Under the pieces are notes generated by a model. The model was not told the DNA's origin and made no database searches. It saw only the letters and a program-made list of their open reading frames with translations. Positions 1 to 64,000 of a stretch of DNA of 64,000 nt are shown here, one piece after another. The translations under genes were made by a program, and so were the position numbers. Each line of letters starts with the position of its first letter. Within the stretch, counting starts at the first letter, position 1. Source of the stretch: Alistipes sp. (lineage in GTDB: Bacteria > Bacteroidota > Bacteroidia > Bacteroidales > Rikenellaceae); the NCBI GenBank assembly GCA_017937125.1, contig JAGBEH010000007.1:186001-250000 (forward strand). The letters run 5' to 3'.

Positions 1-1838
1 AATAAAGCGTTTAACTTGTCGCACAGCTCGGCTGTGGTGAAGGGCTGACCCTCGCACTTGTCGATCTGTTCGAATACGAATTGCGGAAACTGCTGGCGCA
101 GATAGGCCGCGAACTGCCCCTCGTTCAGCTCGCATACCGCTATCCTGCGGAACCTGCCGAATATTTCGGCCGTATTCGTCGGGAGCGGGTTTATGTAGTT
201 GAACTGGGTGTGCGACACGCTTTTACCCTCGCTGCGCAACTTCTCTACGGCACTGCGCAGATGTCCGCGCGTACCTCCCCAGCCTACGACGAGCAGCTCT
301 CCTTCGATATCGCCGAAGACCTCTTGTCGGGGGATATATTCCGCAATCTTCGCCACTTTCGCCGCACGCATACGCACCATTCGGCTGTGGTTGTCGGGGT
401 CGTGTGAGATGCAGCCGCGCAGAGCGTGCTTCTCCAATCCTCCGATGCGGTGTTCCAACCCCTCCTTACCGGGGAAAGCCCAGCTGCGGGCCAACTTTTC
501 GTCGCGGGCATACGGCATAAATCCGCCTTCGGGCGCACTCTCCGCGACGGGCGGTACGATTGCGGGGTATTCGCTCATCGAGGGTATGCGCCACGCTTCC
601 GAGCCGTTGGCTATGAAACCGTCGGAGAGCAGTATGACGGGTGTCATATGCTCCATCGCAATCTTCGCCGCCGTAAAGGCATAGTGGAAACAGTCGCTCG
701 GCGACGATGCCGCCACTACCGCTGCGGGACACTCTCCGTTGCGGCCGTAGAGTGCCTGCATCAGGTCGCTCTGTTCGGTTTTCGTCGGCAGACCCGTCGA
801 TGGGCCTCCGCGCTGCACGTCTACCACGACCAACGGTAATTCCGCCATAACGGCCAGACCCAACGCTTCGCTTTTGAGCGACAGGCCGGGACCCGAAGTG
901 GTCGTTACCGCCAGATCGCCTGCGAATGCGGCGCCTATGGCCGTGCATATTCCCGCTATCTCGTCTTCGGCCTGCACTGTTTTGACTCCCAAATCCTTGC
1001 GCTTGGCCAGCTCTTCGAGAATCACCGTCGCGGGGGTTATGGGGTAGGAGCCGCAGAAGAGCGGGCGTCCGCTCTTCTCGCTCGCCGCGCAAAATCCCCA
1101 CGCCGTCGCCACGTTGCCGTTTATCGTGCGATACGTGCCCTTTTCGAGCGGGGCGGGGGCTACGGTGTATGTATTGGCGAACTGATGCGTGTTTGCCGCG
1201 TAGTTGTATCCCGCATCTATCGCCAGCGCATTGGCTTCGGCTATTGCGGGGTTCTTTTTCGCGAATTTGGATTGCAGATAGCTTTTCGCGTGGTCTTCGG
1301 GACGGTTGAAGAGGTAGAAGCAGATGCCCAGTGCGAACATATTCTTGCACTTGACTATGCTTTTGTTGTCCAACCCCGTCTGCGCGAGCGCATTGCGCGT
1401 CATCGTCGTTATGTCGGGAATTACGACATTGTACTCCTCCAGTCCGAGCTCGGCTATGGGGTCGAGCGTCTCGAAGCCTGCGCGTTTTACGTGCTCTTCG
1501 GTCAGGCTGTCGCCGTCGATTATCACCGTCGCGCCCTTCTTGAGCCACTTGCGGTTCGCCTTCAGTGCTGCGGGGTTCATAGCGACCAGAACGTCGCAGT
1601 AATCACCGGGGTTGTCGATTTTCCGTGCGCCGAAATGCACCTGAAAACCCGATACTCCCGCTACGGTTCCTTGCGGGGCGCGTATTTCGGCGGGATAGTC
1701 GGGGAAAGTGGATATGCCGTTTCCCATCAGCGCCGACGTATCGGAAAACAGGGTTCCCGTGAGCTGCATACCGTCGCCCGAGTCGCCCGAAAAACGGATG
1801 ACGACCTCCTGCGCTTCGCATAAGTTTTTGTTGTCCAT
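1..1838 (-). CDS. korA: 2-oxoglutarate (2-oxoacid):ferredoxin oxidoreductase subunit alpha, 3' end cut by window edge
   Basis: The frame opens at ATG 1838 (MDNKNLCEAQEVV) and stays open to base 1, giving about 612 residues, close to the usual 610-620 of the Bacteroidetes protein, so only the last few residues are missing. The N-terminal part is the gamma-type domain with the motif GDSGDGM (residues 18-24), fused to the alpha domain with YPITPAT near residue 263. The enzyme oxidatively decarboxylates 2-oxoglutarate or a related 2-oxoacid to the acyl-CoA and passes electrons to ferredoxin in the cytoplasm. Its thiamine-diphosphate beta subunit (korB) is not in the window and probably lies just past base 1. 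The exact 2-oxoacid cannot be told from this subunit alone. Confidence 0.93.
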   Translation of the reverse strand, partial: MDNKNLCEAQEVVIRFSGDSGDGMQLTGTLFSDTSALMGNGISTFPDYPAEIRAPQGTVAGVSGFQVHFGARKIDNPGDYCDVLVAMNPAALKANRKWLKKGATVIIDGDSLTEEHVKRAGFETLDPIAELGLEEYNVVIPDITTMTRNALAQTGLDNKSIVKCKNMFALGICFYLFNRPEDHAKSYLQSKFAKKNPAIAEANALAIDAGYNYAANTHQFANTYTVAPAPLEKGTYRTINGNVATAWGFCAASEKSGRPLFCGSYPITPATVILEELAKRKDLGVKTVQAEDEIAGICTAIGAAFAGDLAVTTTSGPGLSLKSEALGLAVMAELPLVVVDVQRGGPSTGLPTKTEQSDLMQALYGRNGECPAAVVAASSPSDCFHYAFTAAKIAMEHMTPVILLSDGFIANGSEAWRIPSMSEYPAIVPPVAESAPEGGFMPYARDEKLARSWAFPGKEGLEHRIGGLEKHALRGCISHDPDNHSRMVRMRAAKVAKIAEYIPRQEVFGDIEGELLVVGWGGTRGHLRSAVEKLRSEGKSVSHTQFNYINPLPTNTAEIFGRFRRIAVCELNEGQFAAYLRQQFPQFVFEQIDKCEGQPFTTAELCDKLNAL

Positions 1839-1871
1839 TATCTTTTTTAAGTAGGGTTTCGATTTCCAGCA

Positions 1872-1879
1872 CAAATATA
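1872..1879 (-). promoter_or_regulatory. Bacteroidetes -7 element for korA
   Basis: On the minus strand this reads TATATTTG, a perfect match to TAnnTTTG, with a start expected near 1865 and a leader of about 27 bases before the korA ATG. No clear -33 TTG is visible at the usual distance. Confidence 0.55.
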
Positions 1880-2031
1880 ACATTAAATTCCGTCGCAGGT
1901 ACCCGTAATACGAATATTTCGACGTTTCCGACTGTTTTGAGTTTGCAATATGATGATATTAAGGGCTTTGCGATAATGTTTTTCCTTCTTGGAAATCGGT
2001 GTCCGACTGCCGTACGACTTCCTGAAATCGA

Positions 2032-2069
2032 AACTCTCCCCATCGAAACTCGTTTCGGCGGGGAGAGTT
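2032..2069. repeat. Perfect nested hairpin downstream of the terminase gene
   Basis: AACTCTCCCC pairs perfectly with GGGGAGAGTT, and inside it CGAAAC pairs with GTTTCG, the two stems being separated by small two-base bulges. It lies 48 bases past the terminase stop. No U-tract follows on either strand, so it is not a standard intrinsic terminator, though it could still stop or protect the terL transcript. Confidence 0.5.
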
Positions 2070-2116
2070 CGTCCGATCGTATTTGTCGGGCAGCCGCTTT
2101 CGCCGCGCAAAGACCG

Positions 2117-3580
2117 TCAGAGAAATCGTATTCCCTTTATTTTCGTAGAGCTGCGGTCGGCTATCTCGTGCTCGACTATGCCCGTCAGTACGTCGGGCGC
2201 ATCGTGCCAGCGGTTGGCTCGGAATTCGCGTCTGTAAGTCGCCAGATGGGTGTGGAGGTTGCCCCAGCGTTGCCGCCAGTTGCGCGGAAACCGTATGTTG
2301 TGCAGCACTGTCGCAGAGTTGGAGAGGATGCGCGCCTCTTTGTTGCCGTGCTGGTGGAACCACTCGACGCGCACGTTCGGGGCGAGTTTCTGCACGGCAC
2401 GCGCGAAGCCGCGGCCTCCGTTGTTGCTCTCGACAAGCGCCGAGCGTGTCTGCGTCTCGCGCAGCATAGCTCCGACGAGCTCTTCGGTCACCTCCATCGG
2501 TTCGCGCGAGTAAACCGCATCCGTTATGTATATGATGCCGTCCGTGTCTACGGCATAACATATCGAGCACAGATGGTCGTCGCCCGTATCGGCCGTGTCG
2601 GTGTAATTCGCATATCTCACTATGTCGCGCGGCAGGGCGTCGTATTCGGCGAACCCGTCGCCGTAGAGCAGCCCTTCGCTCGACGACGGATTTCCCTGAT
2701 ACATACATTCGAAACGCACGGGGTCGAGCTGCCGCTTGGCCAACAGCAGATCGCGGCTCTGCTGCCCCTCCCAAAGGGCTTCGCCTCTTTTTCGCTGGTC
2801 TATGCCGCAGCTCGGCGAGACTTTGAGGGCTTCGAAATTCAGGTGCACCCACATATTGCCGTCTATGCCGTCCAGATCGCTCCACTCGCGCAGTTCGGCT
2901 ACGGGTTCGCGCCTGCACAGCTCGCCTATAAGGTCGTCTTCGTGCCAGCGCGTGAATACTATCAGTTCGCGCGAGGCGTTGTGCATACGGGTCTTTACGA
3001 CCGACGTGTACCACTCCCAGCAGTTCTCGCGCACTATCGGCGAGTTGGCCTCCATCGCGTCTTTGTAGAGGTCGTCGAGTATGAAGCAGTCTACGCGGTT
3101 GCCCGTCAGCGACCCTTCGCGACCTACCGACAACAACTCGCCGCGGTGCCCTATGATTTCGACCTCGTCGGCAGTGCGGATGTACTCGGGCGGCTTCGAA
3201 CCTTTTTTTATGGTCGTCTCGGGAAATATTTCGGCATACTCTTTCGACTCGATTATGCGCTGCACGCGGCGGTTGAAACGCGATGCGAGCGACGAGGAGT
3301 AAGAGGCGATGGCTATTCGTATGTCGGGCTCGAGCCCGAGCATATATGCGGGCAGCAGGGTAGTGGCGCCGACGCTTTTGCCGTGTTGCGGCGGCATCGT
3401 CACTATCAGCTTTCGGATGCGCCCGGCGGCGAATTCGCCTAATACTCTGTAATATGAAAGGTGGAACGGTTGTGGTTCGAGAAACGGATATACCCTTGTG
3501 GCGAAATCCGCAAAGGGCAAATCCGACCCTGCGGCATTATGCGCCGCAGGGATTTCGGTTTTGCTTTTGTTCGGGGACAT
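2117..3580 (-). CDS. Phage terminase large subunit (TerL), orphan
   Basis: A 487-residue DNA-packaging motor. The ATPase half has Walker A PPQHGKS (63-69), Walker B FILDD (166-170) and a TRWHEDD coupling-type motif (210-216). The nuclease half has an RNase H-like acidic set: Asp328 in YTDTADTGDD, Glu384 in VESNNGG and Asp460/Asp463 in HDAPDVL. All the residues expected for activity are present, so the gene does not look decayed. TerL normally cuts and pumps phage DNA into a prohead through a portal. No portal, capsid, tail, small terminase or integrase gene is present nearby. It lies 126 bases after the 95-residue gene on the same strand and probably shares its transcript. The family call is firm; the role without a phage around it is unknown. 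Confidence 0.93.
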   Translation of the reverse strand: MSPNKSKTEIPAAHNAAGSDLPFADFATRVYPFLEPQPFHLSYYRVLGEFAAGRIRKLIVTMPPQHGKSVGATTLLPAYMLGLEPDIRIAIASYSSSLASRFNRRVQRIIESKEYAEIFPETTIKKGSKPPEYIRTADEVEIIGHRGELLSVGREGSLTGNRVDCFILDDLYKDAMEANSPIVRENCWEWYTSVVKTRMHNASRELIVFTRWHEDDLIGELCRREPVAELREWSDLDGIDGNMWVHLNFEALKVSPSCGIDQRKRGEALWEGQQSRDLLLAKRQLDPVRFECMYQGNPSSSEGLLYGDGFAEYDALPRDIVRYANYTDTADTGDDHLCSICYAVDTDGIIYITDAVYSREPMEVTEELVGAMLRETQTRSALVESNNGGRGFARAVQKLAPNVRVEWFHQHGNKEARILSNSATVLHNIRFPRNWRQRWGNLHTHLATYRREFRANRWHDAPDVLTGIVEHEIADRSSTKIKGIRFL

Positions 3581-3706
3581 TGAGGATTGTCTTTTTGCAG
3601 GCCGTTTTCCGATACGAAAGATGTGTGACCTGCGGTTGGTGTGCGGCGGGCGGAGTATCGTCCGAAGGTGTGATTCCCGCCGCGAGGAGTGTGCGGCTAC
3701 GGCGCG

Positions 3707-3994
3707 TCAGGCGAACAGCTCTTTCAGTGCCGAAAACGAGAAGTCGTTGAGCATCTCGCCGTTTTCGTCCGACGTACGGAACTCCCACCAGACGGGGACG
3801 ATGTCGTCGATGACGGTTATCGCACCTTCGGGCATTTCGCGCCGCGAAGTATAGATTACGGCCGACAGCGTCAGGCGACACTCCGTATCTTCGAAAACGA
3901 AGTCGAGCGAACCCGAAAAATAGCTGCGACCGCCTATCGCATCGCGGAGACGCCGTGCCGTCTCCTCGTAAAGTTGAGAAGAAATGGAATACAT
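3707..3994 (-). CDS. Small conserved-looking hypothetical protein of the terminase island
   Basis: A 95-residue acidic protein beginning MYSISSQLYEETARRLRD. An N-terminal helix is followed by what looks like a mixed strand region (FVFEDTECRLTLSAVIY) and a C-terminal helix ending FSALKELFA. No signal peptide, membrane segment or known catalytic motif is visible, and I do not recognise the family. It starts 114 bases from the divergent S24 repressor gene and precedes terL on the same strand, so it is probably the first gene under repressor control. A small terminase or an anti-repressor are possible roles by position only. Confidence 0.7.
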   Translation of the reverse strand: MYSISSQLYEETARRLRDAIGGRSYFSGSLDFVFEDTECRLTLSAVIYTSRREMPEGAITVIDDIVPVWWEFRTSDENGEMLNDFSFSALKELFA

Positions 3995-4026
3995 TTTGTT
4001 AAATTGAAATAAATGTTTTAACTTTG
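3995..4026 (+). promoter_or_regulatory. Promoter for the S24 repressor gene
   Basis: A -33 TTTG (3995-3998) and a -7 TAACTTTG (4019-4026) are separated by 20 bases, a full match to the Bacteroidetes vegetative promoter. The start is expected near 4033. The palindromic arms GTTAAA and TTTAAC flank the spacer. Confidence 0.7.
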
Positions 4027-4031
4027 TGGTG

Positions 4032-4039
4032 CAAATATA
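4032..4039 (-). promoter_or_regulatory. Divergent -7 element for the 95-residue gene and terL
   Basis: The minus strand reads TATATTTG, with a start expected near 4025, about 30 bases before the ATG at 3994. It lies next to the opposing promoter's start site, so the two promoters should exclude each other. No convincing -33 element is visible. Confidence 0.55.
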
Positions 4040-4041
4040 AG

Positions 4042-4054
4042 TTCAATTTTTGAA
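4042..4054. promoter_or_regulatory. Candidate repressor operator palindrome
   Basis: TTCAATTTTTGAA has perfect five-base arms around TTT and sits just inside the repressor transcript, next to the minus-strand -7 element. A related half-site, TTCAAAAATTTAA, follows at 4071-4083. Position and symmetry suggest sites for the adjacent S24 repressor; binding is inferred. Confidence 0.4.
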
Positions 4055-4107
4055 AATCCTACTTGTTTGGTTCAAAAATTTAACATCAAATTTTCTGATA
4101 GAGGATT

Positions 4108-4779
4108 ATGGAAAGCAGGGTAAAATTGATACGGAAAGCGCTCGGAATGACGCAGGAGCAACTCTCTCAGCGACTTGGCATAGGAAAAGCGGCTCTTTCG
4201 ATGATCGAAACGGGAAAAGCTGGGCTGTCGAGCCGCAACAAGAATATTCTCGTTCAAGAATTGAACGTCAATCCCGAGTGGCTGGACGGTGCCGACGGCG
4301 AGATGTTCAATGCCGAACCCGACCTGACGGCGTTCCGCCTGCGAACCGACAACTCGCTGCCGATGCAGAGCGTGCCTTTGTACTCGATAGAGGGCACGGC
4401 GGGATTGGTGCCGCTGTTCGCCGACAGCAGGCAGATCAAGCCCGTGAATTTCATCCATATTCCCAATCTGCCCAAGTGCGACGGCGCGATATACGTGGTC
4501 GGCGACTCGATGTATCCTTTGCTGAAGAGCGGGGACATAGTGCTTTACAAGCAGTTGCGCGACCTGAACGACATATTTTGGGGCGATATGTATCTGCTTT
4601 CGATCGATATGGACGGCGAGGAGTACATAACGGTGAAGTACGTTCAGAAATCCGAAACGGAGGGGTGCGTCAAACTCGTGAGCCAGAATCCCCATCACGC
4701 CGACAAGGATGTGAAGATGGACCGCATACGTGCCATAGCGCTGGTAAAGGCCAGCATCCGTATGAACTCTATACGCTGA
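4108..4779 (+). CDS. Phage-type repressor: XRE helix-turn-helix plus S24 (LexA-like) peptidase
   Basis: A 223-residue regulator. Residues 1-60 form an XRE-type helix-turn-helix (LGMTQEQLSQRLGIGKAALS). The C-terminal half is a LexA/CI-like S24 autoprotease with catalytic Ser134 in VVGDSMYPLLKSGD and the partner Lys177 in ITVKYVQ. A likely self-cleavage site is Ala98-Gly99 in EGTAGLVP. Such proteins repress prophage promoters until RecA activated by DNA damage triggers self-cleavage. It is divergent from the 95-residue gene and terL and shares a compact promoter region with them, as in a lysogeny switch. It ends 183 bases before a strong terminator shared with tsaD. Confidence 0.92.
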   Translation: MESRVKLIRKALGMTQEQLSQRLGIGKAALSMIETGKAGLSSRNKNILVQELNVNPEWLDGADGEMFNAEPDLTAFRLRTDNSLPMQSVPLYSIEGTAGLVPLFADSRQIKPVNFIHIPNLPKCDGAIYVVGDSMYPLLKSGDIVLYKQLRDLNDIFWGDMYLLSIDMDGEEYITVKYVQKSETEGCVKLVSQNPHHADKDVKMDRIRAIALVKASIRMNSIR

Positions 4780-4962
4780 CGTCCCGCAGGGAGGGGTTTT
4801 GCGGTATGCGGAGGATTGTGCCCTGACATTCCGCAGGAACAACTTCCGCGGCTTGCGGTGAAAAATGTACGTATGCTCCGCGGATACGGTTTCCGCGGAC
4901 TGCGGCGGTCGGGTCGGATGATGCCGCCGATATTTTGCAGGAATATCCGCTGCCGTACGGGG

Positions 4963-5008
4963 CTGTCTTTTCTGTTTCGCGGCGGTCGCCGCGAAACAGA
5001 AAAGACAG
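4963..5008. terminator. Bidirectional terminator with a 22-bp perfect stem
   Basis: Bases 4963-4984 are the exact reverse complement of 4987-5008, with a two-base loop. A-rich and T-rich stem ends supply U-tracts in both directions. It separates the converging S24 repressor gene and tsaD. The rest of 4780-5033 holds repeated CCGCGG and TGCGG motifs and no credible gene. Confidence 0.75.
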
Positions 5009-5033
5009 TTTCCTCTCGACCTTCAGACTGTGC

Positions 5034-6077
5034 CTATCGGCATTCGGAAAAATCGTTCAGATCTTCTATGCGCGCTACGGGAGCAACCTCCAATGTCGCG
5101 AAATTGCCTTTCAGATAGCGGTAGTACCCCGCGAGGGCTATCATTGCGGCATTGTCGGTGGTGAATTTGAACTCGGGCAGGAATGTACGCCAACCGCGTT
5201 TCGCCCCTTCGGCCGTTATCCTTTCGCGCAGCCCCGAGTTGGCCGAGACGCCGCCTGCGATGGCTATATCCTTTATGCCGAATGCTTTGGATGCCTTTAT
5301 CAGTTTGTCGAGCAGAATATCGATGATCGTCTTTTGCAGCGAGGCGCACAGGTCGGCCCTGTTCTGCCCGATGAAATCGGGATTTTCCGCTATGCGGTCG
5401 CGCAACGTGTAGAGAAACGATGTTTTGAGGCCCGAGAACGAATATCCGAAATCGGCTACGTGAGGTTTGGCGAAGCGGAACGCATCGGGGTTCCCCTCGT
5501 GCGCCAGCTTGTCTATTACGGGGCCTCCCGGGTACGGCAGTCCCATCACTTTGGCACATTTATCGAATGCTTCACCCGCCGCATCGTCTATCGTCGAACC
5601 TACGATCTCCATATCGTACGGCGAGCTTACGCGTACGATTTGGGTATGCCCGCCGCTTACGAGCAGACACAGGAACGGGAACGAGGGGTGCGGCAGCTCT
5701 CTGTCGGGCAGGTCGATGAAGTGCGACAGAATATGCCCTTGCAGGTGATTGACCTCCACCATAGGGATGTTGCCCGCTATGGAGAGCCCTTTGGCGAACG
5801 ACACCCCCACGAGCAGCGAACCAAGCAGGCCGGGGCCTCTCGTAAAGGCTATCGCATCCACCTTGTCCGCGGTGATGCCCGCCTCCTTGAGGGCCGTATC
5901 CACTACGGGTATTATGTTCTGCTGGTGTGCGCGCGATGCGAGTTCGGGGATTACGCCCCCGTACTTTACGTGCACGGCCTGCGAGGCGATGACGTTCGAC
6001 AGCAGTGTCGTGTCGCGCAGCACGGCGGCCGATGTGTCGTCGCAGGACGATTCGATGCCCAGTATTGTAATATTCAT
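5034..6077 (-). CDS. tsaD: tRNA N6-adenosine threonylcarbamoyltransferase TsaD
   Basis: A 347-residue cytoplasmic protein of the Kae1/TsaD family, full length. The N-terminal GIESSCDDTSAA and the metal-binding His111 and His115 in NHLQGHI are present, with SGGHTQI and AGGVSANSGLR further on as the nucleotide-binding signatures of the ASKHA fold. It transfers the threonylcarbamoyl group to A37 of tRNAs reading ANN codons, together with TsaB and TsaE. tsaE is in this window at 19570-19986 but unlinked; tsaB is not seen. The gene is divergent from tamB and converges on the phage island's repressor gene. Confidence 0.97.
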   Translation of the reverse strand: MNITILGIESSCDDTSAAVLRDTTLLSNVIASQAVHVKYGGVIPELASRAHQQNIIPVVDTALKEAGITADKVDAIAFTRGPGLLGSLLVGVSFAKGLSIAGNIPMVEVNHLQGHILSHFIDLPDRELPHPSFPFLCLLVSGGHTQIVRVSSPYDMEIVGSTIDDAAGEAFDKCAKVMGLPYPGGPVIDKLAHEGNPDAFRFAKPHVADFGYSFSGLKTSFLYTLRDRIAENPDFIGQNRADLCASLQKTIIDILLDKLIKASKAFGIKDIAIAGGVSANSGLRERITAEGAKRGWRTFLPEFKFTTDNAAMIALAGYYRYLKGNFATLEVAPVARIEDLNDFSECR

Positions 6078-6130
6078 ATTCGGATGACGGGTTTTATGCC
6101 GTTTTGTTTAGTTTTTTAATGAATAATTCT

Positions 6131-6138
6131 TAACTTTG
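6131..6138 (+). promoter_or_regulatory. Bacteroidetes -7 element for the tamB operon
   Basis: TAACTTTG matches TAnnTTTG and would start a transcript near 6145, about 24 bases before the tamB GTG. The nearest TTTG (6103-6106) is 24 bases upstream, slightly too far, so the -33 element is weak. Confidence 0.55.
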
Positions 6139-6168
6139 TAAGTTATAAAATAACTTAAATACGGTTCT

Positions 6169-9100
6169 GTGCGCAAAGTTATAAAAATATCGGTAAAACT
6201 GTTATCGGCACTTGTCCTGTTGCTGATAATTTTACCCGTGTCGCTGTCGCTGGTGCTCGACATCCCCGCCGTGCAGAACTATATCGTCGATAAGGCCGCG
6301 AATTTCGCATCCGAAAGGCTCGAAGCCCGCGTCAGCATCGACAGGGTGAACATCGGATTGCTTAACAAGGTCAATGTTCGGGGTTTTTATGTCGAAGATT
6401 ACCAGCGCGATACGTTGCTTTATGTGGATGACTTGCGCGCCTACGTCACGGGATTCGGAATCTTCGGCGGCGGTCTGTCGTTCGGATACGGGGAGCTCGA
6501 CGGGGTCAAGCTGTTCCTTACCGAATCGCCCGACAGCATTATGAATATCAAGCAGATCGTGGACCGTATCAGCAAGAGGAAGGGCAACGGCAATTTCCGT
6601 ATGGTCATCCGCAAGGCCGATGTGACGAATATGGAGCTGCGCATCGAGCGGCTGGCGCATCGCAATCCCGAGTACGGTGTGGACTACGGGAATATGCGCC
6701 TTTACGATATGAACGGGCTGGTCGATGAACTGACCATTGCGGGCAGCTCGATTTCGGGCGACATCGAAAGTTTCTCGTTCAACGAGACAAGCGGTTTCGT
6801 CGCCGACGGGATTACGGGCGCATTTACGGTGGACCGCGGAGTAATAGAGTTGCGGGATGCCGAGATCGTTACCCCGCATTCCGACATAAGGCTCGGGTCG
6901 CTTGCCATTGCGGGCGGCGACTGGAGTGCGTATAAAGACTTCATCCACAATGTCCGTATGGACATAGTGACGCATAACAGCACCGTGTCAAGCGACGACG
7001 TCGGGTATTTCGCCCCGAAACTGCGTCATTGGAAGACGTCGGTGAGCGGTCTCGAAATGACGTTCTCGGGAACGGTGGCCGATTTCGACGCAACGATAGC
7101 CGACGCACGTATCGACGGGCACAGCGAACTGCGCGGCAGCGTCTCCGCCGTCGGATTGCCCGATTTCAGAAATGCCGATTTGGATCTGGATATCCGCCGC
7201 TTCGGTTCCGATGCCGCCGAAATCGAACGTCTTGCCGCCGATATCGCGGGCGTCGAGCTGCCGAACGGAGTGTCGAAGATATTGCACAGATCCTCGCCGT
7301 TGGCCCTGTCGGGCAGGTTCAGGGGGCGCACTTCATCGTTCCGCACATACGGAAAGCTGTTTACGGGAGCAGGCAACGCCGATTTCGAGGCCGTGATGCA
7401 TCCCGACGGCAGCGGGCGCAGCTCGGTCGGCGCCACTGTCTCTGCGGAGTCCGCGGATTTGGGCCGTATGCTCGGCAACGGCCGCTTAGGCACTACGGGC
7501 TTTACCGTTGTCGCCGACGGCTATGCGGGACGCGACGGCTACGGCATCGATGTCTCGGGCGAGATCTCTCGGTTCACGTTCAGCGACTATGTCTATGATT
7601 CGGTGAAGGTGAACGGCCGTATCGACGACGGGGTCGTCGAGGGGACGGTCGTCGCCCGCGACCGCAATCTCGATTTCGACCTGCGCGCCGTGCTCGGGCT
7701 TGCGAAGGAGGAGCCGTCTTACGACCTCGTTATGGAGCTTCACAAGGCCGACCTCGCGGCGCTGCATATAAATCGCCGCGATTCGGTGTCGGTAATTTCG
7801 GCCGATATCGGTTTGAGTGCCGTGGGGCGCATTCCCGACGACATAAACGGCGAATTGAGCGTAGCCGACTGCCGTTACCGCTACAACGACCGCGAAATCG
7901 TCACCGAGCATATGATCGTCAAGATGCAGAGCAATGAGGATATGCGCTCTTTGACGCTTGCATCCGACTTTGCGGATGCCGTTTTCGAAAGCCGCAACGG
8001 ATATAAGGACGTGTGGGCCTACGTGAAGACTATGGCCGGCAGGTATCTGCCGCTGCTCGACAGCGGCGGGAATGTCGCATCGAAACTGCGGCGCAACGAG
8101 GAGGGGCTCGACCACAGTTTTTCCCTGCTCTCCGTTACGACCAAGAATTTCAATCCCGTGGCGGATGCCTTGTCGAGCGGTTTGCAGATAGCCGACGGCT
8201 CGCGGGTGCAGATATTGCTCGATCCCGTCTGCGACCGCTTCCTGATGCGCGCCAACAGCGATTATGTCGAGCGCAACCGTCTTCTGGCCACCTCTATGAC
8301 GCTCAATGTGGCGAACCGTGCCGATTCGTTGGCCGTGAATTTCAAGGCGGGCGACCTGTATGTAGGTACGTTCCGACTTCCCGACCTTACGCTCTCGGGC
8401 GGGGCGGGCAAAAACCGCATCGACCTGTCGGGGCATTTCCGCGATACGGTTATGCTCTACGAGGGTGCCCTGAATCTCAATGCCACTCTGCGCAAAGACA
8501 GCGCGACCAATGCCCGCGGTGTGGATATCGGACTGGGCCCGTCGTGGTTCGGCCGCAAGAACGAACGTTGGGATATTTCAGTGGGGGGCATAGCCGCCGA
8601 CTCGTCGCGCATATCGATAGATGATTTCGCTATCCGCAATTCCCGTCAGGAACTGTTGATCGACGGCGTCGCCTCGGACAGCCGCGCCGATTCGCTGACG
8701 CTGAAACTGAATAATTTCGATCTGGCGCCGCTCGCGCAAGTGGTGAACCGTATGGGATACTCCGTCGAGGGGCGTACCAATGGCTTCGCGACCGTGAAGT
8801 CGGCATTGCGCGGCAGCGAGATAGCTGCCAATATCCGTCTGGACAGCATCGAGGTCAATACGATACCAGTGAAGTCGCTCGAATTCGATTCGAAGTGGGA
8901 TTTCGAACGCAACCGCGCCCGCTTCTCGGTCGCGACTATGGCCGAGCGCGACACTATTATCCGCGGGTTCTTCGCTCCGTCGAAAGTGCGTTATTACGCC
9001 AAGGCCGACATAGACAGTCTGGATATGGCATTGCTCGACCCGATGCTCAAGGGTGTCATATCGCATACCGGCGGTGTCGCGGCCGTGGACTTGACTTTCA

Positions 9101-10785
9101 CGGGCGAGCGCCGCAAGGCGGAGCTGTCGGGCGACATCGATGTCCGCAACCTCTCGACGACGGTCGATTTCACGCAGGTTACCTACACCGTTCCCGAAGC
9201 GCATATCGCCGTGCGGAATAACCGCTTCAAGGCGGACTCGGTAGCCGTATACGACTCCGAACGCCGCGGGGGTACTATGTCGTTCGATTTGAATCTGAAC
9301 CATTTGTCGAATATATCGTACAGGCTGGGTGTGCGTCCTCGGCGGATGCTCGTGCTGAATACCACCGCACAGGACAACGACTATTTCTACGGCAAAGTCT
9401 ATGCGAGCGGCGATGCGGTGATTACGGGCGACAAGAGCGGCGTGAATATGGATATCGTCGCTTCGACGAACGATCATACGGAGTTTTTCCTGCCGCTGTC
9501 GAGCAAGTCGAATGTCTCCAATGCCGATTTCGTGATCTTCGAGCAGGCCGACAAGCCCGATACCACCAATTTCCTCGTGCGCAAGAAGATGATGTTCGAG
9601 CGCAAGCAGCGGCAGCGCACCTCGTCTGCCGGCAGGCTCGACATAAATATGTCTTTGGACGTCCGTCCCAACGCTATGTTCCAGTTGGTTATCGACCCTA
9701 CGGTGGGCGACGTCATCAAGGGTCGCGGCGAGGGTGCGCTCAACCTCCACATCAATCCCAAGGCCAACGTTTTCGAGATGTACGGCGACTATACGATTAC
9801 CGAGGGAAGCTATCTGTTCACCCTCCAGAATCTGATAAACAAGAAATTCATTATCGACGAGGGGTCTACGATACACTGGACGGGCGAACCCGTGGATGCG
9901 CTGCTCAATATCGATGCCGTCTACAAACTCAAGGCGTCGTTGCAGCCGTTGCTTGCGGGAAGCGTTTCGTCCAACATCTCTACGCGCGCCGTGCCCGTCG
10001 AATGTATAATACACCTCAGCGACAGGCTGACCAATCCGACGGTGACGTTCGACGTCGTCGTTCCCAATGCCGATCCCGACGTTCAGGCCGTCGTCGCCAA
10101 TGCCTTGAGTACGCCCGAGAGCCGTTCGCAGCAGTTCCTCTATCTTCTCGTCGCCAACAGTTTCATCTCGGAGGCCTCTACGGATGCATCCTCCAACATA
10201 GGCGCTACGGCTACGGCCGCCACGGGGTTCGAACTGCTGTCGAACCAGTTGAGCAACTGGCTTTCCGCCGATGCCTACAATATAGTTATCCGTTATCGCC
10301 CGAAGACCGATATCGCCAGCGACGAGGTGGACATAGGGTTCTCTACAGAGTTGGTGAATAACCGTCTGCTGCTCGAGGTCGAGGGCAATTACTTGGTGGA
10401 CAGATCTATGGCCGTGAACAACCAGACCTCGAACATTATGGGCGAAGCCTATCTGACGTGGCTTATCGACCGCGCGGGCAACCTGCGTTTGCGCGGGTTC
10501 ACGCATACTATCGACCGTTTCGACGAGAACCAGGGTTTGCAGGAGACGGGCATCGGTATATATTATAAGGAGAGTTTCGACAACCTCAAGGACTTGAAAC
10601 AGCGCGTCAAGGACCGCTTCACCAACCGACGACGCCGTGCCCGTCGCGAGGCCCGTCGCGAGGCCCGTCGCAACGAGCGGCGCGGGACGGACGGGGCGGC
10701 AGGCGGGCAGTCGCCGACGGCGGCCGCATCGCCGTCGGAGGGGACGGCCGTGAAGATCGGTGAGGCGGACGATACGGGCAAATGA
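6169..10785 (+). CDS. tamB: TamB-like translocation/assembly module protein (AsmA/TamB, DUF490 C-terminus)
   Basis: A 1538-residue envelope protein with a GTG start (MRKVIKISVKLL). An N-terminal membrane anchor lies at about residues 8-30, followed by a long stretch of repeating beta-strand segments typical of the bridge-like AsmA/TamB superfamily, and the DUF490 domain in the last 400 residues (for example NADPDVQAVVANALS). Such proteins span the periplasm and are linked to phospholipid transport and outer-membrane protein assembly. The extreme C-terminus is an Arg-rich tail coded by three 12-bp tandem repeats. exbB follows after 40 bases, so tamB probably leads an exbB-exbD-tonB operon. Confidence 0.92.
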   Translation: MRKVIKISVKLLSALVLLLIILPVSLSLVLDIPAVQNYIVDKAANFASERLEARVSIDRVNIGLLNKVNVRGFYVEDYQRDTLLYVDDLRAYVTGFGIFGGGLSFGYGELDGVKLFLTESPDSIMNIKQIVDRISKRKGNGNFRMVIRKADVTNMELRIERLAHRNPEYGVDYGNMRLYDMNGLVDELTIAGSSISGDIESFSFNETSGFVADGITGAFTVDRGVIELRDAEIVTPHSDIRLGSLAIAGGDWSAYKDFIHNVRMDIVTHNSTVSSDDVGYFAPKLRHWKTSVSGLEMTFSGTVADFDATIADARIDGHSELRGSVSAVGLPDFRNADLDLDIRRFGSDAAEIERLAADIAGVELPNGVSKILHRSSPLALSGRFRGRTSSFRTYGKLFTGAGNADFEAVMHPDGSGRSSVGATVSAESADLGRMLGNGRLGTTGFTVVADGYAGRDGYGIDVSGEISRFTFSDYVYDSVKVNGRIDDGVVEGTVVARDRNLDFDLRAVLGLAKEEPSYDLVMELHKADLAALHINRRDSVSVISADIGLSAVGRIPDDINGELSVADCRYRYNDREIVTEHMIVKMQSNEDMRSLTLASDFADAVFESRNGYKDVWAYVKTMAGRYLPLLDSGGNVASKLRRNEEGLDHSFSLLSVTTKNFNPVADALSSGLQIADGSRVQILLDPVCDRFLMRANSDYVERNRLLATSMTLNVANRADSLAVNFKAGDLYVGTFRLPDLTLSGGAGKNRIDLSGHFRDTVMLYEGALNLNATLRKDSATNARGVDIGLGPSWFGRKNERWDISVGGIAADSSRISIDDFAIRNSRQELLIDGVASDSRADSLTLKLNNFDLAPLAQVVNRMGYSVEGRTNGFATVKSALRGSEIAANIRLDSIEVNTIPVKSLEFDSKWDFERNRARFSVATMAERDTIIRGFFAPSKVRYYAKADIDSLDMALLDPMLKGVISHTGGVAAVDLTFTGERRKAELSGDIDVRNLSTTVDFTQVTYTVPEAHIAVRNNRFKADSVAVYDSERRGGTMSFDLNLNHLSNISYRLGVRPRRMLVLNTTAQDNDYFYGKVYASGDAVITGDKSGVNMDIVASTNDHTEFFLPLSSKSNVSNADFVIFEQADKPDTTNFLVRKKMMFERKQRQRTSSAGRLDINMSLDVRPNAMFQLVIDPTVGDVIKGRGEGALNLHINPKANVFEMYGDYTITEGSYLFTLQNLINKKFIIDEGSTIHWTGEPVDALLNIDAVYKLKASLQPLLAGSVSSNISTRAVPVECIIHLSDRLTNPTVTFDVVVPNADPDVQAVVANALSTPESRSQQFLYLLVANSFISEASTDASSNIGATATAATGFELLSNQLSNWLSADAYNIVIRYRPKTDIASDEVDIGFSTELVNNRLLLEVEGNYLVDRSMAVNNQTSNIMGEAYLTWLIDRAGNLRLRGFTHTIDRFDENQGLQETGIGIYYKESFDNLKDLKQRVKDRFTNRRRRARREARREARRNERRGTDGAAGGQSPTAAASPSEGTAVKIGEADDTGK
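10639..10674 (+). repeat. Three 12-bp tandem repeats coding an Arg-Glu-Ala-Arg tail in TamB
   Basis: GCCCGTCGCGAG occurs twice exactly (10639-10650, 10651-10662), and a third copy, GCCCGTCGCAAC, ends at 10674. The unit is a multiple of three, so copy-number change would alter tail length without shifting the frame. Confidence 0.85.
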
Positions 10786-10825
10786 TAAGAACGATTGAAC
10801 TTAAATAAAAATAAAACAGGAAATT

Positions 10826-11494
10826 ATGATTACATTGTTGCAGGCTGCCGGAGTTGCAGCCGATGAAGCGAACAAAATGGGTTTGTGGGAGTTGTTCAAC
10901 AAGGGCGGCTGGCTTATGTGGGTGCTGCTGCTGTTGGGCGGACTTACGGTATTCATCTTCGTCGAGCGTTTTATAGCCATAAGCAAGGCGTCGGGACTGG
11001 ACATCAATTTTATGAACCGTATCCGCGACTATATCTACGACGGCAAGATAGATTCGGCCGTCAATCTGTGCAGGAAGACCGATACGCCCATCGCGCGTAT
11101 GATCGAAAAAGGCATAGGACGCCTCGGCCGTCCTATGGGCGACGTGCAGACGGCTATCGAGAATGTCGCCAACCTCGAGGTCTCGAAGCTCGAAAACGGA
11201 CTTCCGTTCCTTGCGACCATAGCGGGCGGTGCGCCGATGATAGGTTTCCTCGGAACGGTTATCGGTATGGTGCGTACGTTTATGGATATGTCCGCTGCGG
11301 GCGGTACGGTCGATATGGCATTGCTGTCGAGCGGTATGTATGTGGCTATGGTCACTACCGTTGGCGGCCTTATCGTCGGCATCCCCGCATATTTCGGCTA
11401 CAACTATCTCGTGGCGCGGATAGAAAAGGTCGTTTTCCGTATGGAGGCCAATTCGATAGCGTTTATGGACATTCTCAACCAACCAGTAAAATAA
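10826..11494 (+). CDS. exbB: MotA/TolQ/ExbB proton channel family protein
   Basis: A 222-residue inner-membrane protein with three hydrophobic segments (about residues 28-50, 128-152 and 170-192). The second carries the family signature PMIGFLGTVIGMVRTF and the third MVTTVGGLIVGIPAYF. It forms the proton channel of the TonB energising complex with the ExbD encoded nine bases downstream. The order exbB-exbD-tonB directly after tamB suggests one operon that powers SusC-type transporters and other TonB-dependent outer-membrane proteins. Confidence 0.95.
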   Translation: MITLLQAAGVAADEANKMGLWELFNKGGWLMWVLLLLGGLTVFIFVERFIAISKASGLDINFMNRIRDYIYDGKIDSAVNLCRKTDTPIARMIEKGIGRLGRPMGDVQTAIENVANLEVSKLENGLPFLATIAGGAPMIGFLGTVIGMVRTFMDMSAAGGTVDMALLSSGMYVAMVTTVGGLIVGIPAYFGYNYLVARIEKVVFRMEANSIAFMDILNQPVK

Positions 11495-11503
11495 TCGCGC
11501 GTT

Positions 11504-11905
11504 ATGGCAATAAAACACGGATCCAAAGTCGATAAGTCGTTCTCGGCATCGGCGATGACCGACCTTATGTTCCTGCTGCTGATATTTATGCTTATCGCAA
11601 CGACGCTTATCAACCCCAACGCGTTGAAGCTGATGTTGCCCAAAAGTTCGAACCAGCTCAAGGACAAGGCGGTTACTACCGTATCGATACAGCAGAACGG
11701 AGCGACATACAATTACTACGTCGAACTCGACCGCGTAGACGGCATCGAGGGCGTGGCGCGGGCGCTCAAGGCGCGTCTCGACGGTCGCGAAGACCCTACG
11801 GTTTCGTTGCATTGCGACAAAACCGTGGCCATAGACGAAGTCGTGAAGGTGATGAATATCGCCAAGGATAACGATTATAAACTGATACTCGCCACGCAGC
11901 CTTGA
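11504..11905 (+). CDS. exbD: ExbD/TolR family biopolymer transport protein
   Basis: A 133-residue protein with one N-terminal transmembrane helix (about residues 20-42) carrying the conserved Asp in MTDLMFLLLIFML that takes part in proton flow, followed by the small periplasmic domain (HCDKTVAIDEVVKVMNIAK). It partners ExbB and TonB. Its stop overlaps the tonB start by four bases (ATGA), which implies translational coupling. A short hydrophilic N-terminus, no signal peptide and the family's usual length support the call. Confidence 0.95.
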   Translation: MAIKHGSKVDKSFSASAMTDLMFLLLIFMLIATTLINPNALKLMLPKSSNQLKDKAVTTVSIQQNGATYNYYVELDRVDGIEGVARALKARLDGREDPTVSLHCDKTVAIDEVVKVMNIAKDNDYKLILATQP

Positions 11906-12624
11906 TGCCGCGGCGATTTAGTGCATATTGTAAAATGTATTATTACGACCCGAACGATAAGCGTCCGTTCCGATGGGCGGCGGCGTCAGCGGCGGCATAT
12001 GTGCTGTCGGCGGCTGTCGCATTTGCCTGCGTGTCGTTCGATTTGGATGCAGGGCGTATGACGGGCGACGGTATCGTCGTCGAATTCGTCGAGGCGGAAC
12101 CCGTGCCGCCCCCCGAGCCTCCCGAAATCCGCATTCCCGAACCGCAGATGCACGATAAGGTGTCGGCGGAAGAGAACGAACAGCAGGTGAGCGGTACGGA
12201 CGAGCAGACACGTACGGTCAATCCGAAGGCGCTGTTCAAAATGAACAGGGGCGGCACGGATGCTCCCGAGTCCGTCGGCAATCCCAAAGCACGCAAGGCC
12301 GAGGAGAATACGGCGTCGGGTGCGGGCGGCGGTCTCAATCCCGAGGGCAACGACCAGCTCGACAAGGGTTTGCAGGGCCGCGGCTTGGTCGGGGCCCTGC
12401 CGCGTCCGGCATATCCGGGGAACCTCAGCGGCAAGATAGTTATCCGCGTGGCGGTCGATAAGAACGGCCGTGTAACGAGTGCCGAGTTCGAACCTGCGGG
12501 TTCCACGTTGAACGACGGTGCGATGGTGCAGGCGGCCATCGAAGCGGCGAAAAAGGCACGTTTTACCGAGAGCCGCAGCTTCATAGAAGGCGGCACCATA
12601 ACCTATAATTTTAATTTGAATTGA
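11902..12624 (+). CDS. tonB: Energy transducer TonB
   Basis: A 240-residue protein with one membrane anchor (about residues 24-47), a Pro-rich linker (EPVPPPEPPEIRIPEP, about residues 66-81) and a C-terminal domain like TonB_C that uses VDKNGRVTSAEFEP and ends GGTITYNFNLN. It carries the ExbBD-derived force across the periplasm to TonB-dependent receptors. The start at 11902 overlaps exbD; Met12 (11935, MYYYDPNDKRPF) is an equally reasonable start and would separate the genes. A Bacteroidetes genome usually has several TonBs, so which receptors this one serves is open. Confidence 0.92.
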   Translation: MMPRRFSAYCKMYYYDPNDKRPFRWAAASAAAYVLSAAVAFACVSFDLDAGRMTGDGIVVEFVEAEPVPPPEPPEIRIPEPQMHDKVSAEENEQQVSGTDEQTRTVNPKALFKMNRGGTDAPESVGNPKARKAEENTASGAGGGLNPEGNDQLDKGLQGRGLVGALPRPAYPGNLSGKIVIRVAVDKNGRVTSAEFEPAGSTLNDGAMVQAAIEAAKKARFTESRSFIEGGTITYNFNLN

Positions 12625-12671
12625 TTTCTGAAAGAAGAGACCTGCAACGTTCGTTCGTTGCCTGTGCGGAT

Positions 12672-13262
12672 ATGTATAGAATATTGTTGTCGATAGCATT
12701 ATTGTTTGCGGCGGTCGAGGTCTCGGCGGCCCCCCCCCTTACCGATTCGAGCACCGAGCCCGTGCAGGTGCATAATGCGGCGCACTCGTCCACCCGAGTG
12801 AGGTATGAAACTCCCGAGAGCCGTTATGTATATGAACGTGTGGCGTTGCAGCGCGACGATGCGCGTCCTGCCGAGCGTCTGAAGGAGCGGGATACTGTTG
12901 CCGTGAAAGAATCGGCAACGGCGGTTTACGACGGCGCCCATATCGAATTCGAGGAGACGACTCACGATTTCGGGCATGTGGCGCGCCGCGGAGGCGATCT
13001 GACGGCTGAGTTCGAGTATGTGAACGACGGCACGGAACCGCTTGTCATAACCCGCATAACCACTTCGTGCACCTGTATCAAACCGCAATTCATAAAACGC
13101 CCGCTCGCCGTGGGCGAACGGGGTGTCATAAGGCTGGTGTACGAACCTCATAAAATGGAGGCGGGAGCTTTCCATAAGGTCATTCAGGTGCATACCAACT
13201 CTGTCGGCGGCATTCGCCTTCTGACCGTGCAGGGTTATTCCGTTAATGGCCGCAAGTTATAG
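12672..13262 (+). CDS. DUF1573 domain exported protein
   Basis: A 196-residue protein starting at Met 12672 (MYRILLSIALLFAAVEVSA), which gives a clean signal peptide; upstream in-frame codons only add a charged stretch. The mature part has a linker of about 75 residues and then a DUF1573 immunoglobulin-like domain (FEETTHDFGHV, ITTSCTCIKPQ, VTVQGYSV-like end). It is a periplasmic or cell-surface protein of unknown role. The sequence right after the signal peptide is coded by a run of nine C residues, so slippage would shift the frame early. It follows tonB by 47 bases and probably ends that operon. Confidence 0.85.
   Translation: MYRILLSIALLFAAVEVSAAPPLTDSSTEPVQVHNAAHSSTRVRYETPESRYVYERVALQRDDARPAERLKERDTVAVKESATAVYDGAHIEFEETTHDFGHVARRGGDLTAEFEYVNDGTEPLVITRITTSCTCIKPQFIKRPLAVGERGVIRLVYEPHKMEAGAFHKVIQVHTNSVGGIRLLTVQGYSVNGRKL
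12730..12738 (+). repeat. Nine-C homopolymer inside the DUF1573 gene
   Basis: The run codes the Ala-Pro-Pro junction just after the predicted signal-peptide cleavage site. A gain or loss of one base would truncate the protein within a short distance. Confidence 0.9.
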
Positions 13263-13288
13263 GCTCGGGCGGTATCCGCGTTTTTCTC

Positions 13289-13341
13289 CTGCCGCGCTGG
13301 CAGTTCCGTCGTGTTGTATTCTGCCGCGCTGGCAGTTCCGT
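13289..13341 (+). repeat. Two 21-bp direct repeats, each a small hairpin
   Basis: CTGCCGCGCTGGCAGTTCCGT occurs at 13289-13309 and again at 13321-13341, 32 bases apart. Each copy contains CTGCC-GCGCT-GGCAG, a five-base-pair hairpin. Degenerate TGCCGCGC copies follow near 13353 and 13384. They fill the gap between the converging DUF1573 and arginine decarboxylase genes. Confidence 0.8.
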
Positions 13342-13412
13342 TACGCTACAGTCTTGCCGCGCTGTTCTGCCTTGCCGTTCTCCTGCCGCGCGGTCGGTCT
13401 CGTTATACGTAC

Positions 13413-13433
13413 GGCCCGATGCGGGCGCTTTTT
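13413..13433 (+). terminator. Probable terminator of the tamB-tonB operon
   Basis: GCCCG-ATG-CGGGC (13414-13426) is followed by GCTTTTT. The stem is short but GC-rich and lies between converging genes. Confidence 0.5.
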
Positions 13434-13478
13434 GCTTCGGGGACGGCTTATGTCTCCTGCTATGGGCGCGCGGGATGA

Positions 13479-14873
13479 TCAATATCCTAAAATTCGCAAC
13501 ATCGCCCTGTACGACTGCTCTTTGGCGAACAGACGGGTGTAATACTCGTTGTCGTCCTTGTCGCGGTCGATGATTATGTGCTTCGGCGCGGGGATAAGGC
13601 AGTGCTGTATGCCGCCGAACCCGCCGAGCGACTCCTGATAGGCTCCCGTGTGGAAGAATCCTATGTATTGGGTGTTACCCGCCTCGAGTTTCGGCAGGAA
13701 TATGGCATTGGTATGTGTCTCCGAGTTGTAGAAATCCTCGCTGTCGCAGGTCAGACCCCCGAGGAACACCCTCTGATACTCCTTGTCCCAGTTGTTTATC
13801 GGCAACATTATGTAACGCTGGTTTATTCCCCACGTATCGGGCAGCGTCGTTATGAACGAACTGTCTATCATATACCAGAACTCGCGGTCGTTCTGCTGTT
13901 TCTGGTTTACGATCGAATAGAGCGTCGCCCCGCTTTCGCCTACGGTGAACGAACCGAATTCGGTAAATATGTTCGGCTCGTCTATTCCGTTGGACTCGCA
14001 TATGTGCTTTATCTGCGCGACGATCTCCTCGGTTAGATACTCGTAGTCGTAATTGAAGTCGAGGGAGCTCTTTATCGGGAATCCTCCGCCGATATTCAGA
14101 CTGTCGAGCTCGGGGCATATCGCTTTCAGCTGACAATATATGTTGAGGCATTTCGACAACTCGTTCCAATAGTAGGCCGTATCCTTGATGCCGGTGTTGA
14201 TGAAGAAGTGCAGCATCTTCAACTGGAATTTCTTGCTCTTCTGTATCTTCGCCTTGTAGAAGTCGATTATCTCGTTGTAGCGTATGCCGAGACGCGAGGT
14301 GTAGAAGTCGAACTTCGGCTCCTCCTCGCAGGCGATTCGTATGCCGACCTTGCATTTCTTGGTGAAGACGTCCTCGAAAAGGTCCAGCTCCTCCTTGTTG
14401 TCGATGACGGGGATGGTGTTCTGGAACCCGTCATTGACCAACTGCGCGATATTCTCCACATATTGAGGACGTTTGAAGCCGTTGCAGATGATGTAACGGT
14501 CCTTGTCGATGATGCCCCCGTCGTAGAGCGAGTTTATGATGTGTATGTCGTATGCCGACGAGGTCTCCAGATGTATGTCGTTCTTCAACGCCTCTTCCAG
14601 CACGAATGAGAAGTGGCTCGATTTGGTGCAGTAGCAATAGTTGTACGACCCTTTGTAATCGACCTTCGCCATAGCTACGTTGAACATTCGTTTGGCACGG
14701 TTTATCTGCGACGAAATCTTCGGCAGGTAAGTTATTTTCAACGGAGTGCCGTACTGCTTGATGATCTCCATAAGCGGAATGCCGTAGAAATTCAACTCGT
14801 TGTCCTCGACGGTGAATTCGTCCTGCGGGAAGTCGAACGTCTGTTCGATAAGGTCGATGTACTTGTTTTTCAT
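13479..14873 (-). CDS. speA: Arginine decarboxylase, fold type III PLP enzyme
   Basis: A 464-residue cytoplasmic enzyme of the alanine-racemase-like/ornithine-diaminopimelate decarboxylase fold, in the shorter Bacteroidetes form of biosynthetic arginine decarboxylase. The pyridoxal-phosphate Lys is Lys84 in YCTKSSHF, and the phosphate-binding glycine loop is GGGFP (262-266). The C-terminal barrel carries GGLTCDSEDFY, with the substrate Asp, and GAYQESLGG. It makes agmatine from arginine as the entry to polyamine synthesis. A diaminopimelate or carboxynorspermidine decarboxylase would differ in length and in these motifs. The neighbours are unrelated, and the gene stands alone between converging and divergent genes. 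Confidence 0.88.
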   Translation of the reverse strand: MKNKYIDLIEQTFDFPQDEFTVEDNELNFYGIPLMEIIKQYGTPLKITYLPKISSQINRAKRMFNVAMAKVDYKGSYNYCYCTKSSHFSFVLEEALKNDIHLETSSAYDIHIINSLYDGGIIDKDRYIICNGFKRPQYVENIAQLVNDGFQNTIPVIDNKEELDLFEDVFTKKCKVGIRIACEEEPKFDFYTSRLGIRYNEIIDFYKAKIQKSKKFQLKMLHFFINTGIKDTAYYWNELSKCLNIYCQLKAICPELDSLNIGGGFPIKSSLDFNYDYEYLTEEIVAQIKHICESNGIDEPNIFTEFGSFTVGESGATLYSIVNQKQQNDREFWYMIDSSFITTLPDTWGINQRYIMLPINNWDKEYQRVFLGGLTCDSEDFYNSETHTNAIFLPKLEAGNTQYIGFFHTGAYQESLGGFGGIQHCLIPAPKHIIIDRDKDDNEYYTRLFAKEQSYRAMLRILGY

Positions 14874-15026
14874 CTTTTCGTTTTTGTTTTTCCAATGAAT
14901 CCGCGTCGGCTACTTTGCCGAAATCGTGCCGAAGTAGCTCCGTCGGATTTACGGATTTTTCGGATTGCAAAGTACGCGAATATTTTCGATACGGCCAACT
15001 ATTTATACAATTAATTATATATAGTA

Positions 15027-15057
15027 TTGGTTTTTTCATCGAAAAGGTGTAATTTTG
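15027..15057 (+). promoter_or_regulatory. Promoter for the HU-CCDC81-like gene
   Basis: TTG (15027-15029), 20 bases, then TAATTTTG (15050-15057). The start would be near 15064, leaving a leader of about 13 bases. Confidence 0.6.
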
Positions 15058-15076
15058 AACGAATTTTAATGTATTT

Positions 15077-15739
15077 ATGTTGAATCGCATAATAGCCAAC
15101 AGGCTTAAGGAGAGCCGCCGTCTGGTGATACCGAAACTCGGGGCCTTCATAGTTAAGGAACCCGACGGGAAAATTCTCTTTTCCGAGCTTCTGCGCGGCG
15201 ACGACGGTGTGCTGCGCGGCCTTATAAAGGCGAGCGGCGTGGGGGATATAGAGGCTGCGGGCGTTATCGACCGCTATGTCTTCGAAGTACGCAATACGCT
15301 CGATCGCGGCCGGTCCTACGAGATCGGCGATCTCGGGGCTTTGCGCCGTTCGGAGAACGGAGCTATAGTTTTCGTGCAGAGTCCGACCTCGGAGGTGAGA
15401 CCGAATGCGTCCGTGCGTTCGGGGCATCCGTATGTCGCTCCTGCGGCATATTCGGCGGAGACGGAGAAGGAACAGCCCTCCGCGAATGAAACGACGGTGC
15501 CGCGCCGTGTCGTGAAGCGCCGCCGCAAGGCCGATGCATTTATCGTGGCGGCTGTTATTATTGCCGTGCTGGCGGTGGCCGTGATGGTTTACGGATATTT
15601 CCGCGCCAACGAGCAGGGAGAGGTCTCCTTACGCGAGATGTTCATCCCTTCTGCGGAATCCGAACCCGTCGATTTGGGCGCACCGTCCGACGGCGTATCC
15701 GACGACGCATCGGAGGAGACGAATGCTCCGATGCGATAG
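15077..15739 (+). CDS. HU-CCDC81-like domain membrane protein
   Basis: A 220-residue protein. Residues 1-110 resemble the paired CCDC81-like prokaryotic HU domains of Bacteroidetes (LKESRRLVIPKLGAFIV, then RSYEIGDLGALRR). A basic stretch, RRVVKRRRK (about residues 143-151), precedes one transmembrane helix (about residues 154-176), and an acidic tail follows. The usual relatives carry a C-terminal SPOR domain; this one does not. It could tether DNA or another HU-binding partner to the inner membrane. It is followed 55 bases later by the sigma-54 activator gene. The domain call rests on recalled family features, so treat it as moderate. Confidence 0.7.
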   Translation: MLNRIIANRLKESRRLVIPKLGAFIVKEPDGKILFSELLRGDDGVLRGLIKASGVGDIEAAGVIDRYVFEVRNTLDRGRSYEIGDLGALRRSENGAIVFVQSPTSEVRPNASVRSGHPYVAPAAYSAETEKEQPSANETTVPRRVVKRRRKADAFIVAAVIIAVLAVAVMVYGYFRANEQGEVSLREMFIPSAESEPVDLGAPSDGVSDDASEETNAPMR

Positions 15740-15794
15740 GCTGCCGAGCGAAACCGACGGCGAAGCTTGGGTGCGAATTTGAAATGAAGAGACA

Positions 15795-16976
15795 ATGGCA
15801 GACTTACTATCGGTAAAACAACGGTTCGGCATAATCGGTAACTCCGAGCTGCTGAACAGGGCGCTGGAGGTGGCGCTGCGCGTGGCGCCGACCGACCTGT
15901 CGGTGTTGGTGACGGGCGAGAGCGGCGTGGGCAAGGAGTTTTTCCCTCAGATAATACACGCCTTTTCGGCGCGCAAGCACAACAAGTACATAGCCGTGAA
16001 CTGCGGCGCCATTCCCGACGGAACTATAGACTCGGAGCTGTTCGGCCACGAAAAAGGTGCCTTTACGGGTGCCACCGATGCCCGCAAGGGTTATTTTGAG
16101 GAGGCCGACGGTGGTACGATATTCCTCGACGAGGTGGGCGAGTTGCCTCTTTCGACACAGGTGCGGTTGTTGCGTGTGTTGCAGACGGGCGAGTTCATCC
16201 GCGTTGGTTCGGCACGCGTGCAGAAGACGAACGTGCGCGTCGTGGCCGCCACGAACAACAACCTTGTGCAGTCGATCGCATCGGGACGTTTCCGCGAGGA
16301 TCTTTACTACCGTCTTAATACGGTGCCGATAGCGGTGCCTGCGCTGCGCGAGCGTCCCGAAGACATATATCTGTTGTTCCGCAAGTTCGCGAGCGACGTG
16401 GCCGTGCAGTACCGTATGCCCGCCGTGCAGCTGGATGCCGATGCGCGTGCGATGCTCGAAAGCTACTATTGGCGCGGCAATATACGTCAGCTGAAGAACG
16501 TCGCCGAGCAGATTTCGGCCATAGAGGAGTCGCGCGAGATAACGCCTGCCATACTGGCCAAATATCTGGCCGAGCCGCAGATGTCGTCGCAGCCGAGCGT
16601 TATGAGTTCGGCGCGTATGGACGATATGGATACCGAGCGGGAGCTGCTCTACAAGGTGCTGTTCGATATGCGCAGCGATATCAACGATATGAAGCGTATG
16701 CTGATGGAGATGCGTATGGGCGGTATGGCGGCGCCCGTCGAGCACAAGGAGGTGTTCGGGCTGTTGCCGACGAAGACGCAGGGCGCCGAGGAGTATGCCG
16801 AGAGCGAGGAGGTCATCGACGAACAGCCGCGCGAACTGACGAAGGCCGACGTGCAGCGCGAGCAGATAGTCAGGGCGTTGCGCCGTCATAACGGCCGTCG
16901 CAAGGATGCGGCCGCCGAGCTGTTTATGTCGGAGCGTACGCTCTATCGTAAAATAAAGGAACTGGGGATAGAATGA
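15795..16976 (+). CDS. Sigma-54-dependent transcriptional activator without a sensor domain
   Basis: A 393-residue regulator. The AAA+ domain begins almost at once: Walker A GESGVGKE (41-48), the sigma-54 contact loop GAFTGA (88-93) and Walker B FLDEVGE (from 110). A Fis-type helix-turn-helix closes the protein ([20 protein letters not shown]). Between them, residues 265-310 form a Met-rich, coiled-coil-like linker ([17 protein letters not shown]). No receiver, PAS or GAF domain is present, so control must come from expression level or a partner protein. It overlaps the next gene by four bases and heads an operon with lptE and secG, an arrangement I believe is kept in other Bacteroidales. Confidence 0.93.
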
Positions 16977-17482
16977 GCGATATAGAGATATTTGCGGCGG
17001 TAATATTCGCGACGGTGTTCGCGGGTTTCGCATTTTTCAGATATGTTGAGTACCGTAACCTGCGCAGCGGCCGCTGGACGGCACTGTCGCGTATGGAGTA
17101 CGAACGTCCGAGGATGGCGGTTCAGGTGATTTTTCTGGTCTGCTGCATCATAGCAGGTGTCGCGCAGATCGTCTCGGGCTCCGTAGTTTTCGGTATTTTG
17201 TGGATTCTGGCGGGAGCGATACAGTGCTGGGAGCAGATATACCGTTACGACAGACGTTACAGGCTGGTGCTCACTCCCTACCGCATAATTTTTACGGGCG
17301 GAGCTTCGTGGTGGCGCTACAAGGGGGTTAAAGAGGTCGTTTATTCGGCCGACAGACGTGAGGTCGTCTTCTTCTCGCAGGGCAACCTGCGGGCGCCCGT
17401 ACCGATGGACGAGGCCGATTTCGCGACTATGAAAGAACTGTTGCGTAGGTATGCGCCGAATGTCTTCGTCGCGGAACGATGA
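16973..17482 (+). CDS. Small inner-membrane protein of unknown function
   Basis: A 169-residue protein with three hydrophobic segments (about residues 5-22, 48-68 and 69-86) and a soluble C-terminal half (GASWWRYKGVKEVVYSADRR) that resembles a bacterial PH-like or membrane-bound beta domain, although I cannot assign a family. Its ATG overlaps the stop of the sigma-54 activator by four bases, so the two are translationally coupled. lptE starts 41 bases downstream. The location suggests an envelope role. Confidence 0.8.
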   Translation: MSDIEIFAAVIFATVFAGFAFFRYVEYRNLRSGRWTALSRMEYERPRMAVQVIFLVCCIIAGVAQIVSGSVVFGILWILAGAIQCWEQIYRYDRRYRLVLTPYRIIFTGGASWWRYKGVKEVVYSADRREVVFFSQGNLRAPVPMDEADFATMKELLRRYAPNVFVAER

Positions 17483-17523
17483 GAGGCCGCATATAATAAT
17501 TTACGCGATAAATATCGTATACG

Positions 17524-18030
17524 ATGAAAAGATTTTTGCTTTATATAGTTGCTGCCGCGACTGTCGTTATGTCGGGTTGCACGGTCAAATACTCGCTGTC
17601 GGGCGCATCCATACCGCCCGATGCCAAGACGTTCAGCGTTGCCTATTTCCCGAACAACGCCCCTATGGTGGCGCCGATATTGAGTTCGACGCTTACGGAT
17701 GCGCTCGTCGATAAGTTCTCGCGGCAGACACGCCTTACGCAGGTGAGCGAGGGCGGCGATTTCGCGTTCGAGGGCGAGATAGTGGGGTATTCATCGACTA
17801 CGGCTTCGGTGTCGAGCAACGACTATGCCTTGCAGAACCGACTGACTATAAGCGTGAAGGTGCGATTTACTAATGTCGTGGACGAGAAGATGTCGTTCAA
17901 TAAGAGTTTTTCGGCATATGCCGATTACGACTCCACGCGCCTGCTTACGGAGGTCGAGAGCGAACTCATAACCGAGATTGTGGATCAGTTGGTTACGGAC
18001 ATATTTCAGGCTGCGGCATCTAACTGGTAA
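17524..18030 (+). CDS. lptE: LptE-family LPS-assembly lipoprotein
   Basis: A 168-residue lipoprotein: signal peptide with the lipobox VVMSGC (Cys17), then a short alpha-beta domain with PPDAKTFSVAYFPNNAP and TDALVDKFSRQTRLTQV, as in Bacteroidetes LptE. In the outer membrane LptE plugs and supports the LptD barrel that inserts lipopolysaccharide. lptC is elsewhere in this window (35476-36372); lptD is not seen. The neighbouring sigma-54 activator, membrane protein and secG point to an envelope biogenesis operon. Confidence 0.88.
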   Translation: MKRFLLYIVAAATVVMSGCTVKYSLSGASIPPDAKTFSVAYFPNNAPMVAPILSSTLTDALVDKFSRQTRLTQVSEGGDFAFEGEIVGYSSTTASVSSNDYALQNRLTISVKVRFTNVVDEKMSFNKSFSAYADYDSTRLLTEVESELITEIVDQLVTDIFQAAASNW

Positions 18031-18035
18031 TTGCT

Positions 18036-18557
18036 ATGACCGATTTCAACGAATATGTTTTGAGCGGCGGCCGCTGCGGGAGCGTTTCCGACGAGGTGTC
18101 GGCCGATATTCTCGCGCGGTATGAATGGTTCTCGGTAGCGCGCACGGTGCGTGCGCATATTCTCGGAGTGCAGGATCCGCGTTCGGCGATTACGGCCGCC
18201 GGCCGCGGTGCTTCGTCGCTCGATGCGAAGCCGATAGATGTCGGACGGCTGCTCGCTCCGGAGCCTGAAGCGGCGGATGTTCGTGCGGAAGATGCGCAGG
18301 ACGAGGTCATAGAGCGTTTCCTCCATCTGGGCGACTATCGCATAGTCGCCGACGACAATGCGCCCGACGGGGAGATACTGACCGAAGCGCAGCTGTCGGA
18401 TGAGGACGATGTGGTCAGCGAGGAACTGGCCGAGGTTTACCTTTCTCAGGGGCTTCGCGACGAGGCGTGTGCAATCTATCGCAAATTAAGTTTGTTAAAT
18501 CCGAAAAAAAGTGTTTACTTTGCCGAGATTATCGAGAAAATAGAAAACAATAATTAA
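18036..18557 (+). CDS. Conserved hypothetical protein with a C-terminal TPR-like helix pair
   Basis: A 173-residue acidic, soluble protein with no signal peptide. The middle is low-complexity and Ala/Asp/Glu-rich. The C-terminal 45 residues (SEELAEVYLSQGLRDEACAIYRKLSLLNPKKSVYFA) have the shape of a single tetratricopeptide repeat. It starts five bases after lptE and ends 15 bases before secG, so it is part of the operon. The function is unknown; a scaffold or adaptor role would fit a TPR but is a guess. Confidence 0.8.
   Translation: MTDFNEYVLSGGRCGSVSDEVSADILARYEWFSVARTVRAHILGVQDPRSAITAAGRGASSLDAKPIDVGRLLAPEPEAADVRAEDAQDEVIERFLHLGDYRIVADDNAPDGEILTEAQLSDEDDVVSEELAEVYLSQGLRDEACAIYRKLSLLNPKKSVYFAEIIEKIENNN
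18491..18522 (+). promoter_or_regulatory. Possible internal promoter for secG
   Basis: TTTG (18491-18494), 20 bases, then TTACTTTG (18515-18522), one base off TAnnTTTG, inside the end of the upstream gene. It could give secG its own transcript. Confidence 0.35.
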
Positions 18558-18572
18558 AACCTTAAACGGAAT

Positions 18573-18935
18573 ATGTATACTTTTTGCATCGTATTGATTT
18601 TGATTGCGAGCGTCCTGATTATTCTCGCAGTCCTTGTTCAGAGTCCCAAGAGCGGTATGGCAGCCAATTTCGGCGCATCCAATCAGGTTATCGGCGTTCG
18701 TCAGACGACCGATTTCCTCGAGAAGTTCACGTGGACTATGGCCGTTGCCATTCTGGCGTTGAGCCTGTTGGCTACGTTGGCTATGGACCGCGAGAAACTC
18801 GCGGCAAGCAATTCGAGTATGTCGAAGGATGCCGAGGCTCTGATAGAGACCGTTACGACCGAGCAGGGTGTTGCGGTTCCCCAGATGGAGGTACCCGCAG
18901 CCGAGGAGCAGCCCGTAGCGGAGCCGGCGGAATAA
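18573..18935 (+). CDS. secG: Preprotein translocase subunit SecG
   Basis: A 120-residue inner-membrane protein with two transmembrane helices (about residues 2-22 and 54-72) around the conserved cytoplasmic loop VLVQSPKSGMAANFGASNQVIG. It assists SecYE during protein export. The C-terminal tail is Ala/Glu/Pro-rich, as is common in Bacteroidetes SecG. It is the last gene of the sigma-54/lptE operon and is followed by a strong terminator. Confidence 0.95.
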   Translation: MYTFCIVLILIASVLIILAVLVQSPKSGMAANFGASNQVIGVRQTTDFLEKFTWTMAVAILALSLLATLAMDREKLAASNSSMSKDAEALIETVTTEQGVAVPQMEVPAAEEQPVAEPAE

Positions 18936-18954
18936 CGGTCGCTGACGGAAAGAC

Positions 18955-18984
18955 ACGAGGTGTCCGATATATCGGACACCTCGT
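18955..18984. terminator. Terminator after secG, 15-bp perfect palindrome
   Basis: ACGAGGTGTCCGATA pairs exactly with TATCGGACACCTCGT and is followed by ATTTTTG. It can also act for the converging START-like gene. Confidence 0.85.
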
Positions 18985-19081
18985 ATTTTTGAAACCGCGC
19001 CGTAGACCGCACTGACGGTTGTCATATCCCGACAGCGGACGGATAACGCGAAGAGACGCGTTCCGTTCGACGGTCTCTGTT

Positions 19082-19495
19082 CTAAATGTTGAACGAATTG
19101 AACGACCGTGCGATACCCTCGACTATCTGGTCAAGCGCCGACTTGATCTTGCCGCCGATCATCATCTTCATCATCATATTCAGCTCGGCGTGCAATACCA
19201 ACCGTATGCGCGTATCCCGCTCGGCCACGGGCTGCAATTGTATCCAGAATGCGAAATCTATCGGCACTCCCCCGTCGTCTCCCGTGATTTTCACGTATTT
19301 GGGCGCTTCCTTGTCTATAATGCGCAATTTCACGGTGAAGCCTTTCGCCTTGAACGAGCAGTGATCCTCATCGGCCTGCCACTCTTCGACCTTGTCCTGC
19401 AATGCGGGCGTGAGGTTGTCGAAACGGCTTATCATTGCGTAAACGGCTTCGGCGGGAAGCAATATCTGCTGTTGTTTCGATTCGTAATTTTCCAT
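19082..19495 (-). CDS. START-like (SRPBCC) domain protein
   Basis: A 137-residue soluble protein when started at Met 19495 (MENYESKQQQILLPAEAVY). The longer frame upstream runs into the tsaE region and has no support. The pattern of an N-terminal strand and helix, central strands (CSFKAKGFTVKLRIIDKEAPKYVKI) and a long C-terminal helix ending RSFNSF fits the SRPBCC/polyketide-cyclase fold, which binds hydrophobic ligands. No catalytic residue can be named. It lies 74 bases after tsaE on the same strand and probably shares its promoter. Confidence 0.82.
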   Translation of the reverse strand: MENYESKQQQILLPAEAVYAMISRFDNLTPALQDKVEEWQADEDHCSFKAKGFTVKLRIIDKEAPKYVKITGDDGGVPIDFAFWIQLQPVAERDTRIRLVLHAELNMMMKMMIGGKIKSALDQIVEGIARSFNSFNI

Positions 19496-19569
19496 CAGTT
19501 CTGTCGTTTTTTCGGATGCGAAGATACTCCGATTTTTCCGATTTCGATTTTGTCGGACCGTAAAATCCG

Positions 19570-19986
19570 TCAGTCTATAAAAAATGTTCGCCCGCTGCCG
19601 CCGTCGCTCTCTATGCGCACCGTCATAACGTCGTCGGGCAGTAATTCCTCCACCTTTTCGGGCCACTCTATGAGACACAGGTCGCCCGAGTAGAAATACT
19701 CTTCGTATCCCAGATCGAAAGCCTCTTCGGTCTTGTTTATGCGATAGAAATCGAAGTGGTATACGGGCTTGCCGTCGGATGTATCGTATTGGTTTACAAG
19801 TGCGAATGTCGGACTCGTCACGGCATCATGCGACCCGAGACGCTCCATTATCGAACTAATGAGCGTAGTTTTGCCCGCCCCCATCGCGCCGTAAAAGGCC
19901 ACGACCGTTCGGCCGTCGAGAGCCGCGATTACGGCATCTGCCGCTCGCGACAATTCGGAAAGCGAGTCTATCGATACGGTTGTCAT
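19570..19986 (-). CDS. tsaE: tRNA threonylcarbamoyladenosine biosynthesis ATPase TsaE
   Basis: A 138-residue P-loop ATPase with Walker A GAMGAGKT (33-40), the switch-like TSPTFALVNQY and the family motif HFDFYRI followed by LIEWPEKVEELLP. It helps the TsaB-TsaD complex cycle during t6A37 formation on tRNA. The size is normal. The gene has its own near-leaderless promoter and is followed by the START-like gene. Confidence 0.96.
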   Translation of the reverse strand: MTTVSIDSLSELSRAADAVIAALDGRTVVAFYGAMGAGKTTLISSIMERLGSHDAVTSPTFALVNQYDTSDGKPVYHFDFYRINKTEEAFDLGYEEYFYSGDLCLIEWPEKVEELLPDDVMTVRIESDGGSGRTFFID

Positions 19987-20002
19987 TGTTTCCTGTTTTC
20001 GG

Positions 20003-20034
20003 CAAAGATACGAATAAGCGAGGGCAAAAGCAAA
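20003..20034 (-). promoter_or_regulatory. Promoter for tsaE
   Basis: On the minus strand, TTTG (20034-20031), 20 bases, then TATCTTTG (20010-20003). The predicted start near 19996 leaves only about ten bases before the ATG. Confidence 0.7.
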
Positions 20035-20088
20035 CCTGTTTGCGATTTTGCCGAGCGGGAGTATCTTCGGCGCATTTTTATACTGACC

Positions 20089-20122
20089 TTGTATGTTATT
20101 CGGTATTAAATGACTATATTTG
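20089..20122 (+). promoter_or_regulatory. Promoter of the 6S-like RNA
   Basis: TTG (20089-20091) and TATATTTG (20115-20122), separated by 23 bases. Transcription should begin near 20129. Confidence 0.6.
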
Positions 20123-20128
20123 CAATGC

Positions 20129-20386
20129 CGTCGGGGTTATGCCTGCGGCATACATATTAAGAAAGTGTTTTCGCACTGTCCTTCGAAGAAAATGTGGAAG
20201 TTTTCGTGTAACGGGACAACGAATGGCACTCGACTCTTGGTTTGCATTTCGCGTATGGCAGGCATTGTGCTTGCGATACTCCGTGCTTATTCAAGTGTGG
20301 GGTATCGCAGTCGTTTATCGTTACAGGGTCTTTCCACAACCTTCTTTGAGATAGACGAAAATAGGCTCCACACTTTCTGTTTTTAT
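20129..20386 (+). ncRNA. ssrS: 6S RNA-like regulatory RNA
   Basis: No credible gene lies here, but the strand folds into a long rod. AGAAAGTGT (20160-20168) pairs with ACACTTTCT (20370-20378), TCGAAGAA (20183-20190) with TTCTTTGA (20342-20349), GTGGAAG (20194-20200) with CTTTCCAC (20330-20337) and TGTAACG (20207-20213) with CGTTACA (20319-20325). A large one-sided bubble (about 20223-20271) follows, and then an 11-bp stem, TGCGATACTCC (20272-20282) with GGGGTATCGCA (20299-20309). A U-tract ends it at about 20380-20386. Closing stem, open bubble and terminal stem are the architecture of 6S RNA, which mimics an open promoter and sequesters RNA polymerase. It may match the Bacteroidales-1 motif in Rfam. 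The exact ends are uncertain. Confidence 0.72.
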
Positions 20387-20431
20387 TTATAATCCGCCGT
20401 GCAGGGGCCGTTTCGGCAAAAATGAATTCTT

Positions 20432-21151
20432 ATGAAAAAGGTTTTATTGTGTGCGCTTTTGTCTGTCGCGATATCGGCGGCAAAGGCTCAGGACGTTATC
20501 GTATTTAAGAATGCGGACGAATTGCAGGTAAAGGTTACCGCCGTCTCCGAAGACAATCTGTCGTATCGCCGCTGGGATAATCCCGACGGTCCCGAATATA
20601 CGATAGACAAGTCGCAGGTGTTCTATGTGAAATATCAGAACGGAACCAAAGATGTTTTCTACAAAGTAGAACCTGCACCTGCTTCGGCTCTAAATACGTC
20701 ATCGGATTTCAGCGGCGTAAAATTTCAGGGTTATATTTACGCGGGTGCAATATTCAATTCCGAGGGAGGCGGTCCTGCGGTCGATTTGAATTTCGGGGCA
20801 CGTATCGGAAGATGCTTTTATGCAGGTATCGAAACTGGTTTCCATACGCTTATCAGCTCCGTATATTTTTATGACGAGAAACTGACGTTTACGGAGGCTT
20901 ATGTACCGATAGGGGTCAATCTCAAAGGATATCTGCCTGTCGGCAAGAAAATTTATCCCTATCTCAACTGTTCTCTCGGCGGTTTTGTCGGTGTCATCGA
21001 CTTGGACGGGTTGAACGGGTTTTATTGTCAGGTCGGTGCAGGTATCGACATCAGACGTTTTTCGTTCGGCATCGGATATACGGGATTGGTCAAAGGAGGT
21101 ACGGCGAATTTGGGCTATGTCAAATTAGGCGTCCGATTCGGGAAATATTAG
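20432..21151 (+). CDS. Exported outer-membrane beta-barrel protein
   Basis: A 239-residue protein with a signal peptide (MKKVLLCALLSVAISAAKA). Residues 20-75 form a small domain (DVIVFKNADELQVKVTAVSE, then ISKSQVFYVKYQNG-like strands) common at the start of Bacteroidetes surface proteins. The rest is a run of alternating strands (FQGYIYAGAIFNSEGG to YVKLGVRFGKY) ending in an aromatic residue, as in eight- to ten-strand OMP barrels. The ligand or role is unknown. It starts 46 bases after the 6S-like RNA and has no obvious promoter of its own. Confidence 0.82.
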   Translation: MKKVLLCALLSVAISAAKAQDVIVFKNADELQVKVTAVSEDNLSYRRWDNPDGPEYTIDKSQVFYVKYQNGTKDVFYKVEPAPASALNTSSDFSGVKFQGYIYAGAIFNSEGGGPAVDLNFGARIGRCFYAGIETGFHTLISSVYFYDEKLTFTEAYVPIGVNLKGYLPVGKKIYPYLNCSLGGFVGVIDLDGLNGFYCQVGAGIDIRRFSFGIGYTGLVKGGTANLGYVKLGVRFGKY

Positions 21152-21225
21152 CGGTCGATTTCCGAAGCGGCCGTCTCGTCTGCGAAGACTGCACCCCGTG
21201 CGACACGGAAAAATCTGTGCGACCC

Positions 21226-21258
21226 GCACGGTTCTGCACGGTTCTGCACGGTTCTGCA
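21226..21258 (+). repeat. Three 10-bp tandem repeats (GCACGGTTCT)
   Basis: Exact copies occur at 21226-21235, 21236-21245 and 21246-21255, plus a partial fourth (GCA). They lie in the 247-base gap between converging genes. Confidence 0.9.
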
Positions 21259-21364
21259 ACGGCCAGCAACTCCCGCAATCCCCGCGGCTACGAAAAAGCT
21301 ATTACGGGCCGCTCTCCAAAGCGAATGCGAAAGCAAAGATGCCGATAAAGCTGAAGCGAAACGA

Positions 21365-21391
21365 AAAGCCCCGCTTTGACGGCGGGGCTTT
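21365..21391. terminator. Bidirectional terminator between the barrel gene and porX
   Basis: AAAGCCCCGC pairs with GCGGGGCTTT around a seven-base loop, with A- and T-rich ends that act in both directions. Confidence 0.75.
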
Positions 21392-21398
21392 ATGGTCG

Positions 21399-22949
21399 TT
21401 ACCTCTTGGGTTTCAACACTATGTACGGCACTATCATCTCCTCCATCGATATGCCGCCGTGCTGGAACGTATCGCGGTAATATCGTATGTACTTGTTCGC
21501 GTCGTTGTTGTAGACAATGAAATCGTGGTTGTAGGCGAAAATATAGCTCGACGATATGTTGCTCGACGGCAGCTGCACCTCTTCGGGCTTCGTTATCTCG
21601 AACACTTCGCGCGGGTTGTATGCCAGATTCCGCCCCGTCTTGTAACGCAGGTTCGACGAGGTTTCACGGTCGCCCGTGATGCGTATGGGGTTGTCCACCC
21701 TCACCGTGCCGTGATCGGAGGTTATTATCACCGTATGGCCGTGTTCCGACAGCAGCTTCAACATCGTGAACAGCTCCGAATGTTCGAACCACGAGCGCGT
21801 CAGCGAGCGGAACGAGGCATCGTCTTCCGTCAGCTCGCGAATAATGTCCGTTTCGGTTCGGGCGTGCGAGAGTATGTCGAGGAAATTGTAGACGATGACC
21901 GAGAAATCGGCATCGTATACACGGCGGAAATTGTCTATCAATTTGCGCCCCGCTTCGGGACGTACGAGTTTGTCGAACGTCGTCTTCCAGCTCTTGCCGT
22001 TGCTCGCCAACTGACGGCGCAGGAACTCCTCCTCGTACTGGTTTTTGCCGCCCTCCTCGTTGTCGTTCAGCCACTTGTTGGGCATCAGCTTGTCTATGGC
22101 GAGCGGCATCAGACCTGCGAAAATCGCATTTCGGGCATATTGCGTCGCCGTCGGCAGTATGGCGCAGTAGAAATCGTCGGTCTCTACATCGAAATAGCCG
22201 CGCAGCATCGAACTTATCGTCCGCCACTGGTCGTAGCGGAAGTTGTCTATCAGCAGCAGGGTGGTCTTCTCATTCGCATCGACTATCGGGAATATGCGGT
22301 TGCGCATCAGCGTGTGCGACATTACGGGCGTCTGCTCGTCGCGCGAGTTTATCCATCCGCGATAGTTGCGGCATACGAACTTGCAGAACTCCTGATTGGC
22401 TTCGTTGCGCTGATACCGCAACACCTCTTTTATGCTCTCGTCGGTGGAGCTCGACAGCTCTATGTCCCAGTTCGTCAGCTTGCGGTAGAGACTGCACCAG
22501 TCCGAGAATGTCGAGGCGCTCTGGCATAGCGAACTTATGCGCCCGAACTCGGCACGATAGTCGGCCGTCGTCTGCTCGGTTACGAGCTGCTGCGAATGTA
22601 CGTTCTTCTTTATCGACAGCAGCACCTGATTGGGATTTACGGGCTTTATTATGTAGTCGGCGATCTTTGAACCTATGGCCTTGTCCATAATGTTCTCCTC
22701 CTCGCTCTTCGTAACCATAATCACGGGCGTCGTCGGCCGCGCATCCTTTATGAGCGGCAGGGTTTCGAGACCCGTCATACCAGGCATCATCTCATCGAGA
22801 ATTATAAGGTCGTAGGCCGTCTCGGACGCCATATCTATCGCATCGTAACCGTTGTTGCAGGTGTCCACCTCGTATCCTTTCGACTGCAAAAACAGCACGT
22901 GCGGTTTCAGCAGCTCGATTTCGTCATCTACCCATAAAATCTTTACCAC
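21399..22949 (-). CDS. porX: PorX: response regulator with PglZ phosphatase-like output domain
   Basis: A 516-residue protein. The receiver domain (1-120) has the acidic pocket WVDDE, phospho-acceptor Asp52 in IILDEMMPGM and Lys102 in IKP. A helical linker precedes the PglZ domain of the alkaline-phosphatase superfamily (from about residue 225): metal-site LLIDN (Asp235), the catalytic Thr region LPTATQYARN (Thr267/Thr269) and TSDHGTV. PorX is the response regulator of the type IX secretion system; the published protein is a zinc phosphodiesterase acting on oligonucleotides and responds to the kinase PorY. No porY or secretion genes are next to it here. It implies that the organism has, or recently had, a type IX secretion system. 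Confidence 0.95.
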   Translation of the reverse strand: MVKILWVDDEIELLKPHVLFLQSKGYEVDTCNNGYDAIDMASETAYDLIILDEMMPGMTGLETLPLIKDARPTTPVIMVTKSEEENIMDKAIGSKIADYIIKPVNPNQVLLSIKKNVHSQQLVTEQTTADYRAEFGRISSLCQSASTFSDWCSLYRKLTNWDIELSSSTDESIKEVLRYQRNEANQEFCKFVCRNYRGWINSRDEQTPVMSHTLMRNRIFPIVDANEKTTLLLIDNFRYDQWRTISSMLRGYFDVETDDFYCAILPTATQYARNAIFAGLMPLAIDKLMPNKWLNDNEEGGKNQYEEEFLRRQLASNGKSWKTTFDKLVRPEAGRKLIDNFRRVYDADFSVIVYNFLDILSHARTETDIIRELTEDDASFRSLTRSWFEHSELFTMLKLLSEHGHTVIITSDHGTVRVDNPIRITGDRETSSNLRYKTGRNLAYNPREVFEITKPEEVQLPSSNISSSYIFAYNHDFIVYNNDANKYIRYYRDTFQHGGISMEEMIVPYIVLKPKR

Positions 22950-23166
22950 GTTGTCGTCGTTTTAGTCGTTGTCGTTCTATCGTTTGAGCGGATGTCCGCT
23001 CTCGTACGGTCTCGGCTTGCACGGAAATCCACCCGTGTCTATCGTTTCGTACGGAGTCCGTTTCTGCTCGGTCTCTGTTTGTGCGGCGTCCGCCTGCATT
23101 CTTTTTATCGCGGGCGGATACCCGTATACGGTTCCGTTTGCAAAAACGGTGCGAGGACGCTCTTCG

Positions 23167-23772
23167 TTACTCTTTCATCTTCTTCAGCGCCGCGAATACG
23201 TCCCGTATCGTCGGGAACGACTGCAAGGCCTTCGCATTCGCCTCCTCTAGGGTCAGCCACTCCGCCGCCGTTATTCCCTCTTCGAGTTGGGGTACCGTCC
23301 CGCCCGCTCCGTCGGCTTTCATCAGAAACCAGTGCGTGCGTTTCAGCTCCCACTCTCCGTAAACGTCGTATGCGTGCAACGTATTGCATATCGGGGCTAT
23401 AATTTCCGCATTCCCGACTCCCGTCTCCTCGCCGACCTCGCGCACGGCGCACTCTTCTATCGTCTCGCCCTGCTCCCAATGGCCTTTCGGCAGGTCGTAG
23501 CGGTTGCGTCTGTATATCATCAAAATGCGCCCCTCTGCGTCTTCAACGACACCTCCCGCAGCCGTTACGGCCTTGAAATCGGCGGCGAAACGGTCGAATG
23601 CGGCCCGTACGTCGTCCGATAATACGGCCGCGCGGTTGTGCGTATCGAGAATTTTTACTATTTTCGCTCGGGAAATTCCGTCGCCGTCGGTTACGGCGTC
23701 GAAATCGGCCGTATCGGCACCGCAGGGCAGGAATGTCACCGATTTGTCGAGGAAATATACGGTAATGTCCAT
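23167..23772 (-). CDS. Nudix hydrolase
   Basis: A 201-residue protein. The Nudix box GHWEQGETIEECAVREVGEE (from residue 97) is intact, with all conserved Gly, Glu and Arg residues. About 70 residues precede the domain (MDITVYFLDKSVTFLPCG), as seen in several Bacteroidetes Nudix proteins. The family cleaves nucleoside diphosphates linked to another moiety; the substrate cannot be told. It is divergent from the S9 peptidase gene, with a -7 element at 23794-23801. Confidence 0.92.
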   Translation of the reverse strand: MDITVYFLDKSVTFLPCGADTADFDAVTDGDGISRAKIVKILDTHNRAAVLSDDVRAAFDRFAADFKAVTAAGGVVEDAEGRILMIYRRNRYDLPKGHWEQGETIEECAVREVGEETGVGNAEIIAPICNTLHAYDVYGEWELKRTHWFLMKADGAGGTVPQLEEGITAAEWLTLEEANAKALQSFPTIRDVFAALKKMKE

Positions 23773-23793
23773 ATTCGAGTATTTACGTTACCG

Positions 23794-23801
23794 CAAAATT
23801 A
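23794..23801 (-). promoter_or_regulatory. -7 element for the Nudix gene
   Basis: The minus strand reads TAATTTTG, a match to TAnnTTTG, about 20 bases before the ATG at 23772. No -33 element is clear. Confidence 0.45.
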
Positions 23802-23833
23802 GAGAAATATTTGAAGTTAAACCGATAAACCTT

Positions 23834-25963
23834 ATGAAAAAATTATTGTCGCTTATGATGCTCGCATCTTTGGCCGTCGGTTGCGAAAAGCGGCCGCAGC
23901 CGCTCGAAATCGATAATGCGCTTACACCCGAAGAGATAAGCGCGGGGGTCTTCACTCCCGAGATTATGTGGAAGATGGGACGCGTCGGGTCGCCTTCGCT
24001 CTCGCCCGACGGTATGCGCCTGCTCTATACGGTTACTTATTACAATATGGAACAGAACCGCGGCGTTACGGCCGTGTACGTGCGCGATATGAATTCGGGC
24101 GACACGGTGCGCCTTACCGACCATTCGTCGAACGCCTCCGATCCGCAGTGGAGCGCCGACGGCGAAACCGTTTATTTCCTCTCCGACCGCAGCGGTTCGA
24201 ACCAGATATGGGCTGTGAGCGCGTCGGGCGGTAACGCGCGGCAGGTGTCGGCATTCGATAAGGATGTCGAGGGTTACGGCATAAGTCCTGCGGGCGACAA
24301 GCTCTTCTACGTGCAGCGCGTGCAGATCTGCGACCGCAAATCGTCGGACATACATAAGGATATGCCCGAATCGAAAGCACGCATCTACGACGACATTATG
24401 TGCCGCCACTGGAACTATTGGGACGAGGGCAGCTATCTTCATATTTTCGTCGGCGATATGCTCAACGGCCGCGCCGTCGTGGGCGTAGACATAATCGGCG
24501 CCGAGAGTGCGTGGGATGCTCCGCTCGCTCCCTATTTCGATATGGCGGAGATAGCTTGGAGCCCTTCGGGCGACCGTCTGGCATATACCTGCAAGTGTTC
24601 TATGGGCAGGGAGTATGCCGTATCGACCGACTCGGACATATTCGTCTACGATGTCGTGCCCGCCCGCACCACCAACATCTGCAAGCTGCTGCCGCGCAAT
24701 GTCGAGTTCGGCGCCAAGCGCCGTATGCCAGTTATGCAGGGGTACGACAAATATCCGGCCTTCTCGCCCGACGGCGTGATGATAGCCTTCCGTTCGCAAC
24801 GACGTGCGGGCAACGAGTCCGACAAGGAGCGCCTTTTCGTCCGCGACTGCTCTACGGGCGAGATGCGCGACCTTACGGCCGATTTCGACTATAACGCTAC
24901 CGATTTGGTGTGGGACGGCAACGGACGTATATGGTTCATCGCGCCTATCGAGGGAACGCACCAGCTTTGCCACGTCGCGCTCGACGGTTCTCCCGTCGAG
25001 GTCGTAACGTCGGGCGATCACGATCTGTCGTCGCTGACTATGGCGGGCGGACGTGCCGTCGTCGCTATGACCAAGATGTCGCAGGCGGCCGAACTCTTCG
25101 AGGTAGACCTCGCGAGCGGCGAACTTACGCAGATTACGTTTGTAAATAAGGAGATTTACGACAATATCCCCCTCTGCAAGGTCGAGAAACGCTGGGTGGA
25201 GACCACCGACGGAAAACAGATGCTGACATGGGTCATTCTGCCGCCCGACTTCGACCCGAATAAGAAATATCCGACGCTGCTCTATTGCGAGGGAGGCCCG
25301 CAGAGCGTCGTTTCGCAATTCTGGAGCTATCGGTGGAACTTCGCGCTTATGGCTTCTCACGGATACGTGGTAGTGGCTCCGAACCGTCGCGGCGTGCCGT
25401 CGTTCGGACAGGAGTGGCTCGACCAGATTTCGGGCGACTACTCGGGACAGAATATCCGCGACTATCTCTCGGCTATCGACGACGTGGCGAAAGAGGAGTG
25501 GTGCGACGAGTCGCGGTTGGGCTGCGTAGGCGCCTCGTACGGCGGCTACTCGGTCTATTTCCTCGCAGGCTGCCACCAGAAGCGCTTCAAGGCTTTCATT
25601 TCTCACTGCGGCATCTTCAATTTCGAGTCGATGTACGGCGAGACCGAAGAGCTGTTCTTCCTGAACAACGACTACGGCGGCCCCTATTGGGACAAGTCTG
25701 ACCCTACGGCCGTGCGCTCGTATGCCAATTCGCCGCATAAGTTCATCGACAAGTGGGATACTCCCATATTGATAATCACGGGCGAATACGACTTCCGCAT
25801 CCCTTACACGCAGTCCTTGCAGGCTTTTACGGCTGCCCGTATGCGCGGCATAGACGCACGTCTGGTGGAATTCGAAAACGAGGCTCACCAGGTGTTCAAA
25901 CCCCAGAACTCTTTGGTGTGGAACCGCGAATTTTTCGGCTGGCTCGACAAATACCTGCAATAA
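23834..25963 (+). CDS. S9 family peptidase (prolyl oligopeptidase type), lipoprotein
   Basis: A 709-residue protein when started at ATG 23834 (MKKLLSLMMLASLAVGCEKR), which gives a lipobox with Cys17; the longer frame upstream overlaps the Nudix gene and has no signal. The N-terminal two-thirds is a WD40-like beta-propeller (repeats such as SLSPDGMRLLY, DPQWSADGETVYF, YPAFSPDGVMIAF). The C-terminal alpha/beta-hydrolase has Ser568 in GASYGGY, Asp653 in GEYDFRIP and His685 in ENEAHQVF. It should be an envelope-bound di- or oligopeptidase. A dipeptidyl-peptidase-5-like activity is possible, but specificity cannot be read from the sequence. Confidence 0.93.
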   Translation: MKKLLSLMMLASLAVGCEKRPQPLEIDNALTPEEISAGVFTPEIMWKMGRVGSPSLSPDGMRLLYTVTYYNMEQNRGVTAVYVRDMNSGDTVRLTDHSSNASDPQWSADGETVYFLSDRSGSNQIWAVSASGGNARQVSAFDKDVEGYGISPAGDKLFYVQRVQICDRKSSDIHKDMPESKARIYDDIMCRHWNYWDEGSYLHIFVGDMLNGRAVVGVDIIGAESAWDAPLAPYFDMAEIAWSPSGDRLAYTCKCSMGREYAVSTDSDIFVYDVVPARTTNICKLLPRNVEFGAKRRMPVMQGYDKYPAFSPDGVMIAFRSQRRAGNESDKERLFVRDCSTGEMRDLTADFDYNATDLVWDGNGRIWFIAPIEGTHQLCHVALDGSPVEVVTSGDHDLSSLTMAGGRAVVAMTKMSQAAELFEVDLASGELTQITFVNKEIYDNIPLCKVEKRWVETTDGKQMLTWVILPPDFDPNKKYPTLLYCEGGPQSVVSQFWSYRWNFALMASHGYVVVAPNRRGVPSFGQEWLDQISGDYSGQNIRDYLSAIDDVAKEEWCDESRLGCVGASYGGYSVYFLAGCHQKRFKAFISHCGIFNFESMYGETEELFFLNNDYGGPYWDKSDPTAVRSYANSPHKFIDKWDTPILIITGEYDFRIPYTQSLQAFTAARMRGIDARLVEFENEAHQVFKPQNSLVWNREFFGWLDKYLQ

Positions 25964-26078
25964 ATGTTTGAAAAATACGTTTTTGGATTGGTATTTGCAT
26001 CGACGGAACTCGGGTTACCTTGATTGCGGTGTGATAACCGTAAAATCGCAAAAAAGAACGAAAAAAAATATTAGTTTA

Positions 26079-26109
26079 TTGGCGGATAATAAAATAAACC
26101 GTATATTTG
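26079..26109 (+). promoter_or_regulatory. Promoter for the HU gene
   Basis: TTG (26079-26081), 20 bases, TATATTTG (26102-26109). It is a textbook Bacteroidetes promoter with a long, A-rich leader of about 85 bases before the ATG. The region 25964-26200 holds nothing else. Confidence 0.8.
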
Positions 26110-26200
26110 CACGCCCTATGTACCGACGGAGTGTTTTCGGGACGGGGAAGTGCTTGAATGAAAAATAAAGCATATTATAAATTCTAAAAACAACAAAATT

Positions 26201-26473
26201 ATGACAAAGGCTGATATTGTTAGCGAAATCGCTAAACAGACGGGTGCTGAGAAAGTTCAGGTTCAGACGATTGTGGAGGCATTTATGGAGAGCATCAAGG
26301 GTTCTTTGGCACAGAACAACAACGTTTACCTTCGCGGTTTCGGCAGTTTCATCATCAAGAAGCGCGCTCAGAAGGTCGCTCGTAATATTTCGAAGAACAC
26401 AACCATTACGATTCCCGCGCACAACATTCCCGCGTTCAAACCCGCGAAGAGTTTTGCCTCGAAAATCAAGTAA
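26201..26473 (+). CDS. HU family DNA-binding protein
   Basis: A 90-residue histone-like protein: the N-terminal dimerising helices (MTKADIVSEIAKQTG) are followed by GFGSFIIKKRA and the DNA-wrapping arm ending NIPAFKPAKSF, which contains the conserved Pro. It bends and compacts DNA as a dimer. The strong promoter suggests high expression. It is followed 31 bases later by the 29-residue basic gene, with a terminator after that, so the two are co-transcribed. Confidence 0.96.
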   Translation: MTKADIVSEIAKQTGAEKVQVQTIVEAFMESIKGSLAQNNNVYLRGFGSFIIKKRAQKVARNISKNTTITIPAHNIPAFKPAKSFASKIK

Positions 26474-26504
26474 TGATATTCGTATAACATAAAATTCTAC
26501 TAAA

Positions 26505-26594
26505 ATGCCAAACGGAAAGAAGCATAAGCGTCATAAGATGGCGACTCACAAGCGCAAAAAGCGTCTTCGCAAGAATCGTCATAAGAAAAAGTAG
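26505..26594 (+). CDS. 29-residue basic COX24/AURKAIP1 (mS38-like) protein
   Basis: A tiny gene: MPNGKKHKRHKMATHKRKKR continuing to KNRHKKK. More than half the residues are Lys, Arg or His. It matches the AURKAIP1/COX24 motif (KRKKR followed by RKNRHKKK) annotated in very short Bacteroidetes proteins; the mitochondrial relative mS38 is part of the small ribosomal subunit, and a ribosomal role here is an inference. Its placement between the HU gene and a strong terminator, in the same transcript, supports a real, highly expressed gene. It is below the usual length cut-off and easy to miss. Confidence 0.85.
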   Translation: MPNGKKHKRHKMATHKRKKRLRKNRHKKK

Positions 26595-26614
26595 GTAACT
26601 GCTTTGTGCTGATG

Positions 26615-26667
26615 ACAGGTAGACTAAAGCCGAAGGTGAGGTTACTCCCTTTGGCTTTGCCTGTTTT
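26615..26667 (+). terminator. Terminator of the HU operon
   Basis: AAAGCCGAAGG (26626-26636) pairs with CCTTTGGCTTT (26648-26658), and outside it ACAGG (26615-26619) pairs with CCTGT, followed by TTT. One G-U pair is present. Confidence 0.75.
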
Positions 26668-26964
26668 AATGACGGCAATTGTATACGGAATTACATCGGT
26701 TTGTTTCAGTAACCCTTTTTTCGCTTCCGCCTGTCGGGTCTCTCGCGGCAGACCGCGTTTACGGATTTTACCCACCCCTAACTGCGGCAGCAGGCGAAGG
26801 CAATCGCTCGCGAATTGCCGAGCCGCCACAGCAGAAACGGCGCTTGCGCCGTAAATCCCCGCCTTAGGCAGTGACTTCGGGCGGAACCCGCAAGGAAAAC
26901 GAAGTTTGGGAACAACGACGGCGTAATATGTATGCAATCGCCTTAATGATTTAATCCATTCGCA
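26668..26964 (+). promoter_or_regulatory. Structured leader region before the RNase G gene
   Basis: About 300 bases without a credible gene. They contain two clean hairpins, GGCAAT-N9-ATTGCC (26799-26819) and ACGGCGC-TT-GCGCCGT (26837-26852), and further GC-rich inverted repeats. No promoter match is clear. The segment could be a long 5' untranslated region; RNase E in enterobacteria regulates itself through such a leader, but nothing here proves this. Confidence 0.35.
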
Positions 26965-28515
26965 ATGAATAGAGAACTGATAATTAGCGTAACCCCGACC
27001 GAAATGACCATAGCGCTTTGCGAGGACAAAGTGCTCGTGGAGTTGAATAAGGAGCAGACCCGCACCGGTTTCGCCGTAGGCGACATTTATCTGGGCAAGG
27101 TGCGCAAGATAATGCCGGGGCTTAACGCCGCATTCGTAAATGTCGGACACGAGCGCGATGCTTTCATCCACTGCCTCGATATGGGCGGGCAGTTCCCGTC
27201 CCTCCAGAAGTTGGTGGCCAGCTACCAGCCCGGCAAACGCGGGCTGAAGCTCGAGACGATGAAGCTCGAGGCTCCGCTCAATCCGAAAACCGAAAAGATT
27301 GCCAACCACCTGACCGTGGGGCAGTCTGTAATGGTACAGATCGCCAAGGAGGCGATTTCGACAAAGGGTCCGCGCCTTACCGCGGAAATATCTCTCGCCG
27401 GCCGCAATGTAGTGCTGGTGCCGTTCAATTCGAAGATTTTCATCTCGCAGAAGATACGTTCGAACGAGGAGAAAAAACGGCTCAAGCGTATCGCCGCGAG
27501 CGTGCTGCCCCAGAATTTCGGCGTCATCATACGCACGGCGGCCGTCCATGCCAGCGATTTCGACATCGAGCAGGATATACTCTCGCTGGTCGAGAAGTGG
27601 CACAATACGCTGCAACAGATACGCAAGAATCCCGCTCCCGCACTGCTTATGAGCGAAATGAGCCGTGCGAACACCATAATCCGCGATACGCTCGACGGGT
27701 CTTTTTCGCAGATCATCGTCGATGACGAGGCTATGTACAACAATATCCGCAGCTACATACGCCTTGTCGATCCCGAACGCGAAAAGATAGTCAAGCTCTA
27801 TCACGGCACGCTGCCTATTTTCGATAATTTCGACATTTCGCGTCAGATAAAGTCGCTGTTCGCCAAGTACGTATCGCTGCGTCGCGGCGCATACCTCATC
27901 ATCGAGCATACCGAAGCGATGAACGTCATCGACGTCAATTCGGGCAACCGCACGAAGGCCGAGGACAACCAGGAGCAGACGGCTTTGGACGTGAATCTCG
28001 CCGCCGCGCACGAAATCGCACGACAGCTCCGCCTGCGCGATTTGGGCGGTATCGTCATAGTCGATTTCATCGATATGCACAAGGCGCAGAACCGCCAGCT
28101 GCTGCACGAGGAGATGACGAAACTTATGGCGGGCGACAAGGCTAAACATACGGTGCTGCCGCTCACCAAGTTCGGGCTTATGCAGATCACGCGCCAGCGC
28201 ATACGCCCCGTCGCCGTGCAGGACATTCAGGACGTCTGCCCGACCTGCAACGGTACGGGAAAGATCGAACCCACGATTCTGCTCGACAAGAAGATCGAAA
28301 ACCAGATTTCGTATCTTTCGCAGGACCGCAAACGCAAGTACGTGAAACTCGTCGTCAGCCCGTATGTGGCGGCATATCTGCGGCAGGGATTCGTACCGTT
28401 GCGATTGAAATGGATGATGCGCTACGGTATGTGGATCGATATCCATACCGACCAGAGTCTGGGCATCGTCGATGTGCACTATCACGACCGTAAGAATAAC
28501 GACATTATCGGATAG
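26965..28515 (+). CDS. rng: Rne/Rng family endoribonuclease (RNase G-like)
   Basis: A 516-residue protein with no C-terminal degradosome scaffold, which makes it RNase G-like rather than RNase E-like. An N-terminal S1 domain (GDIYLGKVRKIMPGLNAAFV) is followed by the DNase I-like catalytic domain with metal ligands Asp323 (DVNSGN) and Asp367 (DFIDM), and the zinc-link CPTCNGTG (Cys425, Cys428). It cuts single-stranded, 5'-monophosphate RNA during rRNA maturation and mRNA turnover. mfd follows after 35 bases on the same strand. The long region upstream is described separately. Confidence 0.95.
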   Translation: MNRELIISVTPTEMTIALCEDKVLVELNKEQTRTGFAVGDIYLGKVRKIMPGLNAAFVNVGHERDAFIHCLDMGGQFPSLQKLVASYQPGKRGLKLETMKLEAPLNPKTEKIANHLTVGQSVMVQIAKEAISTKGPRLTAEISLAGRNVVLVPFNSKIFISQKIRSNEEKKRLKRIAASVLPQNFGVIIRTAAVHASDFDIEQDILSLVEKWHNTLQQIRKNPAPALLMSEMSRANTIIRDTLDGSFSQIIVDDEAMYNNIRSYIRLVDPEREKIVKLYHGTLPIFDNFDISRQIKSLFAKYVSLRRGAYLIIEHTEAMNVIDVNSGNRTKAEDNQEQTALDVNLAAAHEIARQLRLRDLGGIVIVDFIDMHKAQNRQLLHEEMTKLMAGDKAKHTVLPLTKFGLMQITRQRIRPVAVQDIQDVCPTCNGTGKIEPTILLDKKIENQISYLSQDRKRKYVKLVVSPYVAAYLRQGFVPLRLKWMMRYGMWIDIHTDQSLGIVDVHYHDRKNNDIIG

Positions 28516-28550
28516 CGGAGCGCTTGCCGACTGCCGTTTCCGCAGTGAAT

Positions 28551-31500
28551 ATGAATGATATGTTGCGGTTTTTCGACGGCTCCGAGCCGTTGAGAAAACT
28601 ATGTAGGGAACTCGGGAAAGAGAGCGTTACCGTCCGGCTCGACGAGCTGGTCGGCGGGGCTCTTTCGCCTTATGCGGCCGCTGCTATAGCCCGCTGCGGG
28701 GGCGTGCATGTCTTCGTTGCCGAGGACAGGGATGCTGCCGCCTACCTGATGAACGATTTTTATGCGCTGCTCGACGAGGAACGCGTGTTTTTCTTCCCGT
28801 CGTCGTATAAGAATTCGATAGTCTACGGCAATGAAGATGCGCAGGGGGTGGTGCAGCGCACCAATACCGTAAATGCCCTGCGCGGCGCCGCAGGCAAGGG
28901 CTATACTGTCGTATGCACCTATCCCGAGGCTCTGGCCGAGGGGGTGGTCGATCCCGATACTATGAACGGCGATATGCTTTCGCTCGACGTCGGGAGTGCC
29001 ATAAGCATCTCCGAACTGGAGGAGCGTTTGGAATCTATGGGTTTCAAGCCCGTCGATTTCGTCTACGAACCCGGCCAGTATTCGGTGCGCGGGGGTATCG
29101 TCGATATCTTCTCGTATTCCGAGAGCCGCCCGTTCCGTTTCGACTTTTTCGGCGACGAGATAGAATCCGTACGCCGTTTCGAGATTTCGAGCCAGCTCTC
29201 TGCCGACAGGCTGCAACACGCCGACATCATTCCCAACATCAACTCGCGTTCGGACCGCAAGGTGTCGCTCGCCCGTTTTGCGGGCAATGCGTCGTTCTGG
29301 TTCTACGATGCCGATTATGCGTTGAGGCGTGTGGACGACATCCGCCGCAAGATGCTGTCGGAGATGGAGGAGCCGTCGCGGATAGATTCCTTTTTGACGA
29401 GCCGCCGCGCTCTGCTCGACGATATGGCGGCCGACCGCATCGTTATGCTGCGCAATAATGTCGCGGAACGCCCCGCCGATATTACGGTGCGCTTCGCGAC
29501 CGTTCCGCAGCCGTCGTTCAACAAGAATTTCGAGCTGTTGGCCGATGACATAATCTCGCATACCGAGCGCGGATATTCGTGCCGCATACTCTCCGAAAAC
29601 CGTGCGCAAATCGAACGTCTGGACAATATTTTCCACCAGATAGGGCGCGGCGGGGCCGTTGTGAACGCTCTGCCCGTCGTCCTGCACGAGGGTTTTATCG
29701 ACAACGACCTGAAACTCTGCTTCTATACCGACCACCAGATATTCGAACGCTACCAGCGTTACCGCATCAACGGCGAAATCAAGCGCGACGAACAGATGAC
29801 CGTAGCCGAGCTCAATGCGTTGCAGGTCGGCGACTACGTGGTGCATATGGACCACGGCATCGGGCGGTTCGGCGGGCTGGTCAAGATCAACGAGAACGGC
29901 AAGGTACACGAGGCTATAAAACTTATTTACAAGGATAACGACGTTCTGTTCGTCAATGTCCACTCATTGCATCGCATTTCTCGCTACAAGAGCGGCGACG
30001 GCGAGCCCCCGAAAATTTACAAGCTCGGCGGCGGCGCGTGGCAGAAACTCAAGAACGCAACGAAACGCGCCGTCAAGGATATTTCGCGCGAGCTTATCGC
30101 GCTGTATGCCCGACGCAAGGCGAGCAAGGGCTTCGCATTTTCGCCCGACACCTATCTCCAGCAGGAACTCGAAGCGTCGTTTATGTGGGAGGATACTCCC
30201 GACCAGCAGGCGGCAGCCGAGGCCGTCAAGCGGGATATGGAGTCTGAGCAGCCGATGGACAGGCTCGTCTGCGGAGACGTGGGTTTCGGCAAGACCGAGG
30301 TGGCTATCCGTGCCGCGTTCAAAGCCGCCGTGGACGGCAAACAGACGGCGGTGCTCGTGCCTACGACCATTCTCGCATTGCAGCATTATCGTTCGTTTGC
30401 GGAGCGGCTGCGCGACCTTCCCGTGAAGGTCGAATATCTCAACCGCACCAAGTCGGCCAAGGAGACGCGGCAGATACTCGAGGACCTCGCCGCGGGGAAG
30501 ATAGACATACTTATAGGTACCCACAAGATTCTGGGAAAGAATGTCAGGTTCCACGATCTGGGGCTTCTGATCATCGACGAGGAGCAGAAGTTCGGCGTAG
30601 CCGCCAAGGAGAAACTCACGCAGATGAGCGTCAGCGTCGATACGCTTACGCTTACGGCGACGCCTATTCCGCGTACGTTGCAGTTCTCGCTTATGGGCTC
30701 CCGCGATTTGTCCGTGATTTCGACGCCGCCGCCCAACAGACGCCCGATAGTCACCGAGTCGCACGTATTTTCGGAAGATATTCTGCGCGATGCGGTCGAT
30801 GCCGAGCTCTCGCGCAGCGGGCAGGTCTTCATCATCCATAACAAGGTCGATGAACTGGAGACGCTGCGCGGAACTGTCTGCCGGCTGTGCCCTGCGGCCA
30901 AGGTCCGTACGGCACACGGGCGTATGCCTGCGGATGACGTGGAAAAGGTGCTTATGGATTTTATCTACGGCGATTTCGATGTGCTGATAGCCACCACCAT
31001 AGTCGAGAACGGCATCGACATCCCGAATGTCAATACCATAATCATCGACGACGCCCAGAACTTCGGCCTCAGCGACCTGCACCAGCTGCGCGGCCGCGTG
31101 GGACGCAGCGACAAGAAGGCCTATTGCTATCTTCTGACGCCGCCCGACGAACTTATGTCGAGCGATGCACGGCGTCGTATGCGTGCCATAGAGGAGTTCT
31201 CGGATTTGGGCTCGGGCTTCAATATCGCTATGCAGGACCTCGATATTCGCGGTGCGGGCAACCTGTTGGGTGCCGAGCAGAGCGGCTTCATCGCCGACAT
31301 AGGTTTCGAGACCTACCAGAAGATAATGCGCGAAGCCATTGCCGAACTGCGCACCGAGGGAGTCGATGTCTCGGCAATGAGCGACGGGGAGCAGAACGTG
31401 GTCGGGAATATGAACTTTATCGAGGATTCCGTCATAGAGATAGATGTCCCCGCCGAGCTTCCCGAGTCGTATGTCCGTCAGCAGGCCGAGCGCTTGCGCC

Positions 31501-31865
31501 TTTACCGCGAGCTGGATTCGCTTCGCGGCGAGGAGGCCTTGCAGGGCTTCGCCGCACGCCTTAAAGACCGCTTCGGCGAATTGCCCCGCCCGACGCTCGA
31601 ACTGCTCGATGTGGTGCGCCTGCGCCGCGAGGCCGTGAGGTTGGGTATGGAGCGCGTGAAGATCAAGAACGGATTGATGATAGTGCAGTTCGCGGGCGAC
31701 GAGCACTCGCCTTTATATAAGAGCGACACGTTTATGAATATGCTCCGCCGCGTTACGGCGCAGCCCGACCGTTTCGTCCTCAAACAGCGCGACAACCGCT
31801 TGGCGATGACCGTTCGGAGGGTGAACGGCGTAGGCGAGGGCTGGAAGGTGCTTCGGGAGTTGTAG
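28551..31865 (+). CDS. mfd: Transcription-repair coupling factor Mfd
   Basis: 1104 residues from ATG 28551 (MNDMLRFFDGSEP); a TTG nine codons upstream is less likely. The order of domains is complete: UvrB-homology part (PGQYSVRGGIVDIFSYSESR), RNA-polymerase-interacting CarD-like domain (LNALQVGDYVVHMDHGIGRF), helicase lobes with Walker A GDVGFGKTEVA near residue 577 and DEEQ near 675, TATPIPRTL, motif VI QLRGRVGRSDK and the C-terminal TRCF domain. It removes stalled RNA polymerase from lesions and recruits UvrA. Confidence 0.97.
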   Translation: MNDMLRFFDGSEPLRKLCRELGKESVTVRLDELVGGALSPYAAAAIARCGGVHVFVAEDRDAAAYLMNDFYALLDEERVFFFPSSYKNSIVYGNEDAQGVVQRTNTVNALRGAAGKGYTVVCTYPEALAEGVVDPDTMNGDMLSLDVGSAISISELEERLESMGFKPVDFVYEPGQYSVRGGIVDIFSYSESRPFRFDFFGDEIESVRRFEISSQLSADRLQHADIIPNINSRSDRKVSLARFAGNASFWFYDADYALRRVDDIRRKMLSEMEEPSRIDSFLTSRRALLDDMAADRIVMLRNNVAERPADITVRFATVPQPSFNKNFELLADDIISHTERGYSCRILSENRAQIERLDNIFHQIGRGGAVVNALPVVLHEGFIDNDLKLCFYTDHQIFERYQRYRINGEIKRDEQMTVAELNALQVGDYVVHMDHGIGRFGGLVKINENGKVHEAIKLIYKDNDVLFVNVHSLHRISRYKSGDGEPPKIYKLGGGAWQKLKNATKRAVKDISRELIALYARRKASKGFAFSPDTYLQQELEASFMWEDTPDQQAAAEAVKRDMESEQPMDRLVCGDVGFGKTEVAIRAAFKAAVDGKQTAVLVPTTILALQHYRSFAERLRDLPVKVEYLNRTKSAKETRQILEDLAAGKIDILIGTHKILGKNVRFHDLGLLIIDEEQKFGVAAKEKLTQMSVSVDTLTLTATPIPRTLQFSLMGSRDLSVISTPPPNRRPIVTESHVFSEDILRDAVDAELSRSGQVFIIHNKVDELETLRGTVCRLCPAAKVRTAHGRMPADDVEKVLMDFIYGDFDVLIATTIVENGIDIPNVNTIIIDDAQNFGLSDLHQLRGRVGRSDKKAYCYLLTPPDELMSSDARRRMRAIEEFSDLGSGFNIAMQDLDIRGAGNLLGAEQSGFIADIGFETYQKIMREAIAELRTEGVDVSAMSDGEQNVVGNMNFIEDSVIEIDVPAELPESYVRQQAERLRLYRELDSLRGEEALQGFAARLKDRFGELPRPTLELLDVVRLRREAVRLGMERVKIKNGLMIVQFAGDEHSPLYKSDTFMNMLRRVTAQPDRFVLKQRDNRLAMTVRRVNGVGEGWKVLREL

Positions 31866-31985
31866 AGGTGTGCCGATTGCGTGTCCGCGGTAAGCGAACC
31901 CTCGGACATTCGTAACGGGACCGACGGCATTGCGGCTGTATCGCCGCGAGGCGTTGCGTCGGGAAAAAGTAAAACGGAAGATAAA

Positions 31986-32729
31986 ATGAATTTAATCGCC
32001 GACATAGGCAATACATTGACCAAAATAGCCGTTATTGACCAAACGGGAATAATCGCCGTGCGACGTGTCGAGACCTTCGACGAACGGTTGCTCGACGGGT
32101 TGCTTGCAGAATATCCGCTCATTGACAAGGCTATAGTGGCATCTACCGGCATCGGCGGCGACAGGGTGTACGGCGCTGTGGCGGCGAGGGTGGGGTATTC
32201 GCTCCGCTTTACGTCGGACACGGCGGTGCCGTTGGAGAACGGATACGGGACGCCGCAGACACTCGGCACCGATCGTCTCGCGGCGGCTGTCGGGGCGCGC
32301 GAACTTTACGGCGACAGGAATATGCTCATAGTCGATTTCGGTACGGCCGTCACCTACGATCTGGTCATCGGAGGCGTGTTCCTCGGCGGCAATATATCGC
32401 TCGGCCTGCGCGGGCGCCTGCGGGCGCTGTATGAATATACGGCAGGGCTGCCGTTGTGCGAACCTACCGACGAGCTCCTGCCTTTCGGCAACTCCACACG
32501 CACGGCGATAGAACAGGGGGCTATGAGCGGCATAACCTATGAAACGGAGGGATATATCTCCGAGTTCGGCAGAAAATATGACGATTTGTGCATAATTTTT
32601 ACCGGCGGAGATGCAAAATACTTTGTTAAACGGATTAAAAATACGATATTTGCAAATTGTGATTTGACCGTTTACGGTTTGAACAGAATTTTGGAATACA
32701 ATGCAACGAAAGAGAATGAAGAATATTGA
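31986..32729 (+). CDS. coaX: Type III pantothenate kinase CoaX
   Basis: 247 residues from ATG 31986 (MNLIADIGNTLTKIAV); the in-frame codons upstream (31881) lack support. The ASKHA-fold motifs are DIGNTLTK at the N-terminus, GTDRLAAAVGA in the middle and VDFGTAVTYD, with TGGDAKYF near the end. It performs the first step of coenzyme A synthesis and is insensitive to CoA feedback. The next gene starts inside its last codons, so a run of six genes (coaX to ppiD) is closely packed; coaX itself looks unrelated in function. Confidence 0.95.
   Translation: MNLIADIGNTLTKIAVIDQTGIIAVRRVETFDERLLDGLLAEYPLIDKAIVASTGIGGDRVYGAVAARVGYSLRFTSDTAVPLENGYGTPQTLGTDRLAAAVGARELYGDRNMLIVDFGTAVTYDLVIGGVFLGGNISLGLRGRLRALYEYTAGLPLCEPTDELLPFGNSTRTAIEQGAMSGITYETEGYISEFGRKYDDLCIIFTGGDAKYFVKRIKNTIFANCDLTVYGLNRILEYNATKENEEY
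32622..32652 (+). promoter_or_regulatory. Possible internal promoter before the outer-membrane protein gene
   Basis: TTTG (32622-32625), 19 bases, then GATATTTG (32645-32652), one base off TAnnTTTG, within the end of coaX. Confidence 0.35.
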
Positions 32730-34089
32730 ACTCTTAGCTGCGGCAGCGGTGCTTGCGGTCGTCTCGATTTCGGGTGCTTCGGCGCAGACGAGCAGTACGA
32801 ACGCCTTTTCGCCTTATTCGATGTTCGGAGTCGGCGAATTGAGCACTCAGGGCTCATTGCCTATGCGCTCGCTGGGAGGCGTCGGCGTGGCGTGGCGCAG
32901 CGCATCTATGGCGAGCCTGCTGAATCCGGCCGGTTACAGCGCCACGATGCAAAAGAGTTTCATCTTCAATTTCGGCGTCGAGGGTGCGCATATCAATAAC
33001 GCCCAGCGGAAATACGGTGCCGACGGGGCATATGCGGGTTTGGCCAAAAATGCCAAGAATTCGATAAATTTCCACGAAATATCTTTCCAGATGCCGCTGA
33101 CCAAGGGCCTCGGTTTGGGCTTCAGCCTTACGCCTTACAGCAGCGTCGGCTACAATATGACCTCTACGGAGCAGAGCGAGGACATATGGGGCGAGATCGG
33201 CCGCGTGCAGTACAACTATACGGGCGAGGGCGATATTACGGAGGTGAAGCTCGGCGTAGGCTGGGAGATCTTCAAGAACTTCTCTTTGGGCGTGGCCGGT
33301 ATGTATTACTGGGGCGATATAGACCGTGCCTATACGTCGTTCGTCAAGAACGATGTCGTGGGTGTCGGTTCGTATTCTCCGACCATCGGCAACGACAATT
33401 ACAGCGTCTCGAACTTCAAGTTCCAGGCGGGTATCCAGTACAGCGTCATCGCCAACGACAAACGTCTGCTGACTTTGGGCGCCACCTACGATATGGGCGG
33501 CAGCCTTCGCCCGAAGGTCACGAAGAACGTTTACAACAACGATCTCAACTCGACGACCGTTATCAACGAGGGCTCGCGCAGTGAAATACGCCTTCCCGAG
33601 CAGTGGACGGGCGGCATTTTCTATCAGGACGCGCGCTTCGCGGCGGGCTTCGATTATGTTTTCCAGAACTGGGGCGGAAAGAATTCCAAGCTCGAGGAGC
33701 CTGTTTTCGGAGGTATGAAAGTCTCGTACGTCAATACGAGCACGTTCAAGGCAGGCTTTGAATATACGCCCAACCGCTTCGACGTGCGCCATTATTACAA
33801 CCGTATGTCTTATCGCGTGGGCGCCCGATACGGAGGTTATTATCAGAGCTTCAACGGCCAAAAGATGGACCAGTATGCCGTTACGTTCGGTATAGGGTTT
33901 CCCGTCAAGTTCCTCGGTGCGTCGGCTGTCGATTTCGGCATAGAGTACGGCGGGAGAGGCACGAGCAGGAGCCTTACCAACTCTCTCGGCCAGCGTGTGG
34001 GGCTTATCAAACAGCAGTATATCAAATTCGCCATCGGCATATCGATGTTCGGCGAGGATTATTGGTTCGTACGGCCCAAATACGATTGA
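32716..34089 (+). CDS. Exported outer-membrane barrel protein, FadL-like
   Basis: 457 residues from Met 32716 (MKNIELLAAAAVLAVVSISG), with the signal peptide ending ASA. An alternative ATG at 32701 adds five residues. The mature protein starts with SPYSMFGVGELSTQG and SLGGVGVAWRSASMASLLNP, as in FadL/OmpP1-like Bacteroidetes proteins, and continues with about 14 amphipathic strands (GLGFSLTPYSSVGYN, AGFDYVFQNWGGKN). It overlaps coaX and is followed 28 bases later by the TPR gene. A hydrophobic-compound channel is suggested by the fold only. Confidence 0.82.
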   Translation: MKNIELLAAAAVLAVVSISGASAQTSSTNAFSPYSMFGVGELSTQGSLPMRSLGGVGVAWRSASMASLLNPAGYSATMQKSFIFNFGVEGAHINNAQRKYGADGAYAGLAKNAKNSINFHEISFQMPLTKGLGLGFSLTPYSSVGYNMTSTEQSEDIWGEIGRVQYNYTGEGDITEVKLGVGWEIFKNFSLGVAGMYYWGDIDRAYTSFVKNDVVGVGSYSPTIGNDNYSVSNFKFQAGIQYSVIANDKRLLTLGATYDMGGSLRPKVTKNVYNNDLNSTTVINEGSRSEIRLPEQWTGGIFYQDARFAAGFDYVFQNWGGKNSKLEEPVFGGMKVSYVNTSTFKAGFEYTPNRFDVRHYYNRMSYRVGARYGGYYQSFNGQKMDQYAVTFGIGFPVKFLGASAVDFGIEYGGRGTSRSLTNSLGQRVGLIKQQYIKFAIGISMFGEDYWFVRPKYD

Positions 34090-34117
34090 TTGAAAAAACT
34101 AAAATATTTGAGTGACA

Positions 34118-35470
34118 ATGAAGAATTTCAGAGTTTTATTGACTGCCGTGTTCGCGTTTGCGGGCTTTTCGGCAATCGCGCAGGATTTCAGCGATCCCCA
34201 GTATGCTAAGTGGGGCGAGACCGCCGAAGAACGCAAGGAGAACATCCTCAACAGCACTTTCCTCAAGGAATCGATCGACAACCGCGATTTTCAGGCTGCC
34301 GCAGGTTATCTGAAGGTGCTGGTGGAGAAGTGCCCTACGGCTTCGGAAAATATCTATGCCAACGGTATCCGCCTTTACAAGAATAAGATCAATCGTGCCA
34401 AGACCCTCGCCGAGAAACGCGGGTATGTCGATTCGCTGATGTGGGTCTACGATTTGCGCAACCGATATTTCGGGTCGCATCCCAAGCGCGGTACGGTCTA
34501 TATCCTCGACCGTAAGGCTCGTGAGCTGCTTACCTACGATGCGTCCGACCGTGCGGGTATACGCAAGGCTTTCGAGGAGGCTATCGATGCTTCCGTCGCA
34601 AGCACGGGCAAGGCCGATGCCGAGCTTATGGCCATATATTTCAAGAACCTGTGCGATGACTATAAGGTGGACGAGGTAGGTGCGGATTACGTGTTGTCGG
34701 CCTACGAGCGGCTTTCGCCTCTCTTCGCCGATGCGTGCGAACCGGGGCAGCTGGAGGCCAAGGAGCAGTTCGAAACCTGCTTCGGTATGAGCGGCGCCGC
34801 GAACTGCAATAACCTCGAGGAGATGTTCTCCAAGAAACTGGCTGCCGCACCCGACGATCCCGAAGTCCTCGGACAGGCCGTGGCGCTTATGGCACGTGCG
34901 GAGTGCGATTCCGATTTCTTCTTCGCTACTGCCGAACGTTATTATGCGGTCAAACCGTCGTCTGAAACGGCTCTGTTCCTTGCGCAGGCTTTCCAGAACA
35001 AGAAGGAGTTCGATAAGGCGAACATCTATCTTCGCGAGGCCGTGGTCAATGAACAGGACCCCGCCGAGCGTGTCAAGCTGCTCGTGCGTATCGCCGTCGT
35101 AGAGTTGGCGGCGCAGAAATATGCGGATTCGGCTGCGGCCGCCGAGGAGGCCTGCAACATCGATCCCGAGAACGGATACGCCTACTTTATTCTTGCTCAG
35201 GCATATGCTATGGGCAACGGAGGCTGCGACGGACTGGATCGCGATGCCACTTACTGGGTGGCTTACGATACGATGAACAAGGCTGTTGCGCGTCTTGACA
35301 GCGAGCCCGAAACCCAAAAGACGGCTCAGGCTTCGCTGGCCAACTATCGCCGTTCGTTCCCGACTGCCGAGGAGTGCTTCTTCAACGAACTCAAGGAGGG
35401 TGCGGGTTATACCGTTAAGTGCGGTGTCGCGCGCGGTAAATCCACTACGGTACGTTTCCGTCCGCAGTAA
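34118..35470 (+). CDS. Periplasmic tetratricopeptide-repeat protein
   Basis: 450 residues from ATG 34118 (MKNFRVLLTAVFAFAGFSAIAQ), with a signal peptide; a GTG six bases earlier is possible. The mature part is almost all alpha-helical, with several TPR-like pairs (AALFLAQAFQNKKEFDKANI-type, then AQKYADSAAAAEEACNIDPE and YAYFILAQAYAMG). It probably acts as a protein-interaction scaffold in the periplasm. It sits between the FadL-like barrel and lptC, six bases before lptC, suggesting a role in envelope assembly, though no specific partner can be named. Confidence 0.85.
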   Translation: MKNFRVLLTAVFAFAGFSAIAQDFSDPQYAKWGETAEERKENILNSTFLKESIDNRDFQAAAGYLKVLVEKCPTASENIYANGIRLYKNKINRAKTLAEKRGYVDSLMWVYDLRNRYFGSHPKRGTVYILDRKARELLTYDASDRAGIRKAFEEAIDASVASTGKADAELMAIYFKNLCDDYKVDEVGADYVLSAYERLSPLFADACEPGQLEAKEQFETCFGMSGAANCNNLEEMFSKKLAAAPDDPEVLGQAVALMARAECDSDFFFATAERYYAVKPSSETALFLAQAFQNKKEFDKANIYLREAVVNEQDPAERVKLLVRIAVVELAAQKYADSAAAAEEACNIDPENGYAYFILAQAYAMGNGGCDGLDRDATYWVAYDTMNKAVARLDSEPETQKTAQASLANYRRSFPTAEECFFNELKEGAGYTVKCGVARGKSTTVRFRPQ

Positions 35471-35475
35471 CGGCT

Positions 35476-36372
35476 ATGGTCGCGGTCGCGAGAAAATATT
35501 TTACGGTAGCACTTCTCTTGGCGGGGAGTGCTATCTTGCTATTCTCTTGCGAGAAGTCGGTCGAGAGTGTCGAGGGGGTAAATACCGAGACGCTGAAGAC
35601 CGAACACAGTGAAAACCTGTCGATCGTTATGTCCGAAAACGGGCGCAAGTCGTATTTTTTCAAGACGCCGCTGCTCGAGGGCTACACCCTTGCCAAGGAT
35701 CCGTATCGCGAGTTCCGCCGCGGCATAGATATCACAACCTATCAGGACGATTCGATGATGACGGTCAATTCCACGCTCGTCGCCAATTATGCCATATATT
35801 ACGAGAACCGCAAATTATGGGAGGCCAAGGGCGATGTCGTGGTCGAGAAGGCCGACGGAACCAAACTGTACACCCAACAGCTGTTCTGGAATTCGATGAC
35901 CAAACGCATCTACTCGAATGTCGATACCAAGATAGTCAAAGGCTCCGATGTCTTCTTCGGCGAGGGCTTCGAGTCCGACGAGGAGCTGAAACAGTGGCGT
36001 TTCAGACGTATGTCGGGCAAGATGTGGGTGAATGTGGCGCAGGACGACGAGGACGGGGACGAGTCGCCGAAACCGCGTCCCGCGAAGACGGAGAAGAGTT
36101 CTGGCGGCGACGGTATGGAACGTATGCGCGAAACCCCCGTTTCCCGCAGCGATTACTACGGCAGCGGCTCGCCGTCACCGCGGCCCCGCGTGAATGAGGA
36201 TTTGCTCGACGGCGAGAGACGCAATGCCGGCAGCCGCCGTGCTGTCGAGCGCCCCGCATTGAAAATGAAGGGTTCCGTTGCGGGCGAAAGGATCAAGCCC
36301 GAAAACAGCCTGAAAGGTGCGGTCGATACGCGCGCCGACTTGCGCGCGGACGATAAAAAACTCGAAAAATGA
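35476..36372 (+). CDS. lptC: LptC-family LPS transport protein with an extra disordered tail
   Basis: A 298-residue protein. The signal region ends at a lipobox (AILLFSC, Cys25), and the LptC/OstA-like beta domain follows (to about residue 187): YREFRRGIDITTYQDDSMM, then LWEAKGDVVVEKADGT and EGFESDEELKQWRFRRMSG. LptC bridges the LptBFG transporter and LptA. The remaining 110 residues are a charged Arg/Pro/Ser/Glu-rich tail with no fold, longer than I know for the family. Its stop overlaps the gldE start by four bases. Confidence 0.88.
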   Translation: MVAVARKYFTVALLLAGSAILLFSCEKSVESVEGVNTETLKTEHSENLSIVMSENGRKSYFFKTPLLEGYTLAKDPYREFRRGIDITTYQDDSMMTVNSTLVANYAIYYENRKLWEAKGDVVVEKADGTKLYTQQLFWNSMTKRIYSNVDTKIVKGSDVFFGEGFESDEELKQWRFRRMSGKMWVNVAQDDEDGDESPKPRPAKTEKSSGGDGMERMRETPVSRSDYYGSGSPSPRPRVNEDLLDGERRNAGSRRAVERPALKMKGSVAGERIKPENSLKGAVDTRADLRADDKKLEK

Positions 36373-37643
36373 TAGAGCCCGTTACAACTTCGCTGATTGT
36401 CATCGTGTTGATGCTCATCCTCTCGGGTTTTTTCTCGGGAATGGAGATCGCGTTCATCAACAAGAACCGCCTGAAGCTGGAAATCGACCGCAAACAAAGC
36501 CGGTTGTTCAACTTCATCGCCGATATTTTCGCCCGCAATCAGGGACAGTATATCACGACGATTCTCGTGGGCAACAATATCGCGCTGGTCATCTATTCGC
36601 TATGCATGTCGATATTCCTGCGCGGCATAGCCTTGATGTGCGGCTGGACGGAAATATATGAACATGGTTCGATATTGCTCGAAACCGTAATCCCGACGAT
36701 CATCATAATCTTCGTCGCCGAGTTCATCCCCAAATCCGTCGTGCGGAGCAATCCGAACTTCTATTACCGCATTTTCGCCCCCGTAATCTATTTCTTTTAC
36801 CTGCTGCTCTACCCGATAGCGCGTTTTACGACGCTGCTGTCTTACGGCATCCTGCGGCTTTTCGGACGCAGGAGCACCGATGAAAGTACGGAAATGCGTT
36901 TCGACCGCAGCGATCTGGAGAATCTGCTCGACAACAATAACAACGATGCCCAGCACGAACCCGAACACGAAATCCGCATTTTCCAGAACGCGCTCGATTT
37001 CGCCGACCTTCGCGTACGCGACTGTATGGTTTCGCGCGTGGATGTCGAGGCCGTCGATCTCGACGACACCTCGGTCGGGGAGCTTACTTCGCGTTTCGTC
37101 GATACGATGTATTCGCGCATCTTCGTCTGGAAAGGGTCTATCGACAATATCGTCGGCTATGTCAATTCCAAGAGCCTGTTTCGCGAACCCGAGAAGCTTT
37201 CGGACGTGATGATGAAGGTCGAGTATGTGGCCGAGACGCTGCCGTTGCAGAATATGCTCGAGAAGTTTATGAAGAGCAAGAGCAACGTCGCCGTGGTTAT
37301 CGACGAGTTCGGCGGCACTGCGGGCATCATCTCTCTGGAGGATGTTCTCGAACAGATCTTCGGCGACATCGAGGACGAGCACGATATGCCCGAGATGACG
37401 GAGAAACAGGTCGGGGAGCACGAATACGTCTTCTCCTGCCGTCTCGAGGTCAGGTATCTCAACGAGAAATACGGCCTCGGCATCGAGGAGAGCGACGAGT
37501 ACGATACTCTGGCGGGGTATATCATCTATAATTACGACGGTCTGCCCTCGGCGGGCGAAATAATCACCGTCGGCAACCTCCGTATTAAAATTCTGCGCAC
37601 CACGCGGTCGCGCATCGAACTCGCGCGGGTCGAAATATCGTAA
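36369..37643 (+). CDS. gldE: GldE/CNNM-type membrane protein with CBS pair and CorC domain
   Basis: A 424-residue protein. Residues 1-170 form the DUF21/CNNM transmembrane part (four hydrophobic segments, with FSGMEIAFINKNRLKLE after the first). A CBS pair follows (MVSRVDVEAVDL, then VVIDEFGGTAGIISLEDVLE), and a CorC_HlyC domain ends the protein. Relatives transport or sense divalent cations; in gliding Bacteroidetes the homologue is named GldE and is needed for lipoprotein GldD function. The gene is coupled to lptC and followed after 87 bases by ppiD. Assignment to GldE rather than another CNNM paralogue rests on length and phylum. Confidence 0.85.
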   Translation: MIEPVTTSLIVIVLMLILSGFFSGMEIAFINKNRLKLEIDRKQSRLFNFIADIFARNQGQYITTILVGNNIALVIYSLCMSIFLRGIALMCGWTEIYEHGSILLETVIPTIIIIFVAEFIPKSVVRSNPNFYYRIFAPVIYFFYLLLYPIARFTTLLSYGILRLFGRRSTDESTEMRFDRSDLENLLDNNNNDAQHEPEHEIRIFQNALDFADLRVRDCMVSRVDVEAVDLDDTSVGELTSRFVDTMYSRIFVWKGSIDNIVGYVNSKSLFREPEKLSDVMMKVEYVAETLPLQNMLEKFMKSKSNVAVVIDEFGGTAGIISLEDVLEQIFGDIEDEHDMPEMTEKQVGEHEYVFSCRLEVRYLNEKYGLGIEESDEYDTLAGYIIYNYDGLPSAGEIITVGNLRIKILRTTRSRIELARVEIS

Positions 37644-37683
37644 ATTTTGCCTGCCAATACATTCTTTTTCAGAATAATTTTAT

Positions 37684-37691
37684 TACCTTTG
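37684..37691 (+). promoter_or_regulatory. -7 element before ppiD
   Basis: TACCTTTG matches TAnnTTTG, 40 bases before the ATG. The -33 position shows only a T-run, so strength is uncertain. Confidence 0.5.
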
Positions 37692-37730
37692 GATGCTTAA
37701 AACGAATAATTATAAATTTTATATAGTTAT

Positions 37731-39764
37731 ATGGCAAGTCTAAACACATTAAGGACCAAATTCGGCATCGTGCTTTCCATAGTGATAGCCCTTGCGCTTT
37801 TGGCATTCATTCTCTCTTTGAAGACCGAAATGGGATTCTCGGGCAACGACCCCAAGGTCGGTGAAATCGACGGCGACAACATCTCCTATTCGGAGTATTA
37901 CGACGAATACGAGGTTACCAAGTCCCAGAACGGCGGCAACGAAGCCTACGACGAGGCTGCCGAAGACCGTTTGGCTGCCGCCGCATGGCAGTCGCTGATC
38001 GCCAAACACGCATTGATTCCCGGTTTCGAGCGTTTGGGGCTGGGCGTCACGGATGACGAACGTATGGCGATGCTGTCGGGCAAGCATCCTTCGGGCGTCT
38101 ACTACAGCGCTTTCGCTAACCCGTCTACGGGTGCCTACGATACGGCCGTAATCGCCGATTTCCTGTCGCAGTCCGAAGGCAATCTTCAGGCTCAGCGTGC
38201 TTTCGCATACATCAACTCCCAGGCGATTCTCGAGCGTGAAATCACGAAGTTTATGGGGCTGGTCAAGGGCGGCACCTACGTCAATGCTCTCGAGGTCGCA
38301 AACGGCGTGCGCAATTCGAACTATACTTTCTCGGGTAAGGTCGTAAGCCGCAAATACACCTCGGTGCCCGATTCGCTGTTCACGGTCGGCAAGGGCGAGA
38401 TGAAAAAATACTATAACGAGCATAAGGGAATGTTCAAACAGCAGCCTTCGCGCTCCATATCGTACGTTCTGTTCGAGGTAGACCCCACGCAGGAGGATAT
38501 GAATGCCGTCGAGGCCGAGGTAAAGGCCGTAGCTGCCGAGTTCGCGGTGGCCGATGACGTCAAGGCGTTCGTCCGCCAGAACCGTCGCGGTTCCATCGAC
38601 GACCGTTATCTGACCAAGGCCCAGCTTTCGTCGGCCGAGGCGGCTGCGCTTATGGCAGGCAAGACTTACGGTCCCGTGCTCGAAAACGATGTGTGGACTA
38701 TGGCCCGCGTTCTGGACAGCAAGACGGTGCCCGATTCGCTCGGCTTGCAGCACATAGTCCTTCAGTATAATGCCGACAAACTGGCCGACAGCCTTCTGAC
38801 CGCCCTCAAGAAGGGTGCGGATTTCGCCGAGACCGCACGCGCGCATTCGATTATCGAGACCGCTGCCAACGGCGGCGAGATAGGCGTATTGCCTTTCTCG
38901 GCCCTGCCGTCCGATTTCGCGGAGGCTCTTGCTTCCGCCAAACGCGGCGACATCGTGAAGATCGTTTCGGGCAACGCTATTCAGCTCGTGAAGGTGTATC
39001 GTGCCGACAAGGCTTCGAAACACGTGAAGGTGGCGAGAATAGAGTACCCCGTGGAGGCTTCGTCCGCTACCAAGCGCAATATCCACAATGCTGCGAGCGC
39101 TTTCTCGGTAAATGCCGCCGGTTCTGTCGATAAGTTCAATGCCGCTGCCGCCGAGGCTGCCGTTACGCCGCGTATCGCTTCCATTGCGAACGGTGAACGC
39201 TATGTCCGCGGACTGGACAAGTCTCACGAGATCGTTCGCTGGGCTTACGGTGCCAAGGTGGGCGATATTTCCGAGATTTTCAACGTAGGCAAGGACTACG
39301 TCATAGCAGTTCTTACGGAAATCGACGATAACGAGTACAAATCGCTCAAGAGCGTCGAGCACCAGGTGCGTGCCGCTCTGCTGCGCGACAAGAAGTTCGA
39401 TTATATCGTTGCCGAAATGTCGGGCGACAATCTCGACAGCATCGCCGAAAGTTTCGGTGCCGAGGTTGCGGATTTCAATGACGTTACCTACTCGTCGTAC
39501 TATATCAACGGCGTAGGCTTCGAGCCTCGTTTGGTAGGCGCTATTGCCGCTACCGACGAGACGGGTGCCGTTTCCGCTCCGATCAAGGGCACTTCGGGCG
39601 TTTTCGTATTCACCGTCGATTCGATTACCGACAGCGAAAAGCAGACCGTAGAGGCCGAAAAGGTGCGTTTGCAGGCTATGGCAGAAAATATGGCACAGCA
39701 GGCGTCGCTCTATGCCGTACAGGAGCTCGCTGCCGTTAAGGATTTGCGCAGCAAATATTTCTAA
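37731..39764 (+). CDS. ppiD: Membrane-anchored peptidylprolyl isomerase (PpiD/SurA type)
   Basis: A 677-residue protein anchored by one N-terminal helix (MASLNTLRTKFGIVLSIVIALALLAF region). A SurA-N-like chaperone region follows (EIDGDNISYSEYYDEYE), then one parvulin domain at about residues 340-430 (SLGLQHIVLQYNADKLADSL, GGEIGVLPFSALPSDFAEAL). The C-terminal third is helical and chaperone-like. It should help newly exported proteins fold at the outer face of the inner membrane. It is the last gene before a terminator at 39784-39817. Confidence 0.93.
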   Translation: MASLNTLRTKFGIVLSIVIALALLAFILSLKTEMGFSGNDPKVGEIDGDNISYSEYYDEYEVTKSQNGGNEAYDEAAEDRLAAAAWQSLIAKHALIPGFERLGLGVTDDERMAMLSGKHPSGVYYSAFANPSTGAYDTAVIADFLSQSEGNLQAQRAFAYINSQAILEREITKFMGLVKGGTYVNALEVANGVRNSNYTFSGKVVSRKYTSVPDSLFTVGKGEMKKYYNEHKGMFKQQPSRSISYVLFEVDPTQEDMNAVEAEVKAVAAEFAVADDVKAFVRQNRRGSIDDRYLTKAQLSSAEAAALMAGKTYGPVLENDVWTMARVLDSKTVPDSLGLQHIVLQYNADKLADSLLTALKKGADFAETARAHSIIETAANGGEIGVLPFSALPSDFAEALASAKRGDIVKIVSGNAIQLVKVYRADKASKHVKVARIEYPVEASSATKRNIHNAASAFSVNAAGSVDKFNAAAAEAAVTPRIASIANGERYVRGLDKSHEIVRWAYGAKVGDISEIFNVGKDYVIAVLTEIDDNEYKSLKSVEHQVRAALLRDKKFDYIVAEMSGDNLDSIAESFGAEVADFNDVTYSSYYINGVGFEPRLVGAIAATDETGAVSAPIKGTSGVFVFTVDSITDSEKQTVEAEKVRLQAMAENMAQQASLYAVQELAAVKDLRSKYF

Positions 39765-39783
39765 CGGTCTTGCGACGGTAGAT

Positions 39784-39817
39784 AAAGGGTGCCGACTGCG
39801 TTTCGGCGCCCTTTTTT
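39784..39817 (+). terminator. Terminator after ppiD
   Basis: AAAGGGTGCCGA pairs with TCGGCGCCCTTT (one G-U) and is followed by a run of T residues. Confidence 0.85.
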
Positions 39818-39828
39818 GCTATGACCGT

Positions 39829-39859
39829 TTTGTTAATTGAACTAATTATTCTATATTTG
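39829..39859 (+). promoter_or_regulatory. Promoter for tatA
   Basis: TTTG (39829-39832), 19 bases, then TATATTTG (39852-39859). The leader before the ATG is about 100 bases. Confidence 0.75.
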
Positions 39860-39966
39860 TAAACGCGGCTCCGTCGCGAACGACACGGCCGACGGAGGAG
39901 AGTATGGAATATTGAAACCGATTTCAGCGTAAAGTTGTATATAACTACCTATAATAATTTTCGACG

Positions 39967-40182
39967 ATGTTAACCGTATTACCATTGTTTCTCGGCAAGT
40001 TGGGTATGACCGAGATATTGATAATAGTCCTGTTGGTGCTGATATTCTTCGGCGGCAAGAAGATTCCCGAACTTATGCGCGGTATGGGCCGCGGCGTCAA
40101 GGAGTTCAAGGATGCCGTCAGCAAGGATTATACCGAGGAAAACGAAGAGGACAAGAACGGCAAATCCGAACACGACGCCTGA
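39967..40182 (+). CDS. tatA: Twin-arginine translocase subunit TatA/TatE
   Basis: A 71-residue protein: an N-terminal membrane helix (MTEILIIVLLVLIFFGGKK) followed by the amphipathic helix with the family hinge FGGKKIPELMRGMGRGVKEF, and an acidic tail. TatA oligomers form the size-adaptable pore for folded proteins that carry twin-arginine signals. It is paired with tatC 81 bases downstream. No tatB is present, as usual in this phylum. Confidence 0.95.
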   Translation: MLTVLPLFLGKLGMTEILIIVLLVLIFFGGKKIPELMRGMGRGVKEFKDAVSKDYTEENEEDKNGKSEHDA

Positions 40183-40263
40183 TGATGCCGCATCGTTCGA
40201 CGGTGCTCCCGCCGCTTGATTCGGAAATATCGTAGCGGCGGCCTTTATCCGTTTTTCTGTCCT

Positions 40264-41103
40264 ATGGGTTTGTTCCGATCTTCCGAGCCGGAGAATACCG
40301 ATATGTCGTTCTTCGAGCATCTCGATGCGCTGCGTCCGCGACTTATGCGGTCTGCGGCGGCTCTCGTCGTGTTTATGGTCGCGGCATTTCTGGCCAAAGA
40401 CGTGCTGATGCACATAATTATGGGTCCTAAATCCGAGTGGTTCCCTACTAACCGTCTGTTCGCGTGGCTGTCTGACGTTATGTCCGCCGATGTGCTGCGC
40501 ATCAATTCGCGGCCTCTGACACTTATCAATACCTCTATGGCGGGGCAGTTCAACCTGCATATCGCATTGGCTTTTTATGCGGCGCTCGTACTTACGATAC
40601 CTTATATGCTGTGGGAGTTGTGGGGGTTCATAAAACCCGCATTGACCGCCTCCGAAATACGCAACAGCCGACTGTTCGTGCTTTATGTCTCCGTCTGCTT
40701 TTTTGCGGGCATCCTTTTCGGATACTATGTGCTCGCCCCTCTGTCGGTGAATTTTCTGGCCAACTATGCCGTCAGCGATGCCATTTCCAATATGATCGAC
40801 ATCGACTCGTATATGTCCATCGTGTTGAACCTTTCATTTGCATGCGGGGTTATTTTCCTTCTGCCCGTACTTGTGCGCCTGCTGTCGGGTATGGGACTGC
40901 TGACGGCTGCATTTATGAAACGTTACCGCCGCCACGCGATTCTCGTTTTGGCTGTCGCCTCGGCTATCATCACGCCGCCCGACGCCGTCAGTATGATACT
41001 CGTGCTGCTGCCTCTTTACGGACTTTATGAATTGAGCATATCCGTTGCGGCCCGCGGCGAGAAGCGTTATGCACGCTCGCTCGATACCGATGCGGCGGAG
41101 TAG
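40264..41103 (+). CDS. tatC: Twin-arginine translocase subunit TatC
   Basis: 279 residues from ATG 40264 (MGLFRSSEPENTDMSFFEHL); a TTG 16 codons upstream is weaker. Six transmembrane helices can be placed. The N-terminal MSFFEHLDALRPRLM and the loop NLSFACGVIFLLPVLV match TatC, which binds the twin-arginine signal peptide. The gene is co-directional with tatA and is followed by a strong bidirectional terminator. Confidence 0.94.
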   Translation: MGLFRSSEPENTDMSFFEHLDALRPRLMRSAAALVVFMVAAFLAKDVLMHIIMGPKSEWFPTNRLFAWLSDVMSADVLRINSRPLTLINTSMAGQFNLHIALAFYAALVLTIPYMLWELWGFIKPALTASEIRNSRLFVLYVSVCFFAGILFGYYVLAPLSVNFLANYAVSDAISNMIDIDSYMSIVLNLSFACGVIFLLPVLVRLLSGMGLLTAAFMKRYRRHAILVLAVASAIITPPDAVSMILVLLPLYGLYELSISVAARGEKRYARSLDTDAAE

Positions 41104-41153
41104 GCGACCCGACCGATACGAACGGCCGCTGCCGGATTGAATGCGGTATGAAT

Positions 41154-41189
41154 AATAAAGGCTGTCCGACAATGCGGACAGCCTTTATT
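41154..41189. terminator. Bidirectional terminator between tatC and mutB
   Basis: AATAAAGGCTGTCCG pairs exactly with CGGACAGCCTTTATT around ACAATG. It serves two converging transcripts. Confidence 0.88.
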
Positions 41190-41209
41190 TATCGCAGTTT
41201 CGCCGAATA

Positions 41210-43345
41210 TCATTCGGCATTCAGAATTTCGAGCATCTTTATCGCCGAATCGGCAATCGGAGTACCGGGACCGAAAATTGCTGCCGCACCGTCGCGATAG
41301 AGTTCGTCGTAGTCCTGCGCGGGTATCACACCGCCGACGATGACGATTATGTCTTCGCGGCCCAGTTTCTTGAGCTCGGCGATGATCTGCGGTACGAGCG
41401 TGAGGTGACCTGCCGCCAGCGACGATACGCCGACGATATGCACGTCGTTCTCCACGGCCTGCTTCGCAGCCTCTTCGGGCGTCTGGAACAGGGGACCCAT
41501 ATCGACGTCGAAACCTACGTCCGCATAGCCCGTAGCTACCACTTTGGCACCTCTGTCGTGGCCGTCCTGACCCAACTTGGCAATCATAATACGCGGCTGG
41601 CGACCCTCTTTCTTCGCGAATTCGGCGCACATAGCCTTAGCCTTTTCGAATTTGCTGTCTGTTTTCACTTCCGAACTGTATACTCCTGAAATTGAACGAA
41701 TAACTGCCTTGTAGCGGCCTACCACGACCTCGCACGCATCCGATATTTCACCCAGCGTCGCGCGAACCTTCGCAGCCTCTACCGCCAATTCGAGCAAGTT
41801 GCCCTTGCCGCTCTTGACGCACTCGGTGATAGCCTCCAAAGCCTTCTTCACGGCCTCGTTGTCGCGGGTCGCACGCAGCTCCTTGAGACGTTTTACCTGA
41901 CTTTCGCGTACGGCGGTGTTGTCTACGGCGAGAATGTCGATCGGCGCCTCCTTTTCGAGACGGTACTCGTTCAGTCCTACGATCTTCTCGGTACCCGAGT
42001 CGATATGCGCCTGCTTGCGGGCCGACGCCTCCTCGATACGCATCTTGGGAATACCCGTCTCGATGGCCTTTGCCATACCGCCGAGCTTCTCGATTTCTTC
42101 GATATGCTCCCACGCCTTGTGCGCTATCTCGTTGGTAAGGCTCTCCACGTAGTACGAGCCTGCCCACGGGTCGATTTCGCGGCAGATATTGGTCTCCTCC
42201 TGAATATATATCTGGGTGTTGCGCGCAATACGTGCCGAGAAGTCGGTCGGCAGGGCGATAGCTTCGTCCAGAGCGTTGGTGTGCAGCGACTGCGTATGTC
42301 CCAGAGCCGCACCCATAGCCTCGATAGCCGTACGTGCCACATTATTGAACGGATCCTGCTCGGTGAGCGAGTAGCCCGACGTCTGCGAGTGTGTGCGCAG
42401 GGCGAGCGACTTGGGGTTCTTCGGGTCGAACTGCTTTACTATCTTCGCCCAGAGCATACGTGCCGCACGCATCTTGGCTATCTCCATAAAGTGGTTCATA
42501 CCTATGGCCCAGAAGAACGACAGGCGCGGTGCGAATGCGTCGATAGACATACCCGCATTGATACCTGCACGCAGATACTCCAGACCGTCGGCCAGCGTGT
42601 ATGCCAACTCGATGTCGGCCGTAGCACCCGCCTCCTGCATATGGTAACCCGAAATCGAAATCGAGTTGAACTTGGGCATATTTTTCGACGTGTATTCGAA
42701 AATGTCGGCGATGATCTTCATCGAGAACTTCGGAGGATAGATATAGGTGTTGCGCACCATAAACTCCTTGAGGATGTCGTTCTGAATGGTACCTGCCAAC
42801 TGGTCGAGGGTGCAGCCCTGCTCCAGACCCGTAACGATGTAGAATGCCAGAATCGGCAATACGGCTCCGTTCATCGTCATCGACACCGACATCTTGTCGA
42901 GCGGAATGCCGTTGAACAGCACCTTCATATCCTCTACCGAGCATATCGATACGCCCGCCTTGCCGACGTCGCCGACTACGCGCGGATGGTCCGCATCGTA
43001 CCCTCTGTGCGTGGCGAGGTCGAATGCCACCGACAGACCTTTCTGTCCTGCGGCGAGGTTGCGGCGGTAGAATGCGTTCGACTCTTCGGCCGTCGAGAAA
43101 CCTGCGTACTGACGTATCGTCCAGGGACGCATTACGTACATCGTCGAGTAGGGGCCTCTCAGATACGGCGCTATACCTGCCGCATAGTTGAGGTGTTCCA
43201 TACCTTCGAGATCTTCGGCCGTGTATGTTCCTTTGACGGGTATTCTCTCGGCCGTAAGCCACGGCTCGCGGGCAGCGGCTTCTTTGGCGCAGCAGCCTTT
43301 CGCCGCCTCGCCCTTATATGTCAAATTTGAAAAATCAGCTCTCAT
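41210..43345 (-). CDS. mutB: Methylmalonyl-CoA mutase, large (catalytic, B12-binding) subunit
   Basis: A 711-residue protein of full length. The N-terminal TIM barrel binds the CoA ester ([20 protein letters not shown], then [11 protein letters not shown]-type motifs). The C-terminal domain has the cobalamin signature DGHDRG (594-599), where His displaces the lower ligand, followed by GVSSLAAGH and GGVIPAQDY. It interconverts succinyl-CoA and (R)-methylmalonyl-CoA, the step leading to propionate in Bacteroidales. Its start lies 12 bases after the mutA stop, so the two form an operon that reads toward the tatC terminator. Confidence 0.97.
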
Positions 43346-43357
43346 AACAATCTCTTT

Positions 43358-45211
43358 TTAGATACCCATCTCCTGGAGGTAGAATTTAAGCGTTTCGAGC
43401 ACATTGCTCTTGACGTTGATGAAGTTGGTTATGCCCTGCGCTTCGAGTTCGGGAGCGCAGGCGGGAGCACCCGCCACGACGAGTATCGCCTTTCCGCCGA
43501 GCAGCTCCTTGACTTTCGGAGCGGCTTCCGCATAGTCGTCGTCCGACGCGCAGACTACCACTATTTCTGCTTTCGACTCCAAAGCGGCCTTCACGCCCTC
43601 CTCGATGTTTTTGAAGAAGGTGTTGTCTATTACGCGAATGCCCGCGCAGGCGAAGAAGTTGCACGAGAACTGCGCACGTGCGCGCGCCATTGCCAGATTG
43701 CCGCAGGTAAGCATAAACGCTTTAGGCTCCCTGCCGCTGCGGTCTACGTTGAGGCGCATCTGTTCGAATGCCATAGCTCCGCGATAGGGCGTGAGTTTGT
43801 TGCCCTCGCCGTCGGCACGCTCTACCGAGCATTCGCACAGCGAAGCGTCGGCCTTCTCCGTGAAATTGGGGAACTGGTTGGCTCCGAGCAGTGTCAGGCG
43901 GCGCGTAGCGATGTTCTTGTCTTTGGTCGCCGCCGAAGCCTTCACGCGCTCTACGATGAAGCCCTCTTCGAATGCCTTGACGTATCCGCCTTTGGCCTCG
44001 ATTTCGAGGAAGAGTTTCCACGCCTCTTCGGCTATGCTTGCCGTGAGGTTTTCTATGTAGTACGAACCTCCTGCTGGGTCTACGACCTGGTCGAAATGCG
44101 CTTCGTGCTTGAGCAGCAGCTCTACGTTGCGCGCTATGCGCTGCGAGAACTCCGTCGGAGCTTCGTATGCGTGGTCGAAGGGTAGCACTTCGAGCGAATG
44201 TACGCCCGCGATGGTCGCCGACATAGCTTCGGTCGTGCCGCGCAGCATATTTACATAGGGGTCGTATACCGTCTGGTTCCAGGCTGAGGTAACGGCGTGT
44301 GCGAACATCTTGCACGAGCACTCCTTCTCGGGAGCGTATGCCTTCACGATGTTTGCCCACAGCATACGTGCGGCGCGGAATTTGGCCATCTCCATAAAGT
44401 AGTTGGACGTTACGGCCATCGAGAAACGCACCTTGCGTGCCGCATCGTCGATCGAAAGCCCCTTTTCGGTCATACGTACGAGGTATTCGTGTCCCGCGGC
44501 GAGCGTGAACGCCAACTCCTCGACTATCGTCGAACCTGCATTGCTGAATATGTTGCCGTTTACCGTTACGACGCGGATACCCTTGTATGCCGACGTCTTT
44601 TCCGCAAGGGCCGCGATCTTCTCGAAGCACTTCACGCCGCCGCATTTCTCGCACCATTCGCCCTTGACCGAAAGGTGCTTGACTATCGGGTCGATATTGA
44701 AATTGATGTGGACGTCATCGGCCGCAATATTCTCCTTTTCGATTTTCGCGAGTACGAATTCGGCCACGTGGGGAATCTTCTTTCCGCTGAACGTAAGTTC
44801 GACAGCGGGTATGCAGATGCCTGCGAGCAGCGTGTCGAGGTCCTCGGCCGAAAAGTCGTGCGACGTAATCTCGAATTCGAGCGAGTCTACGCCCGCGTTG
44901 AGGATCTTGAGCGCTTCGGCATTGGCCTGTTTCGGGCACTCTACGCGCAGCGTTTGGTGAATGCGCCATACGTTGCAGTTCTTCACTCCTCTGACATAGG
45001 GGAACTCTCCCGCCTGCGTTCCTAAGAACTTCAGGTCGGCGAGATTCTCGGCACGGTAATATGGGCGGACGTTGAAACCTTCGCCCGTACGCCATACGAG
45101 CTTGCGCTCGTAGTCCGCACCTTTAAGGTCTGTTGCAATCACCTCCTCCCACTTCTCTGTCGAGACCTCGGGAAATTCGGCGAACAACTTTGTCTGATCG
45201 GTTTTTGCCAT
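43358..45211 (-). CDS. mutA: Methylmalonyl-CoA mutase, small subunit
   Basis: A 617-residue partner of MutB with the same two-domain layout (barrel with RPYYRAENLADLKFLG and RIHQTLRVE; C-terminal flavodoxin-like domain). The DxHxxG cobalamin motif is absent, as expected for the non-catalytic subunit, which stabilises the heterodimer. It is first in the operon, with a promoter facing left from the shared region with glnN. Confidence 0.96.
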   Translation of the reverse strand: MAKTDQTKLFAEFPEVSTEKWEEVIATDLKGADYERKLVWRTGEGFNVRPYYRAENLADLKFLGTQAGEFPYVRGVKNCNVWRIHQTLRVECPKQANAEALKILNAGVDSLEFEITSHDFSAEDLDTLLAGICIPAVELTFSGKKIPHVAEFVLAKIEKENIAADDVHINFNIDPIVKHLSVKGEWCEKCGGVKCFEKIAALAEKTSAYKGIRVVTVNGNIFSNAGSTIVEELAFTLAAGHEYLVRMTEKGLSIDDAARKVRFSMAVTSNYFMEMAKFRAARMLWANIVKAYAPEKECSCKMFAHAVTSAWNQTVYDPYVNMLRGTTEAMSATIAGVHSLEVLPFDHAYEAPTEFSQRIARNVELLLKHEAHFDQVVDPAGGSYYIENLTASIAEEAWKLFLEIEAKGGYVKAFEEGFIVERVKASAATKDKNIATRRLTLLGANQFPNFTEKADASLCECSVERADGEGNKLTPYRGAMAFEQMRLNVDRSGREPKAFMLTCGNLAMARARAQFSCNFFACAGIRVIDNTFFKNIEEGVKAALESKAEIVVVCASDDDYAEAAPKVKELLGGKAILVVAGAPACAPELEAQGITNFINVKSNVLETLKFYLQEMGI

Positions 45212-45254
45212 AACTTTTATAGATTAGTGTTGTCACATTTTCGAAAAAAGCATA

Positions 45255-45285
45255 CAAATATATGTCATATAGATGAGAATAGCAA
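45255..45285 (-). promoter_or_regulatory. Promoter for mutA-mutB
   Basis: On the minus strand, TTG (45285-45283), 20 bases, then TATATTTG (45262-45255). The leader is about 40 bases. Confidence 0.7.
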
Positions 45286-45501
45286 TTTTTCTGTTAATAA
45301 AATAACAACGTTTCGTTGCCTTTGCATTTTTTACGATTCGTACCAAACCCGATTTCGGATGCGGACAATGCTTTTTTTAGTGCGGCCGTTCGACAGCGCA
45401 GAATTTAGAAATAATGAGGTATTCATTGTTTTTCGACGGTGATTCAGCGGATTGTCGTGTAAAATCGGTGTTTATTTTCGTAATTTTATATTTTATTTAT
45501 C

Positions 45502-45513
45502 GTTTATCGATAA
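45502..45513. promoter_or_regulatory. 12-bp palindrome in the mutA-glnN divergent region
   Basis: TTTATCGATAAA is a perfect inverted repeat, placed about 60 bases upstream of the glnN -7 element. It is a candidate regulator site. The rest of the 462-base intergenic region (45212-45673) is AT-rich and shows no gene. Confidence 0.35.
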
Positions 45514-45574
45514 AATGTTTATTTGATGTTGAAAAAATATGCTGTTCGGGTGAATAATGTCAAGCCGAAAAACA

Positions 45575-45582
45575 TACATTTG
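45575..45582 (+). promoter_or_regulatory. -7 element for glnN
   Basis: TACATTTG matches TAnnTTTG; the start would be near 45589. The -33 site has no clear TTG, which may mean that an activator is needed. Confidence 0.5.
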
Positions 45583-45673
45583 CAGTGTGAAAATATGACA
45601 CCGTAAAACGGGCAGTCGCAATTGCCGTGAATGCGGCTTGCAAGCAAAGATGTTTCGTTAAAACCAAACCGAT

Positions 45674-47848
45674 ATGACACTTTTGAGATTCAAGATGGTG
45701 GATGCCGCGCTGAACCATCGCGCGGTCGAGGTGACTCCTCCTGCGGGACGCCCGTCCGATTACTTCGGAGACAAGGTTTTCGGCCGCAAGGCTATGCGCA
45801 AGTACCTCAATAAACAGACTTACGAGGCGCTTGTCGATACTATCGAGAACGGCACTCCGCTCACGCGCGAGGTTGCCGACGGCATAGCTTCGGGTATGCG
45901 GCAGTGGGCATTGGAGCACGGTGCCGACCATTATACCCACTGGTTCCAGCCGCTGACGGGCGGTACGGCCGAGAAGCACGACGCCTTTGCCGAGCCCGAC
46001 GGTCGCGGCGGCGTATTGGAGGAGTTTTCGGGCAAACTGCTTATCCAGCAGGAGCCGGATGCCTCGTCGTTCCCCAACGGCGGTATCCGCAATACGTTCG
46101 AGGCGCGCGGTTATTCGGCGTGGGACCCCACGTCGCCAGCATTCATCGTCGATACGACGTTGTGCATACCGACGGTTTTCATAGCCTATACGGGCGAGGC
46201 GCTCGACTACAAGGTGCCACTGCTGCGTTCGATTTCGGCCGTGGACAAGGCCGCAACCGAGGTCTGCCGCTATTTCGATAAGAATGTCAATCGGGTGATC
46301 TCGTATCTCGGTTGGGAGCAGGAATATTTTTTGGTCGATGAGAATCTGTGGGCTGCACGTCCCGACCTCGTGCTGACGGGGCGTACGCTTATGGGACACG
46401 AATCCGCCAAGAACCAGCAGCTCGAAGACCACTATTTCGGGGCCATACCGTTGCGTGTCATCGCCTTTATGAAGGATCTGGAGTACGAGTGCCTGAAACT
46501 CGGCATCCCTGTCAAGACGCGCCATAATGAGGTGGCACCCAATCAGTTCGAACTGGCTCCCGTTTACGAGGAGGTGAACCTCGCCAATGACCACAATCAG
46601 CTGCTGATGATTATTATGGACAAGGTCTCGCGCCGCCACCATTTCCGCGTGCTGCTTCACGAAAAGCCGTTCAAGGGCGTAAACGGCTCGGGCAAGCACA
46701 ACAACTGGTCGCTCGGCACCGATACGGGCGTCAATCTGTTGGGTCCCGGCCATACGGCTATCGAGAACTTGCAGTTCATAACGTTCCTCGTCAATGTCAT
46801 CTCGGCGGTTTACAAGCATAACGGTCTGCTCAAGGCATCGGTTATGAGCGCGACGAATGCCCACCGTCTCGGTGCCAACGAGGCTCCTCCCGCCATAATA
46901 TCTACTTTCCTGGGTGCGCAGGTGTCGGCCGTGCTCGACAAGCTCGAAGCGAGCCGCAGCGACGAGGACATACGTTTCGATGCCAAGAGCGTCTTTCGGA
47001 TGAGCGGCATTTCGCGTATCCCGAGCCTGTTCCTCGACAATACCGACCGCAACCGAACTTCTCCTTTCGCCTTTACGGGCAACAGGTTCGAGTTCCGCGC
47101 CGTCGGGTCGTCGGACAACTGTGCCGAAGCTATGATAGTGCTCAATTCGGCTGTCGCGAGCGAACTGGCCGAGTTCAAGCGCGTCGTGGATGCGAAAATC
47201 GAGGGCGGAATGAAGAAGGAGAAGGCCATTTACGAGGTTCTCAAGCATAAGATCAAGGAGTGCAAGGCCATCCGTTTCGACGGCAACGGCTACTCGGAGG
47301 AGTGGCGCGAGGAGGCTATGCGCCGCGGACTGGATTGTGAGACCTCTACGCCCGAGATTTTCAAGCGCTATCTCGATGCCGAGACCGTAAAGATGTTCGG
47401 CGACTTGGGCGTCTATACGGCCGTCGAACTCGAAGCCCGCACCGAAGTGAAGTGGGAGATGTATGTCAAGAAGATTCAGATCGAGGCGCGCGTATTGGGC
47501 GATTTGGCTATGAACCACATCGTGCCCATAGCCTCGAAATACGAAGCTATGCTGCTCGACAAGGCTTACAAGATGAAGGAGCTGGGCATACAGTCCACCT
47601 CCGACATCGACCTTATCAAACGCATACAGGACCATACGGCGGCCATACAGACTATGACTATCGAAATGATCGAGGCGCGCAAGGTGGCCAACCGCATCGA
47701 AAATATGTACGACAAGGCCGTCGCTTACCACGAGACTGTGGAGGTGTGCTTCGACGGTATCCGCAAGCACATCGACCGACTGGAGGAGGTTGTAGACGAC
47801 CAGTTGTGGACGCTGCCCAAATATCGGGAGCTGTTGTTCATCAAATAA
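45674..47848 (+). CDS. glnN: Glutamine synthetase type III
   Basis: A 724-residue enzyme of the large GSIII class. The family regions are visible: GADHYTHWFQPLTGGTAEKH, the metal-binding WEQEYFLVD, NEVAPNQFELAPVYEE and the ATP/phosphate site KGVNGSGKHNNWSLGTDTG. It forms glutamine from glutamate, ammonia and ATP in the cytoplasm as the main ammonium-assimilation step in Bacteroidales. It stands alone, divergent from mutA. A terminator follows at 47935-47970. Confidence 0.97.
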   Translation: MTLLRFKMVDAALNHRAVEVTPPAGRPSDYFGDKVFGRKAMRKYLNKQTYEALVDTIENGTPLTREVADGIASGMRQWALEHGADHYTHWFQPLTGGTAEKHDAFAEPDGRGGVLEEFSGKLLIQQEPDASSFPNGGIRNTFEARGYSAWDPTSPAFIVDTTLCIPTVFIAYTGEALDYKVPLLRSISAVDKAATEVCRYFDKNVNRVISYLGWEQEYFLVDENLWAARPDLVLTGRTLMGHESAKNQQLEDHYFGAIPLRVIAFMKDLEYECLKLGIPVKTRHNEVAPNQFELAPVYEEVNLANDHNQLLMIIMDKVSRRHHFRVLLHEKPFKGVNGSGKHNNWSLGTDTGVNLLGPGHTAIENLQFITFLVNVISAVYKHNGLLKASVMSATNAHRLGANEAPPAIISTFLGAQVSAVLDKLEASRSDEDIRFDAKSVFRMSGISRIPSLFLDNTDRNRTSPFAFTGNRFEFRAVGSSDNCAEAMIVLNSAVASELAEFKRVVDAKIEGGMKKEKAIYEVLKHKIKECKAIRFDGNGYSEEWREEAMRRGLDCETSTPEIFKRYLDAETVKMFGDLGVYTAVELEARTEVKWEMYVKKIQIEARVLGDLAMNHIVPIASKYEAMLLDKAYKMKELGIQSTSDIDLIKRIQDHTAAIQTMTIEMIEARKVANRIENMYDKAVAYHETVEVCFDGIRKHIDRLEEVVDDQLWTLPKYRELLFIK

Positions 47849-51148
<3,300 letters not shown>

Positions 51149-51198
51149 CGTATTCGTATGCGCCGAAAGAGTGTCGGATAAACTCCGACGATGAGAGT

Positions 51199-51230
51199 CG
51201 CCCCCGAGAGAAGAATATCTCTCGGGGGCG
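51199..51230 (+). terminator. Terminator after the beta-galactosidase gene
   Basis: CGCCCCCGAGAGA pairs exactly with TCTCTCGGGGGCG around AGAATA and is followed by AAATTTTG. Confidence 0.8.
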
Positions 51231-51334
51231 AAATTTTGTCTCGTAGCCTCCCGTGTCCGAGAAAAAATGCGATTTTCCTTTCTGCGCCGAAAACGCAAAT
51301 CGGCAACCGTCGGGGCGTGCATAATACCGCAATA

Positions 51335-51343
51335 CCCCCCCCC
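51335..51343. repeat. Nine-C tract
   Basis: It lies upstream of the promoter of the SusCD locus. No gene is present from 51149 to 51944. Confidence 0.9.
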
Positions 51344-51440
51344 GTTGCGTTTGGTCGTCTTTTTCTTTCCTTTTTGTCCGATAACGTGTGCGCATCTTCG
51401 GCTAACAGGTGCGTGATGAAAAGAAAAAGATGCCTCAAAT

Positions 51441-51471
51441 TTGTTTTTATATTATTTTATTTCTATATTTG
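51441..51471 (+). promoter_or_regulatory. Promoter of the phosphoesterase-SusCD locus
   Basis: TTG (51441-51443), 20 bases, TATATTTG (51464-51471): a full consensus. The start near 51478 leaves an unusually long leader of about 465 bases before the ATG at 51945. Confidence 0.7.
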
Positions 51472-51607
51472 TAGGTGATTCGATTATCGAGTCCTTGTGC
51501 ACAGTGAACCTCTACTTCAATATCGTATCAGATTCCTTGTCGGTATTCTTCGGGCGTAAGTACGCTTCCCGAGAGGTTCCCGTGCGTATGGCGGGATTGA
51601 AAAAATA

Positions 51608-51616
51608 CCCCCCCCC
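51608..51616. repeat. Nine-C tract in the leader
   Basis: It lies within the predicted 5' untranslated region of the SusCD locus, about 330 bases before the first ATG. Confidence 0.9.
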
Positions 51617-51734
51617 GAAATTTGCGAATTCGCTTTTAACTAACTGTTGCATAGCATATTATGTGCGTATGCACCGATTCTTTGCTAATCGGGGCATAGG
51701 CGTTTCGTGTCCGTATCCCGCAACTGCCGTTGTC

Positions 51735-51742
51735 GGGGGGGG
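51735..51742. repeat. Eight-G tract in the leader
   Basis: The third homopolymer of eight or more G/C within about 400 bases. A perfect palindrome, TCGCATGCGA, follows at 51793-51802. Confidence 0.9.
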
Positions 51743-51944
51743 CTTCGTCGTTGTCTCGACCAATCATAAACTAATCACAAATAAAACTTGAATCGCATGC
51801 GAAATTTTTCGAATCCATCCCGAGTCAGGCACCCTTACGATGCACCGTGTATTTCGTACACGTATTTTTTAACCGAAGCAGGTTTCTGCGTATCCGAAGA
51901 GACCGTTTACGAAGAAGAGACCGATTTCTAAAACACCGACGACT

Positions 51945-54089
51945 ATGAAAAAGATTCTTGTTTCTGCAAGTTGCGCGGTGCTTGCGTGCGCCGCTGCGGG
52001 CTGCGTCAAAGATGCAGCCATCGATAACGGTTCTTCCGCCGTCCCCGTCTCGGGGCGTATTACCGCGACTGTCGAATCGCCCGAAGTCGATTCCGATACC
52101 CGTACGGCCTTTAACGGCTCCGATATGTATATCCGCTGGGAGGAGGGCGACAAAATCGGCCTTTTCGGTTCCGAAAGCGGCAAGAATGTGCAGGCGACGC
52201 TCGACCCGTCTTTTGCCGGTGAATATATCGGCGAGTTCACGTATTCGGGCGGCGATGTCGCGGGCGATATCGTAGGCTACTATCCTTATCACAAGGACTC
52301 GGGTATGGACAGCGTAATGAAGCTTTTCCTTCCCGACGAACAGTATTTCCCGACGCTCGCCGATGCTGTCAGGGCGTGCATCCTGTGCGCCAAGGCCGAT
52401 GCCGACGGCAATTTCGAGTTTTTCAATACGTGCTCGATTTTGGAGGTGAAACTCAAGGGCTCGGACAAGCTTATGTCCGTGGATGTTATGCACCGCAGGG
52501 AGAGCCTTTCGGGATGGGGAGAAGTGGATATGACCACGTCCGACCGCCCCGTTTTCGTCCCGACCAAAAATCTTTCCGATACCCGCGGCCTGAGCTACGG
52601 CGGTGTACACGCCAATGTGAACGGGAAGATTACGCTCTCCGCAGAACCCGTTTCGCTGTTCTTCGTCGTTCCCGCGGGCGAATACGCGGCGGGCGATATT
52701 TACATTCAGGCCGTAACCGACGGATATGCGACCACTACGGTGTCGTCCGCGGTGCATACTCTGGAGCGCAACCACATAAAGCCTTTCAAGGCAATATCCG
52801 TCGCCCCGATGCAATACGGTGCGGTCGAGGATCTGAGTGCCGACGGGAAGGCCAACTGCTATGTCGTACGCCCGAGTTCCGAAACGAAGCACTATTCGTT
52901 CTCGATAAAGGATGTCGATGGCAATGATCTCATTTCGCATCCCGCTTACTCCGCGCAGGTCGCTTGGCAGACCTCCGATAATCTGGTAACGAATGTCTCG
53001 ACCGATATTGCCTCTAAGACCGTAACGTTTACCGTTCCGGGCGACAACGTACAGGGCAGTGCCCTTATTACGTTGAATACCTCGACCAATCGCGGTATTT
53101 TCTGGGCTTGGCATATCTGGATTTCGGATGTGGACGACCAGACGTGGGGTACGGCTCCGGTTACTATGATGGACCGCAATCTCGGCGCTATGTGGAAGCC
53201 TGCGAACGAGGACGAGGTCAAGGCTATGACCCCCGAAACGGCGGCTCTTACGGGCGGTTTCTTCTACCAGTGGGGACGCCCTGTTCCTTTCCCGATGATG
53301 AAAAAATGGAACGATACGAACAGTTGGGGCTACGAGGGATCGGCTTGGAAATCCAATACGCAGGAGGTGGTCATCAACCACTTCTACCGTTGGACGCAGG
53401 CGTTCGCCGGCAAGTCTATGACGGGCAATGTCGCCGATGCCAGATGGTGGCCTATGGCGTTCCTCAAGGATATCGAGGAGGGCAGCGCTACGCAGGATGC
53501 GTGGGCGCGCGACATCGTTACCCGTGGCGAAAACGCTACGTGGAGCACTGCGAAAAAGACCAAATACGACCCGTGTCCCGCAGGTTATCGCGTGCCTTCG
53601 ATCGACGAAGGCGTCTATTTGCGATGGGCCGACGGCCAGGCCGCATCCAAGGTTATGACTATGAAGCACAATCCGTCGGTTGCGGGCGGCGATGCCAAGA
53701 GCAGTTTCGGCGGCTACGCCGTAAACGGCGATAATTTCGTGTGGGTGCCCAAATCGGGACGCCGCGATTGCGGCAACAATACTGTCGCCGCGAAGAAACG
53801 TCTCGATGCGGTAGGACGCGGCTGGCTGAACGGATTTTACTACAATACGGGCAACGGCAATGCCATAACTACCGGCGAAGCGGTGATGTGGGTGTGCGCC
53901 GACGACGATATGTCCTCGTGGACGCATTACAAGACCACGACTTCGAATCCCTATCCGCTCTCGTCGGGCGATATATATCAGCGCTACTTGCTTATGGAGG
54001 CAGGCAATGTATGGGCCGAAAAGGATACGCGCAAGAAGATGTCAGTAGGTATGGCTCTGCCCGTACGTTGCGTGAAAATCGTGGAATAG
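51945..54089 (+). CDS. Fimbrillin-like lipoprotein with C-terminal Fib_succ_major-type domain
   Basis: A 714-residue lipoprotein (signal to the lipobox AAAGC, Cys20). Residues 35-290 resemble the fimbrillin N-terminal fold: SDTRTAFNGSDMYIRWEEGD, GLFGSESGKNVQ, then FFVVPAGEYAAGDI. The C-terminal half has features of the Fibrobacter-major-paralogue domain (MDRNLGAMW, FYQWGRPVPFP, DPCPAGYRVPS, and the closing ALPVRCVK). The protein is probably exposed on the cell surface. It opens the locus and has a relative at its other end (63173 onward). The role is unknown; capture or display of a ligand is more likely than a pilus subunit, because no pilus genes are seen. Confidence 0.8.
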   Translation: MKKILVSASCAVLACAAAGCVKDAAIDNGSSAVPVSGRITATVESPEVDSDTRTAFNGSDMYIRWEEGDKIGLFGSESGKNVQATLDPSFAGEYIGEFTYSGGDVAGDIVGYYPYHKDSGMDSVMKLFLPDEQYFPTLADAVRACILCAKADADGNFEFFNTCSILEVKLKGSDKLMSVDVMHRRESLSGWGEVDMTTSDRPVFVPTKNLSDTRGLSYGGVHANVNGKITLSAEPVSLFFVVPAGEYAAGDIYIQAVTDGYATTTVSSAVHTLERNHIKPFKAISVAPMQYGAVEDLSADGKANCYVVRPSSETKHYSFSIKDVDGNDLISHPAYSAQVAWQTSDNLVTNVSTDIASKTVTFTVPGDNVQGSALITLNTSTNRGIFWAWHIWISDVDDQTWGTAPVTMMDRNLGAMWKPANEDEVKAMTPETAALTGGFFYQWGRPVPFPMMKKWNDTNSWGYEGSAWKSNTQEVVINHFYRWTQAFAGKSMTGNVADARWWPMAFLKDIEEGSATQDAWARDIVTRGENATWSTAKKTKYDPCPAGYRVPSIDEGVYLRWADGQAASKVMTMKHNPSVAGGDAKSSFGGYAVNGDNFVWVPKSGRRDCGNNTVAAKKRLDAVGRGWLNGFYYNTGNGNAITTGEAVMWVCADDDMSSWTHYKTTTSNPYPLSSGDIYQRYLLMEAGNVWAEKDTRKKMSVGMALPVRCVKIVE

Positions 54090-54109
54090 TGGAATAACGG
54101 AGTATGGGT

Positions 54110-55753
54110 ATGAAACGCTTTTATGCGATTATGGCGGCCCTGTCTCTCCTTGTCGCTTGCGGCAAGGAGAGCGGCGGGACCGAGGATAACGGCGGTACGC
54201 AGGGTGGCGGCAGCGAGTCGTCCGAACTGTACGACAAGGAGGGTGCCACTGTCAAAGGCTATGTACGCTGCGGCGAAGACGGCGTAGCCGATGTCGTCGT
54301 TTCGGACGGCGTGAATGTCACCGCGACAGACTCTTTCGGGCGCTATTGGCTCCCGTCGGATGTCGCGTCTACGGATTTTATTATGATTTCGATACCTTCG
54401 GGCTACGAGGTCGCTTCGGACGGGACTTACTCGCTGCTGCCGATGTTTTATCGCACCTGCGACAAGAGCGCGAAGTCTGTGCAGAGGTTCGATTTCGAAT
54501 TGACGAAGGTCGATAACGACAATTATACGCTGCTCGTCTTCGCCGATATGCACCTGTCGGGGCGCGATCCGTCGAAGGAGAGTTTCTCGACATCGAACGA
54601 GCCGCTCGACTATACTCAGTATACTCAGCAGCTCGTGCCGAGCGCCAAGGCCTATGCCGCTAATATCTCTACGCCAGTCTACGGCATCAATCTGGGGGAT
54701 ATGACGCACTCGCAATACTGGTATTCGGCTAATGCTTCGTTCGAGCAGTATCTCGACGCATCCAAAGATCTCGGGTTTCAGATGTTCAACGTCATCGGCA
54801 ACCACGACCACGATCACAAGCGCAAGGACGATTACGGTGCGGGCGAGCGTTTTCGCAAGTGGCTCGGCCCTACCTACTACTCGTTCAACCTCGGCCGCCA
54901 GCACTACATCGCTCTCGACAATATGGTCTGCATCGACGGCGACAACCACACGAACTACGCGAAACTCGTCGATGATGTGCAGATGGAGTGGATGAAAAAG
55001 GACCTTGCGGCTATGGACCCGTCCGTCGAGGATGTCGTTATACTGTGCCACGTGGCGTTCGCTTCGTGGAAGACTTCGGGCGCTACGACCAATGTTTTGT
55101 ACAATAAGATGATGTCCAATTTCGACGAGCTGGCGTCGCTGCTGTCGAAATATAATGTCCGCATACTTTCGGGACACGCGCATTTTTCGCAGACGTTTCG
55201 CATCAACGAGCGTATGATCCAGCATACGCATCCTTCGATCTGCGGTACGTGGTGGTACGACCTGCTCTGCTGCGACGGCTCTCCAGCCGCCTACACGGCA
55301 TATCGTTTCGTCGGCAACAACTGCACGCGCCGTGCCGTGCCGTTCGGAAAGTACGCCAACCGCAAATATACCCTCTACGATACGGGCGTAACTACGCGTA
55401 CGGGTTATTGCGCTGTTGGCGAGACTCAGGCCGATGAAACTACGGGCTATGCCCCCGCCATACTTATCAACTGTTGGGAGTGGAGCCCCGAATGGACTTT
55501 CAAGGTCTTCGAAAACGGCGTCGATATGAGTTCGCGCGGCGAGATGGTTTGGCGCTGCGACCTCGACCACCGCCGTATGAGCCTCGAAGAGGGTATAGTG
55601 CCCTATTCGCGATATTCGTGGCTGAAGACGTACCGCAATCTGCATATGTTCCAGTACGCACCGTCCGACCCGTCGGCCAAAATCACCGTTACGGCTACCG
55701 ACGAGGACGGCAAGCCACGCTTCGTAATCGATAACATAACGCTTAAAAAATGA
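54110..55753 (+). CDS. Calcineurin-like metallophosphoesterase, lipoprotein
   Basis: 547 residues from Met 54110 (MKRFYAIMAALSLLVACGKE), with a lipobox; ATG 54104 adds two residues. An N-terminal beta-sandwich (GYVRCGEDGVADVVVSDGV) precedes the phosphoesterase core: DxH in FADMHLSG, GD in LGDMTHSQY, GNHDHDH, VILCHVAF and GHAHFSQ, the full set of metal ligands. A C-terminal domain (GTWWYDLLCCDGSPAAYT) completes the layout seen in envelope phosphoesterases. It should cleave phosphomono- or diesters outside the cytoplasm. The next gene, a paralogue, overlaps by four bases. Confidence 0.9.
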   Translation: MKRFYAIMAALSLLVACGKESGGTEDNGGTQGGGSESSELYDKEGATVKGYVRCGEDGVADVVVSDGVNVTATDSFGRYWLPSDVASTDFIMISIPSGYEVASDGTYSLLPMFYRTCDKSAKSVQRFDFELTKVDNDNYTLLVFADMHLSGRDPSKESFSTSNEPLDYTQYTQQLVPSAKAYAANISTPVYGINLGDMTHSQYWYSANASFEQYLDASKDLGFQMFNVIGNHDHDHKRKDDYGAGERFRKWLGPTYYSFNLGRQHYIALDNMVCIDGDNHTNYAKLVDDVQMEWMKKDLAAMDPSVEDVVILCHVAFASWKTSGATTNVLYNKMMSNFDELASLLSKYNVRILSGHAHFSQTFRINERMIQHTHPSICGTWWYDLLCCDGSPAAYTAYRFVGNNCTRRAVPFGKYANRKYTLYDTGVTTRTGYCAVGETQADETTGYAPAILINCWEWSPEWTFKVFENGVDMSSRGEMVWRCDLDHRRMSLEEGIVPYSRYSWLKTYRNLHMFQYAPSDPSAKITVTATDEDGKPRFVIDNITLKK

Positions 55754-57342
55754 GAAAATCCATCATATATCTGTTGTCTGCGGCCGCTGCCATTATATTT
55801 CAGCAGTCTTTTGCAGCGGTTGCCGGCGACAGGTCGGCCGATGCGGGCATCACTGTCGCGGGTTATGTCCGCTGCGAGGGCAGGGGCATAGCCGATGCCG
55901 TCGTTTCGGACGGCGTGAATGTCGTGAAAACCGACGCCGAGGGGTATTACGCCCTGCCGTCCGATATCGCTAAAACCGAATTCGTTATGCTCTCCACACC
56001 GCGCGGCTACGAGGTCGATGCCTACGACGGGTTCCTTCCCGCATTTTTCCGTGCCGTCGATAAGAGTGCCGCAGCGCCGCAGCGTTTCGATTTCGACCTG
56101 AAAAAGAGCGGTGACAACGACGAGTATGTCCTCGTGGTCGTTGCCGACGAACATGTCTCGGGGCGTGTTCTCGACGTGCCTGCCTACGGGGGTAAGGTCG
56201 TCGCTCCGACGGATTCGCTCCAGTACGAGGGCGTTTTCCTGCCCCGTCTGAAGGAGTATGTCGCATCCGCTCCTGCGGGCACCAAGTTCTACGGCCTTAA
56301 TCTAGGCGATATGACGCACTCGGAATATTGGTACCGCAATAAGGCGGATATGGATGCCTACATACGCTTGTCGAAAGATATACCTTTCAGTATGTACCAC
56401 TGCATCGGCAACCACGACCATTGCCACAAGTTCACCGACGACTACAATGCCGAAGCCGAATACCGCAAACATTTCGGCCCGACGTACTATTCGTTCAATC
56501 TCGGCAAGGTGCACTATGTCGTTCTCGACGATATGTTGTACCACGGCCGCAATACCTACGACCGCATCATCGCTCCCGAGCAGTTGGAGTGGCTCAAAAA
56601 GGATCTGGCCGCGCTCGATCCCGAGGTGAAAGAGCTGGTTTTGGCGGCGCACGTCCCTCTGACTATGAACGCCGCGACCTTCGAGGGATATAAACCGCTG
56701 CTCAACAATTGGAACGAACTGTATGCTGTCATTCGCGGTTACAATGTGCATATTCTCACGGGCGACTGGCACGCGTCGGCAACGGTGCTCGTCGATGAGA
56801 ATGTCACCGAATACGTCCATCCGGCCGTGTGCGGTACGTGGTGGTACCGCCTTGTCTGCACCGACGGTTCGCCATCCGCTTTCACGGAGTACAGGTTCGA
56901 TGCCGACGGACTCGTCTCGCGCCATACGGTTCCCGTCGAGGATATTTACGGATCGTGCCAGTATACGGTTTACAATAAGGGCGTTACGACGAATACGGGG
57001 CTCAAGGTCTCCGCTAAGGACGACCCGCAGGGCGGTTCTCCCGCAATCCTCGTTAATTTCTGGAACTATAATAATTCGTGGGATTTCGTCTGCAAGGAAA
57101 ACGGGCGCGAAGTCCGCGGCCGCGACGCTATGGTGCGCCTTTGCGACCTGCGGCACCGTGCATACGTCGATGCGGGCGTCGTCGAGGTCGAGCGCTATAA
57201 ATGGCTGCGTTCGAAATACGTCGCACATATGTTCCGCTACGTGCCTCTCGACCCTTCGGCCGAGATAGAAATCACAGCTACGGACTATCGCCACGGCGGG
57301 GCCGTCACGGTGGTGCGTACCCGTTGGGAACCTGAAAAATAA
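55750..57342 (+). CDS. Second metallophosphoesterase, with altered GHxH motif
   Basis: A 530-residue paralogue of the upstream gene, with the same three-domain layout and a signal peptide (MRKSIIYLLSAAAAIIFQQS) that ends without a lipobox, so it is probably soluble in the periplasm. Core motifs are DEH in VADEHVSG, LGDMTHSEY, GNHDHCH and LAAHVPL. The final motif reads GDWH instead of GHxH, so one usual metal-binding His is Asp. The start overlaps the stop of the first copy, and susC follows after 30 bases. The pair may split lipid-anchored and soluble steps of the same pathway. Confidence 0.9.
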   Translation: MRKSIIYLLSAAAAIIFQQSFAAVAGDRSADAGITVAGYVRCEGRGIADAVVSDGVNVVKTDAEGYYALPSDIAKTEFVMLSTPRGYEVDAYDGFLPAFFRAVDKSAAAPQRFDFDLKKSGDNDEYVLVVVADEHVSGRVLDVPAYGGKVVAPTDSLQYEGVFLPRLKEYVASAPAGTKFYGLNLGDMTHSEYWYRNKADMDAYIRLSKDIPFSMYHCIGNHDHCHKFTDDYNAEAEYRKHFGPTYYSFNLGKVHYVVLDDMLYHGRNTYDRIIAPEQLEWLKKDLAALDPEVKELVLAAHVPLTMNAATFEGYKPLLNNWNELYAVIRGYNVHILTGDWHASATVLVDENVTEYVHPAVCGTWWYRLVCTDGSPSAFTEYRFDADGLVSRHTVPVEDIYGSCQYTVYNKGVTTNTGLKVSAKDDPQGGSPAILVNFWNYNNSWDFVCKENGREVRGRDAMVRLCDLRHRAYVDAGVVEVERYKWLRSKYVAHMFRYVPLDPSAEIEITATDYRHGGAVTVVRTRWEPEK

Positions 57343-57372
57343 GTTATACTACTAATCCAAATCATCAACCAA

Positions 57373-60300
57373 ATGAAAAAACATCTACGTAACTTCGGCC
57401 GTCCGGTCGGGCTTCCGTTGCGTGTTCTCCTGCTTGCTGCGATGCTGTGGGTCGGAACTCCGTCTCTGTATGCGCAAGGCATAAAGGTGACGGGCAGGGT
57501 AGTCGATAAGGACGGGTCGGCACTTGTCGGTGCCACGGTCGTCGTCTCGGGTACGAGCAACGGCGTATCTGCCGACGGCAAGGGCAATTATGCCATTACC
57601 GTCAAATCGGGCGAGAGCATTCTCGAGTTCGAGTATCTCGGCTATCAGCCTCAGAAGGTCAAGGTCGGCACCAAGACGGTTATCGACGTCATCCTGCAAC
57701 CCGATACCCAGCAGGTCGATGAAATCGTCGTCATAGGTTACGGCGAGACTAAAAAGACCGACCTTACGGGTTCGGTTACCAACGTGAAGATGGCCGACGT
57801 CAAGGACGCCCCCGTGGCGTCTATCGACCAGGCGTTGCAGGGCCGTATCGCGGGCGCCGATATTATGTCCACGTCGGGCGACCCGACCGCGGGAACATCC
57901 ATACGTATCCGCGGTTCGCGTTCGATTACCGCCTCCAACGAGCCGCTTATCGTCGTAGACGGCATAGTCGATGCCGTGCAGGATCTGAGCGACATCAACT
58001 CGGCCGACATCGAGGCCGTATCCGTGCTCAAGGACGCCTCCTCGACCGCTATCTATGGTGCCCGCGGCTCCAACGGCGTAATCATCGTTACGACCAAGAA
58101 GGGCAGCCCCACGGTAACGAAACCGTGGATTACCTTCAAGGCCGAGGCGGGCTTCTCGCAACTCGCACGCAAACTCGACCTTATGACGGCGGCCGAGTAT
58201 GCCCAGTATCGCAACGAGATAACCGAGGCCAATAACAACTGGTCGAACCGTGCACAGCAATATTTCCTGTACAAGGACCCGCAGTCGCTCGGCAAGGGCA
58301 CGGACTGGATCGACGAGATTACGCATATCGCCCCTTACCAGAACTACAACCTTTCGATCTCGGGGCGCAATTCCAAGACGAATTACTACGGTTCGCTGGG
58401 TTACAGCGACATCGAGGGTATCGTCCGCGACAGCGGATTCGAACGCATCACGGGGCGTTTTTCCATCGGACACCAGTTCTGCAAATGGTTCAAGCTGGGT
58501 GCCAATGTTTCGATAAACTACCGTAACGAGAGGGCCAACAAGGCGGCTATCGGCGGTACGAACTGGTGGAACGGCGCCACTTATCTGAGCCCTCTGTTGA
58601 AGCCTACCGACACCTACAACCCTTATTACGGGTCGGGCGGTACGTTCAACAACCCCGTGATATGTCTCGATATGAATACCAACCGCACCGAACGTTTCAA
58701 CTTCTCGAATACCGTCACGCTCGAGTTTATGCCCGTCAAGGGGATGACCATAAGCAGCAAGAATACGGCCTATTTCTACCAGCAGCACGTCTTCCGCTTC
58801 TATCCGAGCACGCTGCCTACCCGCAACGAGGGCGACGGTGGCGAGGTGTTCCGTTCGGAGTATGAAACGCGAACCATTTCGACCGACAATACGATAACCT
58901 ACAAGCACGATTTCAGCGGCGGCCACCATTTCGACATAATGGGCGGCTTCCTCGCCTCGCACCGCCTTTACAACGATATCGACTACGGTGCCAAGGGTTA
59001 TCTGGTCGATGATCTCAAGTGGAACAATCTCAGCGGACTTCAGGACAAGGAGACGATAGCTCCCCATTCGTGGAATACGACGCTCGTCAAGATGTCGTTC
59101 ATCGGCCGCATCAACTACAACTACAAACAGCGCTATTATATCACCGTTACGGGACGCGCCGACGGTTCGTCGAACTTCGCCGCCAACCACAAGTGGGGTT
59201 TCTTCCCGTCGGTGGCTCTCAAATGGACGCTGTCGAACGAATCGTGGCTCAAAACCAACCGCCGCATCGACGAACTCGCCATCCGCGTGAGTGCGGGACG
59301 TACGGGTAACGATGCCATACAGTCCTACCGTTCGCTGTCGGCTATGTCTTCGTCCGCCGCAGGTTATATTTTCGACGGCTCGCAGGCTACGTACTACTAT
59401 CCGTCGCGTCTGGAGAGCGATAACCTCACGTGGGAGAAGACCGACCTCTACAATGTGGCGGTGGATATGGCCTTCTTCAAAAACAGACTGAAGATTACGG
59501 CCGAAGGCTATCTGTCCTATACCCGCGACCTGCTGCTTACGGTCCAAAAGGCCAACCAGTCGGGATTCGGCAGCCACTACGAGAATGTCGGCCGCACGTC
59601 GAACAAGGGCGTCGAGCTTACTATCGAGAGCCGCAACATCGTGAAGAAGAAGTTCTCGTGGACTACGATGCTGACTATGTCCCACAACAAACAGCGCGTC
59701 GAGGAGATCGGCAGCGAAGATTTCGTCGTGGCGATGAACAGCCCCGGCAACGGCAGCTATATGATGTACGGTTATGTCGCGGGACGTCCGCTCAATGCCC
59801 TGTGGGGCTTCAAGTACGGCGGCGTATGGCATAACGAGGAGGAGATCGAACGCAACAAGATCACCCGTGCATATGCCAATCCGTCTACGGCCGTGTCGCC
59901 CGGACGTCCGCGTTACATCGATGTCAATCACGACGGTACGCTCGACAACAAGGACCTGGTCTATCTGGGCAATGCCGATCCCGATCTCTACGGAGGTCTG
60001 CAAAATACCTTCAATATAGGCCATCTGCGCATCGGCGTCTACTTCGCCTATTCGCTCGGCGGCAAGATCTACAACTATTCCGAGTTGCGTATGTCGGGTT
60101 CGTATACGACCAACCAGTATCGTTATATGACCAACGCATGGCATCCCGTCCGCAACCCGAACTCGGACTATCCGCGTGCGGGTGCCGTCGAGGTGCACGT
60201 GCCGAGCAACCTTCAGGTACACGACGCGTCCTACATACGTCTCAAGACGGTCAGTCTCTCCTATACGTTCGACCTGCGCAAGTATACGAAGGTCCTGCGC

Positions 60301-60468
60301 GACATCACGCTGGGCGCCAGTGCCGAGAACCTTTTCCTCTGGTCCCGCTACAACGGTTTCGACCCCGATGTCTCTACCGAGAGCAGCGGCTCGACCCTGC
60401 GTCGCGTCGATATGGGAGCATATCCCCGTGCGCGCACCGTTATTTTCAGTTTGCAGTTGAGATATTAA
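57373..60468 (+). CDS. SusC/RagA-type TonB-linked outer-membrane transporter
   Basis: A 1031-residue protein. After the signal peptide comes the carboxypeptidase-like domain (KVTGRVVDKDGSALVGATVV), a TonB box-like segment (DEIVVIGYGETKKTDLTG), the plug with GTSIRIRGSRSITASNEPLI and the SusC signature SDINSADIEAVSVLKDASST, followed by a 22-strand barrel ending FSLQLRY. It imports a substrate through the outer membrane using TonB and ExbBD energy, with SusD as its lid. The next gene is susD. The substrate is unknown; the neighbouring phosphoesterases hint at a phosphorylated one. Confidence 0.96.
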   Translation: MKKHLRNFGRPVGLPLRVLLLAAMLWVGTPSLYAQGIKVTGRVVDKDGSALVGATVVVSGTSNGVSADGKGNYAITVKSGESILEFEYLGYQPQKVKVGTKTVIDVILQPDTQQVDEIVVIGYGETKKTDLTGSVTNVKMADVKDAPVASIDQALQGRIAGADIMSTSGDPTAGTSIRIRGSRSITASNEPLIVVDGIVDAVQDLSDINSADIEAVSVLKDASSTAIYGARGSNGVIIVTTKKGSPTVTKPWITFKAEAGFSQLARKLDLMTAAEYAQYRNEITEANNNWSNRAQQYFLYKDPQSLGKGTDWIDEITHIAPYQNYNLSISGRNSKTNYYGSLGYSDIEGIVRDSGFERITGRFSIGHQFCKWFKLGANVSINYRNERANKAAIGGTNWWNGATYLSPLLKPTDTYNPYYGSGGTFNNPVICLDMNTNRTERFNFSNTVTLEFMPVKGMTISSKNTAYFYQQHVFRFYPSTLPTRNEGDGGEVFRSEYETRTISTDNTITYKHDFSGGHHFDIMGGFLASHRLYNDIDYGAKGYLVDDLKWNNLSGLQDKETIAPHSWNTTLVKMSFIGRINYNYKQRYYITVTGRADGSSNFAANHKWGFFPSVALKWTLSNESWLKTNRRIDELAIRVSAGRTGNDAIQSYRSLSAMSSSAAGYIFDGSQATYYYPSRLESDNLTWEKTDLYNVAVDMAFFKNRLKITAEGYLSYTRDLLLTVQKANQSGFGSHYENVGRTSNKGVELTIESRNIVKKKFSWTTMLTMSHNKQRVEEIGSEDFVVAMNSPGNGSYMMYGYVAGRPLNALWGFKYGGVWHNEEEIERNKITRAYANPSTAVSPGRPRYIDVNHDGTLDNKDLVYLGNADPDLYGGLQNTFNIGHLRIGVYFAYSLGGKIYNYSELRMSGSYTTNQYRYMTNAWHPVRNPNSDYPRAGAVEVHVPSNLQVHDASYIRLKTVSLSYTFDLRKYTKVLRDITLGASAENLFLWSRYNGFDPDVSTESSGSTLRRVDMGAYPRARTVIFSLQLRY

Positions 60469-60557
60469 ACCGAACGTTTTCGATAAGCCGAACGCAGAGC
60501 CGAACTTGTTCGAGCTATGCTGAGGCGAGAAAAGGTGCAAAATAATTGAACAAAGAT

Positions 60558-62093
60558 ATGAAGACAAAAATATATGCGTTTTTCGCGGTGCTCCTCGCCG
60601 CATTTGCTGCAAGCTCCTGCTCGCTTGAGGAGAACCCCGAATATTTCGTCAATAAAAAGCAGTTCTACAAGAACCGCGAGCAGTGCGAGGCGGCCGTCAA
60701 TGCGTGCTACAACCAGCTCAAGAACATCTATACGTTCCGAATGCTGACGCTTACGGACGCCCACAGCGACATCATCTACGAGGCGGCTCCGACCGTCACC
60801 GAAGCCCGTCTCGAGCTTTCGCCCGCACAGCCGGGCGGCGGCGAGGACATATGGCAGCGCTGCTACCAGATGATTATGTACGCCAACAGCGCAATCGCGG
60901 GCATCGAAACCTCGCCGATCTCCGACGAGGAGAAGAAACCGCTGCTGGCCGAGACGGTCATAATGCGTGCGTTCCATTACTATCTGCTCACGAGCTTCTG
61001 GGGCGATGTCCCGTTCTATACCGAAGACGTGGCCACTACCGAGATTATGAACCGCATCACGCGCCTGCCGCGTATGTCGGCCGTCGAGACCCGCCGCTAT
61101 CTTATCGAAGAGCTGAACGAGTATGTCGATTACCTGCCGCAGATACGTACGTCGGAGAACAGGGGCAACCGTGCGGGTGCCGCCGTCGGCCTGATGCTTA
61201 TCGGCAAGATGGCTATGTGGAACGCTGCCAAAGATACCGACGCTCCCTCCGAAGATTACTGGTGGGATATTGCGCTCGATGCTCTCAAACGCCTTCAGGG
61301 AATTTACGGCGAACTGAACCAGTATCCGCTCGAGGACATTATGTTCCGCAACAAGAACACCCGCGAATCGATATTCGAGGTGCAGCACAGCTACACTTCG
61401 GGCGGCGTCATCTATACGTCGAACCTCGCATGCGTGTGTATGCCTTACCAGAATACGGCCGAGAGCGGCACGAACGTCTTCGACGGCGTAGAGGTCGAGG
61501 AGCTGGGCAACGATGCCAACGTATGGACGCCTGCCCGTCCGAATGTCTATTTCTGCTCGGGTCTTCAGACGCGCGGCAGCGATGATCTCCGTGCGGCGAT
61601 CAATATGGCCTGGGAATACGGCGGCAAGGAGTTCAAGAGCGTGAATACCCGTCCGTGGATGGGACCCAAATTCTGGTGCCCGAATATGCGCGACAGCTAC
61701 GACTCGAACAACTACAAGATTTTCCGCTATGCCGACGCGCTGCTGATGATGGCCGAGTGCTATCATGCCAAGCGCGACGTCGAGAATATGCTCGCCTGCC
61801 TGAACGAGGTGAAGACGCGTGCGGGTCTTCAGCCCTACGCGTTCCGCAGCTGGGACCGTGCGCTGACCGAGATTCAGGACGAACGCGCCCGCGAACTCTT
61901 CGGCGAGTTCCAGCGCAAGTTCGACCTCGTGCGGTGGGGCATATGGTACTCGCGCGTCTCCGAAATCAACGACTATCAGGAGCTGCGAATGAATATTCGC
62001 CCGTGCCACGAGTATCTGCCCATTCCCGACAAGCAGGTGACCTATTCGGGATATATGCTCGACAACAAGGAGTACAATAAATACGGTATGTAA
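60558..62093 (+). CDS. SusD/RagB-type substrate-binding lipoprotein
   Basis: 511 residues from ATG 60558 (MKTKIYAFFAVLLAAFAASS, lipobox SSC); an in-frame TTG four codons upstream is less likely. The alpha-helical TPR-like fold typical of SusD is present, with RAFHYYLLTSFWGDVPFYT early and the C-terminal ELFGEFQRKFDLVRWG. It binds the ligand at the cell surface and caps the SusC barrel. It lies 89 bases after susC and 20 bases before the BACON lipoprotein gene. Confidence 0.95.
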   Translation: MKTKIYAFFAVLLAAFAASSCSLEENPEYFVNKKQFYKNREQCEAAVNACYNQLKNIYTFRMLTLTDAHSDIIYEAAPTVTEARLELSPAQPGGGEDIWQRCYQMIMYANSAIAGIETSPISDEEKKPLLAETVIMRAFHYYLLTSFWGDVPFYTEDVATTEIMNRITRLPRMSAVETRRYLIEELNEYVDYLPQIRTSENRGNRAGAAVGLMLIGKMAMWNAAKDTDAPSEDYWWDIALDALKRLQGIYGELNQYPLEDIMFRNKNTRESIFEVQHSYTSGGVIYTSNLACVCMPYQNTAESGTNVFDGVEVEELGNDANVWTPARPNVYFCSGLQTRGSDDLRAAINMAWEYGGKEFKSVNTRPWMGPKFWCPNMRDSYDSNNYKIFRYADALLMMAECYHAKRDVENMLACLNEVKTRAGLQPYAFRSWDRALTEIQDERARELFGEFQRKFDLVRWGIWYSRVSEINDYQELRMNIRPCHEYLPIPDKQVTYSGYMLDNKEYNKYGM

Positions 62094-62113
62094 CTTAAAA
62101 TTAAGATCAGACA

Positions 62114-63154
62114 ATGAAAAACAAGATATATGCCGCACTTCGGGCCGCAGCGGTTGCGGTATTCCTGCTCTCGGCGGGCGGATGCCGTCAGACTTACGAA
62201 CTGAAGCTGCCGCTCTCGACCAGCACGAATGAGATACTGGTCACGAAGGAGGCGGGAACGGCCTATTTTATGGTCTATTCCACGCACGACTGGTCGGTGG
62301 AATTCGACCGTCCGATAAGCTGGGCCACTATGTCGCCGACCCGCGGCTCCGACAACGGCCAGGTGCTTATAACTTATGATATGAATTCCGACCTTTCGCG
62401 AGGGGTGGATATAATCATCCGATCGGGCGGCAGGGAGCGCACCGTCTACTTCGCGCAGGCGACGGGTATGAGCGACCCCGTTTACGCTTTCGTCAGCAGG
62501 ACGCTCGGCATTTTGAAGGATGCGATCGACGTCTCCGTGGATGTTACCACCAATCTTACCGATGATGACATCGCACTGGCCGAATGTTCGGTCGTTTACG
62601 GCGACGACGGCGACGAGTGGATAGACAATATCGTCGTCGGGCGCGACAAGGTCGCACTCTCCGTCAGTGCCAATACCACGGGCTTCGACCGTATGGCCGA
62701 ATTGAGGGTGGAGATTTCCGGAGCATACGAGGGCGAAGGCATTTCCACTTCGCTGTGGATTACCCAGAGCGCCGAGGAGGCGTATGTACGTTTCGGGTCC
62801 GACAGTTACGACGTAAAACCCGAGGGCGAGGAGATTGCTCTGCCGTTCCGGTCCAATTTCGCACAGTCCGCGCTGTACGACTATACGGTTACCTGTACGG
62901 TCGTCGGCGAGAACGATTCTGATGTGACATGGCTGTCGGATGTTACGGTAGACGGTTCCGTGCTGCGGGCCGTGGCCGCTCCCAACAAGTACGAACCGCG
63001 CAAGGCATACCTTACGCTGCATTTCGTCGATGAGAACGGCGTTACGCATTCGGGCAATACGCTTATGCTGTCGCAGCTGAAAACTACGGCCGGAATCGTC
63101 GATGGCGATAACGGTGACGGTGAGGAACCGAAGGATCCCGAGACCGATTTCTAA
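62114..63154 (+). CDS. BACON-domain surface lipoprotein
   Basis: A 346-residue lipoprotein (lipobox SAGGC, about Cys24). At least one BACON-type domain is visible (VTKEAGTAYFMVYSTHDWSV, followed by WATMSPTRGSDN), and a second, similar beta-rich unit lies near YVRFGSDSYDVKPEGEEIA. BACON domains occur in SusCD loci as spacers or glycan or mucin binders. The position directly after susD marks it as the SusE-like surface protein of this locus. The C-terminus is acidic (DGDNGDGEEPKDPETD). Its ligand is unknown. Confidence 0.82.
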   Translation: MKNKIYAALRAAAVAVFLLSAGGCRQTYELKLPLSTSTNEILVTKEAGTAYFMVYSTHDWSVEFDRPISWATMSPTRGSDNGQVLITYDMNSDLSRGVDIIIRSGGRERTVYFAQATGMSDPVYAFVSRTLGILKDAIDVSVDVTTNLTDDDIALAECSVVYGDDGDEWIDNIVVGRDKVALSVSANTTGFDRMAELRVEISGAYEGEGISTSLWITQSAEEAYVRFGSDSYDVKPEGEEIALPFRSNFAQSALYDYTVTCTVVGENDSDVTWLSDVTVDGSVLRAVAAPNKYEPRKAYLTLHFVDENGVTHSGNTLMLSQLKTTAGIVDGDNGDGEEPKDPETDF

Positions 63155-63172
63155 CCTTAAAACAGCAAGATT

Positions 63173-64000
63173 ATGAAAAAGATATTGTTATATACGACTG
63201 CCGCGGCGATGATGTCCGTCGCTGCGGGCTGTAATGCCGATATTGCCGATGATGGTTCGCCGTCGGGTTCCGACGGCGCTGCAAAGGCGGGACGCATCGA
63301 GGCTCTTATCGATGACGAGACGACCTGCGATGTGCGCAACTCGCTTACCGACAAGGACGGCGAGCGCTATATCCTCTGGAGCGAGGGCGATGTCATCGGT
63401 ATCTTCGGCTCTGCCGCGGGCCGCAACGTAGCGGCTACCGTAGACCCCGAATTCGTCGGCACGCGCCGCGCGGTTTTCGACTATCTGGGCGATGTCGAAG
63501 GCATCTTCTGCGGATACTATCCCTATAATGCGAATGCGTCTATCAACGGCGATGTCCTCACCACTGCATTGCCTGCGCGGCAGACATACTCGCCGACGAG
63601 CGTGTTCGCTTCGAATACGACCATTATGGCGGGCTATGTACGCGGCGAGGAGAATGTCCTCGAATTCAAAAACGCCTGCGCCATCTTGGAGATACAGCTC
63701 ACGGGAAGCGAGCTCATCAAGTCCTTGTCTCTGACGAGCGGGTCGCAGCCTCTTGCGGGCAACGGCTCGGTCAATCTGCGCGACGAGCAGCCCGTTTTCA
63801 AAATCAGGAGCGCCGATACGAGCGCACAATATTGCATTACGCTGGATTTGGGCGAGGGCGTGAGGCTGACCTCCGCTCCTACGCCGTTCTACTTTGTGGT
63901 TCCTGCGGGTACGTACGACGATCTGACACTCGTTACCGAAGGCGAGGGCTTCGTCTGCCACCGTCGTTCCGTCGCATCGCATACTCTGCAAGTACGCCAT
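63173..64000 (+). CDS. Second fimbrillin-like lipoprotein, 3' end cut by window edge
   Basis: The frame runs from ATG 63173 (MKKILLYTTAAAMMSVAAGC) to the last base, giving 276 residues and no stop. It aligns by eye with the first fimbrillin-like protein of the locus: YILWSEGDVIGIFGSAAGRN and FYFVVPAGTYDDL correspond to its GDKIGLFGSESGKN and FFVVPAGEYAAGD. Such paralogues at both ends suggest duplication of the module. Any C-terminal Fib_succ-type domain would lie beyond the window. Confidence 0.8.
   Translation, partial: MKKILLYTTAAAMMSVAAGCNADIADDGSPSGSDGAAKAGRIEALIDDETTCDVRNSLTDKDGERYILWSEGDVIGIFGSAAGRNVAATVDPEFVGTRRAVFDYLGDVEGIFCGYYPYNANASINGDVLTTALPARQTYSPTSVFASNTTIMAGYVRGEENVLEFKNACAILEIQLTGSELIKSLSLTSGSQPLAGNGSVNLRDEQPVFKIRSADTSAQYCITLDLGEGVRLTSAPTPFYFVVPAGTYDDLTLVTEGEGFVCHRRSVASHTLQVRH

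Follow-up and report, generated by a model that had tools for sequence, protein, structure and literature searches.

The tetranucleotide CATG, a palindromic Type II restriction site, is far below expectation throughout the genome of this Alistipes, as far as it was sampled: about nine-tenths of the CATG sites expected in the DNA of this gut bacterium are gone. We consider it probable that they were removed by selection against self-cutting, imposed by an orthodox Type II system that recognised CATG and most probably belonged to the NlaIII/ICEA type; it would have resided in the lineage and has seemingly been lost since.

Loss of CATG in the window and in the genome

In the window, i.e. the whole stretch of 64 kb that was analysed (positions 1..64000), CATG occurs exactly 15 times, versus 194 expected under an order-2 Markov model (z = -16.6) and 244 expected from base composition. 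Dinucleotide shuffles of the window (n = 100) gave 210 ± 14 sites, with at least 15 in every shuffle, and the reversed control site, GTAC, was present at 178 versus 221 expected. The original prediction of about 15 sites, where chance would give 200-250, was therefore accurate, down to the six positions that it quoted, and the count is remote from the Markov expectation; the GC content, put there near 57%, is 55.1%. All residual sites save one (51796..51799) are within called genes, at 12975..12978, 19827..19830, 25227..25230, 27547..27550, 28707..28710, 36605..36608, 36663..36666, 37984..37987, 40841..40844, 56152..56155, 60137..60140, 61429..61432, 61764..61767 and 62928..62931. Only the one at 36605..36608 has the xxC|ATG phase with respect to the gene it lies in. 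The one at 28707..28710 is in mfd (28524..31865, + strand), a gene used as kinship marker and as bait for relatives, with no part in the cause of the depletion.

Twelve further stretches of the genome (G000 in our numbering), amounting to 221 kb of 2.16 Mb in an assembly of 12 contigs that is 90% complete, contained 82 CATG versus 727 expected. Over 269 kb the count was 72, or 8% of expectation, and over the whole genome it was 117 for CATGNNNNNNGC versus 1489 for its reversed control. More sites were kept in a stretch of defence genes, mostly AT-rich (25 versus 60 expected).

In coding DNA the sites were removed mainly by way of synonymous change. Before ATG, the pyrimidine-ending codons ended in C in 17 cases out of 989, versus a fraction of 0.64 to 0.73 (around 0.69) in the three other contexts counted, which bears out the earlier remark that codons preceding Met end in T. 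Histidine was encoded by CAT in 36 of 388 codons before G, versus 489 of 950 otherwise, and NCA codons accounted for 14 of 327 before TG, versus 545 of 2496 before other T. The ratio of observed to expected CATG (O/E) was 0.018 for the xxC|ATG phase, and 0.22 and 0.41 for the other two.

Distribution of the depletion and of CATG enzymes in the genus

The ratio of CATG to its control site was determined for 180 genomes of the genus, the nearest named kin being Alistipes, and was found to span 0.005 to 2.9; it is below 0.16 in 38 of them. A tree of 77 mfd rows shows at least eight changes of the CATG state. The two best-scoring relatives by mfd are undepleted (122 versus 104 and 51 versus 51 expected in their stretches), while other relatives are depleted, the loci of some having 0 CATG versus 64-66 expected; among the loci of named relatives, 42 of 72 had an O/E of at least 0.8. 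The comparison with relatives advocated in the original prediction thus indicates that the depletion is not common to all of them.

An NlaIII-type methyltransferase was found in 7 of the 180 genomes, six of which also have an ICEA restriction endonuclease (PF05315), the family to which HpyI of Helicobacter pylori presumably belongs; from their family, we take these enzymes to be specific for CATG. In five of the six endonuclease loci, an extra methyltransferase with its N6/N4 domain out of the usual order adjoins the endonuclease. All seven carriers are CATG-poor, with ratios from 0.005 to 0.155 (a correlation, uncorrected for kinship). They differ from the rest over the 180 genomes (Mann-Whitney p = 9e-5, kinship uncorrected) and within a block of 114 genomes (p = 2e-3, kinship again uncorrected); the block and the 0.16 cut-off were set after viewing the list, and the whole-genus rank test uses neither. 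The proteins of the CATG system are 96-97% identical between species in which mfd is only 64-68% identical, and must therefore have moved horizontally. G088 (ratio 0.45), whose distant methyltransferase is 46-47% identical to the others and was included in profile A1, was not counted as a carrier, nor were the methyltransferase of G145 (ratio 1.01) and the A1 row of G046.

Only 7 of the 38 genomes with a ratio below 0.16 carry the known type of CATG enzyme, so that most of the depletion in the genus is without visible cause. Taken as wholes, the C5 and N6/N4 methyltransferase families showed no association with the CATG ratio in the 180 genomes; PF02384, PF05063 and PF13651 were left out of the genus-wide family searches. 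Two candidates were tried and rejected: the D12 two-methyltransferase layout of G046, G135 and G200, which we assume to be FokI-like, is present in an undepleted genome (G200), and look-alikes of a G046 methyltransferase matching PDLC03342 exist in the undepleted G208 and G148, the resemblance being assessed from first residues and score only.

In the genome under study, 90% complete, neither a PF05315 match nor an NlaIII-type D12 methyltransferase was found, and PF01555 and PF00145 gave none. Its only D12 methyltransferase adjoins an EcoRV endonuclease and is thereby ruled out as the CATG enzyme. The NlaIII-like methyltransferase whose search had been suggested is thus present in the genus and was not detected here. 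Both PF05315 and the NlaIII-type methyltransferase were likewise missing from the five genomes with the highest mfd scores and from the near-zero genomes G115, G024 and G150. In two near-zero genomes, the open reading frames around hits in G115 (32 kb) and G113 (16 kb), together with scans of two G115 proteins, revealed no CATG system. One distant ICEA relative was present in a collection of 72,556 plasmid records.

Other depleted sites and their enzymes

CATG is not the only site depleted in this genome. In the window, CCGG was found 59 times versus 402 expected (z = -22.4, larger in absolute value than for CATG) and GTYRAC once versus 69 expected, as GTTAAC at 39969..39974; neither depletion had been pointed out in the original prediction. 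GATC, described there as ordinary, is in fact half depleted (135 versus 265). CTAG, described as rare, is so (2 versus 50), and is low in most relatives also: its O/E was below 0.35 in 20 of the 21 relatives' loci with at least 25 expected. The EcoRV site, GATATC, is only half depleted according to the Markov model and undepleted according to composition, despite the EcoRV endonuclease of this genome, which speaks against the restriction reading.

For GTYRAC the enzyme is at hand. The genome has a HincII endonuclease (PF09226, E = 1.9e-114) with an adjacent Eco57I-type methyltransferase (locus L230), a system that, judging from its family, is presumably specific for GTYRAC. That site is almost erased, with 4 copies versus 233 expected over 269 kb (2%). 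The site differs from CATG, and the pair was used as an internal positive control.

GATC and the DpnII-type systems form a second parallel in the genus. The DpnII carriers are GATC-poor (p = 4e-4, kinship uncorrected) and, within the 114-genome block, not CATG-poor (p = 0.68). The match between enzyme and site is imperfect, since the NlaIII carriers have less GATC than the remaining genomes of the block (p = 0.02) and since GATC is not scarce in one of the DpnII carriers, G018. GATC counts were normalised with rounded genome sizes because its reversed control is the depleted CTAG. All in all, the GATC/DpnII pair behaves like the CATG/NlaIII pair and is largely specific; for either site, depletion is stronger in carriers of the system than in non-carriers, kinship uncorrected.

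Origin of the depletion

If a CATG system was resident, a lapse of methylation or the loss of the module would open every CATG to cutting and, because of this exposure, variants with fewer sites would win. In coding DNA these could arise synonymously, the easiest phase, xxC|ATG, being the most cleared. NlaIII/ICEA-type systems move between species of the genus and, since the system now seems lost from this genome, the depletion would be a trace left by a former resident. The original prediction had already named a restriction-modification system, past or present, as the simplest source of lasting selection; this reading is supported by the low ratios of all seven carriers, by the GATC/DpnII pair, by the HincII parallel and by the fact that not all relatives are depleted.

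Such a scar is of a known kind. Avoidance of the sites of orthodox Type II systems, including traces of lost systems, is described by Rusinov et al. 2015 (PMC4687349), where a site is counted as avoided at Kr ≤ 0.78. The present case is similar in that a palindromic Type II site is under-represented and the enzyme, not found in the genome, is present in congeners. It goes much beyond that cut-off, if not necessarily beyond the deepest cases of that study, with an O/E of 0.08 here and no site at all in the loci of some relatives, and CATG swings from absent to normal within one genus. A point against the reading is that in H. pylori, for which a CATG system, HpyI, is listed, CATG has an O/E of 1.25 and is not avoided (PMC3849833); here the same site is depleted. 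Partial coverage of the literature yielded no report on methylation motifs of restriction-modification systems, or on avoidance of palindromic restriction sites, in Alistipes. What is notable is the depth of the loss, its patchiness within one genus and the horizontal movement of the CATG enzymes. Site avoidance is usually treated as a statistical bias. A genus where a four-base site is almost gone in some species and normal in their kin, with several sites and three or more types of enzyme involved, could allow the rate, order and cost of such losses to be measured on a species tree. It also lets genome composition be read as an archive of earlier restriction systems in organisms that are known mainly from metagenomes.

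A possible, though clearly less probable, alternative to a lost system is a CATG system active now, encoded in the tenth of the genome that is not in the assembly, on a plasmid or other element left unbinned, or by an enzyme family outside those searched. The 12 contigs leave room for it, defence genes are at or near contig ends (C4, C7), and PF07669 was examined at just three of its four places here. Moreover G115, G024 and G150 are near zero without the known enzymes, a surprising finding had every one of them lost a system. Against it, six family or profile searches covering this genome (one PF07669 place excepted) found no CATG enzyme, and CATG still stands at 8%, whereas GTYRAC, for which the enzyme is present, is down to 2%. 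On a bolder view, which we hold to be rather unlikely, the site content of these genomes would be a long-term record of the mobile restriction systems of a gut Alistipes community, CATG, GATC, CCGG or GTYRAC being erased by turns, and almost completely, until modules come and go harmlessly for want of a target, with protection by erasure and not by methylation. Near-zero genomes in which no CATG methyltransferase is visible would on this view belong to cells past needing one.

Mutation could replace selection if the cytosine of CATG, methylated or otherwise hypermutable, decayed to TATG and CATA. The most depleted phase is indeed the one silently cleared by C-to-T, and TATG and CATA are above expectation in the window, but CATC is in larger excess, and histidine codons before G are shifted from CAT towards CAC, which takes a change of T to C. 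DpnII-type enzymes methylate adenine, yet the third phase is also the lowest for GATC in the seven most GATC-poor loci (0.059, 0.059 and 0.013). The C-to-T phase would be favoured as well if ordinary mutation rates set the pace at which sites are removed. Mutation alone is quite improbable. The GATC phases follow that order less clearly in loci with middling GATC loss (0.41, 0.21 and 0.18) and in this genome (0.70, 0.45 and 0.50).

Even less credit can be given to phage pressure, or to a CATG nuclease without methyltransferase. An ICEA relative is present on one contig of the viral collection (L229), and relatives of the A1 methyltransferase profile, some weak, on 27 viral loci. However, an unmethylated cell with 72 CATG in 269 kb would be killed by such a nuclease, and so would G115, whose low-GC stretch holds 18 CATG. 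Of the 28 rows of viral loci, 24 had an O/E of at least 0.48; those below it are L229 and L272 (a single contig), L251 and L256. Phage pressure finds no support. Finally, a general lineage bias in codon usage or DNA structure, or a Markov artefact, as may hold for CTAG, scarce in the majority of relatives regardless of the state of their other sites, has hardly any chance of being the cause: it is already contradicted by the patchiness, and is ruled out because CATG is normal in the two best-scoring relatives, to which the many undepleted loci of named relatives and the GTAC control can be added.

Site counts and the mode of CATG loss

The window contained 15 CATG sites by program count, against 194 expected under an order-2 Markov model, 244 from composition and 210 ± 14 in dinucleotide shuffles, which bears out the near-absence announced in the original prediction. 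The rarity of CTAG was likewise real (2 versus 50, i.e. nearly none); GATC, which had been described as ordinary, stood at only 135 versus 265. Two depletions had not been mentioned at all, that of CCGG (59 versus 402, or 15%) and that of the HincII site GTYRAC (1 versus 69). The window, with genes that include mfd and those for a BamG-type protein and LptC, lies on contig 6 (bases 186001-250000) in a genome of 2.16 Mb (G000; 12 contigs, 90% complete). Outside it, 12 stretches of this genome (221 kb) held 82 CATG for 727 expected; 25 of them, for 60 expected, were in a single terminal stretch of contig 4, which is mostly AT-rich and bears defence genes. Over the whole genome the pattern CATGNNNNNNGC was found 117 times and the reversed pattern 1489 times. 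The window plus 11 stretches (269 kb) gave 72 CATG (862 expected), 4 GTYRAC (233), 350 CCGG (1625) and 65 GATATC (134, but 56 by composition). CTGCAG was at 5 versus 90 over 269 kb of G000 and at 0 versus 20 in the window alone, a loss which suggests a past PstI-like system.

Codon choice was counted in the window and 12 stretches, with genes called by a simple codon-score script. Codons ending in a pyrimidine had C as last base in only 17 of 989 cases before ATG, in agreement with the predicted preference for T before Met, versus 1852 of 2892 before ATA, ATC or ATT, 5188 of 7160 before other A-initial codons and 20008 of 28953 before all the remaining ones. Histidine was written CAT in 36 of 388 cases before G and in 489 of 950 elsewhere. 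For NCA codons the values were 14/327 before TG and 545/2496 before other T; only this comparison within T is telling, since the value before the remaining codons (1116/13899) is about as low as a GC-rich genome would suggest. Given the proteins and the codon usage of G000, the observed to expected ratio of CATG was 0.22, 0.41 and 0.018 according to phase (the contig 4 end, L231, being left out). It follows from these skews and phase values that CATG was removed mainly by synonymous changes. Part of the removal may nevertheless have touched proteins, because the dipeptides able to write CAT/G were somewhat rarer in G000 (0.80) and in 8 CATG-poor loci (0.78) than in 42 CATG-rich loci (0.95). 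Outside the called genes, the window held 1 CATG for 15 expected. Deamination probably does not explain all of the loss, because removal runs through T-to-C changes as well.

CATG and its restriction systems in the genus

The nearest named records, as judged by mfd (the gene used for kinship), are mostly Alistipes, several of them from animal guts. The depletion is not general among relatives: of the named loci around mfd, 42 of 72 had a CATG ratio of observed to expected of at least 0.8, and three others had 0 CATG for 64, 65 and 66 expected. Ratios below 0.10 were also seen for GATC (7 loci), CCGG (1), GGCC (1), AGCT (5) and ACGT (2), with medians of 0.75 to 0.95. Among 180 assemblies of the genus, of 55-99% completeness and from which restriction modules may be missing, the whole-genome ratio of CATG to reversed control ranged from 0.005 to 2.9 (median 1.13; G000, 0.079); it was below 0.05 in 24 genomes and below 0.3 in 51. 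Among the rows longer than 9 kb on the mfd tree (77 rows; a quick tree of one protein, with some branches open), the CATG-low state (<0.35) switches no fewer than 8 times. The five genomes nearest G000 by mfd score (82-83% identity) had ratios of 1.18 (G194), 1.39 (G025), 0.99 (G030), 0.39 (G119) and 0.30 (G168), and stretches of the first two held 122 CATG for 104 expected and 51 for 51. The nearest named record on the tree (L102, 87% over 796 columns) had 1 for 11 expected in 5.7 kb. Since its nearest relatives are thus a mixture of normal and depleted, the CATG state changed within the near kin of G000, either along the branch leading to it or because the others ceased to avoid the site. 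Among the mfd matches listed, those of G027, G028, G005, G112, G144, G145 and G204 have one in-frame TAA.

The ICEA/NlaIII endonuclease (PF05315) was found in 6 of the 180 genomes. In G013 it adjoins a D12 methyltransferase, of a type present in 7 genomes, the six PF05315 carriers and G048; in G136 the gene is split into two parts that lie at contig ends. All 7 carriers were CATG-poor, with ratios of 0.005 to 0.155 (Mann-Whitney against the other 173, p 9e-5, kinship uncorrected). The difference held, kinship again uncorrected, within a block of 114 genomes (p 2e-3) which was picked after seeing the listing and accounts for 49 of the 51 ratios below 0.3. Neither the C5 family (58 genomes) nor the N6/N4 family (71 genomes, E up to 0.001) was associated with the CATG ratio. 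Of the 38 genomes with a ratio under 0.16, just 7 have the known type of CATG system, so that most of the depletion is without visible cause.

The DpnII endonuclease and its methyltransferase were found in 12 genomes, and the methyltransferase alone in 2 more (Pfam match checked directly in four loci, the rest assigned by similarity to those). With kinship uncorrected throughout, GATC patterns per Mb had a median of 90 in the 12 carriers versus 319 in the other 166 genomes (p 4e-4). Inside the block, 11 of these 14 DpnII-type genomes had less GATC than its remaining members (p 4e-4), and the 10 of the 11 that have no CATG system were not CATG-poor (p 0.68). One DpnII carrier, G018, is an exception with 789 per Mb. 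Against a full separation, NlaIII carriers, too, had less GATC than the other genomes of the block (p 0.02); the two measures correlated with a rho of 0.40 over the genus and, weakly, of 0.16 (p 0.08) in the block.

Between G117, G136 and G169 the ICEA endonuclease is conserved at 96-97% identity for mfd identities of 65-68%, and the methyltransferases of G048 and G117 are 97% identical for 66%, which points to horizontal transfer of the CATG systems; by eye, the flanking genes differ from locus to locus. Of the modules, that of G013 has diverged furthest (about 70% identity with the rest), and G013 has the lowest ratio of all 180 genomes, with 0 CATG in 19 kb around the module (57 expected); this single case fits a longer residence with a deeper loss.

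A few oddities were seen. In 5 of 6 loci (L033 2161-2937 and kin), the ICEA endonuclease has next to it a further methyltransferase, whose N6/N4 domain departs from the usual order. This methyltransferase is only weakly similar to the N6/N4 methyltransferases of the genus fetched beside D12/DpnII loci, and its presence resembles the two-methyltransferase layout of DpnII systems. An extra gene adjoins the endonuclease on the methyltransferase side in G136 (L334 144-1274) and G156 (L331 8863-10008); that of G136 shows weak matches to EVE and NucS C-terminal domains, each slightly below the Pfam cut-off. A relative (61%) of the CATG methyltransferase lies on a viral contig (L248) that has 0 GATC in 12.5 kb (20 expected) and CATG at 0.74.

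Restriction systems of G000 and probable origin of the depletion

In G000, a HincII endonuclease is paired with an Eco57I-type methyltransferase (L230 7461-9888, contig 6), and an EcoRV endonuclease with one of the D12 type. Contig 7 bears a Type I methyltransferase close to its end, and the terminal stretch of contig 4 (L231 4382-16378) has a YhcG-type nuclease, a PLD/helicase protein and an IIG-like methyltransferase that the contig end truncates. The specificities of ICEA, DpnII, EcoRV and HincII are presumed from family names and background knowledge. The NlaIII-like or other CATG methyltransferase envisaged in the original prediction was not found in the families searched: PF05315, PF01555, PF00145 and the NlaIII-type profile gave no CATG candidate in this 90% complete assembly, the sole PF02086 match is the enzyme beside EcoRV, and PF07669 matched in four places, with no candidate among the three read. 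Despite CCGG being so rare in the window, no C5 methyltransferase (PF00145) was found; its depletion is a second unexplained trace. The HincII site may show what a resident system leaves in G000 itself, and the loss of CATG resembles that of GTYRAC, slightly weaker and without visible enzyme. GTYRAC is nearly missing from a number of relatives too: in the lowest 12 of 74 loci it did not exceed 0.08 of the composition expectation, for a median of 0.94 over the loci.

In the part of their article used here, Rusinov and others describe how a long-staying orthodox Type II system removes its own site and leaves a scar that outlasts it, with avoidance reported for roughly half of the orthodox cases that they studied and a threshold Kr of 0.78 (PMC4687349). 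An orthodox CATG system, if long resident, would similarly have removed its site, the scar persisting once the system was gone. The CATG facts fit that model as given there, and the depletion is therefore read as left by a CATG system that the lineage formerly harboured, or by one missed by the assembly; the CATG poverty of all seven carriers, a correlation uncorrected for kinship, supports the restriction-modification reading first proposed. H. pylori, in the part of the study drawn on, has a CATG system without CATG avoidance (PMC3849833), so that the enzyme alone is not sufficient. That a nuclease without methyltransferase drives the loss is unlikely, since some hundreds of CATG are left in G000 (extrapolated from the 269 kb) and a low-GC stretch of G115 holds 18.

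The latter stretch (L245 4001-10000), mostly of low GC, also carries a putative Eco57I-type methyltransferase, in a genome otherwise almost CATG-free.
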